Shown here one piece after another: positions 1 through 64,000 of a DNA stretch of 64,000 nucleotides (the first letter of the stretch is position 1; each line of letters starts with the position of its first letter). A model generated the notes under the pieces. That model ran no database searches, was not told the DNA's origin, and saw only the letters and a list, made by a program, of their open reading frames with translations. This stretch comes from Pseudomonas resinovorans NBRC 106553 (GTDB lineage Bacteria; Pseudomonadota; Gammaproteobacteria; Pseudomonadales; Pseudomonadaceae): positions 124,001 to 188,000 of the forward strand of contig NC_021506.1 of assembly GCF_000412695.1 (NCBI RefSeq), read 5' to 3'. The position numbers and the translations under genes are program-made.

Positions 1-63
1 CACAATAAATGAGACGGTCGAAGAGCCGTCACAGTTTTTCGGAACCTTCTGGTTCTAACCCCT

Positions 64-90
64 CAGCCCGGCACTTGCCGGGCTTTTTTT
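64..90 (+). terminator. Rho-independent terminator upstream of traI
   Basis: A GC-rich stem (AGCCCGGC / GCCGGGCT) with a short loop is followed by seven T residues. It ends transcription arriving from an upstream gene outside the window. Its T-run abuts the conserved operator-like element that precedes traI. Confidence 0.8.
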
Positions 91-114
91 CGACCATAAA
101 ACTGCCTGAAAACG
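91..114 (+). promoter_or_regulatory. Conserved transfer-gene operator, copy A (traI)
   Basis: One of seven related dyad elements found ahead of transfer genes. It reads CGACCATAAAA followed by CTGCCTGAAAACG and is preceded by a T-run. The gap to the ATG at 174 is 59 bp, matching the other copies. It is inferred to be the binding site of a transfer activator, possibly the FlhC-like protein encoded at 38019-39053. Confidence 0.6.
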
Positions 115-173
115 AAACTCAAGGCGGTATCCCTCACGCATCATTCTCAGCACACAACATGGCCGAGAAGCGT

Positions 174-2711
174 ATGCCTCCATTTTCATTCCTGAAACGC
201 CTGTGGCCTCGAAGCGAGCGTGCCCTTACGGACAGCTTCGCGCATCCGGCCGAGCAGATGATTACTCCTGAGATCAAGCGGTACCTGGAGAACCATAACT
301 GGCGAAATCTTCGGTACCCACCCTACCAAGAGGGTTATCCAGGGCTGGTTAGCGGGCAGTGGTTCATGCGCAATTATCAGCACGAACTGTTCGATCGGAT
401 TATTCATTCAGTCGGGATGCCTGCCAGTGACCTCAAGCTCTACGTTGAGCCGATCCTGGTGAATTTCGCCGAATTGGCGCACATGCTGCCGGCGTCGGAG
501 AACCACCATCACTCCGGCCCAGGCGGATTGCTCCGACATAGCCTTGAGGTCGCCTCGCTCACCCTGGATGGGTGCCTTACTACAGCCTTTGATACAAACG
601 AGACCCCGGCACGGCGAAGCATGCGCTTGCGTCGGTGGTACGTCGCGGGCATCGCGTCGGGGCTGCTACACGACGCAGGGAAGCCACTCACAGATATTCG
701 TGCCACCGATTTTGAAGGCAACAACCAGTGGATCTACGCGCAGGAAACACTTCATGACTGGTCTGTGCGCAACAAGCTGACCCGCTATTTCCTGCATTGG
801 AATTCCAATAGGCATGGGAATCACGTTCAGGTCTCTGTAGCGCAAGCAACACGGATCATTCCGCCAGCCGTACAGGCATGGCTGATTGAAGGTGGCCACG
901 ACATCTACGAAGCGCTCCTCGATGCAATTTCCGGGAGCGGAAGCTCGCCTCTGACCGAGTTGGTCAAGTGGGCCGACTCTGCATCCACCAAGCGTGACCT
1001 CAATCGAGGCTCGAATAATGGCGGCGGCAATGCAACAGGTGTTCCGGTACCGCGGTTGGTGTCGGATGCAATGCTGCGGTTGCTGAGTGACGGAACCTGG
1101 AAGATCAACACGCCTGGCGGCCGCGTATGGGTTGCAACTGATGGCATCTACATCGTTTGGAACCAGGGTGCCGAGGAGATTGTGAGCATGCTGGTCGGTG
1201 ATGGGGTTGTGGCCATCCCGCGATCACCTGACACGCTAATTGGTTCCTTGGTAGAGCACGGGATAGCAGAGAGAGCCCCAAACGGCGACCTGTACTGGCT
1301 GGTTACGCCCCACCTTCTCCGCAAGAACGGCAAAGGCCCGGCGCTGCGCTGCATGAAGCTTGTGAATCCGGACATCCTTTTTCCAACCACACCGATTCCG
1401 CCGCCAGTTTCCATCGGCCTTGGGAAGGAGGGAAAGCAGAAGGATGTCATTGCTCCTAACGATACGGCTGGCGCAGCAGCGAACGCGCTGAGTGAGCATC
1501 AGGAAGACCTGTTTGGGGCCGATCTAACTGGAGACTCGAGCGGGGATACTGACGCTGATTCGGGTCCTACACCTCCTAAAGAATCCGCATCGTCGAAGCC
1601 AGCAAGAAAGAAAAAAGCGGCTCCAAGGCAAGCAGCTCCGGTACCAACAACCGCCTCTTCAGGGGTTAGCCTCAAACAAGCGCAGAACCCCGTCGAAGAC
1701 GCCCCTGTTAATGTGGATTCAGAGTCGGCGGCTGACGAAACGGCGGTAATTGTTTCCTCCCAACCAGAGGAAGCTTTGGATGCTGAGGAGGAGGAAGAAG
1801 CACCTCAGGAGCCACCTGCCAGCCTTGAGGAAATGCTGCTTTTCTTGAGTCCTCACTCGCCGGCGGCTGATCCCCATCAAGAAGAAACACTCTCGGCCGC
1901 TGAGGCTGAAATTAGCTCCGATCTCTCTGATGCTGATCCGCAGGCTGGACCAGGGCAAGGTGCGCAGGAGCTTTTGCCTCGTCAGGAAAAAATTTCCCTC
2001 AACTCCATCATGGGGCAAGGCAAACGCACGCCTAAAACTACGCCTCCGGCGGAATCGAAGAAGCAGAAAGACGGAGAGGTCGGACGCGTCGCGGAGGAGG
2101 TGCCATGCGCTTCCAGCATCTTGCCAGCCGATGTCGTCTCGAAGCTTACAGCGCACGAATGCTACCTGTTGGAACAACAACCTGATCTTGCCCAAAAGCT
2201 CATCACCGCGACTCAAGACCCCGAGAACGCGGCATTAGCAAGAAACAAGGTATTCGTTCGACTGGGAAAATCTTCCTTCCTTGCTGAGGACATCCACCCG
2301 CTCGTCCATGCGGGCTGGTTGTGGCAGGACATTACGGTCGAAGGTCCGGCCCTGACCCGGACCCTACAGTCCCGTGAAGGCTTCATGCTCACTGCCGACT
2401 ACAGCGTCATCTACTGCAAGTTAGCGGAGCTGGACTGGGCTATTCCTCACCTGTCGCGGCTTCGTGAAGCCGACATCCCAAGCCTCGAGCAGGCTGTGAA
2501 GTCGCTGATCGAGAAGGCCGTACTTGAGGAGATAGGCGGCTCACCTGTGCTCAGCCTCACAACCTACATGCTCACGAATGTCGCTGAGCAGTTCGGGATC
2601 ACATCAACATCCCTAGAGAACGCGGTGTTCTGCTTCCGCGATGCCGTGAAGGTCGCCAAGCGCAGAAAGATTTTCGTTCGCCCCCTTTACGAGGAGCTTC
2701 CCAAAAAATGA
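174..2711 (+). CDS. traI: MobH-family conjugative relaxase TraI
   Basis: Relaxase that would nick oriT and pilot the transferred strand. Near residues 110-125 is the MobH signature HHHSGPGGLLRH, and near 165 an HD-type LLHDAGK; these are the conserved metal-binding motifs of TraI_2-type relaxases. A long acidic, Pro/Ala/Ser-rich linker lies around residues 420-700, followed by a conserved C-terminal domain. Start choice: the open frame extends to position 9 through a terminator and the operator, so the true start is later. ATG 174 gives the same 59-bp spacing from the operator as the other regulated genes; ATG 159 is the alternative, and neither has a strong ribosome site. The gene overlaps traD by 4 bp (ATGA). 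Family assignment is secure; the start is uncertain. Confidence 0.9.
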   Translation: MPPFSFLKRLWPRSERALTDSFAHPAEQMITPEIKRYLENHNWRNLRYPPYQEGYPGLVSGQWFMRNYQHELFDRIIHSVGMPASDLKLYVEPILVNFAELAHMLPASENHHHSGPGGLLRHSLEVASLTLDGCLTTAFDTNETPARRSMRLRRWYVAGIASGLLHDAGKPLTDIRATDFEGNNQWIYAQETLHDWSVRNKLTRYFLHWNSNRHGNHVQVSVAQATRIIPPAVQAWLIEGGHDIYEALLDAISGSGSSPLTELVKWADSASTKRDLNRGSNNGGGNATGVPVPRLVSDAMLRLLSDGTWKINTPGGRVWVATDGIYIVWNQGAEEIVSMLVGDGVVAIPRSPDTLIGSLVEHGIAERAPNGDLYWLVTPHLLRKNGKGPALRCMKLVNPDILFPTTPIPPPVSIGLGKEGKQKDVIAPNDTAGAAANALSEHQEDLFGADLTGDSSGDTDADSGPTPPKESASSKPARKKKAAPRQAAPVPTTASSGVSLKQAQNPVEDAPVNVDSESAADETAVIVSSQPEEALDAEEEEEAPQEPPASLEEMLLFLSPHSPAADPHQEETLSAAEAEISSDLSDADPQAGPGQGAQELLPRQEKISLNSIMGQGKRTPKTTPPAESKKQKDGEVGRVAEEVPCASSILPADVVSKLTAHECYLLEQQPDLAQKLITATQDPENAALARNKVFVRLGKSSFLAEDIHPLVHAGWLWQDITVEGPALTRTLQSREGFMLTADYSVIYCKLAELDWAIPHLSRLREADIPSLEQAVKSLIEKAVLEEIGGSPVLSLTTYMLTNVAEQFGITSTSLENAVFCFRDAVKVAKRRKIFVRPLYEELPKK

Positions 2712-4537
2712 GTGAATGGGATTACACGAGTTACTGGCGGAAAAACTACGAGGCGCGGGAAGCTGTTGCGTGGGGTTCTTCCATGCTTGCCGGTACCGCC
2801 GTTCAACTGATTACGGAGATGCCGGTAACCCCATACCTGATAACGCTTGGCGTGCAAGCTGGATTCGCCCTGGCGGCCATACCAAGGGCCCTCCGTGTCC
2901 ACCGGGCAAAAGCCTGTCTCGTTGGAGCAGATCTATCCTTCATCACATTGGAGGAGGTGATCGAGCTGGTGAAGAGACACCCACACGAGTTCTATTTCGG
3001 CGAGGCGTTCCCTTGGCGACAGCGGCACGGGCAGTACGCATTCGAGCTCCAGGCGATGGATATTGAGGCCATTATCGGTAAGCGTGGCCGCCGCAACGCT
3101 GAGGTTAAGGGTACGAAATGGATACACGGGATCGGTATGGATGAGGAGGAACCATGTTTCCGTCCAGCAGATCAGCGTTCGATCCACCACCTCGTCCTGG
3201 GCACAACAGGGGCCGGTAAGACCCGCTGGTTCGACCTAGCTATATCTCAGTGTATTGCTCGTGGTGAACCCGTGATCGTAATCGATCCCAAAGGCGATAA
3301 AGGCCTAGCAGAAACGTGTGAGCGCACATGCAGGGCGATGGGGAAGGCCAGCCTGTTCAAATACTTCCACCCTGCACATCCGGACAAGTCGGTTCGTTTG
3401 TCGCTAACAAAGAACTACGGCCGGGCAACGGAAGTTGCCTCCCGTGTGGCAGTGTTGATGAAAAGCGAAGCCGGCGATCCATTCCAAGCCTTTGCTCAAA
3501 TGTCCTTGAATAGCGTGATTCAGGCCATGTTGATCTGCAACATCCTGCCCACGCTTGTTGGTCTCAGGAGAACCCTTGAGGGAGATGTTCCAGGGTTAAC
3601 CATCAAGGTGGTCATGGCCTTCGGTTCAAAGGTCTTCGGTGAAGATGAATTCGCGAGGATGGCCGATTCAGCAATTCTCTCGGCCAAGGTTCGGAACACC
3701 GAAGAGAAGGCGAAGGTATTACGGAAGGTCTATTACAACGATATCGCGAAGGTTGAGGCTAATACCGATCTGGAAGGTCTGCTCACCATGCTCGAGCACG
3801 AGCGATCGCACTTCAGCAAGATGATCGCTGGCCTTCTTCCAATTCTGGTGATGCTCACCTCCGGTGAAATGGGGCCGCTGCTTTCCCCGCACATCGACGA
3901 CGAAGACCCGCGCCGAATCAGTGACCTCAACTCGGTCATCAATGCCGACCAGGTTCTTTACCTGGGCCTCGACTCGCTTGCCGACCCGATGGTGGGCTCA
4001 ACCATCGGGTCGCTGGCCCTGGCCGATCTGGCGTCGACCGCGGGCGAGATCTACAACCACAGGTTGCCTAAGCCGGTGAACATCTTTGTCGACGAGGCCG
4101 CCGAGGTGATCAATGACCAGCTCATCCAGCTGCTGAACAAGGGCCGCGGCGCAGGGATAAACCTCTACATCGCAACCCAGACCATCGCCGACTTCAAGGC
4201 CCGCATGGGTGACGAAGCCAAGGCCATGCAGGTTTTGGGGAACGCGAATAACATCATCTGCCTCCGCATCCTTGATACCGATACGCAGGAGTTCGTGGCG
4301 AAAAAGATGACGCCAACTCGCTACAAATACGTGATGCGTACTCAGGGCAACTCGGCAGGTGAAGGCGGGGTGGTGCAGGGCGGGAATGTTGGTGAGCGCC
4401 TTATGCAAGAGGAGGGTGAGCGCTTCCCAACAGCGCTCCTCGGCGAGCTACCAGACCTCGAATATCTCGCGGTGTTTGCGGGCGGTGATATCCGCAAGGG
4501 GCGACTACCCATTCTTACCGGCCCGACTGCCAACTGA
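2708..4537 (+). CDS. traD: Type IV coupling protein TraD
   Basis: Inner-membrane coupling ATPase (609 aa) that links the relaxosome to the secretion channel. Two hydrophobic segments lie in the first 60 residues. Walker A GTTGAGKT is near residue 163, and a Walker B-type NIFVDEAAEV is near residue 457. The order relaxase then coupling protein, with a 4-bp overlap, is typical of MobH elements such as SXT and IncA/C, and implies translational coupling. No damage is visible. Confidence 0.93.
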   Translation: MSEWDYTSYWRKNYEAREAVAWGSSMLAGTAVQLITEMPVTPYLITLGVQAGFALAAIPRALRVHRAKACLVGADLSFITLEEVIELVKRHPHEFYFGEAFPWRQRHGQYAFELQAMDIEAIIGKRGRRNAEVKGTKWIHGIGMDEEEPCFRPADQRSIHHLVLGTTGAGKTRWFDLAISQCIARGEPVIVIDPKGDKGLAETCERTCRAMGKASLFKYFHPAHPDKSVRLSLTKNYGRATEVASRVAVLMKSEAGDPFQAFAQMSLNSVIQAMLICNILPTLVGLRRTLEGDVPGLTIKVVMAFGSKVFGEDEFARMADSAILSAKVRNTEEKAKVLRKVYYNDIAKVEANTDLEGLLTMLEHERSHFSKMIAGLLPILVMLTSGEMGPLLSPHIDDEDPRRISDLNSVINADQVLYLGLDSLADPMVGSTIGSLALADLASTAGEIYNHRLPKPVNIFVDEAAEVINDQLIQLLNKGRGAGINLYIATQTIADFKARMGDEAKAMQVLGNANNIICLRILDTDTQEFVAKKMTPTRYKYVMRTQGNSAGEGGVVQGGNVGERLMQEEGERFPTALLGELPDLEYLAVFAGGDIRKGRLPILTGPTAN

Positions 4538-4551
4538 TTCCGGAGCAAAAA

Positions 4552-4908
4552 ATGACTGTCTCGATTCCACTAGAAATTCAGCGGCTCACTGGCCTGGATG
4601 AGGCCTCAACAACTCGGCTGCGCACGTTTGACCTGGAATGGCGTTGTGGCACGCAATTCATCTTCAAGATGCTTGAGGCGGGTCATAAACCCGAGGTGAT
4701 TGGCGCAGCCCTGATCGACGTGCTGGTGGCTTACCAGCGTATGTGTCGCGAGGGTATCAGCGACTTCATCCGGCTTCGCGTAGTGCTTGGCCACATCCTC
4801 CAGATCCTCACGAGCTACGGCAACGCCCCTGCACCGGATGATGTTGTCCTGTGGTGCGAAACAACCAATGTCCCGCAACCTATCCGGGAGTACCTGATCA
4901 ATGGCTGA
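4552..4908 (+). CDS. Hypothetical protein between traD and DUF4400 gene
   Basis: 118-residue protein of unknown function starting 14 bp after traD and overlapping the next gene by 8 bp, so it belongs to the traI-traD operon. No signal peptide or clear membrane segment is seen; it is a mixed helical, soluble-looking protein. Position is comparable to the small gene after traD in other MobH/MPF-F elements, but I do not recognise the family. Confidence 0.75.
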   Translation: MTVSIPLEIQRLTGLDEASTTRLRTFDLEWRCGTQFIFKMLEAGHKPEVIGAALIDVLVAYQRMCREGISDFIRLRVVLGHILQILTSYGNAPAPDDVVLWCETTNVPQPIREYLING

Positions 4909-5548
4909 GATGCTTGAAGAGAAGTGGCCAAAGGGCGTTATGGCCTCTATAGCGTTCTTCTTCGTCCTGATCCTGATGCTGGCAACCGTCGCGCCGAACA
5001 AGCTTGTGGATACGGTGATGCTGAAGGAGCGGAAGTGGGGCATTGAGTTGCTTGGCGATTCGGACATGGAGAAGGTGCTGGAGAAAACCAATCGCTACTA
5101 CTCGGCACTTGTCATCGACTCCGGGGCAAAAAAGGTTGTCTCCGACATGTTGATGCCTCGAGGCGGCACCGTGGATGCCTTCGAAAAGAACGTGGATTGG
5201 TGGTTTCGGTACCTCGAGTCCCGAGGTGAGGCCGTCCAGAAAATCATCTACCAGATGGTTTACCGGATAGTTCTAACGCTTTACTGGTTACCACTGCTGA
5301 TCGCGGTTCTGGTGCCGGCTATTTACGCCGGATGGATGCGCTGGAATGCCAAGCGGCATGGATTCGACTACTCATCACCGTTCCTGAATAACAACGCCGC
5401 GATCGTCCTGTCATGGGGCGGAATGCTCATCGTACTCAGCGTGTTGATGCCTCTGCCTTTACCGCCGCTCGTTATCTCAACCTTCATCGTCATCATGCTG
5501 CCTGTCGTGCTGTCCGTGCTGATCAGCAACCTGCCAAAGCGCATTTGA
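4901..5548 (+). CDS. DUF4400-like inner-membrane transfer protein
   Basis: 215-residue membrane protein with one hydrophobic segment near residues 14-32 and further ones near 120-145, 165-180 and 185-205. The layout (N-terminal anchor, soluble loop, C-terminal membrane bundle) and its place directly after traD match the DUF4400/TIGR03747-type membrane proteins of conjugative elements. Its role in the apparatus is unknown. It is the last gene before the next operator copy, so it probably ends the traI operon. Confidence 0.7.
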   Translation: MAEMLEEKWPKGVMASIAFFFVLILMLATVAPNKLVDTVMLKERKWGIELLGDSDMEKVLEKTNRYYSALVIDSGAKKVVSDMLMPRGGTVDAFEKNVDWWFRYLESRGEAVQKIIYQMVYRIVLTLYWLPLLIAVLVPAIYAGWMRWNAKRHGFDYSSPFLNNNAAIVLSWGGMLIVLSVLMPLPLPPLVISTFIVIMLPVVLSVLISNLPKRI

Positions 5549-5552
5549 ATTC

Positions 5553-5576
5553 TGACCATAAAACCGCCTGAAAACG
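5553..5576 (+). promoter_or_regulatory. Conserved transfer-gene operator, copy B
   Basis: TGACCATAAAA followed by CCGCCTGAAAACG, almost identical to copy A. The gap to the ATG at 5636 is 59 bp. The right half also forms a perfect 10-bp stem (CCGCCTGAAA at 5564-5573 with TTTCAGGCGG at 5581-5590), so this copy can fold as a hairpin after the traD operon as well as act as a DNA site. Confidence 0.6.
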
Positions 5577-5635
5577 GAACTTTCAGGCGGTGTTTGTCCG
5601 CAGAATGCCCCTAACACCACGACAGGCTGATCCTT

Positions 5636-6421
5636 ATGGCACCGAAAACGACACCATCGAAAACGATCCCTTTTGCTATTGCTATCACAGCCCTTGCCAC
5701 CGCTCTGGTAGTTGGCTCGTACTACCACTTCACCACGATGAGCCAGCTACAAGGCCAGGTCAAAAGCCTTGAGGGTGAGTTGTCTGTTGCGAAAGCACAG
5801 GCAGTTGACCCCGCCGCGATCCAAGAGATCGTCGATAACCTCAAACAGCTTCCAGAAGATGTTATCCCCGCAGCTCCGGACAACTGGATCTATGGCTCCT
5901 CATCTGCTCGGTACACGCTTATCGAGATGACGGACACGGAATGCCCTTATTGCCGCGATCACTTTCCCCTGTTGAAAGCACTCATCGAGTCGTCGGCGGG
6001 GCAAATCAATGCCGCGATTCTCCATGTCCCCGCGCTTGGTGAGGCCTCTCGGCGACAAGCCCTAGCTATCGAGTGTGCTGGTGAGCAAGGTGGCTCAGAT
6101 GCTGCCTGGAAGTACACCCAGACGGTATTCGATAAAACAGGTGGCAACGGCAAGGGGGTTTCAGAATCGCTCGTGTCCCTTGCGACCGAGCTCGGCCTGG
6201 ATGGGAAGCGTTTTGCAGCCTGCACGGATTCAAAGCAGGCCATCGAGCGAGTAACTGGCGACCTCGATCAAGCAATAAAGCTGGGCATCCAACAGACCCC
6301 TTCGACCCTGCTCCTGGACAATCAGACAGGTATGTCGATGGTTCTTCAAGGTGCCAACGCTAGTCATGAAGGCATCCTCAAAGCGATTGCCAGCATCAGC
6401 AAAGCAGGGGGTGCCAAGTGA
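5636..6421 (+). CDS. Membrane-anchored DsbA/DsbG-like thiol-disulfide protein
   Basis: 261 residues: an N-terminal membrane anchor (about 10-28), a short coiled-coil-like stretch (about 30-60), and a thioredoxin-fold domain with the redox motif CPYC near residue 103. A cis-proline-type 'TPS' (QQTPSTLLL) is seen near residue 220. It probably catalyses disulfide formation or repair in periplasmic transfer proteins. Its stop overlaps the GTG start of traL. Exact Dsb subclass is uncertain. Confidence 0.8.
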   Translation: MAPKTTPSKTIPFAIAITALATALVVGSYYHFTTMSQLQGQVKSLEGELSVAKAQAVDPAAIQEIVDNLKQLPEDVIPAAPDNWIYGSSSARYTLIEMTDTECPYCRDHFPLLKALIESSAGQINAAILHVPALGEASRRQALAIECAGEQGGSDAAWKYTQTVFDKTGGNGKGVSESLVSLATELGLDGKRFAACTDSKQAIERVTGDLDQAIKLGIQQTPSTLLLDNQTGMSMVLQGANASHEGILKAIASISKAGGAK

Positions 6422-6705
6422 GTGAGCCAATCAAAATCCCGGCATACATCGACCAGCCGCCTCACGTTATGTTTTGGCGTTTGGATGAGGTGATGCCGAT
6501 CGGAATCGGTTTGGTTGCCGGCGTTCTTCTGGCACAGCTGATTCTCTGCACGGTGGTAGGTCTGTTGCTCGCTCGCTTCTATCGCCGCTTCTGCGACAAC
6601 CGCCCTGACGGCTTTCTGCTTCACGCCATTTACTGGCACTGGGGAGCTATCGGCCGGAAGAGAGTGCGATCCATGCCCAATTCCTACGAGAGAGAGTTCG
6701 TCTGA
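6418..6705 (+). CDS. traL: Conjugative pilus assembly protein TraL
   Basis: 95-residue inner-membrane protein (TraL/VirB3-like) with a central pair of hydrophobic segments around residues 25-55 and a basic C-terminus. The start is GTG, overlapping the previous stop. The gene is followed immediately by traE (ATG overlaps its TGA), giving the conserved traL-traE-traK-traB-traV order of F-type systems. Confidence 0.88.
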   Translation: MSEPIKIPAYIDQPPHVMFWRLDEVMPIGIGLVAGVLLAQLILCTVVGLLLARFYRRFCDNRPDGFLLHAIYWHWGAIGRKRVRSMPNSYEREFV

Positions 6706-7343
6706 TGCTTTTAAAGTCGCTTAGCAATTCGTTTGATGGCATGCGCGGAGAAAATCAGTTTCTGCGCATTGCCGTTGCTGGCCTTGTCTTGAGCAATCTG
6801 CTGGTGTCCTGCTCTGCTCTCAACAAGGATGAAGTGGTCACCGTGATACCACCCACTCTGACTGAGACGGCCTGGGTCAGCAAAACGCAAAGTTCCGGTG
6901 AATACGCCGACGCATGGGCTCTGTACATCGCGATGATGCTGGGCAATGTCACCCCGCATAATGCCTCTGTAGTGAAGGATGCCCTAGGTCCTATCCTCGA
7001 TAAGGCGATCTATCAAGACACGATGAAGGTTCTCGATACCCAGATTCATCAGATCCGCCAGGATCGTGTGACCCTGAGCTTCGAGCCGCAGAAGGTGCTC
7101 CGCGATAACCTCAACGAGAACAAGTTCTACGTTACCGGCCGCTCCGTTAGCGAAGGGCCGGCTGGCGATAAAAAGCGTAGCAACCGAACCTATGAGTTTG
7201 AGCTTGTGATCAAAGACTATAAGCCAGTACTGAGTTGGCTCAGCACGAACTCTGGCGATGCTCGAACTCAGGATGTGGTTGATCGCGAGAACAGCAAGGC
7301 CGAGAAACAAGCAGAGCGCGAGAAAAGAAAAAAAAATCAGTAG
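6705..7343 (+). CDS. traE: Conjugative pilus assembly protein TraE
   Basis: 212-residue VirB8-like inner-membrane protein: one N-terminal membrane helix (about residues 20-38), then a periplasmic domain with mixed alpha/beta character and a highly charged Lys/Glu-rich tail. Located between traL and traK as in F, SXT and R27. A strong terminator follows, so traL-traE end this transcription unit and traK starts a new one. Confidence 0.88.
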   Translation: MLLKSLSNSFDGMRGENQFLRIAVAGLVLSNLLVSCSALNKDEVVTVIPPTLTETAWVSKTQSSGEYADAWALYIAMMLGNVTPHNASVVKDALGPILDKAIYQDTMKVLDTQIHQIRQDRVTLSFEPQKVLRDNLNENKFYVTGRSVSEGPAGDKKRSNRTYEFELVIKDYKPVLSWLSTNSGDARTQDVVDRENSKAEKQAEREKRKKNQ

Positions 7344-7362
7344 CGCCAAGTTGAGGCACAAG

Positions 7363-7397
7363 AAGCCCATGCCGATGTTCCTGGCATGGGCTTTTTT
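7363..7397 (+). terminator. Terminator after traE
   Basis: An 11-bp stem (AAGCCCATGCC / GGCATGGGCTT) with a 9-base loop is followed by a T-run. It separates traE from the traK operon, which has its own operator copy C. Confidence 0.85.
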
Positions 7398-7442
7398 GTG
7401 GGTATCGCCGGTCAACGCATATACGGAATAGCCCTCTGTTTT

Positions 7443-7467
7443 CAGACGCAAAAGTTGCTTGAAAACG
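7443..7467 (+). promoter_or_regulatory. Conserved transfer-gene operator, copy C (traK)
   Basis: Preceded by GTTTT, this copy reads CAGACGCAAAAGTTG then CTTGAAAACG, a clear dyad (TTTTCAGACG against CTTGAAAACG). Gap to traK ATG 7528 is 60 bp. A downstream TCAAGC can pair with GCTTGA, as also seen for copies A and B. Confidence 0.6.
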
Positions 7468-7527
7468 CAACTCAAGCGGCGGAATGCCCCCCAGAATTGA
7501 CGACAACTCAGAGCAGAGGTCGTCTCG

Positions 7528-8568
7528 ATGTCACTTCCAGTTTCCCTCCATTTTTTCAAGCCAGCTGCGCTGGTACTGGCTATGGCGGCTGCACTGCCAG
7601 CTATTGCCCAGGATCAGATTCAGATACCAGGCATGAACATGCCAGTTGCTGCCAGCGTGCAGCCTCATGTGGTTGCCAAGCCTGTCGCTACTCCAGAGAG
7701 CGTCCCGGAACGACAGGAGGAGCCTCAGACGGAAAAGAAGCAACGTCTGGTCGCCGTCACTCCGGGGTCTGCTGAAAACCCCAGCGTGCCGGCCAGCGTT
7801 ATGAAGAAGCCTGTGCCAGCGCAGCCTATCGAGTCCCGCCAAGACGTGGTTGTTTCGAGCGGCACCAATACCCTGATTCCGATCAGCCGTGGCCAAATGA
7901 ACCGTATCGTCACGCCGTTCGATGTACCTAAAGTCCAGACAGTGAGCACGGCCGACATTTCGGTAAGCGGTAACGTTCTTTACGTCACAACTTTCGAAGA
8001 TAAGCCGGTGACTATGTACGTCACGCCGGACGACGATGAGACCGTAGCAATCTCCCTGACCTTATTGCCGCAGGGCGTTCCCCCCATCCAAGCAAACCTG
8101 ATTCTGGCGAAAAATGTGCAAGGCCTTGCGAGCGGCTTGCCAGTCACTTCGTCTACGAACTACAGCGGCCAGGCCCGGAAGTGGGAACGCTCTCAGCCGT
8201 ACATGGACACGCTTCGCTCCCTGATGCGCGAAATGGCGCTGGGCAAGCTACCACGTGGATACAGCTTCGGTGCTCTTACGAACGGCAACAAGATCCCTGC
8301 CTGCGCGCAACCAAGCCTCAGCTTCGATTTCAGCAAGTCGCAGCTGATCGAAGGTCATGACTTCAAAGTTTTCGTGGCCACGGCGGAGAACGTGTCGGCC
8401 AGGACTGTCGAGTTCGATCACGCCTCTTGCACTCACCCTCATCGAGCGGCTGTAAGCGCATGGCCAGATGAGGTGCTTGAGCCTGGCCAGAAAACAGAGG
8501 TGTTTGTAATCACTCGGGTTCCGACCGAAGTGCCGCAAAGCTCCACCCGCCCAAGCCTGTTGCAGTAA
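7528..8568 (+). CDS. traK: Conjugative secretin-like protein TraK
   Basis: 346-residue exported protein with a signal peptide (cleavage near AIAQD at residues 25-28), a Pro/Val-rich low-complexity linker, and a C-terminal beta-rich domain. TraK forms the outer-membrane ring of the F-type channel with TraV and the C-terminus of TraB. Its place before traB and traV supports this assignment. The gap to traB is 12 bp. Confidence 0.87.
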   Translation: MSLPVSLHFFKPAALVLAMAAALPAIAQDQIQIPGMNMPVAASVQPHVVAKPVATPESVPERQEEPQTEKKQRLVAVTPGSAENPSVPASVMKKPVPAQPIESRQDVVVSSGTNTLIPISRGQMNRIVTPFDVPKVQTVSTADISVSGNVLYVTTFEDKPVTMYVTPDDDETVAISLTLLPQGVPPIQANLILAKNVQGLASGLPVTSSTNYSGQARKWERSQPYMDTLRSLMREMALGKLPRGYSFGALTNGNKIPACAQPSLSFDFSKSQLIEGHDFKVFVATAENVSARTVEFDHASCTHPHRAAVSAWPDEVLEPGQKTEVFVITRVPTEVPQSSTRPSLLQ

Positions 8569-8580
8569 GGGGAACCTTCC

Positions 8581-9897
8581 GTGAAAGCCATTCAGCAATT
8601 CCTCGAAAAACTCACGCCGAGGGGCAAGCTCATGCTTGCCATCGGTGGGACGGTTCTGATCGTCGGTACTGTCGTTGGCGTGGCCATGAACGCAGCAACT
8701 CCCGAGCGTAAGTCACGCGCAGCGGCAAAGCCACAGGTCGAGGCCATCCTCACCGACGAAGATCCTCGTGCGCTGGGCATGGACTCCATTGCGAGCCAAC
8801 TTCGACAGCTCCAGGCGCAGCAAAACCGCCTTGAGCGGACGATGGGGCAGAAAGAAAAAGACGTTCAACTCAAAAACACGCAAGAAAAAGTGAGCGGCTT
8901 GGAGCAAGAACTCCAGCTGGTTCAGAAAGAGTTGGCGAAGGTTGGACGCGAAAAGAAGGGCACCGGTGAGAGTGAGGATAACTCGTCCGACAGCTCCGCC
9001 TCCAACCAGGCACGATCCCCTATCCCACCTCGCGAATCGGTATTCGTCAACAAGGCAACGAGCTCGCCGGCAGAGCTGACAGACGTTTACTCGAACTTGC
9101 CTCCAGAGCAACCGGAAGACCCAAAGTCGCGATCCAGCGAGAAAACGGAAGCGCCGAAGATCCGGGTGATCAAGGCGAAGGAAGATGAGGGAAAGAGCGA
9201 TAAGCCAGAGGAGCTTTCTGTGACGCTGCCCGCGGGTTCGATTTTGTCGAGTGTCTTGGTCACAGGCATGGATGCGCCGACAGGGAAGCAGGCACAGCGT
9301 GACCCCTTTCCAAGCCTCGTCCGTATCAAGAATGAAGCAATTCTCCCCAACCGCTTCAGAGCGGATTTCCGTGAGTGTTTCATGATCGCTAGTGGGTGGG
9401 GGGATCTCAGTTCTGAACGGGCCTATATGCGTGCCGAACGTTTGTCGTGCGTTCGCAATGACGGCTCGGTACTTGAAGCAAGCATTGAGGCGTATGCGAC
9501 AGGTGAGGACGGTAAAGCAGGCTTGCGCGGCCGACTGGTAAGCAAACAAGGGCAAATCATCGCTCGAAGCTTGGGAGCGGGTTTTCTCCAAGGTATAGCT
9601 GGGGCTTTTAACGTCCAAAAGGTACCGACAATCAACGTAACTCGAGCTAGTGATGACGGCAAGACAGTAGCTCCAGTATACGAGCAGGCATTCGATAGCA
9701 ACGCGCTTCAGTCAGCCGGATTCAGCGGTGCTGGCTCAGCCCTTGAGCGGATAGCTGACTTCTACTTGGAAATGGCGGAAAGCATTTTCCCAGTTATTGA
9801 AATCGACGCAATGCGTGAAGTCGACTTCATTGTTAATAAAGGCATGACCGTCAAGTTCAACGCAACCACTCTTAAAGTCAATGACGTTAATCAGTAA
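8581..9897 (+). CDS. traB: Conjugative channel protein TraB
   Basis: 438-residue VirB10-like protein starting with GTG. One membrane helix lies near residues 20-36, followed by a coiled coil (about residues 60-125) and a Pro/Ser/Glu-rich spacer. The C-terminal beta-barrel domain (about 215-438) holds the channel-cap sequence. It bridges inner and outer membranes in the core complex. Confidence 0.9.
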   Translation: MKAIQQFLEKLTPRGKLMLAIGGTVLIVGTVVGVAMNAATPERKSRAAAKPQVEAILTDEDPRALGMDSIASQLRQLQAQQNRLERTMGQKEKDVQLKNTQEKVSGLEQELQLVQKELAKVGREKKGTGESEDNSSDSSASNQARSPIPPRESVFVNKATSSPAELTDVYSNLPPEQPEDPKSRSSEKTEAPKIRVIKAKEDEGKSDKPEELSVTLPAGSILSSVLVTGMDAPTGKQAQRDPFPSLVRIKNEAILPNRFRADFRECFMIASGWGDLSSERAYMRAERLSCVRNDGSVLEASIEAYATGEDGKAGLRGRLVSKQGQIIARSLGAGFLQGIAGAFNVQKVPTINVTRASDDGKTVAPVYEQAFDSNALQSAGFSGAGSALERIADFYLEMAESIFPVIEIDAMREVDFIVNKGMTVKFNATTLKVNDVNQ

Positions 9898-9907
9898 GGA
9901 CATCGTA

Positions 9908-10408
9908 ATGATCAAGCAACTTATCCTGGCGATTGCAGTAGCGGCACTGACTTCTGGTTGCACTAGTATCATGGGTTTGGGCTCAGACGAATATGCATGT
10001 AAAGGCATGCCTAATGGCGTTACCTGCATGTCTGCGAAAGATGTTTATTCGGCCACTGAAGGTGATGATTACAAGACCCAGCTTAAAAAAGAACAAGAAG
10101 GCGGGACAGCGAGCAGCGATAAACCATCAACTGGCAATGCTACCCGCGTGCTGATAGCTGAAGGATCAGATAACGCACCGGTGCCTATGAGAGCCAGGAA
10201 TCCGCTTCCTATTCGTTCGCAAGCTGTTGTGATGCGTATTGCCATTGATCCATGGGAGGACGAGAAAGGCGACCTGTACGTTCCAGGTTTCATTTATACC
10301 GAAGTAGAAGCGCGACGCTGGGAGATCGGCGCTCGAAACCCCCAGCCAACACCAACCTTGCGCCCCCTTACAGTTGTTCAGCCGCCGCAGGCTAAACCTG
10401 CTAAGTAG
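9908..10408 (+). CDS. traV: Outer-membrane lipoprotein TraV
   Basis: 166-residue VirB7-like lipoprotein. The signal peptide ends with a lipobox LTSGC (Cys18), and the mature protein has two further cysteines (CKGMPNGVTC) as in TraV proteins. The upstream in-frame extension to 9881 lies inside traB and is rejected because the signal peptide starts at ATG 9908. Confidence 0.88.
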   Translation: MIKQLILAIAVAALTSGCTSIMGLGSDEYACKGMPNGVTCMSAKDVYSATEGDDYKTQLKKEQEGGTASSDKPSTGNATRVLIAEGSDNAPVPMRARNPLPIRSQAVVMRIAIDPWEDEKGDLYVPGFIYTEVEARRWEIGARNPQPTPTLRPLTVVQPPQAKPAK

Positions 10409-13400
10409 AAAATAACGAAGTGCCGGTGGTGGAGCAGAAATGCGCCTTGCGAAAGCGGGCGCATTTGGTCGTTTCAAGACCTGACAAAACACACTCTAAG
10501 GTTTCGCTTGCCAACGCGAGTTAAAGGAGTTCCACGATGGGTAAGAATAAAACCCGAGGACCATCGTTCCTCAATAAGGTGAGTGGTGCGCTTTTAGGCG
10601 CACTCGCTTTGGCCATTGTGCCAATCAATGGTGCGTATGCCGACCTTGTTAAATACGGTTATACGAACAGTGCGGGGGATCAAATCAATACGGAGCCAGG
10701 CACAGGGTTTATCAGCCCATCCTCTGGCATCTCGTTCATGGTTAGCGGTGGTATTGACCGAAAGCTGCGCATAGCGGTGACTGCGAACGGTGCCAGCGCA
10801 CCTGTTTTCACTAAGGAAAGCTCAAGGGTTCTTGGGGCGAGCGACGTTATCTCTTACAACGGCGACAACTACTACGCGGAAGAATTTGTTAGTCCGAAGC
10901 TACCCGATGGCCGCTATACCGTGAAAACAGAAATCCTTTCTAGTGCAGGCGCGATTGTTCAAACTGAGAATGTGCCTCTTGTCATTGATACTGCCGGCCC
11001 AGTAGCAGGGAAATTTGCCCCACGTCCATATACATGGGGTGATCCCGTTCTCTCTGGCGAAGTGTGGAAACTCGGACTTGCAGCAATTGATGCTTTGACG
11101 TACTCGAGCTTCGTCCTAGATGGCTTCTCTGACTCATCGGGCATAAGCAAGGTCACTGCTAAGGTTTACCGCGAGTCTGGCGCTCTTTATAAAGAACACA
11201 ATGTGCTGTTTTCGGAAGAAACTAAGACGGCCTCGATTCAGTACCGGACAAATTTCTTCCCTGACTCCGATTTGGATGAAGTATTCGGGCTAGAGTTTGT
11301 TGTTACCGACAAAGCAGGAAACTCGACAGTAACCAAGCGTCAGAAGCTTATGTTCGACAATATTGCAAACGTTCCAGCTGAACCGTTTGGTGTGTATGAC
11401 CCAAGTGTGACGACTACCCTCGCACCTGGCCTAAAAGGGTTTGTTCCCTATGTAGCAGGGTCTTATGTAAAGACTAACCCGATACGACTTGCATGGAGAA
11501 TCCCTAAGAGCAACTGGCATACCTATCGGCAGGGAGGGTTACGCTTCATCAATAGCTTTGGTGAAAATCAAGTTGCTGGTGAGGATTCTGCATACGTTTA
11601 TCTTGTCGGATCGCTTCCCTATCGCGCTGAGGATAATAACTACATCAGGTTTTACAACTTCGGCGAATGGGGCTCGCAAGGTACTATTTCTTACAATTTG
11701 GTATTGCACCCATCAGCTCCGAAAACGCCTGTTATAAGCCGTATAGAATACTACTTTAGTGATAAAGGCTGGCTCAATTATTCCGGTAGGGTGGTTTCGC
11801 CGCAAGAACTCCCGCTTACTGTAAGCAAAGTTCGCTATACCGTTGAGGCGCGGCCGTTTGATCAGGTTGCTACCCATATGGGTACTTGTACTATTCCCGC
11901 TGGGCAGACCCAGTGCGAAATTACGGTTAATGTCCAACTCAATAAAGGCACGGCTGGTTACCTACATGACCAAGGGGTTCTAAAGAGTGCGGACGGTTCG
12001 TTGATCGCAACCGGGCAATGGGCGAATGTTTACTGGAACGACCTGTACCTGCCAATCCTCAGTTACACATATGACTCGTCTAGTATGGTTCTGACTCTGA
12101 ACGTCAGACAGCCGCAGCAGGGCGCATTTCAAAATGCTCTTAGCCATAGGGCATCATGGCTTGAAAATTCTAGCGGTACAGCGCTAAGCGTTACAAAAAA
12201 ACTTACATCGTCGTCTGGTGAGTATTTTGAGTACGAATTTGATTTGAAAACCTTGCCGGAAGGCTCTCATGACCTTGTTGGTGTCGCTAGCGAAAACTTA
12301 GGTGCTATAACAAAGCTCCCGCTGTTCAAATTTCAAAGTGACCGGACAAAACCTGTTGTTACAGTAAGCAAAGGTGCGAGCGATACTATTGATACACTCG
12401 ACAAAATCACTTTTACCGTAACAGACAACAAAGATCCTGCGCCCAAGATCACTTCTATTGCATTGACCGGGGGGCCTGCAAACGAGTCGATTGCTCTTTC
12501 GTTCCGCAAAATCAGTGCGACTACCTACGGCCTCGAGTATCCGATCCTTTTCCCGTCGCTAACAGCGGGAGAGAGTTATACCCTTCGAGTTAATGCGCAG
12601 GACGCACAGCAGAATATGGGCGTCGGCTCAACCACATTCCTCTATAGTCCTAAGATGGCTGGGATTGTGGGGCATGTAAACGGTCTCGTTAATATCCCTG
12701 CGGTACCAAAAGAGTTTAATCGTAACGATGGGTCTGTAGTGATTAATAGCGAGCAACTAAAGCTTGCTGATGGGACGCCAGTTTCTGGTGTTTATGATCT
12801 GCTTGCAACGCTCAGGTCTGACGCAGCAACACCTCTAATGATTGGCGGTGTGCTCGTCAATCCGGGAGCAACAGTTACCATTAGCCAACTCAACTTCACG
12901 AACACCAGCGGTAAAATATCACTCCCTGTTGTCCCGGTAACTCAAGGTGCTACAGGGAGGAATGGCGTGATCATTTCTACCTCCGCGCCGAACGCTCCTG
13001 TGGTCTATGCCGATATTAATACCTGGATGCCCAAGGTCACGCTGGGCATCAACGATAGAAATCCAGTTCAGGCAATGACTGACACCACGGTAAAACTGTC
13101 AGCTTCAGCTAGCAGCATTTGCCCTCTAACGACATCTCCCGCGGTGGCAAGGTCTGCCGATGCCATCAAGTCGCCCATCTGCTTGCTTGAGTGGACGAGC
13201 ATTCCCCGAGGCCTTCAACAAGTAGAGGTTTCCGGTGCACCTCACCCGGTCACTCAGCTGACTGGGCGAGTCCTCGACGCAGGCCAGCAGAAGGTTGCTT
13301 ATTCTCTCTATGTATTCAACAAGGGCACTGAAAAGGTACTGCTGAGCAGCGGTGAAGAAATACTGAGCGTCAAAGCCGCGACCGGCTCAACAACCTTCGT

Positions 13401-16400
13401 CCAATCGCTGCATGAGAAAAGTGTTACTCGTGCGATGGAGGCTGCATCCGTCACCATGACGCAGCGTTCGGGGCCAACGTGCTCGATCACTGGTGATGAC
13501 GCAGCGGCAAAGAGCGCAGGCATGAGCGGCGGGGCCTTGAAGTGCTTGATTGAGTTCACGGTCATCCCGAAAGACCTGAACATCAAAGCGCTCGATCCTC
13601 TTGAGTTGACCGGCGTTTTCACCCGTTCCGGGCAGCACCCGATTCGCTGGACGGCTAGCGTCTACGACACCACCGGGAAAAAGATCACCCTCGAAGAGGG
13701 GCAATCGGTCATTCAGGTAATAGAACCGCCTGTAACGACGAAACTGACGGTCAGCGTCAACGAAAGCTCGTCGGTGGAAGCAACTCCCATCGAGGACTTC
13801 CCGGCAGCGTGGGAGAAGAAAACCTATTCAATTCTGTCGAGCGCGTCCCAGGGCTCTGTAGTGGCGACCCCTAGCGGGTTCACCTACACCCCGAACACTG
13901 GATACGTTGGCTCCGATGAGTTCAAGTACCGCGTGCAGGACGTGTCTGGGATGAAGGCTGAAGCGACCGCGGTTGTGAATGTCGCGAAGTTCAATTACGC
14001 CCCTACCTGGACGGGAGTAACCATTCAGGCTCGTGAAGGGCAAGTGAGTGACCAGGTTGCTCCTGAGGTCCATGACATCAATCTCTGGGACAGCCATACG
14101 TTCAAGATCCTCACGAACCCGACGCACGGGACTGTCCGTGTGTTCTATGGCCGTATGGAGTACACCCCTAATCCTGGTTTCTATGGGGAAGATTTGTTCA
14201 CTTTCAGCGCCACGGATCAGGAAGGGCTCAGTGTAGAAGGAGAGGGGAAGGTCACTGTTGCTCAGTTCAATTTTGCACCAACGGGTATCACCCCTTCGAC
14301 AGTGAAGATGTATGCAGGAATCGGTGGAACGGCCGATCTGAAAGTAATCGATCCGAACAATTGGGGCTCGCACACATTGCAAGTCGTCAAACAGCCAGCA
14401 CATGGCCATGTGACGGTGGAGGGGATGAGCATCACCTATAAGACCGATGGCCAGGCTGAAACCTCAGTACAGATTCGTGCCATTGACCAGGATGGCCTCT
14501 ATGTCGATCAAGATGTCGTCCTGAAGCTTTTGCCGGCCTGGGAAATGTTCAAAGATCGAGAGGTTCAGCCTACCTCGGTGGCCCCGAGCATCCCGGCCGT
14601 GAAGCAACAAATGACGACCCGTTTGGGTGCCTATGCGCTCCGAATTCCCGACCAGAAAGTGATTCAGGCTCTCGGCAGCGAGATCATCGCCATCGTCACG
14701 CCTGACTCGAAAGTTGGGGTGACACTGGAGCATCGTGAGCTTTCTCAAGGCACTGGTATGCGTCTGGTACCTACTAAAATGACTGCCGATCTGCTGGAGG
14801 CCCGTTTAGGTGGCCTGGATGTTGGGGTCGATGGCCAGGCGCAGGTCTATCTAAGTCGCGCCGATATGACTGGCCCTGTCTATTCCGTGCCGGTAACCGT
14901 ATGGGCTCCGGAGGGCGTACTGACGGCTGATACATGGGAGATTCTACAAGCTTCCGGCCGTGCTCAAATCAGCTTCAGCCCGAGCAATGGGGCATGCAGC
15001 ATCTTGACCAGCGAAGCTGTCGCGAAGACGAAAAATGCACTTCAGGATCGTGCTTGCTACGTCACTTGGACGAAAACTCCCGATGAATGGCGCAACGCTA
15101 GTACTTTGGCCAACCTGATGATGGATGCCGGCGGGAGTTCTTTGGGAAACCAGACTATCGAGGCTACCGCCTATGTGTTTGACCCTAGCGGCGTGAAATA
15201 CAAGGTTGCGAGCTTCACTCGTGACCTGAAGATCCTTCCGGTCGCTGATCAGATCCACTTTGCCTTGAAGCCAGCACCAGAAGAGGCCTATCAGAAAGTC
15301 CAGGAGCTTTCCTTGTCGCTCCGTCACACGGATGGTCCTGTATGTGATGCAACAGCGAACGAAGGCGTTGCAAAAAAGACAGCACAGCAATGGTCGAGCC
15401 GCCCATCGTGCCTTATTCGTTGGATGCAGATGCCAGAAGGCATGGCCCAGCAGCGCAACACCGTCACGCCACTCGCGGAAGGAGCAATGAGTCTGCTCGG
15501 GGCAAACAACATTTCCTGGAAGGCATCCATGTTTACTCCGAGTGGTCAGGAAATCGATATTGGCTACGGAGAGCACAGCGTAAACGTGATCGAGCCGCCC
15601 GCAATCGAAATCGATATGCCGGCCAGCAATCTGGTGAAAGAGGGGCTGTATTCGGTGTCACAACTCGGCGGCTATGTTGGTAGCGCGTCGGTGACCGCAA
15701 TCGCGGCTTCCCTGGACGTGGCGATTAACCGGGCGGATGCAGTGATTGAACGTTCTACGATTCCGAGCTACGGCCGTTCCCAGCGGTTTACGCGCTACAT
15801 CGAAGGGGCCGAGGCCCCCCTGTGGAGCGTAACGCCATACTCAGTTGACGTTGGATACACCGCGCTCCCAAATATGAGGTCGACCAAGACCGCATCACTC
15901 CTGTCGGTCCCTCACGACAAAATTCTCCCTGTCATTCTCAACGACGAGAGAACCGTTCTGGATACGGTCAGCCTTCCAATCCGCGTGGCGATTAAAGACA
16001 CCCGCTACATGGAGGATGCGTATCGGCTGAGCAGCATGGGCGACTGGGATATTCGCCTGCTTTCGACAACTGCCGGAGTCAACTACGAGCCGATGACAAA
16101 CTGGGAGCCAATCGACGAGAACGGGGAGGTTGAGTTCGAGGTCGATTTGCAATCGCTAACGAACAAAGCGGTTCGCATCATTGCTGAAGCGCGTGTTCGC
16201 TCGCCTGTGCCGGAATACGAGCTGATTCGGGAGTCGGGCTCGCCAATGGTGCTTTCCGTGCTAAACGGCGAAGCTCTTGATGGTTCAATTCAGGCGCTGC
16301 GCGTTATCGGCCCTGCTCCTCTTCGCAGCAGCTTCTACGCCGTCACCAATGATCGCTACCAGTCAGGAGACATTGGTGAGGTTCGCTGGGAAATGAGCAA

Positions 16401-16476
16401 AGACGGCGGTGTGTCGTGGGAAGGCGTTGAGGCCAATGCGAAGCTGCCGCAACGGCTCAGCATGATCTTTCAGCGG

Positions 16477-16484
16477 GGTACATA
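16477..16484. repeat. 8-bp target-site duplication, left copy (IS66 element)
   Basis: GGTACATA lies immediately before the element; the same eight bases lie immediately after it at 19442-19449. Eight base pairs is the usual duplication length for the IS66 family. Confidence 0.95.
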
Positions 16485-16530
16485 GTAAGCGTCCGCCCTG
16501 CACCCACTGCCTGCCCTAGCCTTGAATAGC

Positions 16531-16569
16531 CACAATGGTGCCCACCATTTTTTAGTGGGCACCATTGTG
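16531..16569. repeat. 15-bp perfect inverted repeat in the IS66 leader
   Basis: CACAATGGTGCCCAC (16531-16545) is exactly inverted at 16555-16569, with a 9-base T-rich loop. It lies across the probable tnpA start region, inside the element near its left end. It may limit expression from outside promoters by hiding the translation start in a hairpin (inference). Confidence 0.75.
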
Positions 16570-16944
16570 GATACGCTCCCTTCTACTCCTCGTCGCAGTC
16601 GACGCCCCAACTTTTCGGTGGAGTTCAAGCGTCGTGTCGTCGAGGCCACGCTATTGCCCGGCGCATCAGTCGCGTTGATCGCCCGAGAGCATGAGATCAA
16701 TGCCAATCTCGTCTTCAAATGGCGCCGTCACTATCGGGAGGGGCAACTGGGGTCAGTCGCCCAGCAGGCCACTTTGTTACCGGTCAATCTGAGCAAGGCG
16801 CCGACGTCTTCAGCGGAAGAGGCCGTGCGACTGCCGCTGAGTCCGGGCGGTCTGGTCGTGGAGTGCGGTCGGGTCACCTTGCGCATTGAGGGCGTGCCCG
16901 ACCCGCAAACCTTGCAACTGGTCTTGCAGCAGGTGTTGCGATGA
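16567..16944 (+). CDS. tnpA: IS66 accessory protein TnpA
   Basis: Small IS66 OrfA protein with a helix-turn-helix (about residues 12-55 of the product, containing FSVEFKRRVVEATL and VFKWRRHY) related to IS3/IS66 OrfA DNA-binding proteins. The open frame extends to a TTG at 16522; the GTG at 16567 is preferred because family members start just before the Pro/Arg-rich segment. It overlaps tnpB by 4 bp. Confidence 0.85.
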   Translation: MDTLPSTPRRSRRPNFSVEFKRRVVEATLLPGASVALIAREHEINANLVFKWRRHYREGQLGSVAQQATLLPVNLSKAPTSSAEEAVRLPLSPGGLVVECGRVTLRIEGVPDPQTLQLVLQQVLR

Positions 16945-17285
16945 TTGCTCCGCCCATCGGGACTCGCATTTGGATCGCTGCCGGGGTCACGGACATGCGG
17001 CGGGGGTTCGATGGCCTGGCGGCCCTGGTGCAAACTCAGCTTGAAGCGGATCCATTCTCTGGCCAGATCTTTGTGTTTCGAGGCCGACGGGGTGACCGGA
17101 TTAAATTGCTGTGGTGGGATGGCGATGGCTTGTGTTTGTTCTGCAAGCGGCTCGAGCAGGGGCGCTTCGTCTGGCCGCAGGCCGCCAGCGGCAGCGTATC
17201 CTTGACGACGGCACAACTCGCGATGCTGTTGGAGGGCATCGATTGGCGCCGACCGATACGCACCGCACCGGTACGAACGGTCTGA
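16941..17285 (+). CDS. tnpB: IS66 accessory protein TnpB
   Basis: 114-residue IS66 Orf2 family protein, recognisable by its start (IGTRIWIAAGVTDMRRGFDG) and the conserved SGQIFVFRGRRGDRIKLLWWDGDG region. Its biochemical role is not settled for the family, but it is needed for full transposition of IS66 elements. Starts with ATG overlapping the tnpA stop. Confidence 0.93.
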   Translation: MIAPPIGTRIWIAAGVTDMRRGFDGLAALVQTQLEADPFSGQIFVFRGRRGDRIKLLWWDGDGLCLFCKRLEQGRFVWPQAASGSVSLTTAQLAMLLEGIDWRRPIRTAPVRTV

Positions 17286-17320
17286 TTTTCAACGCAGGAG
17301 AACACCAGTAACATCGCGCC

Positions 17321-18829
17321 ATGACCTGCGCGACTGACTGCCTCCCTGACGACATCCAGGCCTTGAAAGCCTTGGTAACCGCCCAGCGCGGGGAAATCGA
17401 GCACCTGAAACTGATGATCGCCAAGCTGCGGCGCACGCAGTTTGGTCGGCGTTCTGAGCAACTCGATGGCATGCTCGACCAACTGCAACTGACGCTCGAG
17501 GAGTTGCAGGTCAGCGAGGCCGCACTGGCCTCGCCACCACCAGCCGAATCGCATCCACGTCCCCCTGTACGACGCAAGCCATTGCCCGCGCACTTGCCGC
17601 GTGAAATCCACGTCCATCGACCCGATACGCAGTGTCCTGGCTGTGGCGGCGAACTTCGCCATTTGGGTGATGACGTGGCTGAAGTTCTGGAGTACGTGCC
17701 GGCACGGTTCAAGGTGGTTCGCCATGTGCGGCCCAAGTTGGCTTGCCGCTGCTGTGACGGGATTGTGCAGGTTCCTGCCCCTAGCCGCCCGATTGCCCGG
17801 GGGCTTGCCGGGCCAGGATTGTTGGCCCATGTGCTGGTGTCCAAATACGTGGATCATCTGCCGCTGTATCGGCAGTCCGAAATCTATGCGCGCGAGGGCG
17901 TGTCCCTGGAGCGCTCGACCATGGCCGACTGGGTCGGCGAAGCGAGCCGGCTCTTGCAGCCATTGGTCGGCCGGTTGCGGCAGCACGTCATGACCAGCAA
18001 CAAAGTCCACGCCGACGATACGCCGATCGCCGTGCTCGCCCCCGGCCAGGGTAAAACCAAGACCGGACGCTTGTGGACGTATGTGCGTGACGAGCGCCCC
18101 ACAGGTAGTAGCACACCTGCGGCGGTCTGGTTTGCCTACTCGCCGGATCGCAAAGGCGAGCACCCCCGAGCCCATCTCAAAGGCTTCGCCGGGACATTAC
18201 AAGCCGATGGTTATGCCGGTTTCGCTCAACTCTATGCCGCGGGCACGATTCACGAGGCGGCTTGTTGGGCGCATGCCCGGCGCAAGTTTTTCGACCTGCA
18301 CAAGGCATTGGCCTCACCGATCGCCGCTGAAGCCTTGCAGCGGATTGGTGCGCTATACGCCATTGAGGCGGAAATTCGTGGACAACCGCCCGATCAACGA
18401 CGCGCAGTGCGGCAGCGGCGAGCCAGCCCGCTGCTAGCGCAATTTCACGCCTGGCTTAACCACACGCTGACGCAACTGCCGTCCAAATCGGCGCTGAGCG
18501 GTGCGATCTACTATGCCCTCGCACGTTGGCAGGCGCTGACGCGCTACTGCACGGATGGCCGCATTGAGATCGACAACAACGCCGCCGAACGCGCCCTGCG
18601 TACAGTCGCGCTGGGTCGCAAGAATTATCTGTTCGTCGGTTCCGACGCCGGCGGAGAAAGAGCGGCGGCGATCTATAGCCTGGTCGGTTCAGCCAAGCTC
18701 AACGCATTGAACCCACAGGCTTATTTGACGCACGTGCTGGAGCGCATCGCCGACTATCCAATCAATCAGCTCGACGATTTGCTGCCCTGGAATATTGCTC
18801 TGCCTACCTTAGAACATGAGGCCGCTTGA
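17321..18829 (+). CDS. tnpC: IS66 transposase TnpC
   Basis: 502-residue DDE transposase: N-terminal coiled coil with a leucine-zipper-like segment (about 12-60), a zinc-finger-type CPGCGG...CRCC region (about 103-145), and the catalytic domain with HADDTPI near residue 229. The C-terminal IDNNAAERALR motif near 420 is typical of IS66. It appears intact. Confidence 0.95.
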   Translation: MTCATDCLPDDIQALKALVTAQRGEIEHLKLMIAKLRRTQFGRRSEQLDGMLDQLQLTLEELQVSEAALASPPPAESHPRPPVRRKPLPAHLPREIHVHRPDTQCPGCGGELRHLGDDVAEVLEYVPARFKVVRHVRPKLACRCCDGIVQVPAPSRPIARGLAGPGLLAHVLVSKYVDHLPLYRQSEIYAREGVSLERSTMADWVGEASRLLQPLVGRLRQHVMTSNKVHADDTPIAVLAPGQGKTKTGRLWTYVRDERPTGSSTPAAVWFAYSPDRKGEHPRAHLKGFAGTLQADGYAGFAQLYAAGTIHEAACWAHARRKFFDLHKALASPIAAEALQRIGALYAIEAEIRGQPPDQRRAVRQRRASPLLAQFHAWLNHTLTQLPSKSALSGAIYYALARWQALTRYCTDGRIEIDNNAAERALRTVALGRKNYLFVGSDAGGERAAAIYSLVGSAKLNALNPQAYLTHVLERIADYPINQLDDLLPWNIALPTLEHEAA

Positions 18830-18832
18830 CCC

Positions 18833-19426
18833 ATGCCCAACGTCACCCGTTTGCGCCAGCCGGCCAGCGACCGTCTCCTGCAACTGCACATCGAGCTGAC
18901 GTGGATAAAACCCGCCATCTGGCGCCGGGTCGCCGTGCCCGAGCGCATCACCCTGAGCAAGCTGCACCAGGTCATTCAGGTGGTGATGGGCTGGAGCGAC
19001 ACCCATCTTCACGAGTTTGAAATCGCTGGCGAAAGCTACGGTATTCCCGATCCCGACTGGGGCCCTTCGGTCGTTTCGGAACAGCGCAAGACACTGACAA
19101 AGGTGCTGTATGGGTCGAAGACGTTTCGTTACGTCTATGACTTTGGCGACAACTGGGAGCACCGGATCAAGACCGAGCGGCTGTTGCCGGCCATTGCGTG
19201 CCCGCAAGTGCCGTATTGCATCGACGGCGCCAATGCCAGTCCGCCGGAGGATGTTGGCGGCGCACCGGGCTACGCTGATTTTCTGGATGCGCTTGCCGAC
19301 CCCGAGCATCCCGAATACTTGAACATGCTCGACTGGTACGGCGATACCTTCGATCCCACGGCTTTTGACCGCGACGCCATCAACCAGCGCCTGAAGCGGA
19401 TTAAGACCCGAGGGTCAAGACGGTAG
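18833..19426 (+). CDS. IS66 passenger: plasmid pRiA4b ORF-3 family protein
   Basis: 197-residue protein starting 3 bp after tnpC, inside the inverted repeats, so it moves with the element. The sequence LQLHIELTWIKPAIWRRV, then KLHQVIQVVMGWSDTHLHEF and YVYDFGDNWEHRI, is diagnostic of the pRiA4b ORF-3 fold. Its function is unknown. Tight spacing implies co-translation with the transposase. Confidence 0.9.
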   Translation: MPNVTRLRQPASDRLLQLHIELTWIKPAIWRRVAVPERITLSKLHQVIQVVMGWSDTHLHEFEIAGESYGIPDPDWGPSVVSEQRKTLTKVLYGSKTFRYVYDFGDNWEHRIKTERLLPAIACPQVPYCIDGANASPPEDVGGAPGYADFLDALADPEHPEYLNMLDWYGDTFDPTAFDRDAINQRLKRIKTRGSRR

Positions 19427-19441
19427 CGAGCGTACGCTTAC

Positions 19442-19449
19442 GGTACATA
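19442..19449. repeat. 8-bp target-site duplication, right copy (IS66 element)
   Basis: GGTACATA, identical to 16477-16484. Translation through it (GGT ACA TAT) rejoins the giant surface-protein frame. Confidence 0.95.
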
Positions 19450-20900
19450 TCTGCTGAGGGCAGAGTTGACGAACCGCCATAGCGGCGCGAAATCCATGAC
19501 GCCTACGGTCGAAGTTATTGCCTATGTCGTGCCTGTTGCCCGCCTCAAAGGCCCAGCAAACGTGTTTATTGGTGATAGCGGCACGTTCAAACTCACGGAC
19601 CTCAAGGGTAATACGCTCGATACGACCGGAATGGTTGTGGAATGGTCGGAGGATCGCGGTAAGACTTGGGTCGCCGGGGAAGGCTCCTACCGACTGGGCC
19701 GTAATTCCGCTGATCGTGTATACCTCACGGCCAGGCTGAAGTACTCAGACTCCCCAGAGGATAAGCGCGTCTACAAAACCCTCCGCGCAGGTGTTGCGTT
19801 TAGACCTGTCCGACCGCCTCGTGTACAGATAATCGGGCCGCGTCGTCCTGAGGTAGGAAAGGAAGCTACTTGGGTCGCCAACTTGATGATGCCGTACCCA
19901 AAAATGGATATGACAATGGATGGTGAGTTCATCCTGCCGGACGGCACAGTCGTCGACTCCACCGAAGTGAAGTACACCCCCACTCGGGAGGACATGGAGA
20001 AAGAAGAGAGCCACATCAGCGTCCGATCTTGGATCAATGGGTATGAGGATCGAGGCGGTTTGGGTCTAACTCAGCACCGCCTGATTTTCTGGTCCTATGA
20101 CTGGCCTGAGTGGAAGATCAACACGAAGTACTCAGCGAAGTATGCGCCGGCAGACTTGACCATGACGGCTCGATCTCTTGGCTTGTTCCGAGAATTCGAG
20201 GGCTTAACCATCGAGTGGGATATCCCACCCTACGCTGGCCTCCAAATGATCAAGGACACCAACCAGACCAGTCGTATCGTGCGGCTGACTGAGCCGGGGA
20301 TCTACACATTCGGCGCTCACATCACCGACTCGCGGGGCAACTATAGCTATGCCGAAACAGAGATGGAGTTTTTGGAGCCGATTCCGTGGGATGTGAAATT
20401 GTCCTGGAGTGGGGATAACGACGCGAATCGTGCCCCGCTGGGCGTTCTGATCCGGCCGTCAATCACCGGCGGGCACCCTAAGGATCAGATACTCAGCAAA
20501 ACGTTCAGTCTCAACGGGGAGACGCTATCTAGCTCGGGGGACTATGGCCGGGCGACCCTTGAAAAAGAGGGTGTGTATACGGTGAAACTGGATGTCGCCA
20601 GCGCAATGGGCCACACAGCAGCAGGCGAGGTTGACATCTCGGTCGCAAGGAATAAGCCCCCTGTCTGCAAACTGGAGGTTGTGGTCGGTCGAACCTCCTG
20701 GCTGGCAAAAGCCGTTTGTACTGATGAAGATGGCCGCATGGCCAAAAACCTTTGGTTCATCAATGGTGAGCAGCAGGCTCTCAGCTCAAACAGCATCTCC
20801 GTACCAATGTGGCGTTATCCAGATGGCGAACCGGTAATTACCCTGGTAGGCATCGATAACTCTGGTGCCGAATCACCTCCAGTCTCCAACAAGTAAAGGG

Positions 20901-20926
20901 AAGGGCCGCATAAAGCGGCCCTTTTT
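20901..20926 (+). terminator. Terminator after the giant surface-protein gene
   Basis: Stem AGGGCCGC / GCGGCCCT with an ATAAA loop and a following T-run, four bases after the stop codon. It insulates the traK-traV-giant gene operon from traA. Confidence 0.9.
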
Positions 20927-20931
20927 AATTT

Positions 20932-20955
20932 CCGTCGACAAATGCGCTTGAAAGC
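20932..20955 (+). promoter_or_regulatory. Conserved transfer-gene operator, copy D (traA, divergent)
   Basis: CCGTCGACAAATGCG then CTTGAAAGCG; the most divergent of the seven copies. The gap to the traA ATG is 80 bp, longer than the 57-61 bp of the others. Included because its position after a terminator and before a transfer gene matches the set. Confidence 0.45.
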
Positions 20956-21035
20956 GAAACACAGGCTTACGGAAAGCACGAAAAATGTCTCCGGAGCGCA
21001 GCCCCTGCGCATGTCAACCTCTAGGAGCAAGACCA

Positions 21036-21380
21036 ATGCACGTCAACAAAGCAACCCTCCAAACGATGGCCATCGCAGCGGCAATGGTGGCTGCCGGTAC
21101 CGCGCTCGCAGGTACCGGCGGCGATACGTTCGATAGCGTGTGGATTACCTTGACCGAGTGGATGCAAGGTACCCTCGGCCGCATTCTGATCGGCCTGATG
21201 ATCCTCACCGGCATCGGCGCTGGCGTTCTTCGCCAATCGCTTATGCCGTTCGTTACTGGCGTTGGCGGCGGTGTTGGCCTCTATGCTGCGCCGGATGTTA
21301 TCGAGTCGGTAATGTCGGCAACTATCCCAGCAGCAGCTGTAGTCACCAGCGCTCTCCAAGCCCTGCCTGTAGGCTTCTGA
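21036..21380 (+). CDS. traA: Conjugative pilin precursor TraA
   Basis: 114-residue small membrane protein: signal/leader segment with ALAG cleavage near residue 28, then two hydrophobic segments separated by a short loop (about 50-70 and 75-90), the layout of F-type pilins. The ribosome site TAGGAG precedes ATG 21036. An in-frame ATG at 20985 is rejected because it would put a polar extension before the leader. Located just before dsbC-traC as in SXT. Confidence 0.82.
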   Translation: MHVNKATLQTMAIAAAMVAAGTALAGTGGDTFDSVWITLTEWMQGTLGRILIGLMILTGIGAGVLRQSLMPFVTGVGGGVGLYAAPDVIESVMSATIPAAAVVTSALQALPVGF

Positions 21381-21401
21381 TCTAAGTCAGAACGCCTCTC
21401 T

Positions 21402-21449
21402 GAAAGGCCTCTTTTTCCGACGCTAAAACGTCCTGAAAAAGAGGCCTTT
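21402..21449. repeat. Long inverted repeat between traA and dsbC-like gene
   Basis: AAAGGCCTCTTTTTC on the left pairs with GAAAAAGAGGCCTTT on the right around a 17-base loop that contains the core of operator copy E. As RNA it would act as a terminator or attenuator after traA, letting pilin mRNA exceed that of downstream genes (inference). As DNA it nests the operator. Confidence 0.75.
21417..21441 (+). promoter_or_regulatory. Conserved transfer-gene operator, copy E (dsbC-traC operon)
   Basis: CCGACGCTAAAACG followed by TCCTGAAAAAG, preceded by CTTTTT. Gap to the ATG at 21499 is 57 bp. Same core as copies F and G. Confidence 0.6.
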
Positions 21450-21498
21450 TCTTTTCCGGGCCAAATACTCTGGGTGAATCGACTCAGGAGGTAAGCCC

Positions 21499-22212
21499 AT
21501 GTTCAAACCAACCCAAACCATTCTTGCTATGACGCTGCTTGCAGTGGCTGGCACCGCAGTAGCTGCGAGCCCTGCGGACAAGAACGCAGACAAGGTAGTG
21601 ATGCTTCCTGCGTCTGCAATGCTGGCGATCGAGAAGAACGGCAAATTCGCCATCATTAGCGATACCGGCCGATTCATCATCCAGGGAACGGTTTATGACG
21701 TGTGGGCGAAGAAAGAGTTGAAAACCATCGAGGATGCTCGGATCGCCGCCAACTACATTCCAGTGGATAAGACCAACCTCGGTTTCAAGGATCTCGCCCC
21801 TCTCACTGTCGGCAACGGTGAGAAAGCGATCACCATGTTCTCCGACCCTGCTTGCGGGTTCTGCAAAGAGATCATTCAACAAGCCCGCACATCTCTGCCC
21901 GAAGGGTATCGACTCGACGTGCTGATGTTGCCGCTGCTCAGCCAAGAGAGCGCTGTGCGTACTAAAGAACTCCTCTGCGCGAAAGACAAGGTTGCTGCGT
22001 GGAAAGCCGGCGCGTCCGGCGACATGAAAACTCCTCTCGAACAGCTCCCGACCGCTCAGTGTGATCTGGATGTGATCTCGAAGCGCCGGATGACTGCTCA
22101 GTTTCTTGGCGCTCGAAATGTTCCTTTCCTCATTCGTGATGATGGCTTGACCCGAGAAGGCAAGCCTGAAGAAGGCTTGCGCGCCTGGATTGAATCGAAT
22201 CGCACCCTCTAA
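21499..22212 (+). CDS. dsbC: DsbC-like periplasmic disulfide isomerase (TrbB-type)
   Basis: 237 residues with a cleavable signal peptide (AVAAS near residue 23), an N-terminal DsbC-like dimerisation region, and a thioredoxin fold with the redox motif CGFC near residue 118. A strong ribosome site AGGAGGT precedes the ATG. It probably corrects disulfides in cysteine-rich transfer proteins. It is separated from traC by 11 bp. Confidence 0.88.
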   Translation: MFKPTQTILAMTLLAVAGTAVAASPADKNADKVVMLPASAMLAIEKNGKFAIISDTGRFIIQGTVYDVWAKKELKTIEDARIAANYIPVDKTNLGFKDLAPLTVGNGEKAITMFSDPACGFCKEIIQQARTSLPEGYRLDVLMLPLLSQESAVRTKELLCAKDKVAAWKAGASGDMKTPLEQLPTAQCDLDVISKRRMTAQFLGARNVPFLIRDDGLTREGKPEEGLRAWIESNRTL

Positions 22213-22223
22213 GGAATTCAGAA

Positions 22224-24689
22224 ATGCTCAAAGCGCTTATCCGCTCAACACCTCGGCTCTCGAAACTGATCAACGGCCTTGCCTACGAGCCGAATCTTTA
22301 CTTGTTCCAGCTGGAAGGGAACCGCCTAGGATTCGCATTCCTGTGTTCCCCTCTCTCAGGCTCAAACGGGGATGAAGGCGACCGCCTGAAGGCTGGTTTA
22401 ACGGTCGACTGGCCTGAGAAGACGACGATCCAGTTCAGCCTCATTTGCACTGAAAATATCAATGAGATGAAGACGGGATTCCTTCGTCTGCGCCGGGCCT
22501 TCCGTGAATCCGGCCGCACTGACCTTCCCGTAGAAACTCAAGCATTGTTGGAGAAGGTGACAAACGCGCGAGCCGATTATTTCAGCGACCGCACCATGCG
22601 CCCAGTTGATTCAATCTCGGGTGTACGAATTCGTGAGCAGAGTCTGGTCGTATCCGTAACTATTCCGATCGCCAATGCTTTGCCTACCCAGACAGAAGCG
22701 AACGCGGCGAAGGAGCTTTTCGACGGACTGCGAACCTCGCTGGACAGCTGCAACCTGGCAGCCGTGCCCCTCACCAACGATTCCTACCGAGAAATTTTCT
22801 CCTCCATCCTGAACCAGGGGCCAACAGCATCGTGGCGCGAAGATCCGGACATGAAAGCGGACACAGACAAGCCCTTGAATGAGCAGATCCTCGACTACAA
22901 CCGCAGCCTCGACGTGAAGAAAGACCACCTTCAGATCGGAGAGGACTGCTTCGTAAAAACGCTCTCGGCCAAGCGCTTTCCTGATGTCATGTGGCAGGGC
23001 GATGCCTCTCAGTATCTCGCTGACATTTTGTCTCAGCGCGGCGGCATCCGGGGCAACTGCATTATCAATATGACCCTGTATTTCCCTCCCCAGCTGGAGA
23101 CAAAGGACAAGCTGTCGAAACGCCGCCAATGGTCCATCAACCAGAGCTTCGGCCCGATGGTGCATTTCGTTCCCGTTTTACGGAAAACGAAGGAGGCCTA
23201 TGACACGCTGTTTGAAGACCTAGACAAAGGGCTTCCCAACGTACAAGCGACAATGACCCTCGTGGTGTTCGGCCGGAACCGCGAAGACCTTATTCAGGCG
23301 GCATCGAATGCGAAGAGCCACTTTGCTACGCAGGGCTTCAGTCTCATGGAGGACAAGTTCTGTGTGCTGCCCGTGTTCGTGAACTCCTTGCCGATGTGCG
23401 CCGACCCGGATGCGATGAAGGAGCTGTTCCGGTTCAAAACACTGAGCCTCACCCAAGCACTGCCATTGCTGCCAATCTATGGCGACTGGAAGGGCACAGG
23501 AACTCATGTGGCCCCGTTCATTTCCCGAAACGGTCAGCCGGTCAGCTTCCACCTCTTTGACTCCGACACCAATTACAACGCAATGATTGCCGCTCAGTCG
23601 GGCTCCGGGAAGTCGTTTGCGACCAACTATCTCATCACGTCGTATCTGAGTATTGGGGCGAAGGTTTGGGTCATCGATGTGGGCCTCTCCTACCTCAAGC
23701 TGTCTGAAGCGTACAAGGGCGACTTTGCACGCTTTGACCAGGAGTCGAACCTCTGCCTCAACCCCTTCGAGCTAATTGAAGACTACAGCGAGGAGGAGGA
23801 TGTCCTGGTTGGGTTGCTCTCTGCTATGGCTGCTCCGACCGTACCTCTGATCGACTTCCAAACCGCAGGGCTAAAAAGGCACCTTACACAATGCTGGGAA
23901 ACGCTTGGCAAGACGATGATTGTCGACAGCATTGCTGACTCTCTCCTTGCCGACCCAGACCCGCGTATTCAAGATATTGGTCATCAGCTCTTCGCATTCA
24001 CCTCGAAGGGACAGTACGGCCGCTTCTTCAATGGTAAGAACAATCTCAACTTCAAGAACCCCTTCACCGTACTCGAGCTTGAGGAACTGAAGGGGCGTCA
24101 ACACCTTCAGCAAGTCGTACTCCTTCAGCTCATCTACCAGATCCAGCAGGACATGTACCTTGGTGAGCGTGACCGCCCGAAAATCGTGATCATTGACGAA
24201 GCCTGGTCGCTTCTCTCCCAGGGCAACGTTGGTGAGTTCATCGAGCACGGTTACCGGCGATTCCGGAAATATGGCGGTAGTGCCATCGTCATTACCCAGG
24301 GGGTCAACGACCTCTATCAGAATAAAGTCGGACAAGCCATCGCTGAAAACTCTGCGTTCACCCTACTGCTAGGACAGAAGGCCGAAGCTATTGATGCTAT
24401 CCAGGAAAACAAGCGCCTGCCGCTGGGTGAGGGCGGGTATCGAATCCTGAAGACTGTTAAGTCGTACAAAGGGCATTACTCCGAGATATTCATGCTCACC
24501 CCCCGCGGTGCCGGCATCGTGCGACTCACGGTGGACCCATACTCGATCCTCCTCTACTCGACCGCACCCGAAGATGTGCAAGCGATCCGAAATTACACGC
24601 TCACCGGCGTTCCGCAGGATGAGGCAATTCTGCGCGTGCTCCGTGATCGAGGTGTCGAGTACAACCCTGATCCGGCGGAAGTCGCGTAA
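22224..24689 (+). CDS. traC: Type IV secretion ATPase TraC
   Basis: 821-residue VirB4-like ATPase that powers pilus assembly. Walker A SGSGKS is near residue 460 and Walker B KIVIIDEAW near residue 652, followed by an arginine-rich RRFRKYGGS segment. Length is as expected for F-type TraC (about 800). The stop overlaps the next ATG by one base. Confidence 0.95.
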   Translation: MLKALIRSTPRLSKLINGLAYEPNLYLFQLEGNRLGFAFLCSPLSGSNGDEGDRLKAGLTVDWPEKTTIQFSLICTENINEMKTGFLRLRRAFRESGRTDLPVETQALLEKVTNARADYFSDRTMRPVDSISGVRIREQSLVVSVTIPIANALPTQTEANAAKELFDGLRTSLDSCNLAAVPLTNDSYREIFSSILNQGPTASWREDPDMKADTDKPLNEQILDYNRSLDVKKDHLQIGEDCFVKTLSAKRFPDVMWQGDASQYLADILSQRGGIRGNCIINMTLYFPPQLETKDKLSKRRQWSINQSFGPMVHFVPVLRKTKEAYDTLFEDLDKGLPNVQATMTLVVFGRNREDLIQAASNAKSHFATQGFSLMEDKFCVLPVFVNSLPMCADPDAMKELFRFKTLSLTQALPLLPIYGDWKGTGTHVAPFISRNGQPVSFHLFDSDTNYNAMIAAQSGSGKSFATNYLITSYLSIGAKVWVIDVGLSYLKLSEAYKGDFARFDQESNLCLNPFELIEDYSEEEDVLVGLLSAMAAPTVPLIDFQTAGLKRHLTQCWETLGKTMIVDSIADSLLADPDPRIQDIGHQLFAFTSKGQYGRFFNGKNNLNFKNPFTVLELEELKGRQHLQQVVLLQLIYQIQQDMYLGERDRPKIVIIDEAWSLLSQGNVGEFIEHGYRRFRKYGGSAIVITQGVNDLYQNKVGQAIAENSAFTLLLGQKAEAIDAIQENKRLPLGEGGYRILKTVKSYKGHYSEIFMLTPRGAGIVRLTVDPYSILLYSTAPEDVQAIRNYTLTGVPQDEAILRVLRDRGVEYNPDPAEVA

Positions 24690-25261
24690 TGGCCTTGTCG
24701 AACCCCTTCAGCATTCAGGCCAAGGTTCGAAGGGCAATGGCGAAGGTTGAGCGAGATCGAGCTCCAAAGCGACTCTCGGTGGCCTTTATCGGCAAAGGCC
24801 TACTCTTTTCGGCAGTGGTTGCCGGCAGCATTGTGCTGCTGGCATCCCGTTACTCGATCGCTATCGCTAGCCAGGACTCCCTATGCCTGCCCCCTTACAG
24901 GCTATGGATCATCGATAAAAAGCAGGATGACTTGGTGCGCGGTGAAATCTACGCCTTTCACTCCAAAGGTCTGAGTCCGATTTTTGCTGACGGCACAATC
25001 ATCGTGAAGGTGCTTGAGGGGATGCCTGGCGATCACGCCAAAGTCACGCTTGATGAAACAACCATCAATGGAGTGTCCGTAGGCAAAGGGCTTCAGGTCG
25101 CCAGCCAGCACGGCATTGATCCCCAGCAATATGTTCGGGAAGGGAAAATAGGCGAGGGCCGTTACTGGTTCTTCGGCCGCACGCCAGACTCTTTCGACTC
25201 CCGCTACTGGGGCTCAGCTTCGACAGACCAAATCATCGGGAAGGCGTATCCAATATGGTGA
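24689..25261 (+). CDS. S26-family signal peptidase TrhF/TraF-like
   Basis: 190-residue membrane-anchored peptidase: hydrophobic segment at about 33-55, a candidate nucleophile in QDSLCLP, a VKVLEGMPGD segment matching the S26 lysine box, and a C-terminal SFDSRYWG motif matching the S26 'SxDSRxxG' box. In related elements this protein matures pilin or other exported transfer proteins. It overlaps the next gene by 7 bp. Confidence 0.85.
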   Translation: MALSNPFSIQAKVRRAMAKVERDRAPKRLSVAFIGKGLLFSAVVAGSIVLLASRYSIAIASQDSLCLPPYRLWIIDKKQDDLVRGEIYAFHSKGLSPIFADGTIIVKVLEGMPGDHAKVTLDETTINGVSVGKGLQVASQHGIDPQQYVREGKIGEGRYWFFGRTPDSFDSRYWGSASTDQIIGKAYPIW

Positions 25262-26493
25262 AAAAGCAATTAGCCATGTGCATTGGGTTGGCTTTTGGCT
25301 GCACGATGGCCATCGCCGGCGATGACCTTGGCATTCGCAAGTACGACATCAAGGAATTCGATCCTGTGCTCCTGGAGCAGGTTCGGGAAATCAGCCGAAA
25401 TGCGAATGCCGCGCGCGCAGAAAGCGGCCAAGATGACATGAGTTGGGTGAGTGAGATGGCTGAAAAGGCCATCATTCAAGCCGGTGATGAAAATGTTCAG
25501 CAGAGCGACTCAGGGCTAGCTAGCGCGGATGGCTCAGATCGCGAGAAAAAACATCCTCTGGGCGATGGAAATCGCACTCTGATTTTCGTGTCGTGGTCGA
25601 TGGGCGCTACCGCCCTCAAAGACATACTGCTGTCTTTTGACGGACTGCCTGGTGTTGGCATCGTTTTTCGAGGCATACCTGATGGTATGTCGATGGGCGA
25701 TGCTGTGACCAAAATGCACCTTCTCACGCAAGAGACGCAAAGCACTGTAAGCGTTCTGCTTGACCCTCTCGCATTCCAACGTCACAGCGTTTCAGCCGTC
25801 CCCACCGTGGCTCTCGAAGCACCGAATGATGCTCTGATCGCTAAAGCTGCTGGGTCGTCTTCTGTCAGCTATATCGAGGGAGCGGTTAAGGAGGGGAAGC
25901 GGGGGGATTTAGGCACTATTGGCTCCACACAGGAAATCATAGAGCCAGACCTCATGGAGGTTGCGAAACAGCGCATTGCAGAGCTGGACACCGACGCCAT
26001 GAAAAAGCGAGCAATCGCCCGGTTTTGGGATAACCACAAAGGGCATCCATTGCCGCCGGTAACTGAGAGTGCCACCCGCCTCGTCGACCCATCGGTCATT
26101 GTCCCCGATGACATCCTCGATAGCCAAGGCAGGGTCGTTCAAAAGGCCGGAAGGATTAATCCACTCGACATGATGCCGTTTGACCAGAAACTGGTAGTAA
26201 TCGATCCGACGCAGCCTTGGCAGGTTGCCCTGGCGAAGCGTGAATACGCAGACCACGGGGAAAATCTGACCGTCACGGTAATGGCTACTCAGATTCCCAC
26301 TTCCTCTGGTTGGGATCTGTTCAACAGCGTACAGGACAGCCTGGATGCGCCCCTCTACCTATTGCCGCCTGACATGGCGGAGCGCTTCCAGATCCTTCGC
26401 GCACCTTCTGTCGTAACAGCCGACACAGAAAACTTCATCGTCCGCGAGGTTGCTCAATCAGCCTTCGAGGAGGCCAATCATGAGCATCAATAA
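25255..26493 (+). CDS. traW: TrbC-TraW fusion pilus-assembly protein
   Basis: 412 residues with a signal peptide (AIAGD near residue 21). The middle part (about 100-210) resembles F TrbC (LIFVSWSMG, then LLDPLAFQRHSVSAVPT). The C-terminal part (about 245-405) resembles TraW (LVDPSVIVPDDI...AGRINPLDMMPFDQKLVVID). F encodes these as two genes; fused forms are known from SXT-like systems. It would act in the periplasm in pilus assembly with TraU. Confidence 0.82.
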   Translation: MVKKQLAMCIGLAFGCTMAIAGDDLGIRKYDIKEFDPVLLEQVREISRNANAARAESGQDDMSWVSEMAEKAIIQAGDENVQQSDSGLASADGSDREKKHPLGDGNRTLIFVSWSMGATALKDILLSFDGLPGVGIVFRGIPDGMSMGDAVTKMHLLTQETQSTVSVLLDPLAFQRHSVSAVPTVALEAPNDALIAKAAGSSSVSYIEGAVKEGKRGDLGTIGSTQEIIEPDLMEVAKQRIAELDTDAMKKRAIARFWDNHKGHPLPPVTESATRLVDPSVIVPDDILDSQGRVVQKAGRINPLDMMPFDQKLVVIDPTQPWQVALAKREYADHGENLTVTVMATQIPTSSGWDLFNSVQDSLDAPLYLLPPDMAERFQILRAPSVVTADTENFIVREVAQSAFEEANHEHQ

Positions 26494-27532
26494 GGTAATA
26501 GCCGCCGCACTTCTGATGATTGCAGGTATGTTTTCCCTGCCAGGGATAGCGGCTGATACGGCTTCGTCCGGTGAGGTGATGTGTGAGGACTCTGGCCTTT
26601 TTGGTCCGAAGTTGTTCACCGACATCTGCTGGGCGTGCCTTTTCCCAATCCGTGTATCTGGTGTGCAAATAACCCCCGGCACAGCACCCGCCAAGGCTAC
26701 AAAAATGGTCTTCTGTATCTGCCAGGAAGGCTCGTCCTCGATCTACAAGCCAGGAATCATCACTGCTATGTGGGAGCCGGCCCGGATGGTTGAAACTGTC
26801 CGCAAGCCTGGTTGCTCGCCAACCCTAGGCGGTGTGACGCTCCCGCTTGGCAACAAGCGCAGCTATGGTCGGCTTCGGCAGGACAATAGTACCCAGACAG
26901 GACAGGCCGCCGGTTCGTTCTACCACGCTCACCTGTATGCCTTCCCGCTGCTTCAGATCCTCGATCTCTACACGCCTACCAAATGCAATCCGGACGGTTA
27001 TCTCGACCTCGATATCATCTCGTTCACTGAGATCGACCCGACCTGGAACAACGGTACGTTGGCGTTCTTCCAGCACCCCGAGTCCGCGGCAGTGGCAAAC
27101 CCAATCGCTATTGCGGCATGTGCTGCCGAATCCGCGTTGGTTACCGCACGAAAGGAACCTCTTGAGTCGCTTTGGTGGTGTACAGGTACATGGGGGAGTA
27201 TCTATCCATTTGCCGGCGTAACCGTGGCGCAAGATGCAAACCGGACGACAGCATTGCTGGCTGCGCGAGTGATCGCTCAGCAACACCGCAGGGGCCTCGC
27301 TCGACGCACTATGGGTGATGAAAACGTGTGCAAGGCGGGTATCTACCCGACGATTCCGAAAAGCCAGTACAAAGTGACCCAGTTCTGGCCAAAGTCGCAG
27401 AACAGCAGAGCAATGTGGCTCGGAGAACCGCCGCAGACTTGGGAGGGTGGGCCTAGTCGGCATGTTCCAGGTACTGGGAACGATGCCATGTACATGTTCT
27501 GGCGATGGACAGATTGCTGCTCGAAGCTCTAA
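26480..27532 (+). CDS. traU: Conjugative transfer protein TraU
   Basis: 350 residues with a signal peptide (GIAAD near residue 24) and many cysteines, including CWACLFPIR near residues 50-60, typical of TraU. ATG 26480 is chosen because it has GAGGAGG upstream; it overlaps the end of traW by 14 bp. TraU is a periplasmic protein needed for DNA transfer. A hairpin follows the stop. Confidence 0.92.
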   Translation: MSINKVIAAALLMIAGMFSLPGIAADTASSGEVMCEDSGLFGPKLFTDICWACLFPIRVSGVQITPGTAPAKATKMVFCICQEGSSSIYKPGIITAMWEPARMVETVRKPGCSPTLGGVTLPLGNKRSYGRLRQDNSTQTGQAAGSFYHAHLYAFPLLQILDLYTPTKCNPDGYLDLDIISFTEIDPTWNNGTLAFFQHPESAAVANPIAIAACAAESALVTARKEPLESLWWCTGTWGSIYPFAGVTVAQDANRTTALLAARVIAQQHRRGLARRTMGDENVCKAGIYPTIPKSQYKVTQFWPKSQNSRAMWLGEPPQTWEGGPSRHVPGTGNDAMYMFWRWTDCCSKL

Positions 27533-27537
27533 TGGAG

Positions 27538-27560
27538 AATCCGCCCGTAAGGGCGGATTT
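27538..27560 (+). terminator. Hairpin after traU
   Basis: Perfect stem AATCCGCCC / GGGCGGATT with a GTAA loop and only a short T tract. A probable weak terminator at the end of the traA-traU block. Confidence 0.6.
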
Positions 27561-27568
27561 GCGATGGT

Positions 27569-28288
27569 ATGAATGACTTTCTAATGCTGTACCTACCCCC
27601 GGTTTTGATTCTGGGGGTTCTCGCGGGCATCGCCCACGTTCGTCTACTTGAATTCCCAGCCTACCGAGGGTGGTGGGGGGAGTACAAGGTGAACTTCATG
27701 CTCCGCGTATGCCTAAGTGGCGAATACAAGGTGTTCGCCAACGCGATCTATCGTGGCAAGACAAGGGGAGAGTCGACACAGGTTGACCACATCATCGTGT
27801 CGCGCTACGGGATCTTTGTCCTGGAAACGAAGTGTTTCAAGGGAAAGATCATCACCTACCCGGAAGCTCCCGAGAGCTGGTTGCAGATTGTCGGCCGAAG
27901 GAAATACCGCGTGCAAAACCCGCTTATGCAGAACTACGCACACGTGAAGGCAGTTCAGAAGGTCACCGGAGTCCACTCTCAGAAAATCCACAGCTACGCA
28001 GTGATGGCAGGGCAGGCCAGCTTCACCTATGGAATGCCTGAGCGGGTCTACAGCATTTGGGGCGTGATTCGTAAAATCCAGTCCTACAAAGCCCCGGTTT
28101 TTACTCGGGGCCATGTTGTGTCAATCTGCCGGGCGCTGAGCGAGCGCAGAATCAAGGGGGGGTATTGGGCTGCAAGACGGCATGTCGAGAAGCTGAAGCG
28201 CCGAGGCGAGGATGGATCTATAACGTGCCATGAAGATAGACCCCGAGAGGAACACCTATCGCCACCCCAACAAGAACGGCAGCAGTGA
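27569..28288 (+). CDS. NERD-domain (nuclease-related) membrane-associated protein
   Basis: 239 residues: N-terminal membrane helix (about 5-22), then a NERD domain (about 40-165) with the characteristic QVDHIIVSRYGIFVLETKCFKG block near residues 70-95, which carries the acidic residue and E-x-K of the restriction-nuclease-like fold. Function is unknown; it could process or protect DNA. It replaces traN at this position of the SXT-like order. Its last 70 bp overlap a convergent minus-strand gene. Confidence 0.82.
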   Translation: MNDFLMLYLPPVLILGVLAGIAHVRLLEFPAYRGWWGEYKVNFMLRVCLSGEYKVFANAIYRGKTRGESTQVDHIIVSRYGIFVLETKCFKGKIITYPEAPESWLQIVGRRKYRVQNPLMQNYAHVKAVQKVTGVHSQKIHSYAVMAGQASFTYGMPERVYSIWGVIRKIQSYKAPVFTRGHVVSICRALSERRIKGGYWAARRHVEKLKRRGEDGSITCHEDRPREEHLSPPQQERQQ

Positions 28289-28463
28289 CAGAGATGATCG
28301 CGACCGTATCCCAAAATACCGCCTCTGGCGGCGCTTCAAGTGATTCGTCGGTGGCCAGCTCTTCTACCCACAGTGGGATAGCTTCGCGTGGAGGAGGCTG
28401 ATCCGTCGCTTTTCTGCGTCTTCTACTGGTTCTTGCCGGTGTTGACGTAAGATCATCAAGCAT
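28218..28463 (-). CDS. Hypothetical single-pass membrane protein
   Basis: 81-residue protein with a basic, Arg-rich N-terminal region and one hydrophobic segment near the C-terminus. The start at 28463 is chosen because AGGAG lies seven bases upstream; the longer frame to 28493 lacks this. It overlaps the convergent NERD gene by about 70 bp. Function unknown. Confidence 0.6.
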   Translation of the reverse strand: MLDDLTSTPARTSRRRRKATDQPPPREAIPLWVEELATDESLEAPPEAVFWDTVAIISVTAAVLVGVAIGVPLGVYLHGTL

Positions 28464-28479
28464 AATGACTCTCCTAAGC

Positions 28480-28506
28480 AAAACGCCCCGCAATGCGGGG
28501 CGTTTT
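28480..28506. terminator. Bidirectional terminator between two minus-strand genes
   Basis: AAAACGCCCCGC / GCGGGGCGTTTT around an AAT loop, with A- and T-runs on both sides. It follows the DUF1845-type gene on the minus strand. Confidence 0.85.
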
Positions 28507-28520
28507 CATAACTGGCGCGA

Positions 28521-29207
28521 TCAAGCAACGGCTTCTTCAGGAAGCGAATCGAGAGGGTCGGCATTGCCATCAGGCTCAATGTGACCCGCCGCCTCGCGCT
28601 CCTCCTTGTCAGCGTTCACTTTGGCTTCAGCCTTCTCGATATCTTCCTGAAGCTCTGCGACCTTGCTCGCGTATGCCTTTGCACGCGCGCTCTGACCGAG
28701 GCCAACGAGCGAGCGGATCAGCCGGGCCATTTGGTTGCTCTTGTTTGCACGAAACTCCTCAGCTTCCGAGCTATCGATCTTCTCATGCAGCCAAGCTGTA
28801 TCAACCTGGATAATCAGATGGTCAAATGCCTGAAGCAGGCTGCTCATCCTCTTGATTTCCGGGCTGGTGATTTCGAATTCGCGAGTCAGTGGTGAGCTGT
28901 ACCCTGCAAGCTCTTTGATTCCCAGGCTCTTCAAAAGCGTGTCCATCCGCTCAGACTCGTCACGCACGGCTACTTCCATGCGCTCGATTTTCTTCGAGAC
29001 CGCATCAACCACCGCTTTGTGATCAAAGGTCTTGAGGTTTTTGGCCAGCTTGCGGGACGTAACGTCGATGATAAAAAGAGCCGTCATGAGGCTATCGAAA
29101 CGGTTGCCGGCGAAGAACTTCGCCTGCTCAGTGTTCAGTACCATCTTTCCTTTGAGGGATGGTTTGGAGTATTGGTATTTCTTCGGTTGTGGTTGAGTGG
29201 TCGCCAT
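28521..29207 (-). CDS. DUF1845 / PFL_4669-type conjugative element protein
   Basis: 228 residues, mostly helical and charged, with a basic N-terminus and an acidic tail. The central LNTEQAKFFAGNRFD...FIIDVTSRKL region and overall layout match the PFL_4669/DUF1845 family found in integrating elements and IncA/C-like plasmids; some members are linked to regulation there. Assignment is from memory of the family and is moderately confident. A terminator follows. Confidence 0.65.
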   Translation of the reverse strand: MATTQPQPKKYQYSKPSLKGKMVLNTEQAKFFAGNRFDSLMTALFIIDVTSRKLAKNLKTFDHKAVVDAVSKKIERMEVAVRDESERMDTLLKSLGIKELAGYSSPLTREFEITSPEIKRMSSLLQAFDHLIIQVDTAWLHEKIDSSEAEEFRANKSNQMARLIRSLVGLGQSARAKAYASKVAELQEDIEKAEAKVNADKEEREAAGHIEPDGNADPLDSLPEEAVA

Positions 29208-29616
29208 TAGCGGTTTCTCCGGATGTTGGTGGCCGGACTATTGCACCAGCTTGCGTAGTATCTGGATCGCGATTTCACGCACGATTAGCGTCGGAATTTG
29301 AAGTGATTTTTTCTGGTTGACGACAGACTGAAATGGCGGCGAGAATTACAGCACTCATCGGCCAAGGTCGATTAAGAATTCGCCTCCTGGAGGCCATTGA
29401 CCCTAAGTGACAGCATGCTGCTGCCACTGGTACCCATGACGTGTATGCGTCTGGGAGCAAGCCAAGCTGAGCTTATCAGCTTAAAAACCAAGCCTGCGTT
29501 CGCGTAGCGCCGATCAAAAAAGGAAGCCATTGGCTTCCTTTTTTTGTGTCAAAAAAACCCTGACGGGGAACTCCCGTTAGGGCGTTCTCCGTTTTAAAAA
29601 AATGGAGAACTGAAAA
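29208..29616. other. Intergenic region between divergent genes
   Basis: About 410 bases with no convincing gene. It holds a terminator-like hairpin (AAGGAAGCCA / TGGCTTCCTT with flanking A and T runs, about 29518-29545). A very degenerate match to the transfer operator lies at about 29545-29568, and a 7-bp inverted repeat GTTCTCC / GGAGAAC lies just before the next start. Promoters for both flanking genes must lie here. Confidence 0.6.
29518..29545 (+). terminator. Terminator-like hairpin in the 29.5-kb intergenic region
   Basis: Stem AAGGAAGCCA / TGGCTTCCTT preceded by A residues and followed by a T-run; works in either direction. It could end a short untranslated transcript from the left. 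Confidence 0.75.
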
Positions 29617-29925
29617 ATGGCATCTACAACCCTCAAAGTTAAAGTGCTGACCGCGTTTGGCTTCCTCGTTGCTACGTTGGGAGCTGTATACGCACCGCAG
29701 TTTGCAAAGCATGTTTTGCCTTTGACTCTCTGCGTGTTCCTCGCCGTGGTAATCCTGAATGCTGAGCAGATCCTGCGTGGTGTTCTGAGCTACCTACGCG
29801 GTTGTCTGAAGGCTTCGGCTCCTCAAGCGACCAAGACCTTACCTAACGCCCGTTGGTGTAGCAGCGTCGATTATGACAACTACTACATTCCCTCCTACCT
29901 GCGTCGCCAGGGAGAAGAGAAATGA
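29617..29925 (+). CDS. Small membrane protein, unknown
   Basis: 102-residue protein with two hydrophobic segments (about residues 8-28 and 32-55) and a soluble basic tail. GGAGAA precedes the ATG. Its stop overlaps the next ATG by 4 bp, so the two are co-expressed. Function not recognised. Confidence 0.7.
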   Translation: MASTTLKVKVLTAFGFLVATLGAVYAPQFAKHVLPLTLCVFLAVVILNAEQILRGVLSYLRGCLKASAPQATKTLPNARWCSSVDYDNYYIPSYLRRQGEEK

Positions 29926-30545
29926 TCCGTATTGACTTCGATGTTCCAAGCTATCTCCGACTGCCGCAAGGCCTGTGCATTGTTTCAGAGCGCCTGGCTC
30001 ATAAACTTCCCGGGCCAGAAAGCAATGAAACGCTGCACCAAGCGCTTGAACCGGTGGTGATCAACACACTGTACCGGCCGCAAGGCCGCAACCAGGTTGC
30101 ATCGATCGAGAACCAAGAGCAGGGCGAGATCAAAGGGGAGTTCATCCCTCGCGAATCCCAGCCCGCGCATCAAGAAACAGCTCAAGAGATCCAAGTCGCC
30201 CAAGGCGATGAAGATCAAGATGAGCGCGCACCAGAACTCAATTTCCAAGGCGTTGCTGGCAGGTCTGTTACCGGCGAATACCGCGGTTCAGGTTTCGCCC
30301 ATTATCGGTTTCTCAAGAAGAACGGAAAGTCGTTCTTCTTGCGTATCGGTGAACACCTGGTGTGGGGAATCGAGCTCAACGCTCAGCTACGTCAATCTGG
30401 AGCGCAACAAGGTGACAATATCTCCCTGACATTCCTCGGCAAAACCGCCGTGAGTGTGCTCAAAGAGGTCCTTGTCGACGGTAAGAAAGAACAGGAGTGG
30501 GTTGATACCTACCGCAACTCCTGGGAAATCAAAATCGTGAAATAG
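29922..30545 (+). CDS. Hypothetical protein with charged linker
   Basis: 207 residues: an N-terminal domain (about 1-60), a Glu/Gln-rich linker (about 65-110), and a beta-rich C-terminal domain (about 115-205) containing SFFLRIGEHLVWGIEL. No membrane segment. Translationally coupled to the preceding small membrane protein. Family not recognised. Confidence 0.7.
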   Translation: MIRIDFDVPSYLRLPQGLCIVSERLAHKLPGPESNETLHQALEPVVINTLYRPQGRNQVASIENQEQGEIKGEFIPRESQPAHQETAQEIQVAQGDEDQDERAPELNFQGVAGRSVTGEYRGSGFAHYRFLKKNGKSFFLRIGEHLVWGIELNAQLRQSGAQQGDNISLTFLGKTAVSVLKEVLVDGKKEQEWVDTYRNSWEIKIVK

Positions 30546-30551
30546 CCAGCA

Positions 30552-30571
30552 ATGCGCCCTTCGGGGCGCAT
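30552..30571 (+). terminator. Hairpin between 29.9-kb and primase genes
   Basis: ATGCGCCC / GGGCGCAT around TTCG, without a T tract. A stable UUCG-type hairpin; either a weak terminator or an mRNA processing/stability element. Confidence 0.5.
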
Positions 30572-30592
30572 CTCAACCAAACGGAGGTACCC

Positions 30593-31708
30593 ATGTCCAA
30601 AGACTCAGAAGGCAATTACGCCCCAGAGAAGCAAGATGTGCTGGTAGCCGCTGATGGCCGCTGGCATGACATTTACGCAAGCCTCGCATCTTCATTGGTG
30701 CCGGCACACAAGAAAGCAGGACGTGGGGTTCCATGTCCGGTGCATGGTGGGGAAGACGGTTTTAAGATTTTCCGCAAGACGGCTGGATCGTCGAGCGGTG
30801 GTATCTGCCGTACCTGCGGAGTCAAGGCTGATGGCATAGCCTTGCTGATGTGGGTCAACCGTTGGAGCTTTCATCATGCTTTACAGGAGGTTGGAGCATT
30901 GCTCCGGGTCAAAGACCCGTATGGACGCACCGCTGACGGATTTATCCCAAGCGTTGTAATCCGTAAGGAGCGAGCCCCAGCAAAACCAGAGGCTTCAGAC
31001 GATTGGCTGCGTGAAGCTATGCGCAACCTGTGGAAGGGAACCGTTCCTCTCACAGACCCATCAGCGGAACCAGCAAGGCTCTATCTTCGCTCCCGAGGCA
31101 TTCTTGCTTGGGATCGACCAGAGCTGAGCCGCTACGTTCGCTTTCACCCGGAATTGACCTACAAGGACAAAGCCGGCAAGCGTTCTAAGCATCCAGGGAT
31201 AGTGTGTACGCTCATCGATCCTGAAGGCCAGGCTGTGACCATCAACCGTCACTACCTGACAATGAAAGGTGAGAAAGCCGATCTCGCTGAGCCAAAAAAA
31301 ATGTTCCCAATCCCCAGCTACCGCAAGCTTCCCGGCTGCGCGGTTCCAACATCGCATCCAGGAGAAGTCTTGGATGTATGTGAAGGATTGGAAACAGCCC
31401 TGTCAGTGGAAACAGCTATGGGTATACCAGTATGGCCCTTGGTGAATTCCTACCTGTTGGAGAGCTTCGTACCACCAGCCTGCACTAAAGCAGTCCGAAT
31501 CTGGGCTGATAAGGACCGCAAAGAAGGTGGCCAAAAAGCGGCATTCGCCTTAAAAAAACGTCTGTGGGAAATGGGGATCAAGGCGCAAATAATGCTGCCG
31601 GACATGCCCATCCCTGACGGCTCCAAAGGTGTCGATTGGAATGACGTTCTTCGTGAACGTGGTTCTCTCGGCTTCCTCGGCCACGAGGTCTATCGCGCAC
31701 AGCGATAG
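30593..31708 (+). CDS. Plasmid primase-like protein (zinc ribbon plus Toprim)
   Basis: 371 residues. N-terminal zinc-binding region with CPVHGGEDG (near 47) and CRTC (near 71), followed by GIALLMWVNRWSF as in plasmid and phage primases. The C-terminal Toprim domain has VCEGLETALS (near 261) and WADKD (near 304), the Glu and Asp-x-Asp metal sites. It would synthesise primers for complementary-strand synthesis in the recipient. A good ribosome site (GGAGG) precedes it. Confidence 0.83.
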   Translation: MSKDSEGNYAPEKQDVLVAADGRWHDIYASLASSLVPAHKKAGRGVPCPVHGGEDGFKIFRKTAGSSSGGICRTCGVKADGIALLMWVNRWSFHHALQEVGALLRVKDPYGRTADGFIPSVVIRKERAPAKPEASDDWLREAMRNLWKGTVPLTDPSAEPARLYLRSRGILAWDRPELSRYVRFHPELTYKDKAGKRSKHPGIVCTLIDPEGQAVTINRHYLTMKGEKADLAEPKKMFPIPSYRKLPGCAVPTSHPGEVLDVCEGLETALSVETAMGIPVWPLVNSYLLESFVPPACTKAVRIWADKDRKEGGQKAAFALKKRLWEMGIKAQIMLPDMPIPDGSKGVDWNDVLRERGSLGFLGHEVYRAQR

Positions 31709-31740
31709 GCCTCTGGCCTTCTCAACTTCCCCCTCTTTTT

Positions 31741-31765
31741 CCGACCGTAAAAGCGCCTGAAAACG
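31741..31765 (+). promoter_or_regulatory. Conserved transfer-gene operator, copy F (traF-traH-traG)
   Basis: CCGACCGTAAAAGCG followed by CCTGAAAACG, preceded by CTCTTTTT. Gap to traF ATG 31827 is 61 bp. It precedes the third transfer operon. Confidence 0.6.
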
Positions 31766-31826
31766 CGCCCCCTCCTGTTGGCCAACGCTCACAATTCGAG
31801 CATCCTCATCTTGGCCAGACGGACTC

Positions 31827-32852
31827 ATGACGCCCCTAAATTTTCCCATCTTGTTGCTTGCTGCCGCTATAAGCAGCACATCCCTTGCGGGAGAGACCAA
31901 GCCCACCGAGTCGAAAACGCCACAGGTTGGTGGTTCTTCGTTCTACCAGGACAAAGAGCGCGGTTGGTTCTGGTACGAAGATCCGCCTCCTGAACAGGAA
32001 CCCGAAAAACTCGAGCCCGCGCCGGTTCCAGCGGCCCCACCTCAAGCCGAAAGGGAAGCCTCCGAACCAGCCGCGCCCGAGCTGCCCCCGACCGGCAGCG
32101 TGGCGTGGATTCGGGAGATGCTTCCGAAACTGCGTGACGCAGCAATGGATAACCCTACCAAAGAGAACGTGAGTGCATATTTTTGGGCCAACCGAATCAT
32201 GATGGACAAGGCCGAGCGATTCTCACGCCGCTCAGCTGACGTAATCCGAAATGATCCACTGCTCGATGAGGACATGCGTTATCCGGCTTCCAACGCCGCC
32301 TCAGATGCTTTGGCAACTGCGGCCGGCAAGCAGAAAGAAACCCTGTTGAAGCTCATCGCTGGCAGCTCTGCGCTGATGTTCTTCTACAACGGTAACGACT
32401 GCATTCTGTGCGAACAGGCCCAGGCAGCGGTCTCTGCTCTCGAGTTTAGGTACGGGTTTACTGTCATGCCCGTCTCGATGGATGGGGCCCCCCTTCCTGG
32501 CGGCAAATACCCAAACACACAGTACGACACTGGGCTCGCAGAGCAGCTGGGCATCATCACCTCGCCTGCGCTGGCCCTAGTCATCCCTCCGAATGACGTG
32601 AAGATCGTCAGCTTCAGCACCGTCTCAATGGAGACGGCAACCACTCGGATTTTAATGGCAGCGAATGAAGCAGGGCTGATTTCCGATCAGGAATACAACG
32701 CTACATCCCGCCTTAACACCATGGGTTTGATCGACGCCACGAAACTGGCTGACGCACCGCCCGACGCAACAAAAAACCCTAACGAATTCGTGAATCGGAT
32801 GCGCGATGAAGCTCGTCGCGCCTTTCAAAAAGACAACGGAGGTGCCCAGTGA
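31827..32852 (+). CDS. traF: Conjugative transfer protein TraF
   Basis: 341 residues: signal peptide (SLAGE near residue 22), Pro/Glu-rich spacer, and a C-terminal thioredoxin-like domain with CILC near residue 192. F TraF proteins share this fold, and some keep a CxxC. Periplasmic, needed for pilus assembly. Overlaps traH by 4 bp. Confidence 0.9.
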   Translation: MTPLNFPILLLAAAISSTSLAGETKPTESKTPQVGGSSFYQDKERGWFWYEDPPPEQEPEKLEPAPVPAAPPQAEREASEPAAPELPPTGSVAWIREMLPKLRDAAMDNPTKENVSAYFWANRIMMDKAERFSRRSADVIRNDPLLDEDMRYPASNAASDALATAAGKQKETLLKLIAGSSALMFFYNGNDCILCEQAQAAVSALEFRYGFTVMPVSMDGAPLPGGKYPNTQYDTGLAEQLGIITSPALALVIPPNDVKIVSFSTVSMETATTRILMAANEAGLISDQEYNATSRLNTMGLIDATKLADAPPDATKNPNEFVNRMRDEARRAFQKDNGGAQ

Positions 32853-34249
32853 AAATCAAACCGATCGCCCTTGCTGTAGCGCTGATGGTGCCCTTCGGGG
32901 CTCACGCGAACATTCAACAGCAGGTCAATGAAATGTTCAGCGGCATGATCAACGTCACCAGTCCAGGGGCATATAAAACAGCCACACGCGGCGTTATTAC
33001 CGGCGGGTCCGTTGTCCTTCGGAATCGGATATCCACTGCCAACCTCATCAGCATTACCCCGCCAAGCGCAAAGGGTGGATGCGGGGGGATCAACCTTTAC
33101 AGCGGCTCGTTCTCCTTTATCAACGGCGAAGAGTTTGTAGCGCTCATGAGGAATGTGGCGTCGAACGCGGCTGGCATTGTTTCGGGCTTTGCCTTTGAGT
33201 TGGCCCTCGATGCGATGGACGCTCAGACAGGTGGTGTGATCCGCAACCTGGCCAACAAGATCCAGGCGCTCAATCAAATGTTTTCCAACAGCTGCCAGCT
33301 GGCGAGTGGGTTGGTTACGAATGCCAAAAAGGCATACGAAGAAAGCACCGACTTCAAATCCGCGATGACGGCCTTCGGGTCGAACGTCTCATCTGACTTC
33401 TTTACCGCGAAATCCACCAAAGAAGACTCACCAGCCAACCGGATTGCTGCCTCTGGTAAGGCCGTTCAATGTGAGAACACAGGGAACGTTCTGTGGTGCG
33501 CCATGATGAAGTCTGGCCTCCAGTCGCAGATCCTATTCGGCAGCGACGAAAACGCGGAATTCATCATGTCGATGGTCGGCAGCTACAACGTGTCGCTCAC
33601 CAACGACGCCAGCGGGGGGAAAAACTTCGCTGCGCATCCCATGCCGAAGCTGATCACCGGCGAAGGTCTGAAGATTCTGGTTGAGGGCTCAACCAATCTC
33701 GATGTCAAGGTCTACCAGTGCGACCAGGATGACCCTGACTGCTCAGAACCGAACATCCGCACTCTCACCAGCTTCAAGGGCCTCGAAACCCGAATCCTTG
33801 AGGATCTTCAAAACAATGGAATCCTTGAGCGTTTTGCCAACGGCACTGCAACCGCTGCTGACGGAAACCGGATTGCATACCTCGCATCAAGCCGCGTAGG
33901 GGTGAATCTGATGAAGATCACCCAGAAGGCAGGGGCGCAATCCGGTTATGACTACCTGAATCAGTTCGCCAAGAAAATTGCTGCTGATGCATCGATGAGC
34001 CTGATCTACCAGCTGCTTGGGCACACAGAGAAGGGCCTGACCAGCCTAAACATGGCGGACGCAGGGAAGGTGATCGAGGATCTGCGGGCTACAAAGGGTG
34101 AGCTCATGGACGAATACCGCTCGTACATCGAGGACGCAATGCAGGGCAAAGATGCCGATGGCCAAGCAGAAAAAATGCTCCAGATGGCCCCTGTGTTTGA
34201 TAGCGGAACTCTGCCACAGGGAACCATCAACGATAACGCAGGCGCGTAA
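32849..34249 (+). CDS. traH: Conjugative pilus assembly protein TraH
   Basis: 466 residues with a signal peptide (GAHANI near residue 21) and the conserved early region GVITGGSVVLRNRI and CGGINLYSGSFSFINGEEF, diagnostic of TraH. A coiled-coil-like C-terminal region follows. Periplasmic/outer-membrane assembly factor working with TraF and TraW. Starts within the end of traF. Confidence 0.93.
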   Translation: MKIKPIALAVALMVPFGAHANIQQQVNEMFSGMINVTSPGAYKTATRGVITGGSVVLRNRISTANLISITPPSAKGGCGGINLYSGSFSFINGEEFVALMRNVASNAAGIVSGFAFELALDAMDAQTGGVIRNLANKIQALNQMFSNSCQLASGLVTNAKKAYEESTDFKSAMTAFGSNVSSDFFTAKSTKEDSPANRIAASGKAVQCENTGNVLWCAMMKSGLQSQILFGSDENAEFIMSMVGSYNVSLTNDASGGKNFAAHPMPKLITGEGLKILVEGSTNLDVKVYQCDQDDPDCSEPNIRTLTSFKGLETRILEDLQNNGILERFANGTATAADGNRIAYLASSRVGVNLMKITQKAGAQSGYDYLNQFAKKIAADASMSLIYQLLGHTEKGLTSLNMADAGKVIEDLRATKGELMDEYRSYIEDAMQGKDADGQAEKMLQMAPVFDSGTLPQGTINDNAGA

Positions 34250-34260
34250 CGGAGATATCT

Positions 34261-37200
34261 ATGGACTTCACTATCTACACCACAGGCAGCGCCGAGTTCC
34301 TTGAGATCATGCTCAATGCCTGCGCAATGATCACAGGCAGCGGTGACGCAGAAGATCTTGCCCGTATTGGCGCGCTGATAGGTCTTTTTCTGTTGGCTTT
34401 CCAAGCAGTTTTTAATAACCAGGCCATTACCTTCGGAAAGGCGGGCCTTGTGCTCGTCCTTTACATGATGTTCTACGGGCCTACAGCCACCACTGTTATC
34501 GAGGATACGGTGTCGTCGCAGGTGCGGGTGGTGGACAACGTGCCTCTTGGCCCTGCCTTTGTCGGCTCAGTCATCTCAACGGTGGCCTACGGCATCACCA
34601 AAACCACGGAGCAAGCGTTCTCTACTCCGAGCATGACCGACTATGGGCTGTTCTCGAGTCTGAGTACGTTGTCGAAGGTGCGCGATGCTCTTCGGAACCC
34701 GATGGCACTGGACGGTTTTCAAAACTACCGAAAGTCTGATGGGTGGGATCTGCCCCGATCGGTAAACGAGTACATGACATTCTGTTCGCTAAACCCTGTC
34801 GCGCTGAGAACGGATAAGACCCTGACTGACTTGTACCGTTCTCCCGGCTGGGCTCAGGTGCTCTCAAATCAGACATCATCGATGTTCATCTATGTCTACG
34901 ACGGTACCGCCGGCACCATGAAGAGCTGTGCAGAGGCCAGGTCGTTTCTCAACGCGCATTTGCAAAACGTCTACACAGACGTGCTGGAGGACATTCTTCA
35001 GAAAGGATTCAGCGAAGAAGTCAAAACCAATCGAATGACCACCGGTATACAGGTTCAAGCTGCTACAGACCAGGCAATTCAAAGTCTGGCACTCAGTAGC
35101 AAGTCGGCTCAGGACTACGTTTTGACTTCGCTAATAGCCCCGATTTTTAACGACTCTCGTGTCGACGCCATGAACCATTGGCAAGAACAAAGGGCTGCAA
35201 TGGCTCTCCGTGAATCGCTCAACCAGCAAGAAATTCAATGGGCGGGGAAGGGCGACAGCTTCAAGCATTACATGAGGCCGATGATCGCCTTCTTCGAGGG
35301 CATGCTCTATGCGATGACGCCGTTCTTGGCCTTTGCTCTACTCCTGGGTGGGCCTGGCCTTTCTATCCTCGGCAAGTATCTCGTGTTGCCGTTGGCCGTT
35401 GGGTTGTGGATGCCGCTGTTAAGTATCGTCAATGCTTTTACCCTCTGGTATGCCGGTTCCCAGATGGAGGCCGTATTCAATGGATACGATCCGACTGGAT
35501 CTGGTTTTGCAATGCTTCAACTCATGGACATTGATAAGGCGATCGGCAAGGCTCTCGGTATCGGCGGCTTGCTCGCCGCTTCTGTGCCGCCTTTGGCTCT
35601 TTTCATCGTTTCTGGCTCAGCCATGGTTGCGAATAGCATCATGAGCCAAATGACAGCTGGCGAAAAATTCAAGTCCGAAGACGTGAATCCTCGATCTCAG
35701 GAGAGCGCACCTGTTCTAAGTACCAATGCTTCGTTCACTTCTGACCAGGTAGGGGCCGGCGTTGCTAAAACAGGTAGCCCGCAACTGGCAGAAACCATCA
35801 GCAGCGAACAAGCAGCAAGCGCTGTTGTGCAGAGCGCGAGCATGGCATCTCAAACGGCAACCTCTCAGTACCAAGAAAGCCTCAAGGCAGCTGGTCAACA
35901 ACTCAACTCATCGGCCACAGGGCGGCAAGCACTTGCGCAGATCGGCGAAAACCTTTCGGCAGGTTCGGTCCTCAGTTCGAATGCATCTTACAACGAGGCA
36001 AAAGAGTCCCTGCGGAGCCTCGGCCTATCCGAGTCTTCGCTGAATCAGGCCACGTCCAACGCCGCAATGGGTATTTCTACGCCGCTTGGCGGCATGAAGC
36101 GGTCGGATAACACCTCGGCCGACACCATGACTCAGGAAAGCAAAGCCAAGGCGGAGAAAGCACTTGCCCAACTTACGCAGTCTGTCCAGGCAACCGATTC
36201 GAGCACATTGACCTTCGCGACGGGCGATGCCTTCTCAAGTAGCGCGTTGGCACAGCAGAGCGCATCGAACACAGACGAGATCGGGAAAACCCGTTCGAGC
36301 GCCCTTCAGGCGCAACAGACCTATAGCCAGGCATCTGCGCAACAAGATTCGATCAAGGCCGGTCAATCACTTAACCTTAGAGACGCCGGCGTCAAAGCGC
36401 TCACTCGCGGTCTCGGCCGCAATGAAACCGCGCTGGCGCTCGAGAAAATGGCAGGACAAACAGAGTCAGGTAAAGATCTGTACAAACAAGCCTTCGGTAG
36501 CCAGAGCATCCAGGATATGTCGAAAGACACGAGCGAGCGTCGAGCGATGGCAGCGATTCGTGCGATCAATCAGGACGGACGCCTTGGTGATCTGTTGATG
36601 AGTCAATACAACCCGTTCGATTTTAACGTCAACCAAGGAGATGCAAACTCGAACGCTGGTCTCACAAGCAGTGCCGCCAAGGCCACTGCCGGCACCGACG
36701 CCATCGCTGGCAAGCTTGATGCAAAATGGAATTCAAATGCTGGGGCCTATGCAAACTCAAATGACATGAATGCCAGTGGCTATCAAGCTACGAAGGAGGA
36801 TGGCGCTACGGTTATTGGGCAGCGAAATTCTGAGAACATGCAGCCAGTGATTGATGCTAATTCGCAGAATCAGGATCACGTGGATAACCGTTCCTCCCAA
36901 GCTGCATATGACACCCTGGCAGCAAGGGGGCAAGCTGCAAGCCAAGGTACGAATCTGGGCAACATTGTAGCTAATGGCGCGAATGCGGCCTTTACAGGGA
37001 TCAATACGATTGCTGGAGCCTTCCGCAGCGGCTCCGATAGTGAAAAGCTCGAAAACTATTACGACATCGGTATCAAACAAGGGTTGAAGCCCGAGGAAGC
37101 ACAATACTTTGCCGCCAAGGCTACTGGTGAGTTTGGATCGGCCGAGGGTGATGCCTATCGAGAGCTGAATGGTTACTATCGTAGCCAAGGCATCCGGGAT

Positions 37201-37476
37201 GATAACTACATCGCAGGGGCTATTACTGCGATCGATGATGCTGCCAAGGCCCCTGAAAGCGGTTCCTATCCCACCCTGACGGCGCTGGCGGATTCAAGGG
37301 ATGCCGTGCAGTACCAGGCGTACCAGGGCCCTTCGAATGAGGATGTTCCTCAAGTTCCAACACCGGCTACAGCCCCACAACCAGCCAGATCCGCTCCGCC
37401 ACCTGCACCGTCGCCATCCTCGGCGGGAGCCACAAACCACAAACCTCAGCGACCGACAGGGATCAACGCTGACTAG
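34261..37476 (+). CDS. traG: Mating-pair stabilisation / entry-exclusion target TraG
   Basis: 1071 residues. The N-terminal third has several membrane segments (about 20-75 and 335-470) and the cytoplasmic/periplasmic C-terminal half is Gln/Ser/Ala-rich with repeats of alanine-rich helices. This is the TraG layout, with roles in pilus assembly, mating-pair stabilisation and exclusion specificity. The gene is followed by a strong terminator shared with the convergent operon. Confidence 0.9.
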   Translation: MDFTIYTTGSAEFLEIMLNACAMITGSGDAEDLARIGALIGLFLLAFQAVFNNQAITFGKAGLVLVLYMMFYGPTATTVIEDTVSSQVRVVDNVPLGPAFVGSVISTVAYGITKTTEQAFSTPSMTDYGLFSSLSTLSKVRDALRNPMALDGFQNYRKSDGWDLPRSVNEYMTFCSLNPVALRTDKTLTDLYRSPGWAQVLSNQTSSMFIYVYDGTAGTMKSCAEARSFLNAHLQNVYTDVLEDILQKGFSEEVKTNRMTTGIQVQAATDQAIQSLALSSKSAQDYVLTSLIAPIFNDSRVDAMNHWQEQRAAMALRESLNQQEIQWAGKGDSFKHYMRPMIAFFEGMLYAMTPFLAFALLLGGPGLSILGKYLVLPLAVGLWMPLLSIVNAFTLWYAGSQMEAVFNGYDPTGSGFAMLQLMDIDKAIGKALGIGGLLAASVPPLALFIVSGSAMVANSIMSQMTAGEKFKSEDVNPRSQESAPVLSTNASFTSDQVGAGVAKTGSPQLAETISSEQAASAVVQSASMASQTATSQYQESLKAAGQQLNSSATGRQALAQIGENLSAGSVLSSNASYNEAKESLRSLGLSESSLNQATSNAAMGISTPLGGMKRSDNTSADTMTQESKAKAEKALAQLTQSVQATDSSTLTFATGDAFSSSALAQQSASNTDEIGKTRSSALQAQQTYSQASAQQDSIKAGQSLNLRDAGVKALTRGLGRNETALALEKMAGQTESGKDLYKQAFGSQSIQDMSKDTSERRAMAAIRAINQDGRLGDLLMSQYNPFDFNVNQGDANSNAGLTSSAAKATAGTDAIAGKLDAKWNSNAGAYANSNDMNASGYQATKEDGATVIGQRNSENMQPVIDANSQNQDHVDNRSSQAAYDTLAARGQAASQGTNLGNIVANGANAAFTGINTIAGAFRSGSDSEKLENYYDIGIKQGLKPEEAQYFAAKATGEFGSAEGDAYRELNGYYRSQGIRDDNYIAGAITAIDDAAKAPESGSYPTLTALADSRDAVQYQAYQGPSNEDVPQVPTPATAPQPARSAPPPAPSPSSAGATNHKPQRPTGINAD

Positions 37477-37498
37477 ATGAGGTTAAGCTGAAACGACA

Positions 37499-37522
37499 AG
37501 GCCGGGATTCCCCGGCCTTTTT
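37499..37522. terminator. Terminator between traG and the convergent operon
   Basis: AAGGCCGGG / CCCGGCCTT with a short loop and flanking A and T runs; can serve both directions. Confidence 0.88.
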
Positions 37523-37540
37523 CTTACCCACCTGCATAGT

Positions 37541-37915
37541 TTACCCCTTGAAGATTTCAGTCAGCCGATCCTTCACCGCCTTTGCGATTTGCGCCCGGAA
37601 CAGGAACAACAAAACAGACAGGCCAACGCTTACACCGACCGCCTCTGCACCCAAGCGGGTGAACACAACGATGTTGATCATCAGCAACACGATGATGCCG
37701 TAAAATTCAGCATTCGCCTTTGCACCGGTAAGAACCTGTTCTTCAGTCAGCATCCACTTGGGAGATAGGCAAAACGGGCAAACCGAGGCCTCCGGGTCAC
37801 GGCCACCAACAGGGACGCCGCTGATGTAGAAAGGGGCGCTGGTGATAACCTTCGGTACCATCATTTTCTTGCAGCACTGGCACTCAACTTTGTCGTTTCG
37901 CATGTCGCTCACCAT
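37541..37915 (-). CDS. Small zinc-ribbon membrane protein, unknown
   Basis: 124 residues: two CxxC pairs (CQCC near residue 13 and CPFC near residue 47) suggest a zinc ribbon, and two hydrophobic segments follow (about 70-110). It is the last gene of the minus-strand operon that starts at parM. Function not recognised. Confidence 0.65.
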   Translation of the reverse strand: MVSDMRNDKVECQCCKKMMVPKVITSAPFYISGVPVGGRDPEASVCPFCLSPKWMLTEEQVLTGAKANAEFYGIIVLLMINIVVFTRLGAEAVGVSVGLSVLLFLFRAQIAKAVKDRLTEIFKG

Positions 37916-38018
37916 TCAATTCATCTCACCAATATAATCTCACTACCACGCAGAATCCCAAACGGAAAGCTCCAGCCAGGGGGAACAGGGCCTGCGAATA
38001 GCTTCACGTGGATGGGAT

Positions 38019-39053
38019 TCAGTGGTTGCACCAGATGCATCGGCCGGGCTTGAGTGCGTAACGAGCGTTGATTTCCTTGCACTTGCTGCATGGAGTGAGA
38101 GTGATGTCTCCGGTCTTCATCGCGTTGCTGAGCTGGTAACCGTTGGAAGGGGAGATCATATCGCTGGCCTCAATGCCGACAGCTCTGCACAGCTCTACAT
38201 ACTCGCGATGAGCCGCAACCACCGCCCGAGCATTCGTCCGCCGAAGAGGATTGTCGGCGAGCAGCCTGTATATAGTCAGATAGAGCAAACTGTGAAGAGG
38301 GCTTTCGGCCAGTGTCTTATTCGGTGCCTGTATTCGTCCACTCTGGGACTGAACAAGGGGGATATCCCGTAGCAAGGACCGCTTCATCCTGACTACTTCG
38401 TCCGCATTCAATCCAGTCCATTGCGCGACCAACTTTGGCTGTAGCTTCTGCTGAAGCAACTCGGTCGCTACCACATCGAGGGGCATCGTCGAGGGATAGT
38501 CCTTGATCCGACCTATGCCACTCACGCCAGGCTTCAGAAAGTACCGAAGGTCACCAAGCAATACTGTAGTCACGTCCCTGAGTTGATCGTCTGACGAAGA
38601 TAGGTTCATCCTCAGCTTCCTGAGGTTGCACCTGGTGCCAACCGAGAACCCGCCGCGGCTAACCAGCATCATCCGAGAGTCGAAAGAGCCTGCCTCGAAC
38701 ACCCGATACCCAACATCGTCTAGGCCTACAGCCAGAATTGGGCTTGTCTGGTTGACGCGGGAGAAGTGGCAAAACTCCATGAACATAACCATTTTGTTAC
38801 CTATCTCCCTAAACTCTTCATCGTCTAGGTAGCCCCTGCCGACCTTTAGGGTGTTGTAGTGGACCCGGTAGAGGGAGACCGGGAGAGCGTCGACAGCGTT
38901 CAACTGACGTTGGTTGGTGCTCAACGAAGAAAGCCAAACCATATCGCTCTGAGTCAAGCGCTGCTCAGCGAGAATGACATTGAAATCTCGCAAGCCAGAT
39001 GTCAGCCAGCGCAGACCCATTTGTATCATCGATGCGTTGATCTTAACTCGCAT
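38019..39053 (-). CDS. FlhC-like transcriptional activator, possible FlhD-FlhC fusion
   Basis: 344 residues. The C-terminal half follows the FlhC pattern: a helical region (ATELLQQKLQPKLV...TGLNADEVVRMKRSLL), then HSLLYLTIYRLL...AAHREYVELC, then a zinc site with Cys322, Cys325, Cys339 and Cys342 (CSKC and CIWC). This is the order seen in FlhC and its element homologues SetC and AcaC. The N-terminal 170 residues have LRDFNVILAEQRL, which loosely recalls the start of FlhD; total length is about FlhD plus FlhC. It lies 10 bp after a lytic transglycosylase gene. Inferred role: master activator of the transfer operons through the seven conserved operators. Homology is inferred by eye; the fusion idea is speculative. 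Confidence 0.6.
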   Translation of the reverse strand: MRVKINASMIQMGLRWLTSGLRDFNVILAEQRLTQSDMVWLSSLSTNQRQLNAVDALPVSLYRVHYNTLKVGRGYLDDEEFREIGNKMVMFMEFCHFSRVNQTSPILAVGLDDVGYRVFEAGSFDSRMMLVSRGGFSVGTRCNLRKLRMNLSSSDDQLRDVTTVLLGDLRYFLKPGVSGIGRIKDYPSTMPLDVVATELLQQKLQPKLVAQWTGLNADEVVRMKRSLLRDIPLVQSQSGRIQAPNKTLAESPLHSLLYLTIYRLLADNPLRRTNARAVVAAHREYVELCRAVGIEASDMISPSNGYQLSNAMKTGDITLTPCSKCKEINARYALKPGRCIWCNH

Positions 39054-39063
39054 GTCCCTGCCC

Positions 39064-39633
39064 TTACTTTAAACGCTGTAGTGAACGCCAAATTCTGAGC
39101 ACATTACTCGCATACTCACGTGCGTCAAGTTCACGTTTTGGGTTTCGTGTATGGTAGCCACCGATGGCTAGTTGCATATCGACAGGGTATTGCGCAATCG
39201 ACTCGCAAAGTATCTGGGCACCGATCCGAATGTTTACTTCAGGGTCAAGAAGAAGCTCTGGGCTTGCTACTCGATTGCCATTCCAGCGATAATTTATTTG
39301 CATAATCCCTATATCGGTAAGAATGTCTTCGGCAATATATTTGCCGAGTACAACCTTGGCAGCCATATAGGTTTTAGGGTACAGGGCACCACTAGGCGCG
39401 TTCCGAAGCGCAAATGGGTGTGGTGCAACCATCCCTTGTCCGGCAGAAGTTTTAGATTCATTCAGGGCCAGTGAATATAGAAGCAATGGGTCCGGTTTGC
39501 ATGCGGTGGCCATTGAGGCTCGCTCCCACATTGTCCCTTTTAATGAAAATCCATTAGCGTTTGCGCTTGCTGAATTAAATATTGCAATGCATGCATAGAC
39601 AGCAACAAAGGAGCTGGCACGGATATTAAACAT
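39064..39633 (-). CDS. VirB1-like lytic transglycosylase
   Basis: 189 residues with a signal peptide (about 1-24) and an SLT-type fold: LLYSLALNESKTS with the probable catalytic Glu near residue 56, then DIGIMQINYRW and IRIGAQILCESI, typical of lysozyme-like peptidoglycan hydrolases of conjugation systems. It would open the cell wall for the transfer channel. Starts inside the end of the ParR-like gene (8-bp overlap). Confidence 0.83.
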   Translation of the reverse strand: MFNIRASSFVAVYACIAIFNSASANANGFSLKGTMWERASMATACKPDPLLLYSLALNESKTSAGQGMVAPHPFALRNAPSGALYPKTYMAAKVVLGKYIAEDILTDIGIMQINYRWNGNRVASPELLLDPEVNIRIGAQILCESIAQYPVDMQLAIGGYHTRNPKRELDAREYASNVLRIWRSLQRLK

Positions 39634-39898
39634 TAGCCCCCCTTATCCAGCTAGCAACTGGGCGAGACGTAGGCTCATTACTAATTGGTTCTTTTTCGCC
39701 CTCAGAGAGATTATTATGCTGCTGAGTATCAGTCTGCTTGTTTTTAATCTCTTCGGTCGCGCTAATCATGCTTAGATACAGTGCAGCCATTGCAACAAGC
39801 CTTTTACCCCGATAATCGGGGTCAATAGTTTCGAGATGCGCGTGCAATTCTTGTGTCGCTGGCGTGACTCGACATTGTAGTCTCATCGTTTTATCCAC
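39626..39898 (-). CDS. ParR/StbB-like partition adaptor (probable)
   Basis: 90 residues. The N-terminal MRLQCRVTPATQELHAHLETI...RLVAMAALYLSM looks like a short beta strand followed by two helices, as in ribbon-helix-helix ParR proteins; the tail is polar and disordered. GTG 39898 has GAGGAGGG upstream. It directly follows the ParM-like gene, the usual parM-parR order. Sequence similarity is weak, so context carries much of the call. Confidence 0.55.
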   Translation of the reverse strand: MDKTMRLQCRVTPATQELHAHLETIDPDYRGKRLVAMAALYLSMISATEEIKNKQTDTQQHNNLSEGEKEPISNEPTSRPVASWIRGANV

Positions 39899-39934
39899 AT
39901 TCCCTCCTCAGCGCTTCCCTGCGCAGCCGTTTAA

Positions 39935-40915
39935 TTAAGAGCGTGCTATATGCCAGAAACCTTCGGCATTGCTTTTTACGCTATTCACGGGCTTGACTAC
40001 CAAAGCATCGGGAAATTCTTTTCGAGCAAATGGCTCATACAATGAGGCTCCCCCACCGCCGAGAATTACACAGTCGATAGCACGCCCCTTCAGGAATCGA
40101 AGTCCTTGTTTGATCTCGGTGAAGACGGATGGGATAACACGCTCGGCAGCGCGCTCGAGATATTCAGCAAGCTCAACTTTGCGGCCATAGATCAGGATGT
40201 AAGATTTACCCGACTGGAGCGCATGTTCGATCTTTTCTACACCAGGAATACCGCCATGATCCTTCGCAATTTCTTCGTTGCACGCTTCAAGTACAACAGA
40301 CATAGCTTTGAGGCTGCTGCTGCTGGAGTTGACTACCAGTTCGCGATGGTCAAATACCACCCAATCAACACTGAAAAAACCCGGATCAATAATGATTGAA
40401 ACTGACTCCTCAATAACCTCCGAAGCATCTGAGTTGCAGTAAATCTCCGTCAGAGTCCCGATAGGCTGAGCAACAACCTCTACTCGCTTAACCGTAACCT
40501 CTCGCTTGGGCGTAATCCGATGCGTCCCGGTCATACGCTTTATCAGGGCTTCAACATAGGGCTTATCGCGAGCCTGCGAGACAGGAAGGCCAGTTACTAA
40601 GCAGTCAATCACGTCTTTATCACCGGCCGCATGCAGCAGAGCACCTTTAAATAGGGCCTCATAGGCGTGCGAGGAAGTGTAATCCTCGTGCAGCTCTCGT
40701 CCATCCTGAACTCGGCCGGGCGCGGCAAATGCCACCCAGGGCGCGCCATCAACTTCAACGATTACTTCACCAGGGCGTAACCCAGAATCCCCAGGCAGAA
40801 CGCTCAAGGGAGCGGCCTGCGAGGGACGAATAATCGACTCCGGTTGCCCATCGCCACTGCCAAAAACGCCAATGACGTTGCTGTAACCAATATCCAGACC
40901 TAAGGCGTTACCCAT
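39935..40915 (-). CDS. parM: ParM/StbA-like actin-family partition ATPase
   Basis: 326 residues. The actin-type phosphate-1 motif is LGLDIGYSNV near residue 5, phosphate-2 is SIIIDPGFFSVDWVVFD near 180, and the adenosine motif is DCVILGGGGASLY near 290. It would polymerise to move plasmid copies apart, with the ParR-like protein. ATG 40915 has GGGAG upstream; a longer frame to GTG 41032 lacks a ribosome site. First gene of a five-gene operon that also holds the FlhC-like regulator. Confidence 0.85.
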   Translation of the reverse strand: MGNALGLDIGYSNVIGVFGSGDGQPESIIRPSQAAPLSVLPGDSGLRPGEVIVEVDGAPWVAFAAPGRVQDGRELHEDYTSSHAYEALFKGALLHAAGDKDVIDCLVTGLPVSQARDKPYVEALIKRMTGTHRITPKREVTVKRVEVVAQPIGTLTEIYCNSDASEVIEESVSIIIDPGFFSVDWVVFDHRELVVNSSSSSLKAMSVVLEACNEEIAKDHGGIPGVEKIEHALQSGKSYILIYGRKVELAEYLERAAERVIPSVFTEIKQGLRFLKGRAIDCVILGGGGASLYEPFARKEFPDALVVKPVNSVKSNAEGFWHIARS

Positions 40916-41089
40916 TCGTATGCCGCTCCCAGCAAAAAAAGACAAAAGAAGTGCGCCAAATGACGACGCAGATGACCCCGCAACACATGAAACCCCACAC
41001 CTACAGAATCCCAAGCGCTGCAACTGCATCACCCGGTCAACAGATGACGACGAGCCGTCATAATCTGCCTTCGCGAGAGCACTGTGCTT

Positions 41090-41114
41090 CGTTTTCAGGA
41101 CGTTTTAGCGTCTG
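41090..41114. promoter_or_regulatory. Conserved transfer-gene operator, copy G (mobI/parM divergent region)
   Basis: On the minus strand it reads CAGACGCTAAAACG then TCCTGAAAACG, so its orientation is opposite to the other copies relative to mobI. As a near-palindrome it can be read either way. The gap to mobI ATG 41176 is 61 bp, the standard spacing. An additional imperfect inverted repeat (CAGATGACG / CGTCATAATCTG, about 41041-41066) lies nearer to parM and could be an autoregulatory or centromere site. Confidence 0.55.
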
Positions 41115-41175
41115 AAATCGATCCACACCCTCGGTGTTGAGCCGCAAAATGCTCCCATCCACAAAGGAGCGACAT

Positions 41176-41670
41176 ATGAACCCACCTTCTGAAGCCCCCA
41201 AGCATCCAGCAGTAGCGGAGCTCGATCGCGTCTATTCCAGCCTTGTCGGCCGAGCCGAGGAGCTGCGCGACTCTTTCTTCCAGACAGCCCTTTCTCAGCA
41301 CGCAGGCAAGCCTGGGCATATACCGATCGTGATCCGTATACGGCAATCCAGCCCGAATGCAGTCACCATCGAATGGGCGAAAGTGATTTTGCCAAGGCTC
41401 AAGGAAGGCGAAGCCAAGAAACCGCGGGTCATCCGCACGATCAACAAGGGTCAAGGAAGCAAGTACCCGGTCTCGTCGTTCTCGTTCGTGAAGGAGCCCT
41501 TGAAGAACATCGTTCGGGCCTACGAAATCCAGCTCGCCGAGATCCGGGAAACATGCTCAGTCATTCAGCGAGTCCGCCGTCAGCTTGTCCCTGCGGTGAA
41601 GAAAGCTGGCGTAGTTGATGGCTCTATTGCTGCGTTCATCACTCAGGATTACCCCGCAGCGTCCGACTGA
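41176..41670 (+). CDS. MobI-like auxiliary mobilisation protein (probable)
   Basis: 164 residues; AAGGAG precedes the ATG. The basic central region (LKEGEAKKPRVIRTINKGQGSKYP... spacing) followed by a helical segment (VKEPLKNIVRAYEIQLAEIRE) recalls MobI of SXT and IncA/C, a relaxosome accessory encoded beside oriT. Context supports this: a repeat-rich non-coding stretch follows directly and the gene has its own transfer operator. I am moderately sure. Confidence 0.5.
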   Translation: MNPPSEAPKHPAVAELDRVYSSLVGRAEELRDSFFQTALSQHAGKPGHIPIVIRIRQSSPNAVTIEWAKVILPRLKEGEAKKPRVIRTINKGQGSKYPVSSFSFVKEPLKNIVRAYEIQLAEIRETCSVIQRVRRQLVPAVKKAGVVDGSIAAFITQDYPAASD

Positions 41671-42252
41671 TCGCTTCGCCCTGGTACGGTGCAGAAAATG
41701 GTGGAGCCCAACAAAATCAAGGGCTCCGACCACGACACCTCTTCACGACACCTCTTCACGACACCCCTTCAACCATGACGACACCCCTTCACCGAACCGT
41801 TTGCTGCGAATTGATTCGGCTGAATAGGCGCGGGGCCCCTAGTTGCGGGCGTTACAGGGCAGCAACACCCTTTCACGACACCCCTTCACGACACCCCTTC
41901 GACGACGACAGCACCCCTTCAAGGCAGCCATTTCAAGCCGATATCGCTACACACCACGTAGTTCCTGCCTTTCAGAGCAGCGCGCATGAAAACAATTACG
42001 GCGCGACTTTCTCTCTATGTGAGGTGAACCCTCAGACTCCCATAAGCAAGCGAGGTGGTGTGAGGGCGGTTTTCTTGAACCTGTGTCGCGAAGCGGGTGA
42101 ATGCGGTGCATCGACAGAGTGTCGGTTGAGAGGCCAACTATTGGGATCAGAGCGCGCAAAATCCTTGGGATTGGATGCGATGGTGGGAGGATTGACGCAG
42201 CGCAAATTTGCGGGCTGGGGTAAGCAGCCAGGATTGAGTAGGAGTAAATCTG
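41671..42252. other. Non-coding region with direct repeats; oriT/iteron/centromere candidate
   Basis: About 580 bases without a convincing gene. It contains two clusters of a 13-bp direct repeat, a GGGGCCCC palindrome between them (about 41832-41839), and one copy of a 20-bp motif (42083-42102) that recurs at 43189 and 43734. Open frames crossing it read through the repeats and look spurious. Being beside mobI-like, oriT is a leading interpretation. Confidence 0.6.
41731..41920 (+). repeat. 13-bp direct repeats ACGACACC(C/T)CTTC in two clusters
   Basis: Copies at 41731-41743, 41744-41756 and 41757-41769 (head to tail), 41777-41789, then 41875-41887 and 41888-41900 (head to tail). Imperfect relatives lie near 41864-41874 and 41905-41920. 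The two clusters are about 85 bp apart and in the same orientation. They could be binding sites for a Rep, ParR or relaxosome protein. Confidence 0.9.
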
Positions 42253-42450
42253 ATGCTCGGAAGCGGACTACTGGAGCAACTGCTTGGGTCGATCGGCGCA
42301 TTGAGTGCCGGGTTAGCAACAGCCTGGATGACTTACTGCGGGTCGAGGTATGTGCTCAGCGATTTGAAAACCGACTACGCGAAACTGCGGGTGGCGATCA
42401 AGTTCCTAGCGGGCAACTCGGCGAGCGCAAGTGGAGGGCATAGCGAATGA
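42253..42450 (+). CDS. Small membrane protein, unknown (first of three)
   Basis: 65 residues with a hydrophobic segment (about 5-30) and a basic helical region. AGGAG lies nine bases before the ATG. The stop overlaps the next ATG (ATGA). Part of a three-gene cluster; function not recognised. Confidence 0.6.
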   Translation: MLGSGLLEQLLGSIGALSAGLATAWMTYCGSRYVLSDLKTDYAKLRVAIKFLAGNSASASGGHSE

Positions 42451-42632
42451 TCTTCGCGAATCTGCCATACCTCGGAGCATGGACATCAGCAATCCACGGG
42501 ATGATCTTCACTGGCATGTGCATTACCGGGATCGCTTGCTGCGTCAGCCTGTCGATCAAGTCAGCGTTGGTTGTCACCAAGGTGATATCGAAAATAAAGA
42601 GCCGGCGAAACACGGCAATGAACAGGCGGTGA
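42447..42632 (+). CDS. Small membrane protein, unknown (second of three)
   Basis: 61 residues, largely hydrophobic (about residues 5-45, possibly two membrane passes) with a basic C-terminus. Overlaps the preceding gene by 4 bp, suggesting a coupled pair, as seen for small holin-like or exclusion proteins; no specific family recognised. Confidence 0.55.
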   Translation: MIFANLPYLGAWTSAIHGMIFTGMCITGIACCVSLSIKSALVVTKVISKIKSRRNTAMNRR

Positions 42633-42635
42633 CAT

Positions 42636-43004
42636 TTGGAGTTCAGAAAAAGAGATGACGGCAGGTTATTCCCGCCGGTGCTACCAAACGGCGATTTCAT
42701 AGGCGTGGCCCATGGAAGCCACCTCAGGCAGGTTCTCTTTTCAGTGCGGGACGAAGGCCTGTACGGGGAAGGTGTGTTCCTCCTATGGCACGAGATAACC
42801 GGCGTATCCCTTACCGACGCGAAAGGATTCCAAATTCGGAGCGGAAAATATGCCAGCGGCGGGTTTGGATTTTACGCAGGAGCATCTGCGCTGCTCGATT
42901 TGACAGGGGAAATCGTAACCAGAATAGATGGATACACAGTTGACTACTGCCTGATGAACCGCATCAGCTACGAGTCAAAACGACAAGTGCAGCCAATCTA
43001 TTAG
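42636..43004 (+). CDS. Hypothetical protein (third of three)
   Basis: 122-residue soluble-looking, beta-rich protein with many Gly and aromatic residues. The only upstream start in frame is TTG 42636, 3 bp after the previous stop, so the start is uncertain. Its stop codon lies within the first of three TATTAGCAGTGA repeats. No family recognised. Confidence 0.5.
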   Translation: MEFRKRDDGRLFPPVLPNGDFIGVAHGSHLRQVLFSVRDEGLYGEGVFLLWHEITGVSLTDAKGFQIRSGKYASGGFGFYAGASALLDLTGEIVTRIDGYTVDYCLMNRISYESKRQVQPIY

Positions 43005-43138
43005 CAGTGATTTAACCTGTCGGGCTTTTGGCAAGCCAGCGGAGGACCATTGGTAGATGCTTCATATGGTGCAGAAGTTATTAGCAGTGAAACGAGAGTC
43101 CTGCTATTCGATCAGGCTAGAAATGCTATTAGCAGTGA
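42999..43138 (+). repeat. Three copies of the 12-bp repeat TATTAGCAGTGA
   Basis: Exact copies at 42999-43010, 43079-43090 and 43127-43138, separated by 80 and 48 bp (start to start). The first contains the stop codon of the preceding gene. The stretch between 43005 and 43252 otherwise holds no convincing gene. Confidence 0.85.
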
Positions 43139-43188
43139 AGTGCCTCACTTTCATAAAATAAACATTGGTAGGTGTGGGATGTGCCCCC

Positions 43189-43208
43189 GTTTCGCGAAGC
43201 GGATGAAT
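43189..43208 (+). repeat. 20-bp dispersed motif GTKTCGCGAAGCGGRKGAWT (one of three)
   Basis: Copies at 42083-42102, 43189-43208 and 43734-43753, all in the same orientation. Each lies in front of a different small gene (at 42253, 43253 and 43759). The second and third copies exactly bracket the 158-residue gene. Confidence 0.8.
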
Positions 43209-43252
43209 TCAGGCCGTTACGGTGACCTACAAATTTACGGAGAAGATGTTTT

Positions 43253-43729
43253 ATGTACGGAGTTAATGAGTTGATCGGGGCCAGCGGTAGTTTTTCTCTT
43301 GATGGATATAACCTACCTGGGGACAAGGAGTGGTCTGAGGAAATGTTAGAGGTTCTGCATGCGGACATTCCAGGCAGTCATGATCTCCTAATCGCAATCG
43401 TGCTGACTCAAGAGTGTGCGGAGTTACGTGAGCGAAGTTCTATGGCAATGGCTGTAGTGCTTAGTGAATACGAGTCAACGCTCGGGCAGCCAGATGCGTT
43501 GCGAGCAAGAACGTTTTTTGTCGCAGCAATCACAGAGCTGAAGATGGTTCTTGATGAACTTAAAGACCAGCCGCAAGCAGAGCAGGAAAAAGTGTTGTCG
43601 CGTTTGGGTGATTATTTCGGAGAAGCCGTCAAAAAGTTTGACACCTCGTTTGAAGGGATGGAGCAAGTATATTTGCTGAGCAACCCGAATACAGGGCGAT
43701 ATTGGATGTCGCTGAAGCGTCATGCTTAA
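43253..43729 (+). CDS. Hypothetical protein bracketed by 20-bp direct repeats
   Basis: 158 residues, acidic and mainly helical, with no membrane segment or recognised domain. Codon use appears more AT-rich than in the transfer genes, suggesting separate origin. No strong ribosome site is visible, but the frame is open and bounded by the dispersed 20-bp motif on both sides. Confidence 0.6.
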   Translation: MYGVNELIGASGSFSLDGYNLPGDKEWSEEMLEVLHADIPGSHDLLIAIVLTQECAELRERSSMAMAVVLSEYESTLGQPDALRARTFFVAAITELKMVLDELKDQPQAEQEKVLSRLGDYFGEAVKKFDTSFEGMEQVYLLSNPNTGRYWMSLKRHA

Positions 43730-43758
43730 TAACGTGTCGCGAAGCGGAGGATTGGCTG

Positions 43759-44460
43759 GTGAGTGAGTGCGCAATTGCAGACATGGATAAGCGCGCTCGC
43801 GCACTAGGCAGAATCAAGAAATGTTTTGCGCTCGCAAAATCCAGCAACCCGCATGAGGCCGAAGCAGCAATGCGGCAAGCCCGCAAACTTATGGACAAGT
43901 TCAAGCTGGAAGTAGGCGATGTGCGTGCTACCCAGGCGGAGGAATTCTCCCTGCGGATCGGTAAAGCCAAAAGCGTTCCGCCACAATGGATTCGCATGTT
44001 GTCGATGACTGTCTCAAAGGCGTTCGGCTGTGTGAGTTTCTACAGCTATGGCCCTAACGGGCAGTCGCTGATTTTTATTGGAGAAATCGGTAGCGCTGAA
44101 ATGTCGGCCTATGCGTATGAGGTGCTTATCCGGCAACTGAAAGACTCCAAGAGAAAATACCTCTCAGGGGTCAGCGTTCAGGGCGCAGTGCAAAGGCGCA
44201 GAGCGGGAGTGATGTATGCAGAAGCGTGGATCATCGGCGTACACAAACGAGTAGAGGAATTTGCCGGCGTTACGGAAGAAGGGGAGCGGGCAATCCACGC
44301 TTATACCCAGAGACATTATCCTGGTGTTCCGATCACAAAGATGAAACGCCGGAAACTCGATATGGGTGCGTACCGAGCGTACATTCAGGGCAAAAGGGAT
44401 GGTGAAAGCGTCTCTCTGCACAAACCTATGGGCCGTGAAGAGCACATGCTGTTGGAATGA
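43759..44460 (+). CDS. DUF2786-type protein
   Basis: 233 residues. The N-terminus (RARALGRIKKCFALAKSSNPHEAEAAMRQARKLM) matches the DUF2786 helical domain; a second domain follows, with a basic region near the C-terminus. GTG 43759 is chosen because GGAGG lies eight bases upstream; ATG 43783 is an alternative. Function unknown, but common on phages and plasmids. A strong terminator follows. Confidence 0.75.
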   Translation: MSECAIADMDKRARALGRIKKCFALAKSSNPHEAEAAMRQARKLMDKFKLEVGDVRATQAEEFSLRIGKAKSVPPQWIRMLSMTVSKAFGCVSFYSYGPNGQSLIFIGEIGSAEMSAYAYEVLIRQLKDSKRKYLSGVSVQGAVQRRRAGVMYAEAWIIGVHKRVEEFAGVTEEGERAIHAYTQRHYPGVPITKMKRRKLDMGAYRAYIQGKRDGESVSLHKPMGREEHMLLE

Positions 44461-44474
44461 GGTAGTGCCCAAGA

Positions 44475-44502
44475 ATAAGTCCCGCTCGAGCGGGATTTTT
44501 TT
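44475..44502 (+). terminator. Terminator after the DUF2786 gene
   Basis: Perfect palindrome TCCCGCTCGAGCGGGA followed by seven T residues. Confidence 0.88.
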
Positions 44503-44780
44503 CGTCCGATGTTTGTCCCCTGAAAGTGGGGGTAAGCCTGTGGATAAAGTCCTGGCGTGGCGGTCTGGGAAGCCCCCCCGGCGATGCTCAAATTTTAACC
44601 AGCAGGGCGAAATTCGACATTACTCTTGACGTTCGCAATCGAGACAGAGATATTCTCCTCGGCACGCGGGTAGGTGCCTGCCGTCCACATTGGCAAAGCG
44701 AAAGCACTACCGACAAACCAACGGAACCCTTATGGGTGCTCCGGAGTGGACACAGAGCATCAGCCTTTGGAGGCTGCCGT
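44503..44780. other. Leader/promoter region of the 44.8-60.4 kb gene run
   Basis: No credible gene; the open frame through here is an upstream extension of the next gene. It holds a good sigma-70-like promoter at 44626-44654 and leaves a leader of about 120 bases before ATG 44781. Confidence 0.6.
44626..44654 (+). promoter_or_regulatory. Predicted sigma-70 promoter for the accessory operon
   Basis: TTGACG (44626-44631) and GATATT (44649-44654) with a 17-bp spacer. It lies after a terminator and ahead of a long run of plus-strand genes. Confidence 0.55.
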
Positions 44781-45410
44781 ATGCAAAACCCAATCACGCT
44801 CCGCGATATCGAAAACCTCAAAAAACTCGCCAAGCAGGCAAAGGCCCTTCACCCAGGACTGAGCCATGCGCAGCGCCTCAACCTGATGGCGCAGCATCAT
44901 CTTCAGGCACGCAGCTATCACGAAGTTCGCAAGTGGATCGCTCGCTCGTTGGAGCAGCACTACGAGCGGAAGGACAGTGGCGTGGTCTACTGCAAGCTCT
45001 GCCGTTTTTCTTTCGTCCCCGGTGTAGCCGAGGACTCGACTACTCACGAGAAGCGTCACCTCAATTTTGAGGACGCTCTTTTCTCCCTCGGAGCGTTACC
45101 AGCTGCACATGCCACCCGAGAGCAAAGGAAACGCGAGGCGCATAACCTGATCCATTCCGCACCGTCCGCCGGCGAAGAATTGGCTGGAGTCGAGCAACTG
45201 GTCAACGCCTGGTATGACCGTTCGCTGGAATCCGCGATCGGCAATGGCGGCTGGAAGAAACACCCGAGCCTTGCCGAGTATGCCGCGATGATCGTTCCAA
45301 CCGTTGAGGCCTGGTTGCGGCAGAGCAGGGTGTTGTACCTGTCCAAATACGGCTGCAATCGGGGCGTGATCCCAGAGGGTCAGACAACGTGGGTTCAGCC
45401 TGAAGGCTGA
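44781..45410 (+). CDS. Protein with a C2H2-type zinc-finger-like motif, unknown
   Basis: 209 residues. The N-terminal helical region is basic; a CKLCRFSF...THEKRH motif near residues 73-95 (C-x2-C, then H-x4-H) suggests a single zinc finger. ATG 44781 has TTGGAGG upstream; the longer frame from 44526 is rejected. First gene of the accessory run; may bind nucleic acid (inference). Confidence 0.7.
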   Translation: MQNPITLRDIENLKKLAKQAKALHPGLSHAQRLNLMAQHHLQARSYHEVRKWIARSLEQHYERKDSGVVYCKLCRFSFVPGVAEDSTTHEKRHLNFEDALFSLGALPAAHATREQRKREAHNLIHSAPSAGEELAGVEQLVNAWYDRSLESAIGNGGWKKHPSLAEYAAMIVPTVEAWLRQSRVLYLSKYGCNRGVIPEGQTTWVQPEG

Positions 45411-45483
45411 TAGGGTTGGGTCCTTTGGGGAAGCTGCGACAATTGGCACGTTGATTGATCTCATCTTCCCCAGGACTTCCCAC

Positions 45484-45696
45484 ATGAGCCGAGACACCTA
45501 CGAAGCCAACATCGCCTTCATCGACCAGACGGTAAAGCGCCTGGAGCGCAATGAGGTGAGCATCGACGAGCTGGAGACCCTTGCTCGCGAATTTGCGGAT
45601 GCACGTAAGTTCTGCGCCGACCGGCTTACCCGAATCGAGAGCGTTGTTCAGGCAACCTTGGGCGCTGAAGAGGGTCAGTCCGGTGAACGCACCTGA
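45484..45696 (+). CDS. xseB: Exonuclease VII small subunit XseB
   Basis: 70 residues, helical, with the XseB-type pattern YEANIAFIDQTVKRLE, then SIDELETLAREFADA and a final helix. The chromosomal protein is of similar length (about 70-80). Overlaps xseA by 14 bp, which supports the subunit pairing. Confidence 0.8.
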   Translation: MSRDTYEANIAFIDQTVKRLERNEVSIDELETLAREFADARKFCADRLTRIESVVQATLGAEEGQSGERT

Positions 45697-47077
45697 TCCG
45701 GTTGAGCAGCACCTCACTCTCAGCGCATACCTTACCCAGATCCAGAAGGCTGTCCGTGCTGCGGTACCAGACAGCAGCTGGGTTATTGCGGAACTCAGCG
45801 ACTTCAAGCGCCGTCCGAACGGCCACTGCTACATGGACATCTTGGAGTCGCGTGAGGGAGCCGAGGTCGCGAAAGCACGGTGCACCATGTTTGCGAACGT
45901 CGCCGGCAAGGTACTTGGTGAGTGGCAGCAGGCAACCGGAGGCCTGCCCCAAGCAGGAATGAACGTCCTGCTGAAAGTGAGGGCGGATTTTTCCCCTCAG
46001 TTTGGCTTCTCCCTGATGGTCACCGGCATCGACCCGAGCTACACGCTGGGTGACATGCAGGCCAAGATGCAGAAGATCATTGTTTCCCTGAAGGAGCGGC
46101 AGTGGTTCGACCTACAGCGGGGACTTCCCTCTCCAGGAGGGTTCTGGCGCGTTGCGGTTGTGGCTCCGCACGAGGCTGCTGGGCTGGCCGATTTTCGGCG
46201 TGATGCAGAGCAGTTGGCTGCGGCCGAAGTGTGCGGCTTCGAGTATTTCTCAGCGACGTTCCAGGGGCGTGACGCATCAGACAGCATCCGCTCTGCGTTG
46301 CGGACGGTTCATGAGCAACATCAACAGCAGCCATTCGACGCCGTATGCATCATCCGCGGGGGTGGGGCGAAAAGCGATCTGGCCTGGCTCAACGACGCGA
46401 ACCTTGCGGCTTGGGTCTGCCGTTTGCCTGTTCCGGTATTCACCGGCATTGGGCACGAGATCGACGAATGCGTGCTTGACCTCGTGGCACACCGCCGGTT
46501 CGACACACCATCGAAGGTCATCGGGTTCATCAAAACAGCGCTCATGTCTGAGGCCTCAACTGCTCGGGCTCAGGTCGAGCGGGCCAACGGCATGATCTTG
46601 CGCCTGGTGTCTGGGCAAGCCCCGCATCTGGATCGCGCTTGGAGCACCTTCAGCCGGCGTGTGACGGAAACGCTCCATAGGGAGCAGCGGCAACTGTTGC
46701 AACAGCAAAGCAGCCTCGACAAAGGCCGGGACCGCCTCCTCAGCCAACAGCGCATGGCCCTCCAGCTCGCGCAGGATCGATTTTCAAGGCTCGGGGCTGG
46801 CCTGTGTGTAGCTGAGCGCCAAAGGGGGCTGTTTGCCGCCTCGAGGGTGGCTTCCCTGAGTATGGCGCTGATCGCCAAGGAAACTTCGCGTCTGGAGCTT
46901 GCATCCACGGTCTTCGACAAGACGAACCCGCTTGCACTGCTCGGGAGAGGATTTGCCTTAGTCCGTGGCCCTGGTGGGGTGATAATCAGCAGCGCCGAGC
47001 AGGCTCGCGATGCGGGCAAGCTGGATCTGGCGTTTGCCGATGGCCATGTCACTGCGGATGTGGCGACTCCGCATTGA
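45683..47077 (+). CDS. xseA: Exonuclease VII large subunit XseA
   Basis: 464 residues (family about 450). N-terminal OB-fold (about 10-105), catalytic domain with IIRGGGAKSDLAWLND near residue 223 and PVFTGIGHEID near 250, a long coiled coil (about 290-400), and a C-terminal NPLALLGRGFALV block. It degrades single-stranded DNA into short pieces with XseB. GTG 45683 is the chosen start. Finding both subunits together on a conjugative element is unusual. Confidence 0.92.
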   Translation: MNAPDPVEQHLTLSAYLTQIQKAVRAAVPDSSWVIAELSDFKRRPNGHCYMDILESREGAEVAKARCTMFANVAGKVLGEWQQATGGLPQAGMNVLLKVRADFSPQFGFSLMVTGIDPSYTLGDMQAKMQKIIVSLKERQWFDLQRGLPSPGGFWRVAVVAPHEAAGLADFRRDAEQLAAAEVCGFEYFSATFQGRDASDSIRSALRTVHEQHQQQPFDAVCIIRGGGAKSDLAWLNDANLAAWVCRLPVPVFTGIGHEIDECVLDLVAHRRFDTPSKVIGFIKTALMSEASTARAQVERANGMILRLVSGQAPHLDRAWSTFSRRVTETLHREQRQLLQQQSSLDKGRDRLLSQQRMALQLAQDRFSRLGAGLCVAERQRGLFAASRVASLSMALIAKETSRLELASTVFDKTNPLALLGRGFALVRGPGGVIISSAEQARDAGKLDLAFADGHVTADVATPH

Positions 47078-47173
47078 TGGAGTCACATCCTCGAGAGGTA
47101 TGGGAAACTTGTCTCAGTGAGTTGGGGTTGTGCGAATTGCCGTTATCCTGGCCACCTGCACTGGAAAAGACAA

Positions 47174-47371
47174 ATGACGACCGTAGCTAGCTTGTTCCGA
47201 AATTTGGTAGCGATCACCGCGTTGGTTTACGCCTATTTCGCATTTGACGTTCATCCAGATCCGCGCCGCTGGCATTGGGGCGCTTGGCTTGTCCTTGCAT
47301 TTTGGTATGTGGTTCTGCTCGGTGTTTACTGGGAGAAACGTTCAAAGGCTCAATATGATGGTCGGAGCTGA
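47174..47371 (+). CDS. Small two-pass membrane protein
   Basis: 65 residues with two hydrophobic segments (about 5-22 and 33-52) and a charged C-terminus. ATG 47174 is preferred over the extension from 47117. Unknown function. Confidence 0.55.
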   Translation: MTTVASLFRNLVAITALVYAYFAFDVHPDPRRWHWGAWLVLAFWYVVLLGVYWEKRSKAQYDGRS

Positions 47372-47392
47372 GCAATAAGTAGGAGAATCCCT

Positions 47393-47803
47393 GTGACCGC
47401 GACCGTTACCCCTATCAAGCACGTCATCACGAATTGCTCGCGGTGCAATGCCTGGATTACTGACGGGCAATCGACCGTAACCATTACCGTGGCAAACGAG
47501 ACATGGCGTGGGCTTCGAGGTGAAATGGCGGAGGTCGAAGTCGAGAATGCGAAGGTGGCCTTGCTGTTCTGCCGCCGCTGCGCCAATAAGTACGATTTTT
47601 CAAGGATCGCCGTTGGCCGGAGTCGCACCGAAGAGGATGAGTTGCTGATCGAGTTGGCCGAAGAGGCAGAGATTGAAGCAAGCCGCGAGGCTGCATCCAA
47701 GGATTTGCAGGTTTCGCCTGGCAGGTTGTCTGCTGAGCAGATTCGAGGTTGGATTCTTGAGCAGCAGTACAAAGAGCTGGAGGCCGAGGGCTTCTTCAAC
47801 TGA
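47393..47803 (+). CDS. Small zinc-binding-like protein
   Basis: 136 residues; CSRC near residue 15 and CRRC near 60 form two CxxC pairs, suggesting a zinc ribbon, followed by an acidic helical tail. GTG start with AGGAGAA upstream. Unknown function. Confidence 0.6.
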   Translation: MTATVTPIKHVITNCSRCNAWITDGQSTVTITVANETWRGLRGEMAEVEVENAKVALLFCRRCANKYDFSRIAVGRSRTEEDELLIELAEEAEIEASREAASKDLQVSPGRLSAEQIRGWILEQQYKELEAEGFFN

Positions 47804-47822
47804 TTTCTACGGAAGGGACCGA

Positions 47823-48170
47823 GTGAACACACAAAAAAACAATCTTGAAAGCGATGGATCTGGTAGCTGGGATATGCCACTCAGGGCCGCTTCTCTGCTT
47901 TCGATCATGTTGGGGGCCTTGATCTTTGGCGCTGGTGCAAACCCCCTTGCAATGGCCAACATCCCGCTTTCCATAGCGGCTGGCGCGGCCGTATTTATCA
48001 GTTTCGTCGGCGTCTATCGAGGAGGTATCGGCGGGATGCTGATTTTTGCTCTCGGGCACGCCTTGCTGGGGGCGGCGCTGTTCGGCGGTATGATTTCTCC
48101 CTGGCTTTATGCGCTGGGTATCCCACTAGCTGTTCCAGGCGTCGCCTATCGCATCCTTACTCCAGCATAG
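47823..48170 (+). CDS. Small multi-pass membrane protein
   Basis: 115 residues, with hydrophobic segments covering about residues 22-110 (three or four passes) and many Gly/Ala. GTG 47823 has GGAAGGGACC upstream; the longer frame from 47673 lies within the preceding gene and is rejected. Confidence 0.6.
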   Translation: MNTQKNNLESDGSGSWDMPLRAASLLSIMLGALIFGAGANPLAMANIPLSIAAGAAVFISFVGVYRGGIGGMLIFALGHALLGAALFGGMISPWLYALGIPLAVPGVAYRILTPA

Positions 48171-48932
48171 ATGGAAATAATCATGGCAAATCAACGTGAT
48201 GAGCTGACGAAGGCGACGGGAATTACCGCGGACGTGGTGATGGAAGTTGGCGCGTACTTCAGCGCCAAGGAAATGCGCAGTGTGCAGACGGGCCTTACCA
48301 CCGCCGCCCGCGAGCTACGTGCGTTTACGCAGAACAATTCACTGCTTGGACGTCTTGGCGGGAAACTTTCTCACGAGCAACGGGAGTTGCTGACCAACGC
48401 CGCAGCACTTTTGGACTCGGTGAAGTACAACGTCGAGCATGCCAAGGAGCGCAAAGACCGCGCAGAGAAAGCCAGGGCCAAAAAACGCCAGCAGTGGGCG
48501 CGGGAAGCCGGCCAACTGGTTAAAGCCCGCTTCTCCTTCCCCAGCGATACAGTGGCCGAGCAGTTGCGGATACTGGAACTGCACCTTGTTGTTCAGGTGG
48601 TGTTGGGGCATGCCGTCTATTTGCCGAGCCACCTGGCGTTGCGCAAATCAATGCAAGAGGAGGCGCCGCGTTGGGCCAACCACACTACCGCGCAATGGCA
48701 TCGTAGTCGGGTGTCCAGCTTGTTGTCTGATATCCACTCAGCCCTGCAGGACTACCTGAGCTTGGACCTAGATGTTTCACCAGCACAGAAGCTGGAGGAG
48801 TTGCAGCGCAGCCTGGACACTCAGCGCGCCGAGGTTCTGGCCAGACCTCAATCCGTCGAAACTCTCCGCATCTGGACGGATGCGCTGAAAGGCGCGGCAT
48901 TCATCACCAGCGTTATGCCCTCGAAGAATTAG
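48171..48932 (+). CDS. Hypothetical helical protein
   Basis: 253 residues, or 249 if ATG 48183 is used. Helical throughout with a strongly basic central segment (KERKDRAEKARAKKRQQWARE, about 85-105) that may bind nucleic acid. Begins immediately after the previous stop. Family not recognised. Confidence 0.65.
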   Translation: MEIIMANQRDELTKATGITADVVMEVGAYFSAKEMRSVQTGLTTAARELRAFTQNNSLLGRLGGKLSHEQRELLTNAAALLDSVKYNVEHAKERKDRAEKARAKKRQQWAREAGQLVKARFSFPSDTVAEQLRILELHLVVQVVLGHAVYLPSHLALRKSMQEEAPRWANHTTAQWHRSRVSSLLSDIHSALQDYLSLDLDVSPAQKLEELQRSLDTQRAEVLARPQSVETLRIWTDALKGAAFITSVMPSKN

Positions 48933-49020
48933 TCGATAGAAAATTTCCGCTAGGAAAATCGCGGTATCGCCAAGCCCCCGACGAACTGGGCCGCGGTTTT
49001 CAGAACTGAAGGGAAAATTG

Positions 49021-49503
49021 ATGAGCACTCCAACCGTAATCCAAACTAGCAAAATCATGCCTGCTAGCGGCCCGGCGAGGCCACCTAGTCAGAGCCAGGT
49101 GGATGCTATGGCTATCAGTATCAAAGAGCTGGGCATCATGGAGCCCATCCTCGTTCGAAAGGTGGGCGAACGCTATGAGATCATTCCTGGTGGAGGTCTG
49201 GTTCGGTGGCTTGCGGCTTCGGAGTTGGGGATAGATATCGTCCCGATTCGTGTGCTGCAACTCGACGAAGAGGCCTGTGCAGTATCTTCACTCCTCGCCA
49301 ACACCAGTCGCGAGCCCATCGCCCCCGAAGAGACGGTAGGGAACCTGGAGAGGCTGATCGAGGAGTTTGGAGAGAATGCATCTGATCTGGTCATGGAGCA
49401 AATGCCCTCACTTCGTGAGGCAGCCGCAGCTGACCCTGAGCTACAAGCCCGTATCAATGCTCTTTTCGCGCGTTGCAAAATCGAAAGCGAACATGCTCCC
49501 TAG
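49021..49503 (+). CDS. ParB/Srx-type nuclease-fold protein
   Basis: 160 residues. QVDAMAISIKELGIMEPILVRKVGERYEIIPGGGLVRWLAASELG follows the ParB N-terminal pattern, but the usual GERR segment is replaced by GGGLVRW, so the CTP-binding/nuclease site is altered. No helix-turn-helix or dimer domain follows, so it is not a full partition ParB. Reported separately: no ParA is present in the window. Confidence 0.72.
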   Translation: MSTPTVIQTSKIMPASGPARPPSQSQVDAMAISIKELGIMEPILVRKVGERYEIIPGGGLVRWLAASELGIDIVPIRVLQLDEEACAVSSLLANTSREPIAPEETVGNLERLIEEFGENASDLVMEQMPSLREAAAADPELQARINALFARCKIESEHAP

Positions 49504-49528
49504 AGCGCTCTCAAGGACTGATAAAATC

Positions 49529-50095
49529 ATGAAAGATGAAGTGCAATCGGGTTACAAGCCTGTTCAGGACGATGTGCTGAAGACATTGGGCCTTGCGGTG
49601 ATCGCCGGGCAGGGTGTTGAGCACTTGTTGAGCTGTTGCCTAACGTATCCTTTGCATGGCGAGCCACTGCAAACTGTTGAACAGCTTCACACTCTGCTTG
49701 AACGACACTCAAAAGCCACACTGGGACAACTGCTCAAAGCGCTGCGGAAGCGGGTTGATCTGCATCCCACCTTCGACGAAAAGTTGGATCGCTTCCTCCA
49801 GAATCGCAACGTGATCGCGCATCGCTTACATGATGTGCCAGGAGGTTTTGACCTGCATTCCGATGAGGGACGGAATAGGCTCAAGGCTTTTCTGCTCCAG
49901 TATATGGATGATGGCCATACCGTCAGCATGGTGTTGCTGGGGGTTTTGCGGGAATGGGCCAGTCAAGAAGGCATTGATATTCCCAACCAGCACCATCTGA
50001 GCCAGCGTATGAGGGATCACCTAGACGCCAATGTCGTGCCCAACTTGGAAGCCTTGATCAGGTCAAAAGAAATTGGCTCGAAGTCAACGGATTAA
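49529..50095 (+). CDS. HEPN-like protein (RNxxxH motif)
   Basis: 188 residues, all-helical. FLQNRNVIAHRL near residues 88-100 contains the R-x4-H motif of HEPN ribonucleases and is followed by a further helical bundle. HEPN proteins often act as RNases in toxin-antitoxin or defence modules; whether this one is active is unknown. ATG 49529 is chosen; upstream codons overlap the ParB-like gene. Confidence 0.62.
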   Translation: MKDEVQSGYKPVQDDVLKTLGLAVIAGQGVEHLLSCCLTYPLHGEPLQTVEQLHTLLERHSKATLGQLLKALRKRVDLHPTFDEKLDRFLQNRNVIAHRLHDVPGGFDLHSDEGRNRLKAFLLQYMDDGHTVSMVLLGVLREWASQEGIDIPNQHHLSQRMRDHLDANVVPNLEALIRSKEIGSKSTD

Positions 50096-50163
50096 AACTG
50101 GAGTGGAAATATCGCCGGCTGCACCCAAGCCCTGACCATCTTTGGAATCTGAGGAAAAAGGAT

Positions 50164-50391
50164 ATGGCCAGCCGCCTGCCCTACACTCCGTGCAAGCTTT
50201 ACATCGATGGCGCTGACGACCTGAGCGCTGGCGACTACATCCTCACTTCCGGTGGGTCGGCCTACCTGGTGCAAGGTACCCGGCCCAGTCCGAGCAAACC
50301 TGAGCGTCTGTATCTCGACTGCCTGCGGTGGCCACCTGGCGACATTCCCGAGGACGCCAGGTGCTACCAGCTCAACTGGTACCGGCGGTGA
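50164..50391 (+). CDS. Small hypothetical protein
   Basis: 75 residues, beta-rich with several aromatic residues; AGGATATGG precedes the start. Located between the HEPN-like and helicase genes. No family recognised. Confidence 0.55.
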   Translation: MASRLPYTPCKLYIDGADDLSAGDYILTSGGSAYLVQGTRPSPSKPERLYLDCLRWPPGDIPEDARCYQLNWYRR

Positions 50392-50496
50392 GACAGTGTG
50401 ATCTCCAGCTCGCCTGGCATACACTGGATAGTTGAGCCCCGCCGCCGGCGCTAGCGCTGTGGTGGTCGACGATGTGCATTCCATCGAGAAGAAAGC

Positions 50497-52437
50497 GTGA
50501 CCGACCCGGTTCTTTACATCCCACTGCTGGCTTCACAGGCCGATACCTTGGTTGATCCGAGCGGTTCTGCCCGTGTTCTGCTGGGGCAATGGGACGTGGC
50601 CCAAGTGGCGTCGGTAGCTGTCATCCAGAATTTACCGGCCCTGGACGGAAAGCCGAAAAGCGAAATGCTCGTTGAGAAGGCCCTGGCCGAGTTGATCTCA
50701 GTCGGAACGGAACTGAGCCAAACGCATCCACCTGGTACGTTTTCTAGCCTGATTGCCGGCCGATTTAAGCGAGAGTTGTTTGAGCGAGGGCTGGCGCTTA
50801 TGCCTAGGCTGCGGCTGCGCTTCCTGGATGAGGAGGCGCTGGACGCGAAGCAATTCCTGAATGGTGGCCACTGGGACTTCAACTTCTGTGCGGCGCACAC
50901 CCAAAAGCTCAACCCGCTCAAGCATTCGTTCGAAACCCCATCGGGGAAAACAATTTCTCTGTCGAATCAGCAGAGCCGGACGTTTCGCGTTATCCACGCC
51001 GAACCCGATGAAAGCATCCATATCCAGGGCCTGGCTGGTACCGGCAAAACCCACATGATCGAACGCTTGGTGGACTCGCTTTCATCATGTCGACCACTCG
51101 TGCTGGCGTTCACCGCGGTGCAGCTCCAGGCCCTGATGCAGCGAATCGGAGCCGCGAACGTAAGAGGAATGACGTTCGGAGATCTTGCCAACCATGTGCT
51201 TGAGCGAAGTTTTGGTTACTACAGGCCTGGCAAACGGGCATCCGCTCGGCACCAGGTTACCCCGGAAGACATCGCTTCCCGGTTAGGCTTCGGGTCGATC
51301 GGTAGGCTCAGCCCTGCCCAAGTAGCCACGGCCTGCGCGAGAATGGTTGCCTCTTTTTGCAACAGTACTGACCTTGCCTTATCAGAGCAGCACATCCCCA
51401 AAGGGCTTACCCTCGAAGTCGTAGATCGCTTGGTGCTGGTAGGGTATGCCCAAAGGTTGTGGGACCAGACCATAGAACCTACCGATCAGCGCCTTCAGCT
51501 CCCGCTTCGCGGTTATCACCGAATCAAGCACATGACCCTTCTTCACGAGGCGGTCATAGGCCTGGAGTTCACCCACATCATTGTCGACGAAGCGCACGAC
51601 CTGAGCTGGCCACTCTCTGTATTTCTCGACCGCTGTAGCCAACCCGTGATTACCCTGGGTGACGCATGCCAGCGCCTGGATGGGAGCTACTACCAACGGG
51701 CCAGCACACTCCGCAAGCACGAGATCACCCACTCCATTCGCGCCGGCCGGCAGATCGAGGGAGTCATAAACCCCCTCATCGACAAACACCCAATACTGAA
51801 ATTGGCTTCGCTCGAGGGCAACAACGGCATTGAGACAAAGGTTATCTACTACGACAAGCCAGAGGTTCCCACTGGGGCCGTGACCATCCTGGTTGATTCC
51901 GAGTGGGGATTATTCGAGTGGTTTCAGCGCCTGGGGAGCGCTGGCGCGACCTTCAGCTTGCTACCTGGAGCAATCAACACTTTCCGCCGGTTCATTCTCG
52001 ATTGCATTGGCCTGTTCCATGATCAGGTACGGCCAACCCACAGCGCGCTCTTCAGGTACACCCACTGGGATGATCTCCGGGCGGACATGGGCAGCAAAAA
52101 TAGTAGCTTTCAGCGCATCGACCGGATGCTCAGTAAGGGCTATAGCTCATCAGAGTTCGAAGCATCGTTACTCAACCTCGATGCGTCAGGGACAGCCCCG
52201 CTACAGCTCGGCCGGGTCATGGACGCACGCAATTCAGAGATCGACGCTGTGATGCTCGCACCAGACTTGCTCAGTCAAGTAGGACCTGGTGACCGCATTG
52301 CAGCGAGCAGGGCTTTTGCAGCCCTTTACACTGGTGGATCGAGAGCTCGACACAAGCTCATCGTTCCTGGTTATCTCCGAGACTGGGCGTCTGATATGTC
52401 CACGGCGGCGAAAGCTCAGATAACCCCATCTTCATGA
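50497..52437 (+). CDS. SF1 (UvrD-like) helicase/ATPase
   Basis: 646 residues. Walker A GLAGTGKTH near residue 178, Walker B IIVDEAHD near 362, motif III-like TLGDACQRLD near 390, and a motif VI-like ALYTGGSRARHKL near 607, as in UvrD/Rep-type enzymes. The 170-residue N-terminal region is not recognised and may be a nuclease-like or regulatory domain. GTG start. Stop overlaps the start of the next (broken) gene. Confidence 0.85.
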   Translation: MTDPVLYIPLLASQADTLVDPSGSARVLLGQWDVAQVASVAVIQNLPALDGKPKSEMLVEKALAELISVGTELSQTHPPGTFSSLIAGRFKRELFERGLALMPRLRLRFLDEEALDAKQFLNGGHWDFNFCAAHTQKLNPLKHSFETPSGKTISLSNQQSRTFRVIHAEPDESIHIQGLAGTGKTHMIERLVDSLSSCRPLVLAFTAVQLQALMQRIGAANVRGMTFGDLANHVLERSFGYYRPGKRASARHQVTPEDIASRLGFGSIGRLSPAQVATACARMVASFCNSTDLALSEQHIPKGLTLEVVDRLVLVGYAQRLWDQTIEPTDQRLQLPLRGYHRIKHMTLLHEAVIGLEFTHIIVDEAHDLSWPLSVFLDRCSQPVITLGDACQRLDGSYYQRASTLRKHEITHSIRAGRQIEGVINPLIDKHPILKLASLEGNNGIETKVIYYDKPEVPTGAVTILVDSEWGLFEWFQRLGSAGATFSLLPGAINTFRRFILDCIGLFHDQVRPTHSALFRYTHWDDLRADMGSKNSSFQRIDRMLSKGYSSSEFEASLLNLDASGTAPLQLGRVMDARNSEIDAVMLAPDLLSQVGPGDRIAASRAFAALYTGGSRARHKLIVPGYLRDWASDMSTAAKAQITPSS

Positions 52438-52484
52438 TGGTGGGCTCCATGAAACAGTGCTGTCTCGAAGGCAGCGGCCAACAA

Positions 52485-52522
52485 GGGGCGAATAGAGAAA
52501 ACGGAAAAAATCGTACGCTAAG
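52485..52522 (+). repeat. Tn3-family 38-bp terminal inverted repeat, tnpA end
   Basis: Begins GGGGCGAATAGAGAAAACGG and ends CGTACGCTAAG. It abuts the tnpA stop codon region. Agrees with the right-hand repeat at both its outer GGGG and inner CGTACGCTAAG portions, less well in the middle. Confidence 0.92.
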
Positions 52523-55485
52523 GTTTTCCGGGCAGCCTTAGCGGCCGAAACTTCCCGTCCTCCAGCCTGCGGCTCTGCCGCCAGACATAATCGCCGGTCA
52601 GGTTGATGTGCTCCCACCCCAGCGGCGACAGGTACTGCAGCAGCTCGCCATCCACCGACTTCCCCGCTTCGCCCATCGCCTGGGTGGCGCGTTCCAAGTA
52701 CACCGTGTTCCACAGCACGATGGCGGCCGTCACCAGGTTGAGACCGCTGGCCCGGTAGCGCTGCTGCTCGAAGCTCCGATCCCTGATTTCGCCGAGGCGG
52801 TTGAAGAACACCGCCCTGGCCAGGGAGTTGCGCGCCTCGCCCTTGTTCAGTCCGGCATGCACGCGGCGACGTAGCTCTACGCTTTGCAGCCAGTCGAGGA
52901 TGAACAGTGTGCGCTCAATCCGGCCCAGTTCGCGCAAGGCCACGGCCAGACCGTTCTGGCGCGGGTAGCTGCCGAGCTTGCGCAGCATCAGCGAGGCAGT
53001 GACGGTGCCCTGCTTGATCGAGCTGGCCAGGCGCAGGATGTCGTCCCAGTGGGCGCGGACATGCTTGATGTTCAGGGTACCGCCAACCATTGGGCGCAAT
53101 GTCGGGTAGTCCTGGACGCTATTCGGAACATACAGCTTGGTTTCGCCGAGGTCGCGGATGCGCGGTGCGAAGCGGAAGCCCAGCAGGTGCATCAAGGCGA
53201 AGACGTGATCGGTGAAGCCAGCCGTGTCGGTGTAGTGCTCCTCAATCCGTAGGTCGGACTCGTGGTACAGCAAGCCGTCGAGCACATAGGTGGAATCGCG
53301 CACGCCGACATTCACCACGCGGGTGCTGAACGGTGCGTACTGGTCGGAGATATGGGTGTAGAACAGCCGCCCCGGCTCGCTGCCGTACTTCGGGTTGACG
53401 TGCCCGGTGCTTTCGCCCCGACCGCCCGCCCGGAAGCGCTGGCCATCGGAAGAAGAGGTCGTGCCGTCGCCCCAGTGAGCGGCGAAGGTATGACGGTACT
53501 GGTGGTTGACCAGCTCGGCTAGGGCCGCCGAGTAGGTTTCGTCTCGGATGTGCCAGGCTTGCAGCCAGGACAGCTTGGCGTAGGTCAGGCCGGGGCTCGA
53601 CTCGGCCATCTTGGTCAGCCCGAGGTTGATCGCATCGCCCAGGATCGCTGACAGCAGCAATGTCCGGTCTTTGGCCTCGGCACCGTCCTTCAGGTGGGTG
53701 AAGTGGCGACTGAAGCCCGTCCAGTCGTCCACGTCCATCAGCAGTTCGGTGATCTTGATGCGCGGCAGCAACTGGCTGGTCTGGTCGATCAGCGCCTGCG
53801 CGGTATTGGGCACCGCGGAATCCAGTGGGGTGATCTTCAGCCCTGACTCGGTGAGGATGGCATCGGGCAGCTCGTTGTCCTTGGCCAGGCGGGTGACGGT
53901 GGCCAGCTGCTCGTCCAGCAGCTGCAAGCGTTCTTCCAGGTACTGGTTGCTGTTCGGGTTGATCGCCAGGGGCAGAGCCTGCGCATGCTTGAGCGCGGCG
54001 AACCTCTCTGCCGGCAGCAGGTAGTCGTCGAAGTCGCGGAACTGCCGCGAGCCCTTGACCCAGATGTCGCCGGAGCGCAGCGCGTTCTTCAGCTCTGACA
54101 GGGCGCAGATTTCGTAGAAGCGCCGGTCGAGGCCTTCCGGGGTTATCACTAGCGGCCTCCAGCGCGGCTTGATGAAGGCGGTGGGCGCATCGGCCGGCAC
54201 CTTGCGCAGGTTGTCGGCGTTCATCTCGCGCAGGGTCTGCACGGCCGCCAGCACGCCTTGCGCAGCCGGGGCGGCGCGCAGTTCCAGCACCTCCAACAAG
54301 GCCGGCGTATAGCGGCGCAGGGTGGCGAAGTTCTCGCCAACCAGGTGCAGATGGTCGAAGCCCTCCGGCCGGGCCAGCAGCTCGGCCTCGCTGACGCTCT
54401 CGGTGAACTCGTCCCAGGGAATCACCGCCTCGATGGCGGCGTAGGGATCGCTGCCGCTTTCCTTGGCCTCCAGCAGGGCCTGGCCGATCTTGGAGTACAG
54501 GCGCACCTTGTCGTTGATCGCCTTGCCTTGCTTCTGGAACTGCTGCTGATGCTTGTGCTTCGCGCCGCTGAACAGCTTGACCAGGATGCGGTCGTGCAGA
54601 TCGACCAGCTCATCAATCACGGTCGCCGTACTCTCCAGCACCACGGCGGCCAGGGTCGCGTAGCGCCGCTGCGGCTCGAACTTACCGAGGTCTTTGGGCG
54701 TCATCTGCCCACCCTCGCGGGCCAGCTTGAGCAGGCGGTTCTGGTGGATGTGCCGGCCCAGAGCTTCGGGCAAATCCACCAGCTGAAATGTCTTCAGCCG
54801 CTCGATGTGTTCGAGCATGTGCCGGGAGTTCGGTTTTAGTGGGGCCTGCCGCAACCAGGTCAACCAGGTGATGCTGCTGCCGGCCTTGAGCTTCAACAGC
54901 TCGTCCAGCTTGGCCCGATGCGAGTCCGTGAGTGGTTCGACCAGGGCGCGGTAGACCCGGCGATTGGCCCGCGCAATGGCTTCCGAGCAGGCCCGGTCAA
55001 TCACGCTCAGCGCCGGCAGGATGCGCCGCTTCTGCCGCAGACTCTCCAGCGCCTGGCCGGCCAGCAGCAACCCCTTGTCGGTCTGCTGGGCCAACTCGGT
55101 CAGCTCGCGCACCAGGGCGCGGAAGTCGGACAGGCCGAACGGGGCCAGTTGTAGGTAGGTGCGCAGTTCCTGGGCGTGCTCGCGGCGAGTCACGTCGCGT
55201 TCGCCGTATTTCGCCCAACTCGTTGGGTCGACCTGAACTTGCTTGGCCACCCACTGGATGACCGGCTCGGGCAACTCGCTGTCGGTGCCCAACGCATAGC
55301 CGGGGAAGCGCAGCAGGCAGAGTTGCACCGCAAAGCCCAGACGGTTGGCGTCGCCAGCGCCGCTGGCGGATCAGCGACAGGTCGGAATCGTTGAAGGTGT
55401 AGTAGCGGATCAGGTCATCCTGGCTTTCCGGCAGCGCGAGCAGGGTGTCCCGCTCCGTGGCCGAGAGGATCAAGCGACGCGGCAT
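52518..55485 (-). pseudogene. tnpA: Tn3-family transposase TnpA, frameshifted
   Basis: The C-terminal 936 codons (52518-55328) and an N-terminal piece (start 55485) lie in different frames. The N-terminal frame reads [19 protein letters not shown]...LIRQRR and then derails. Removing one base near 55356 (an extra A on the plus strand, T in the coding strand) restores ...[23 protein letters not shown], the expected continuation, and gives 988 residues, the normal length of Tn21-group transposases. The DDE domain itself is intact. Could be a real mutation or a sequencing error. Confidence 0.88.
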
Positions 55486-55488
55486 GTA

Positions 55489-56019
55489 TCAGTCGTCCGT
55501 GCGGAGGTACTGGTAGAGGGTTTCCCGGCTGATGTTGAATTCACGGGCGAGCTGCGCCTTGGGCTCGCCGGCCGTCGCTCGCTGCCGCAGGGTAGCAGCC
55601 TGCTCATCGGACAGGGCTTTCTTGCGGCCTCGGTACGCGCCGCGCTGCTTGGCCAAGGCGATGCCCTCGCGCTGCCGCTCACGGATCAAGGCGCGCTCGA
55701 ACTCAGCGAAGGCCCCCATCACAGATAGCATCAGGTTGGCCATCGGGGAGTCCTCGCCCGTGAACACCAAGCCCTCCTTCAGGAACTCGATGCGCACGCC
55801 GCGCTGGGTCAGCTTCTGCACCAGGCGGCGCAGGTCATCGAGGTTGCGCGCCAGACGATCCATGCTATGCACCACCACGGTGTCGCCCTCACGGACGAAG
55901 CTCAGCAACGCCTCCAGTTGCGGGCGCTGATTATCCTTGCCCGAGGCCTTGTCGGTGAACAGCTTGCTCACCTGGGTCTGTTCCAGTTGGCGTTCCGGGT
56001 TCTGGTCGTAACTGCTGAA
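55489..56019 (-). pseudogene. tnpR: Serine resolvase TnpR lacking its N-terminus
   Basis: Recognisable from SSYDQNPERQLEQ through DKASGKD...RPQLEALL, VVHSMDRLARNLDDLRR, GEDSPMANLMLSVMGAFAEFERALIRERQREG and a C-terminal helix-turn-helix. The usual start (M-x-IGYIRVS region, about nine codons) and its ribosome site are gone: res sequence ending CCTGACA joins directly to the codons for FSSYDQN. An open frame continues to ATG 56112 inside res, but that start has no ribosome site. The catalytic Ser position survives, but the first beta strand does not. Confidence 0.82.
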
Positions 56020-56022
56020 TTT

Positions 56023-56139
56023 GTCAGGCTGAAATCTATGACTTTGGCAAGCAGAGGTCAAAAAATTAATGATGGACTCTATCTGACGGCGTAGCGCTGG
56101 GCTGCCTGACATCCGGTTAGGGTATAGCCCAACCTGACG
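56023..56139. promoter_or_regulatory. res site of the Tn3-family transposon
   Basis: Subsite I, read on the minus strand, is CGTCAGGTTGGGCTATACCC...GGATGTCAG (56106-56139). Further CGTCAG/CCTGACA-bounded subsites lie at 56023-56088. The layout matches Tn21/Tn501-type res, three subsites between tnpR and the cargo. Confidence 0.75.
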
Positions 56140-56286
56140 GCCTTTAGGTCTTGTATTTGATTTGAGTACTAATATTTCCCCCGGCCATATGGCGAGAAGC
56201 CTTGAGGGGGAGCCTGACTCAAGATTTCAAATGAACCAGCCGATACAATGAAGGCACATTGAAATATCTAATAATGAGGTGACACG

Positions 56287-57945
56287 ATGAGTGGTTGGCT
56301 AGCCCGTTTCTCAATAAAAACCCGTCTCATCGGCTTGCTCGTGCTTCTAGCATCTATGGCTGTCGGCTTGCCAATGGCTGGTCTTAATGGAATGCGCACC
56401 AGCAATGCAGTGATTGATCGGCTGTACAACAACATGTTGCTACCGATCGACAAGCTTGGCGACATCAATAACCACATGCACAACGCGCGTGCTCAGCTTT
56501 TGCTTGCCCTTCAGCATGAGCCCGGAAGTGCCTTCGAGAAGGCGCATGATCATCCATCGAGTATGCATTTCGATAGAGTGGATAAAAGCGTAAGCATCAT
56601 CCGTGAGCGCCTTTCTGACTACCAGCGTATACCAATGAGCAAAGAACAGCAGCGCCTTAGCACTGAGCTGCAGAACAAATTGTCTGATTACTTGGATAAT
56701 GGTGTTCTGCCGACGCTCAATGCGATGCGCCAAGGCGACTATGCGGGAGGGAACCAAATCCTGCTAACCCGCCTTGATCCTGCTTTTATGACTACCTATG
56801 CCAGCTTGCGCACTCTTATTGAGTCGGAGGCGTCGGCAGCTGAATTAAGCTTTCAAAACGCGGATAAGCAATTCGAGCGTCTTGTGGCGATGATAGGACT
56901 GGCGCTGGTAGTGGCTCTGTCTCTGGTCACAGTCACGGCTCTGGCCACTGTGCCAAGTATCACCAAAGGCGTTCGGGAGCTTCAAGTCGGCGGTCAGCAG
57001 CTCGCTGATGGCAATTTGGGCTATCGAGTTACCTATCAGGGGCGTGATGAGCTGGGCGAAATATCTAGCGCATTCAATGAAATGGCTTCGCGTTTTCACC
57101 ACACCTTTCAAGAGTTGGCAGGTGCCGTGGAGCAACTGGCAGCTGCAGCTGAGCAGACGGCCCAGGCAAGTAGTCAAACCAGTGACGGTATCCGCCGCCA
57201 GCAGCTGGAGACAGACCTGATAGCTACTGCGATGAACGAAATGTCCGCTACTGTTCAGGACGTAGCGGGGAACGCTGCCAGTGCGGCACGGGCGGCACAG
57301 GAGGCCGATCAGCAGTCTGAAAGCGGCATGCGCGTGGTTCATCAAACAATCGCTTCTATTGACAGCCTCGCCAGTGAAGTTGAACACGCTGCCACTGTGA
57401 TTCATGAGCTTGAGGCAGACAGTGCTGGTATTAGCTCTGTAGTGGATGTCATTCGAAGCATTACCGAACAAACCAACCTGCTTGCCCTTAACGCGGCTAT
57501 TGAAGCTGCACATGCTGGTGAGCACGGACGAGGCTTTGCTGTTGTCGCGGATGAGGTGCGCTCGCTTGCTTCGCGCACGCAACAGTCAGCCAACGAAATT
57601 CAGGCCATGATTGAAAAGCTGCAGAGCGGCGCAAATCGTGCTGTTGCTGTCATGGAAAGCAGTTGCAGCAAAGCACAAGCTGGTAAGCAGCAGGTTGCCA
57701 GTGCAGGCCATATGCTGGAGCAAATCAGTAATGCTGTGGCGACCATTAATGACATGAATGCCATGATTGCTTCTGCAGCTGAGGAGCAAAGCTCTGTCGC
57801 GGAGGAGATCAGCCGTAACGTTACCAACGTAAGCCAGATTGCCGAAAAAACTAGCGAAGCCTCACGTCAGAATGTTGCCACCAGTACGCAATTGGCTTCT
57901 CTGGCAAGCCAACTTCAGCGTCTGATGCACATGTTCCGTCTTTAG
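56287..57945 (+). CDS. mcp: Methyl-accepting chemotaxis protein (transposon cargo)
   Basis: 552 residues: membrane helix at about 12-36, helical periplasmic sensor domain (about 40-195, 4HB_MCP-like), second membrane helix at about 198-222, a HAMP segment, then a methyl-accepting domain with the conserved signalling hairpin [32 protein letters not shown] near 398-430. It would couple a periplasmic signal to CheA. Divergent from tnpR across res. Intact, unlike the transposition genes. Confidence 0.9.
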
Positions 57946-58047
57946 GGAAACTCTGAAAAGCCCCAGCTTCGCGGAATTGATGCGCTGTAACCCGCTCGGC
58001 TGCTGGGCTCTTTTTCCCGAGAAAGGACTTCCTCAGGCCATCCTGAG

Positions 58048-59399
58048 GAGGGTGTTTTTAACTTTGTGTAAACGGTCATTTGGCAGGAGACTGCCAGCCT
58101 CAAGGAGTACCCATGACCGTAGTAAAACGCACCAAGCGAGCGAAGCCCGACCCTGAACTCGTTAAGCTCGCCGACAGCCTGCTGGTCAATTACAAGAAAC
58201 CGGAAGATTTGATTGGCGAAAACGGCCTGCTCAAGCCAGCTCACCAAGATGCTGGTCGAGCGTGCGCTGGAAGCCGAGATGACCGAGCACCTGGGCATGG
58301 CAAGAGTGGATCGATCTTCAACGCCGGCGGTAATGCCCGTAACGGTCACAGCGACAAAACCCTCAAGGGCGATTTCGGCGAACTGCCGCTGGCCATCCCT
58401 CGTGACCGCCAGGCGCTGTTCGAGCCGCAGCTGGTGGCCAAGCAGCAAACCCGCTGGACGGGCTTCGACGACAAGATCATCTCGCTGTACGCCCGCGGCC
58501 TGAGCGTACGAGAGATCCAGGGGCACCTGGAGGAGATGTACGGCACCGAGGTCTCCCCAACCCTCATCTCGACCGTCACGGACGCGGTAAGCGACGAGGT
58601 GAAGCTCTGGCAGGGCCGTCCACTCGATCCGCTGTACCCGATCCTTTATCTGGACTGCATCCACGTCAAAGTGCGCGATGCCGGCGCGGTGCGGACCAAG
58701 GCGGTGTACCTGGCTATCGGGGTCAATATGGACGGGCACAAGGAAGTGCTGGGGCTGTGGATCGCCCAAACCGAGGGTGCCAAGTTCTGGTTGCAGGTAG
58801 TCACCGAGCTGAAGAACCGTGGCGTGCAGGACATTTTTATCGCCTGCGTGGACGGCCTCAAGGGCTTCCCCGAGGCGATCGAAACGGTCTATCCGAAAGC
58901 CTGCGTGCAGTTGTGTATCGTGCACATGGTGCGCAACAGCCTGAACTTCGTGTCCTGGAAAGCGCGCAAGGAAGTGGCCGCCGATCTGAAGCTGGTCTAC
59001 ACCTCGGCGACGGTCGAACTGGCCGAGCAACGGCTGACGGAGTTTGAAGAAAAGTGGGGTGGTCAGTACCAGTCAATCGGCCTGTCCTGGCGGCGTAACT
59101 GGGCACGGGTTATCCCGTTCTTCGACCATCCGGCCGAGATCCGCAAGGTGATCTACACCACCAACGCCATCGAATCGATCAACATGAGTTTGCGCAAGGT
59201 GATCAAGACCCGGGCCTCGTTCCCAACTGACGAGGCCGTGAGCAAGCTGTTTTATCTGGCGCTGAACAACATCAGCAAGAAGTGGACGATGCCGATACGG
59301 GACTGGAAAGCGGCTCTGAATCGCTTCAGTATCCAGTTCGAAGATCGATTGATGCAGGATTAATAGAAATCCCGTTTACACATAATCCGGGACACCCTC
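58048..59399 (+). mobile_element. IS256-family insertion sequence inside the Tn3-family element
   Basis: Ends read inwards GAGGGTGTTTTTAACTTTGTG and GAGGGTGTCCCGGATTATGTG, sharing GAGGGTGT and TGTGTAAACGG. Flanks ATCCTGAG (58040-58047) and ATCCTTAG (59400-59407) match at seven of eight bases, an imperfect target duplication. The right flank includes the first bases of the Tn3 repeat, so the insertion is immediately beside it. Confidence 0.85.
58113..59363 (+). CDS. IS256-family transposase with two compensating frameshifts
   Basis: 416 residues from ATG 58113 (AAGGAG upstream). The sequence from GHSDKTLKGDFGELPLAIPRDR onward is typical of IS256-type mutator transposases, with a DDE domain (LYLDCIHVKVRD, IFIACVDGLKGFPEAI) and TTNAIESIN near the end. 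Residues about 41-61 are out of frame relative to the family: the expected QLTKMLVERALEAEMTEHLG lies in the +1 frame, bounded by one extra C near 58235 and one missing C near 58294. The enzyme therefore carries a scrambled patch. Confidence 0.88.
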   Translation: MTVVKRTKRAKPDPELVKLADSLLVNYKKPEDLIGENGLLKPAHQDAGRACAGSRDDRAPGHGKSGSIFNAGGNARNGHSDKTLKGDFGELPLAIPRDRQALFEPQLVAKQQTRWTGFDDKIISLYARGLSVREIQGHLEEMYGTEVSPTLISTVTDAVSDEVKLWQGRPLDPLYPILYLDCIHVKVRDAGAVRTKAVYLAIGVNMDGHKEVLGLWIAQTEGAKFWLQVVTELKNRGVQDIFIACVDGLKGFPEAIETVYPKACVQLCIVHMVRNSLNFVSWKARKEVAADLKLVYTSATVELAEQRLTEFEEKWGGQYQSIGLSWRRNWARVIPFFDHPAEIRKVIYTTNAIESINMSLRKVIKTRASFPTDEAVSKLFYLALNNISKKWTMPIRDWKAALNRFSIQFEDRLMQD

Positions 59400-59402
59400 A
59401 TC

Positions 59403-59440
59403 CTTAGCGTACGTTATTTTCCGGATTCTGCGGGCTCCCC
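59403..59440 (-). repeat. Tn3-family 38-bp terminal inverted repeat, distal end
   Basis: Plus-strand CTTAGCGTACGTTATTTTCC... to ...GGGCTCCCC; inverted relative to 52485-52522, with the outer GGGG and inner CGTACGCTAAG conserved. Confidence 0.92.
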
Positions 59441-59705
59441 GGTAAGGACTGCCCCCTGGAAGTGTTCGGCATGAGCACACCTGCCTACCTGGAACGGAAG
59501 GCCGTCAAAACGGCTTGGTACAATCGGGAGTACGGCGGGGCAGGGTGGTGGTCGTGGAATGCCGCGGCTGACCCGAAAGGAAAAAATATCCCTCCTTTCC
59601 CTGCCAAGTCCTGATCACAACGCATCGCTGAACAGGGATGTACTTGGGTTTCCGAGGCCTCGTGAGATGCTGAGGCCATCGCCAAATTGAACGAGGAAAT
59701 CAGCC

Positions 59706-60149
59706 ATGAGCAACGTTGAGAAGAAGGAACGCATACCATCCTGCATCGGGCAGAAGCCGCTAGAGGGGAGCTACTATGCCTCCGAGTGCACTCTCTGCGG
59801 GTGGGTCGGTAGTTCGGAAGCACTTACCGACGATTGCCAATGTACTCAGGAGGTGGGCGACCGCTACTGCCTGGGCGATACCGATGAAATTGGCACCGAT
59901 CGCTTGCTCGAAATCGTCCAGGCCATGGCCCGGCGCCATGTTGAGTCGCAACAGGCTCACCAACGGCTCATTGAGCACACCAACGAAACCGAGAAGTACC
60001 TGGACGACGCGGCCGAGCTGCTGGGCGAAATCGTCCAGAGCGGCCAAGCCTACCGCGAGTGCACCGACAAGGGCAGTGCGACGGGCCTGCGGGTTGCTGC
60101 CGTGCTCGGCTACGTCGCTCAGTTTCAGCCTGAGGCGCATCAGCCGTGA
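59706..60149 (+). CDS. Hypothetical protein with zinc-ribbon-like cysteines
   Basis: 147 residues. CTLCGWVGS...CQC near residues 29-48 may bind zinc; the rest is helical with an extended charged region. Overlaps the next gene by 4 bp (GTGA). No family recognised. Confidence 0.62.
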   Translation: MSNVEKKERIPSCIGQKPLEGSYYASECTLCGWVGSSEALTDDCQCTQEVGDRYCLGDTDEIGTDRLLEIVQAMARRHVESQQAHQRLIEHTNETEKYLDDAAELLGEIVQSGQAYRECTDKGSATGLRVAAVLGYVAQFQPEAHQP

Positions 60150-60406
60150 CAGCTGAGGGAAAGGGCATGTCCTGGGCAGATCGAGCAGCACCGATTGTTG
60201 GGGAGGTAATTCGCCGCATAGGGCGAAGCGACAAGCAGGCCCTCCGAAAGGCGCTGGCCGAGGCATACCCTTGGGGAGCACGAAAAAATACCCCCTACAA
60301 GGCGTGGCTCGCCGAGGTGCGCCGGCAGCTAGGCCACCCGCTGAACACGCCGAAAACAGATCCAGCGAACCAACAAGCAGACATGTTTGGCCAACGCAGC
60401 CAGTAG
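60146..60406 (+). CDS. Small hypothetical protein
   Basis: 86 residues, GTG start within the stop region of the preceding gene. Contains ALAEAYPWGARKNTPYKAWLAEVRRQLG, a pattern seen in small phage/plasmid proteins of unknown function. Coupled to the preceding gene. Confidence 0.6.
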   Translation: MTAEGKGMSWADRAAPIVGEVIRRIGRSDKQALRKALAEAYPWGARKNTPYKAWLAEVRRQLGHPLNTPKTDPANQQADMFGQRSQ

Positions 60407-60571
60407 ACCGACCCACCTAAGGCGCTCCTCGAGCATCATCCTGGATGGGTTGAAAGTGACCGCCACATCCCCACCGGCAGGCGACCGCCAGCCGGGCCAC
60501 CCAAACGGTAAGCTTGCATCCTCCGGCGTTTCCCGCATACTAACCGGGAAACGCCGGATAGGAGAACCATC
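60407..60571. other. Intergenic region with Xre-RES promoter
   Basis: About 165 bases with no gene; holds the 14-bp inverted repeat described separately and the ribosome site ATAGGAG of the antitoxin gene. Confidence 0.6.
60522..60558. promoter_or_regulatory. 14-bp perfect inverted-repeat operator for the toxin-antitoxin pair
   Basis: TCCGGCGTTTCCCG (60522-60535) is exactly inverted at 60545-60558, with a 9-base spacer, 13 bp before the antitoxin start. Probable binding site for the antitoxin, allowing autoregulation. Confidence 0.75.
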
Positions 60572-61021
60572 ATGCTTGCTGAAGTCCTACGCGACCACGG
60601 GTATTCAGCTTACCGTGCGCGCTTACAAATACTGCTGGAGATCCCAGAGTCTGCCAGCGACTTCGAGATTCACACCAGAATCAGCCATGGCTTTTCCGCA
60701 GCGCGGTTAATGAGGCTCACTGAAGAGGGTGTGGTTACCCCGCTGGAGCGAGACCAGATTATCCCGCTGCGCACCCTGAAAAACCGGATCGAGCGCGATC
60801 AGCCCCTCACTGTCGAGGAAAGCGACCGGCTCTTCCGATCGGCGCACATCACCGCGATGGCCGAGGCTATCTTTGGGGACGCCGACAAGGCCAAGCGATG
60901 GCTCTCCAAGCCCAAGGAACGATTCTCTGGGTTGACGCCCATGCAACTGCTCACAACTCAGCAAGGCACAAGCCAGGTTGAAGAGATGCTGCTGCAAATC
61001 GCCGAAGGCTTCGCTCTGTGA
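60572..61021 (+). CDS. Xre/MbcA/ParS-type antitoxin
   Basis: 149 residues: an Xre-like helix-turn-helix region in the N-terminal half, and the toxin-binding (DUF2384) domain in the C-terminal part (AEAIFGDADKAKRWLSKPKERFSGLTPMQLLTTQQG), with the usual W-L...P...L-x-G-x-x-P-x-x-L-L pattern. It would neutralise the RES toxin and repress the promoter. Overlaps the toxin gene by 4 bp. Confidence 0.9.
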   Translation: MLAEVLRDHGYSAYRARLQILLEIPESASDFEIHTRISHGFSAARLMRLTEEGVVTPLERDQIIPLRTLKNRIERDQPLTVEESDRLFRSAHITAMAEAIFGDADKAKRWLSKPKERFSGLTPMQLLTTQQGTSQVEEMLLQIAEGFAL

Positions 61022-61455
61022 TTCTGTGGCGGATCAGCTCATATGCTGACTTGAGCGGGACAGGCGGCTTGCGCGTGAGCGGCCGTTGGCACCAGGCCGG
61101 CAGACCGGTCGTCTACACCGCGACCAGCCCGCCGGGAGCAATGCTCGAGGTGCTTGTTCATCTGGAAATTGATCCAGAGGATTTTCCCGCGACGATGCAG
61201 CTTCTCCGTATCGAAGTGCCTGACTCTGTATCACAAGCCCAGATGCCCACTTTGCCGGCTGGTTGGTCGGCAGAGACCGAGCTCACCAGAGGCATTGGTA
61301 ACCAGTTCCTTGATGAGTGCAACGCACTGCTACTGCCAGTGCCCAGCGCTATCATACCGAGCACGGTGAACTACCTGTTCAACCCTCGGCACCCAGAAGC
61401 ACAGAGCGCGACTATTCAGGTTGAGCTTTTCACCCCTGATTCGAGGTTGTTCTAG
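61018..61455 (+). CDS. RES-domain toxin (NAD+ phosphorylase family)
   Basis: 145 residues, GTG start. The RES core is seen: LWRISSYADLSGTGGLRVSGRWHQAGRPVVYTA then AMLEVLVHLE, including the conserved Arg, Tyr/Trp and Glu positions. Family members deplete NAD+; activity here is inferred. A perfect terminator follows. Confidence 0.92.
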   Translation: MILWRISSYADLSGTGGLRVSGRWHQAGRPVVYTATSPPGAMLEVLVHLEIDPEDFPATMQLLRIEVPDSVSQAQMPTLPAGWSAETELTRGIGNQFLDECNALLLPVPSAIIPSTVNYLFNPRHPEAQSATIQVELFTPDSRLF

Positions 61456-61469
61456 CAAGCGCCCCTGAA

Positions 61470-61507
61470 CAGCAAAAAGCCCAGCAGAAGTGCTGGGCTT
61501 TTTGCTG
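61470..61507 (+). terminator. Terminator after the RES toxin gene
   Basis: 17-bp perfect stem (CAGCAAAAAGCCCAGCA and its complement) around a GAAG loop; T-rich 3' arm. Confidence 0.9.
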
Positions 61508-61673
61508 TCTTGCCGCGATGAGCAAGTCACCGTCTTGACGATGCAGCCCTTGATTTCGAGGCCCGCGGCCTGCCTCGTCCGGGGTATGCAGGCTTCTTCC
61601 CTTCCAGGAAGAGCTGGCTCAGGGCACACCCACAGTCCGCTGACGCAAAACCAAAACTCATCTGTCCGCAAAA

Positions 61674-64000
61674 GGGGTCATGCCGAGATAAAGGGAAAAT
61701 TCACTCACTTCGCTCGTAACGTGTTGACGCCAAGAAAGTTTACCAAATAGACCGCACAGCCTCTGATCGTGGACTATCTTTTCTGACTCCTCAGAAAAGG
61801 AGTTCCTATGGCTTCATTAGAGCGTACGGCGTATCCCACTCTGCCAAAGGCGTATTCAAAAGCTGAGCTGCAACGTGATTTTTCGTTCTCAGATGATGAG
61901 ATTAAGTGGGTACGAAGCAAGTCCAAGGCCCCCTTTCACCTCAATCTCGCCGTTCTCCTCAAGACCTTTCAGGTGCTCCGATATTTTCCTGATATCACCG
62001 ACGTACCTAATCAACTGGTGGACTTCATTCGCGGAGAGTTGGGTCAGCGTAGCAAGGTGAAACTCGCGGAATACAAGTGGTTCCAGCAATATCGCCACAT
62101 GAACGCGATCCGAGCTCGCCTCGGTGTGACGGCATTCTACGGCTCCGATGCCATGGAGCTCGCCGAGCGGCATGCCAAAGCGATGTCGTTTGTGCTTGAC
62201 CAGCGCGCCGACATCATCAACTCCGTAATCGAAGAGCTGATCCGCCAGGATTATGAGCTCCCTGCGTACTCGACCCTGAATGATCTTGCTGAGCGAATTC
62301 ATGCCGAATCCCAAGAGGCAATATTCAACCTTGTAGTAACCAGAACGCCAGTCGAGGTGATCCACAAGCTAAAGGATCTGCTCGATACTGACTTCGGCCG
62401 ACGCCAGAGCGACTTCAATGCGCTGAAGCAGGCGCCCAAGAAGCCATCTCGCAAGCACTTGGAGGTACTGATCGATCATCTGGCTTGGCTAGAGAGCTTC
62501 GGGGATCTGGGTGCCATTTTTGAAGGAATAGTCGACACCAAGATCCGTCACTTCGCTGCCCAAGCCGCGGCGTCGGACGTAGCCGAGTTGAAGGACTGCT
62601 TACTGCCGAAGCGCTACACGCTGATGTTGGCCTTAATCTACCGCATGCGCGTGCGGACCCGGGATCACTTGGCCGAGATGTTCATCCGACGGATTTCGAC
62701 GATCCATAAACGCGCCAAGGAGGAGTTGGAGCAAATCCAGGCGCGGCAACGCCAGAAGCTGGAGCAGTTGGTGGCGACCCTGGATGGCGTGGTGCAGATT
62801 CTGGTTCAAGAACCGGATGACCAGGAGGCTGGCAGTCTAATTCGGGAATACCTCTCCCCCGGTGGCAATCTGGATCGGTTGCGTGAGACTTGCGCCGAAG
62901 TACAGGCTACCGGCGGTAATAACTACCTGCCGCTGATCTGGAAGCACTTCAAGTCCCATCGCTCGTTATTGTTCCGTCTAAGCCACCTTCTTCAACTGGA
63001 GCCCACGACTCAGGATCGATCGCTGGTTCAGGCTCTTCAACTGATCCAGGACAGCGAGAATCTACACCGCGAATGGATCGACGAGCACGTCGACTTGTCG
63101 TTTGCGTCGGAGCGCTGGGTCAAGGTCGTTCGCCGTCCTGCCAGTGAGGGGCCACCGACCAACCGGCGCTATCTAGAAGTTTGTGTATTCTCCTACCTGG
63201 CCAGCGAGCTGCGATCGGGTGACATGTGTGTACAGGGGTCGGAATCCTTCGCCGACTACCGCAAGCAGTTGCTGCCCTGGGAGGAATGTCTCCAGCGACT
63301 ACCGGCCTACTGCGAAAAGGTCGGGCTGCCATGCACGGCCAAGGAGTTTGTTGCCTCCCTCCAGACTCAGCTGGAGGAAACCGCGCAACAACTGGACGAC
63401 AAATTCCCATCTTGCCGAGGGGACGTATCGATTAACGAAGCCGGAGAACCGGTGTTGCGCCGAGTAACGGCGCGAGACACCCCACCTTCGGCCATCTCAC
63501 TACAGACGGCGCTTATGCAGCGCATGCCGGCCAGGCACGTGCTCGACATCATGGCCAACATCGAGCACTGGATTCAGTTCACGCGGCATTTCGGTCCCAT
63601 GTCCGGTAACGAGCCGAAGCTCAAAGAGCCTGCCGAGCGCTATCTGATGACCATCTTCGCCATGGGCTGCAATCTCGGCCCCAACCAGGCCGCGCGGCAT
63701 CTGGCCGGTAACGTCACGCCACACATGCTGTCCTATACGAATCGCCGCCACCTAGCATTGGAGAAGCTGGACAAGGCTAACCGCGAGCTGGTGGAACTCT
63801 ATCTGCAGCTTGATCTGCCTAAGCTCTGGGGCGATGGCAAGGCGGTCGCAGCGGACGGCACGCAGTTCGACTTCTATGATGACAACCTGCTGGCCGGCTA
63901 TCACTTCCGCTACCGCAAGATGGGTGCCGTGGCCTATCGGCACGTGGCCAACAACTACATCGCTGTATTCCAGCACTTCATCCCACCTGGCATATGGGAG
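61674..64000 (+). mobile_element. Second Tn3-family transposon (left part, runs off the window)
   Basis: The outer end GGGGTCATGCCGAGATAAAG begins about 135 bp before a Tn3-type transposase gene, as expected for the tnpA-proximal terminal repeat of a transposon. The sequence differs from the 52.5-kb element's repeat, so it belongs to another subgroup, perhaps near Tn4651/Tn4652 (tentative). The other end and any cargo are outside the window. Confidence 0.75.
61808..64000 (+). CDS. tnpA: Tn3-family transposase TnpA, partial
   Basis: 731 codons are present in one open frame and the gene continues past 64000. The start is ATG 61808. DUF4158-type N-terminus (FSFSDDEIKWVRSKSKAPFHLNLAVLLKTFQ) and the later catalytic core (ADGTQFDFYDDNLLAGYHFRYRK, with the DGTQ Asp) identify a Tn3 transposase distinct from the Tn21-group one. 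Confidence 0.9.
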   Translation, partial: MASLERTAYPTLPKAYSKAELQRDFSFSDDEIKWVRSKSKAPFHLNLAVLLKTFQVLRYFPDITDVPNQLVDFIRGELGQRSKVKLAEYKWFQQYRHMNAIRARLGVTAFYGSDAMELAERHAKAMSFVLDQRADIINSVIEELIRQDYELPAYSTLNDLAERIHAESQEAIFNLVVTRTPVEVIHKLKDLLDTDFGRRQSDFNALKQAPKKPSRKHLEVLIDHLAWLESFGDLGAIFEGIVDTKIRHFAAQAAASDVAELKDCLLPKRYTLMLALIYRMRVRTRDHLAEMFIRRISTIHKRAKEELEQIQARQRQKLEQLVATLDGVVQILVQEPDDQEAGSLIREYLSPGGNLDRLRETCAEVQATGGNNYLPLIWKHFKSHRSLLFRLSHLLQLEPTTQDRSLVQALQLIQDSENLHREWIDEHVDLSFASERWVKVVRRPASEGPPTNRRYLEVCVFSYLASELRSGDMCVQGSESFADYRKQLLPWEECLQRLPAYCEKVGLPCTAKEFVASLQTQLEETAQQLDDKFPSCRGDVSINEAGEPVLRRVTARDTPPSAISLQTALMQRMPARHVLDIMANIEHWIQFTRHFGPMSGNEPKLKEPAERYLMTIFAMGCNLGPNQAARHLAGNVTPHMLSYTNRRHLALEKLDKANRELVELYLQLDLPKLWGDGKAVAADGTQFDFYDDNLLAGYHFRYRKMGAVAYRHVANNYIAVFQHFIPPGIWE

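Follow-up and report, generated by a model that had tools for sequence, protein, structure and literature searches.

What switches on the transfer genes of the plasmid pCAR1? The window analysed here, a stretch of 64,000 nucleotides, is identical with NC_004444 124071-188070 (0 differences), and its source is pCAR1, a carbazole-degrading Pseudomonas plasmid classed as IncP-7 (PMC2642839). Although much work has been devoted to pCAR1 as a catabolic plasmid, no account of the mechanism that switches on its transfer genes was found in the open-access literature searched. A sequence-only reading of the window had pointed to seven copies of a short element before transfer genes. All seven were found at the places given, each holding a 25-bp dyad with the pCAR1 consensus TTTC(A/C)GNCG-N7-CGNC(C/T)TGAAA. 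That reading saw no other copy of this quality in the window, which holds, a weaker eighth copy being present on the minus strand. The copy at 41090, described as inverted and preceding a mobI-like gene, does face mobI, but it also reads toward the operon running from parM to the FlhC-like gene. The dyads of the window, with their -10 hexamers and matrix scores, are:

87..111, plus strand: dyad before traI (mobH relaxase); -10 CATCAT at 139-144; score 47.6
5549..5573, plus strand: dyad before the thioredoxin-like/traL/traE unit; -10 CAGAAT at 5601-5606; score 46.0
7440..7464, plus strand: dyad before traK-traB-traV; -10 CAGAAT at 7492-7497; score 43.2
20929..20953, plus strand: dyad before traA; -10 AAAAAT at 20981-20986; score 40.5
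21414..21438, plus strand: dyad before dsbC-traC and following genes; -10 TACTCT at 21466-21471; score 45.9
29273..29297, minus strand: eighth dyad, absent from the earlier list, before the AcaB-like gene; -10 TGCAAT at 29240-29245; score 26.3
31738..31762, plus strand: dyad before traF-traH-traG; -10 CACAAT at 31790-31795
41093..41117, two-way, mobI side: -10 CAAAAT at 41145-41150 (plus)
41093..41117, two-way, side of the parM to FlhC-like operon: -10 GATTAT at 41060-41065 (minus)

The scores were obtained with a matrix of 38 positions built from the seven elements, which themselves score 40.5-47.6, while the best score in 60 simulated plasmids (first-order Markov) had a mean of 15.0 and never exceeded 21.7. 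Since the matrix was made from these seven, the fair test is provided by the further places. The eighth copy exceeds every simulation, and seven fitting copies lie outside the window, at pCAR1 60158, 71017, 75676, 92470, 98119, 110422, and 117076; the score of the copy at 71017 (19.8) is within chance on score alone. For 60158 and 110422, the matrix favoured the opposite strand, and the strand of the downstream gene was adopted. Two dyad-like places, at pCAR1 70634 and 74135, were left out of the counts because no gene lies at the usual distance. A motif search gave, for the core with at most two mismatches, 15 matches in the host genome versus 7 in the reversed control; with at most one mismatch there were eight matches, seven of them on pCAR1, and the sole chromosomal match is without the left arm. 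In a 257-Gb genome collection, the strict motif was found at 17 sites in 16 stretches, on six contigs of five genomes, and every one of the 17 sites precedes IncP-7 transfer genes. In all, pCAR1 carries about fifteen copies of one operator, set at a constant spacing ahead of its transfer genes.

The distance was found to be strictest with respect to the -10 hexamer (NANNAT): from the dyad centre to its T there are 45 bp in 16 of 16 oriented promoters, a count to which the eight sites beyond the original seven do not add fully independent evidence, as the hexamer was first spotted by eye. The T is at this fixed place (+26) in 16 of 18 when the two dropped dyads are counted, and the A at the second position is present in 15 of the 16 promoters, the exception being the 29273-29297 copy (TGCAAT). 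No TTGACA-like -35 columns appear across the aligned pCAR1 promoters, and the 45-bp distance places the dyad centre near -52, against the missing -35. The gap from element to start codon had earlier been described as constant; the spacing is indeed kept, but the exact invariant is the -10 hexamer, not the start codon. From the end of the 38-mer to the RefSeq start codon, the gap is 48-58 in 13 of 16 cases, with outliers for traI (40), traA (75), and parM (170), and the traI gap becomes 55 if measured to the next ATG, the start chosen in the earlier reading. The computed transcript starts, in pCAR1 coordinates, are:

60228, 71087, 75746, 92437 (minus), 98189, 110492, 117043 (minus), 124221
129683, 131574, 145063, 145548, 153303 (minus), 155872, 165123 (minus), 165227

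For four of these 16, a published pCAR1 transcript start is no more than 35 bp away; the published start of unit #40 is 32 bp upstream of the predicted traF-traH-traG start, and that of unit #41 (pCAR1 165130, minus) is 7 bp from the predicted start on the parM side of the two-way dyad. The proposal that an activator site is held at a constant position to the promoter is supported by the strict phase and the lack of a TTGACA-like -35, by the matching published starts, and by the retention of this phase while the arms change between lineages. In Azotobacter and Stutzerimonas relatives, the genes and the 45-bp geometry are kept and the arm sequences differ, while the -10 is unchanged; this refers to chosen gene starts only (nine in Stutzerimonas, nine in Azotobacter, and six in pF061_1), and several of the starts excluded from the choice are without such an element. 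With the symmetric pCAR1 matrix, for which the reversed-sequence control on pCAR1 reaches 19.2, nothing clearly exceeded the reversed-sequence control on L015 (best 13.0 vs 20.3) or L013 (16.7 vs 16.0), and the operators of these two were recognised solely by reading the upstream regions. A two-way operator on the side of the activator operon, common with mobI or with the gene replacing mobI, is found in three lineages, and two plasmids keep the operators without an FlhC-like gene, with an AcaB homologue present at the same place.

Which protein might read these dyads is suggested by the genes beside the two-way operator, which are listed here together with the AcaB homologue:

28521..29207, minus strand: AcaB homologue, 228 aa, with the operator in its own promoter; PDB 6n8b (AcaB), E=1.9e-14
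38019..39053, minus strand: gene of the candidate activator (344 aa), with a match to the FlhC fold over residues 187-344
39064..39633, minus strand: transglycosylase (SLT) gene adjoining the activator gene, the same neighbour as in IncC
39626..39898, minus strand: reading frame of 90 aa between parM and SLT
39935..41032, minus strand: parM/stbA-like, opening the published unit ORF154-150; start at 40915 in RefSeq, with a longer GTG-start frame to 41032
41134..41670, plus strand: mobI; RefSeq start 41176; Pfam MobI 76.8 bits

The candidate gene occupies the position where IncC plasmids carry acaDC. The C-terminal half of its product matches PDB 8j56 and 2avu in the FlhC fold and has a CxxC...CxxC end, and residues 1-186 are possibly FlhD-like; the N-terminal half alone gave no Foldseek match with E <0.001, and the Pfam FlhC and FlhD models gave no match in the same genome at E up to 10. 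An FlhC-like protein had been named earlier as the probable binder, which is favoured by an FlhC-fold protein at the acaDC position, but rather than FlhC alone a fused FlhD-FlhC chain looks likelier. The single-chain protein is rare, being found in a single one of the 369 genomes taken from the whole class, namely its own, and in 9 of 398 genomes of the family, eight at full length and the ninth (G442, L046) with the C-terminal half only. A 209-aa protein (44781-45410, weak zinc-finger match) was dropped as the FlhC-like protein, with no PDB sequence match, once the acaDC-like locus was found.

Transfer activation of the FlhDC type is a known kind of system; no single-chain activator, operator code, or regulon of the present form was found in the searchable open-access literature. 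As judged from sequence, the pCAR1 dyad shares with the sites of FlhDC, SetCD, and AcaCD its placement against a missing -35, and pCAR1 has an FlhC fold that ends in a cysteine-rich C-terminus, as well as sites that adjoin the -35 position of its tra promoters. As in pCAR1, the gene of an FlhC-family activator lies between traG and parM/mobI in the AcaCD system of IncA/C plasmids, with an SLT gene next to it, and the acaB promoter of that system is AcaCD-inducible (PMC11493245), just as the pCAR1 operator precedes an acaB homologue. In contrast, AcaD and AcaC are two separate proteins; the SGI1 sites are of the type GCCCNAAANNGGGC (as read from Table 1, PMC4207636), which differs from the pCAR1 dyad and to which the pCAR1 consensus does not conform; and the acr-acaCD operon is reported to be activated by AcaB, whereas the operon of the pCAR1 activator has its own operator. 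When pKAZ3 was searched for AcaCD boxes with a simple consensus, no clear -10 common to them emerged, and therefore no numerical claim is made on AcaCD geometry. SetCD of SXT/R391 is likewise an FlhDC-like activator, with a motif that overlaps a poor -35 or lies directly upstream of it, in a class II-like manner, and that is drastically different from the FlhDC and AcaCD motifs (PMC4344509), but it consists of two proteins and belongs to an integrating element. The flagellar master activator FlhD4C2, whose FlhC fold recurs in the C-terminal half of the candidate and which acts upstream of sigma70 promoters (PMC4344509), consists of two proteins with flagellar targets, unlike the one plasmid-encoded chain of pCAR1. 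In Rts1 (IncT), the SetC/SetD-like Orf246 and Orf247, required for conjugation, are an FlhC-like gene and its partner in one region with an SLT gene and mobI (PMC10838148); these, too, are separate genes.

From the sites, the fixed -10, the geometry kept where the arms differ, the FlhC fold, and the position common with IncC acaDC, we consider it quite probable that the dyads bind a transfer activator encoded by the plasmid itself, most likely the 344-aa product. This activator would be one chain, probably an FlhD-like half joined to an FlhC half, and its dimer would bind both arms of each dyad, substitute for the missing -35 by touching RNA polymerase, and fire the sigma70-type -10 at its exact 45-bp spacing from the centre. 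Through about fifteen such dyads, the transfer operons would be turned on jointly, along with the AcaB-like regulator and several non-transfer backbone genes, and one operator before all transfer operons would explain how the whole transfer machinery is turned on at once. The single two-way dyad would drive both mobI and the activator's own operon, resulting in positive feedback, which may provide an on/off switch.

Alternatively, the AcaB homologue rather than the FlhC-like protein could bind the dyads directly as the master activator. It can be placed with the AcaB family regulators by homology (residues 9-204 aligned to IncC AcaB, PDB 6n8b), with 13.7 of 27 bits to the Pfam AcaB model (PF08900), under the cut-off; its gene itself carries the operator, it is the homologue retained in the two plasmids without an FlhC-like gene, and it, too, varies together with the arms. 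However, in IncC plasmids acaB is an AcaCD target and AcaB acts on the acaDC operon (PMC11493245, PMC9927553, PMC10954446), and the pCAR1 operator precedes the acaB homologue and the tra operons alike, so that it stands where IncC has the AcaCD box; we regard this alternative as unlikely.

It is less likely still that a plasmid repressor, such as the KorB-domain protein encoded nearby (pCAR1 114291-115199), uses the dyads as its operators and silences the transfer genes. Dyad symmetry and the low transcription of the transfer cluster would suit a repressor, but a dyad near -52, upstream of the promoter, in strict phase with the -10 and with no usable -35, is better accounted for by an activator, and korB follows none of the 16 places found in the scan. 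The fixed two-part layout is promoter-like and could suggest recognition by an alternative sigma factor, which seems most improbable because the mobI/parM dyad is near-symmetric, 25 bp long, and flanked on both sides by a phased sigma70-type -10, an arrangement that sigma-factor sites do not have, and because the arms vary between lineages and the -10 does not.

We judge it evenly balanced whether, in IncP-7 and related Pseudomonadaceae plasmids, two acaDC-type genes fused into one chain, an FlhD-FlhC activator of transfer acting back on its own operon by way of one two-way operator shared with mobI, its operator code changing between lineages with the 45-bp geometry kept. Every lineage would in that case form a regulatory channel private to itself, with a wider regulon of its own, and the lineages would make up a natural series from which to learn how DNA is read by FlhC-type proteins, their differing arms and one geometry offering a route to that code. 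The named operator, the predicted starts of 16 promoters, and one candidate gene make the activator model testable in a laboratory strain. The earlier view that the element covers all transfer operons stands in amended form, as the regulon reaches beyond transfer, and switching transfer on may therefore alter other plasmid genes too. The non-transfer targets preceded by the operator include the tellurite-resistance/klaA unit, an SPFH gene, and a gene beside HU, among others.

All seven copies of the 25-bp dyad that the sequence-only reading had placed before transfer genes are present in the window, which is identical (0 differences) to positions 124071-188070 of the IncP-7 plasmid pCAR1 (NC_004444). 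A 38-position matrix built from these copies, which themselves score 40.5-47.6, was scanned over the whole plasmid and found further places:

pCAR1 92470, score 34.6
pCAR1 110421, score 29.8 (opposite strand of the dyad named 110422)
pCAR1 75676, score 27.3
pCAR1 60157, score 26.9 (opposite strand of the dyad named 60158)
pCAR1 70634, score 26.3
pCAR1 153336 (window 29273-29297), score 26.3
pCAR1 98119, score 25.2
pCAR1 117076, score 25.0
pCAR1 71017, lower, score 19.8

Eight of these exceed everything in 60 simulated plasmids, where the best score per plasmid averaged 15.0 and was never above 21.7. Despite its lower score, 71017 was kept because it has both the spacing and the -10 described below, whereas 70634, which has neither, was excluded from the promoters despite its score. 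The consensus refined from 16 places is TTTC(A/C)GNCG-N7-CGNC(C/T)TGAAA, in many cases with (A)CG directly after it. In a scan of 257 Gb of bacterial and archaeal sequence, its strict form was found in 16 stretches (17 sites) on 6 contigs of 5 genomes, only of Pseudomonas or Stutzerimonas, and every match precedes traI, the thioredoxin-like/traL unit, traF or parM/mobI; since these are close relatives of pCAR1, the matches show specificity and not independent conservation. No account of this operator was found in the open-access literature searched.

When the dyads were oriented by their downstream genes, 15 dyads gave 16 promoters, the mobI/parM dyad being counted in both directions. Counted from the end of the 38-mer, a T occurs at +26 in all 16, an A at +22 in 15 and an A at +25 in 13, and the best column holds 2.23 bits, compared with a maximum of 1.20 among 2000 random-position sets. 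This combination of A2, A5 and T6 is typical of a sigma70 -10. Setting T6 at -7 puts the centre of the dyad close to -52; the right arm then stops just upstream of -35, where no TTGACA-like column was seen among the 16 aligned promoters. Two dyad-like places, pCAR1 70634 and 74135, of which one separates repA from the gene that follows it and the other comes after parB, are without a phased -10, and their inclusion brings the T at +26 to 16/18. The near-constant gap to the start codon claimed earlier holds for 13/16 promoters (48-58 from the 38-mer end to the RefSeq start) but is looser than the distance to the -10 (traI 40, traA 75, parM 170), and it arises because the promoter is fixed and the leaders are short. 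The RefSeq traI start at window 159 would leave a leader of about 8 nt; the in-frame ATG at window 174, chosen in the sequence-only reading, lies 55 from the 38-mer end and better matches the common spacing.

The predicted starts were compared with 46 published ones, from units #1-#44 of the 49 pCAR1 transcription units listed in a tiling-array study (PMC2642839). Four of the 16 lie within 35 bp of a same-strand published start, namely 60210 (-18), 117040 (3), 155840 (-32) and 165130 (-7), while rotated prediction sets averaged 0.14 such matches and reached four in 0/5000; within 20 bp there were three matches, a number reached by 2/5000 rotations. For the remaining 12, no start among the 46 was close by.

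Dyads of different sequence stand at the corresponding gene starts of related plasmids, whose traI is 51% identical to that of pCAR1 in pF061_1, 56% over 73% of traI in an Azotobacter plasmid and 36.8% over 76% in a Stutzerimonas plasmid. The Azotobacter dyad reads TTTCAAGCCA-N5-TGGC..GAAA, the Stutzerimonas dyad reads AAAC..ACCA-..-TGGT..GTTT, and that of pF061_1 is intermediate. From the right arm to the -10 T there are 33 nt in all four plasmids, corresponding to 45 bp from the dyad centre in pCAR1, Azotobacter and Stutzerimonas, and the T is in place in 6/6 (pF061_1), 8/9 (Azotobacter, the exception being one base off) and 9/9 (Stutzerimonas) promoters examined. The genes concerned are traI, thioredoxin-like/traL, traK, traA, dsbC and acaB-like in all three relatives; in Azotobacter and Stutzerimonas the set also includes traF, mobI or whichever gene replaces it, and a hypothetical-thioredoxin pair. 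Because the arms vary while the geometry persists, this comparison argues for a protein-DNA contact that would be under selection. At the Stutzerimonas traF (L036:35718), the annotated start and the predicted -10 (GATAAT, with a G after it) overlap, and therefore the true start is probably downstream.

The candidate binder is the 344-aa FlhC-like protein (window 38019-39053, minus strand). It occurs in 23 plasmid records, at 93.6-100% identity in 16 and at 33.5-38.1% in seven (4 Azotobacter, 2 Stutzerimonas, 1 Pseudomonadaceae). Its gene was absent by profile search from the P. aeruginosa plasmids pF061_1 and pPae-WC20-001-01, which keep operators before tra genes; loss of the gene is plausible, as one of the two plasmids is classified as non-mobilizable and the traG of the other is short and adjoins a mercury transposon. 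The AcaB homologue (window 28521-29207, minus strand) remains a rival as the operator's binder. In each of the four lineages examined, its own gene stands behind an operator. For IncC plasmids, AcaB is described as activating the acr-acaCD operon, and acaB as belonging to the AcaCD regulon (PMC10954446). The gene for the 344-aa protein is also placed behind the dyad it shares with mobI. In three lineages, the side of this dyad that faces the candidate activator carries a -10 in phase (GATTAT in pCAR1, GATCAT in Azotobacter, GATAAT in Stutzerimonas, where a hypothetical gene replaces mobI and a single operon reaching the activator is putative). In the published list, the gene is covered by unit ORF154-150, starting at 165130 (PMC2642839). 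If the 344-aa protein is the binder, positive feedback would be built in.

On the plasmid of P. mandelii JR-1, whose FlhC-type activator is split, another dyad, TGACCC...GGGTCA, precedes acaB and dsbC (L018:16834, L018:27688); on the P. mandelii plasmid (L048:1053-2265), the position of FlhD is taken by a gene of 181 aa, and two consecutive FlhC-like-looking frames of 145 and 257 aa come after it.

The window runs traI-traD-...-traL-traE-traK-traB-traV-(1982-aa protein)-IS66 group-traA-dsbC-traC-...-traU-nuclease-like, then acaB-like (minus strand), primase-like genes and traF-traH-traG, and finally parM, a 90-aa gene, SLT (transglycosylase) and the 344-aa gene on the minus strand, followed by mobI. 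The 1982-aa DUF4165 protein (window 10537-16485) lies within the transfer region, and its positional counterpart in relatives is very variable in length. A csrA gene (pCAR1 114107-114280) adjoins a KorB-domain gene near traN and is possibly a second control layer. In the Azotobacter plasmid (L019, L037), a BREX defence locus is located between traV and traA, inside the transfer region.
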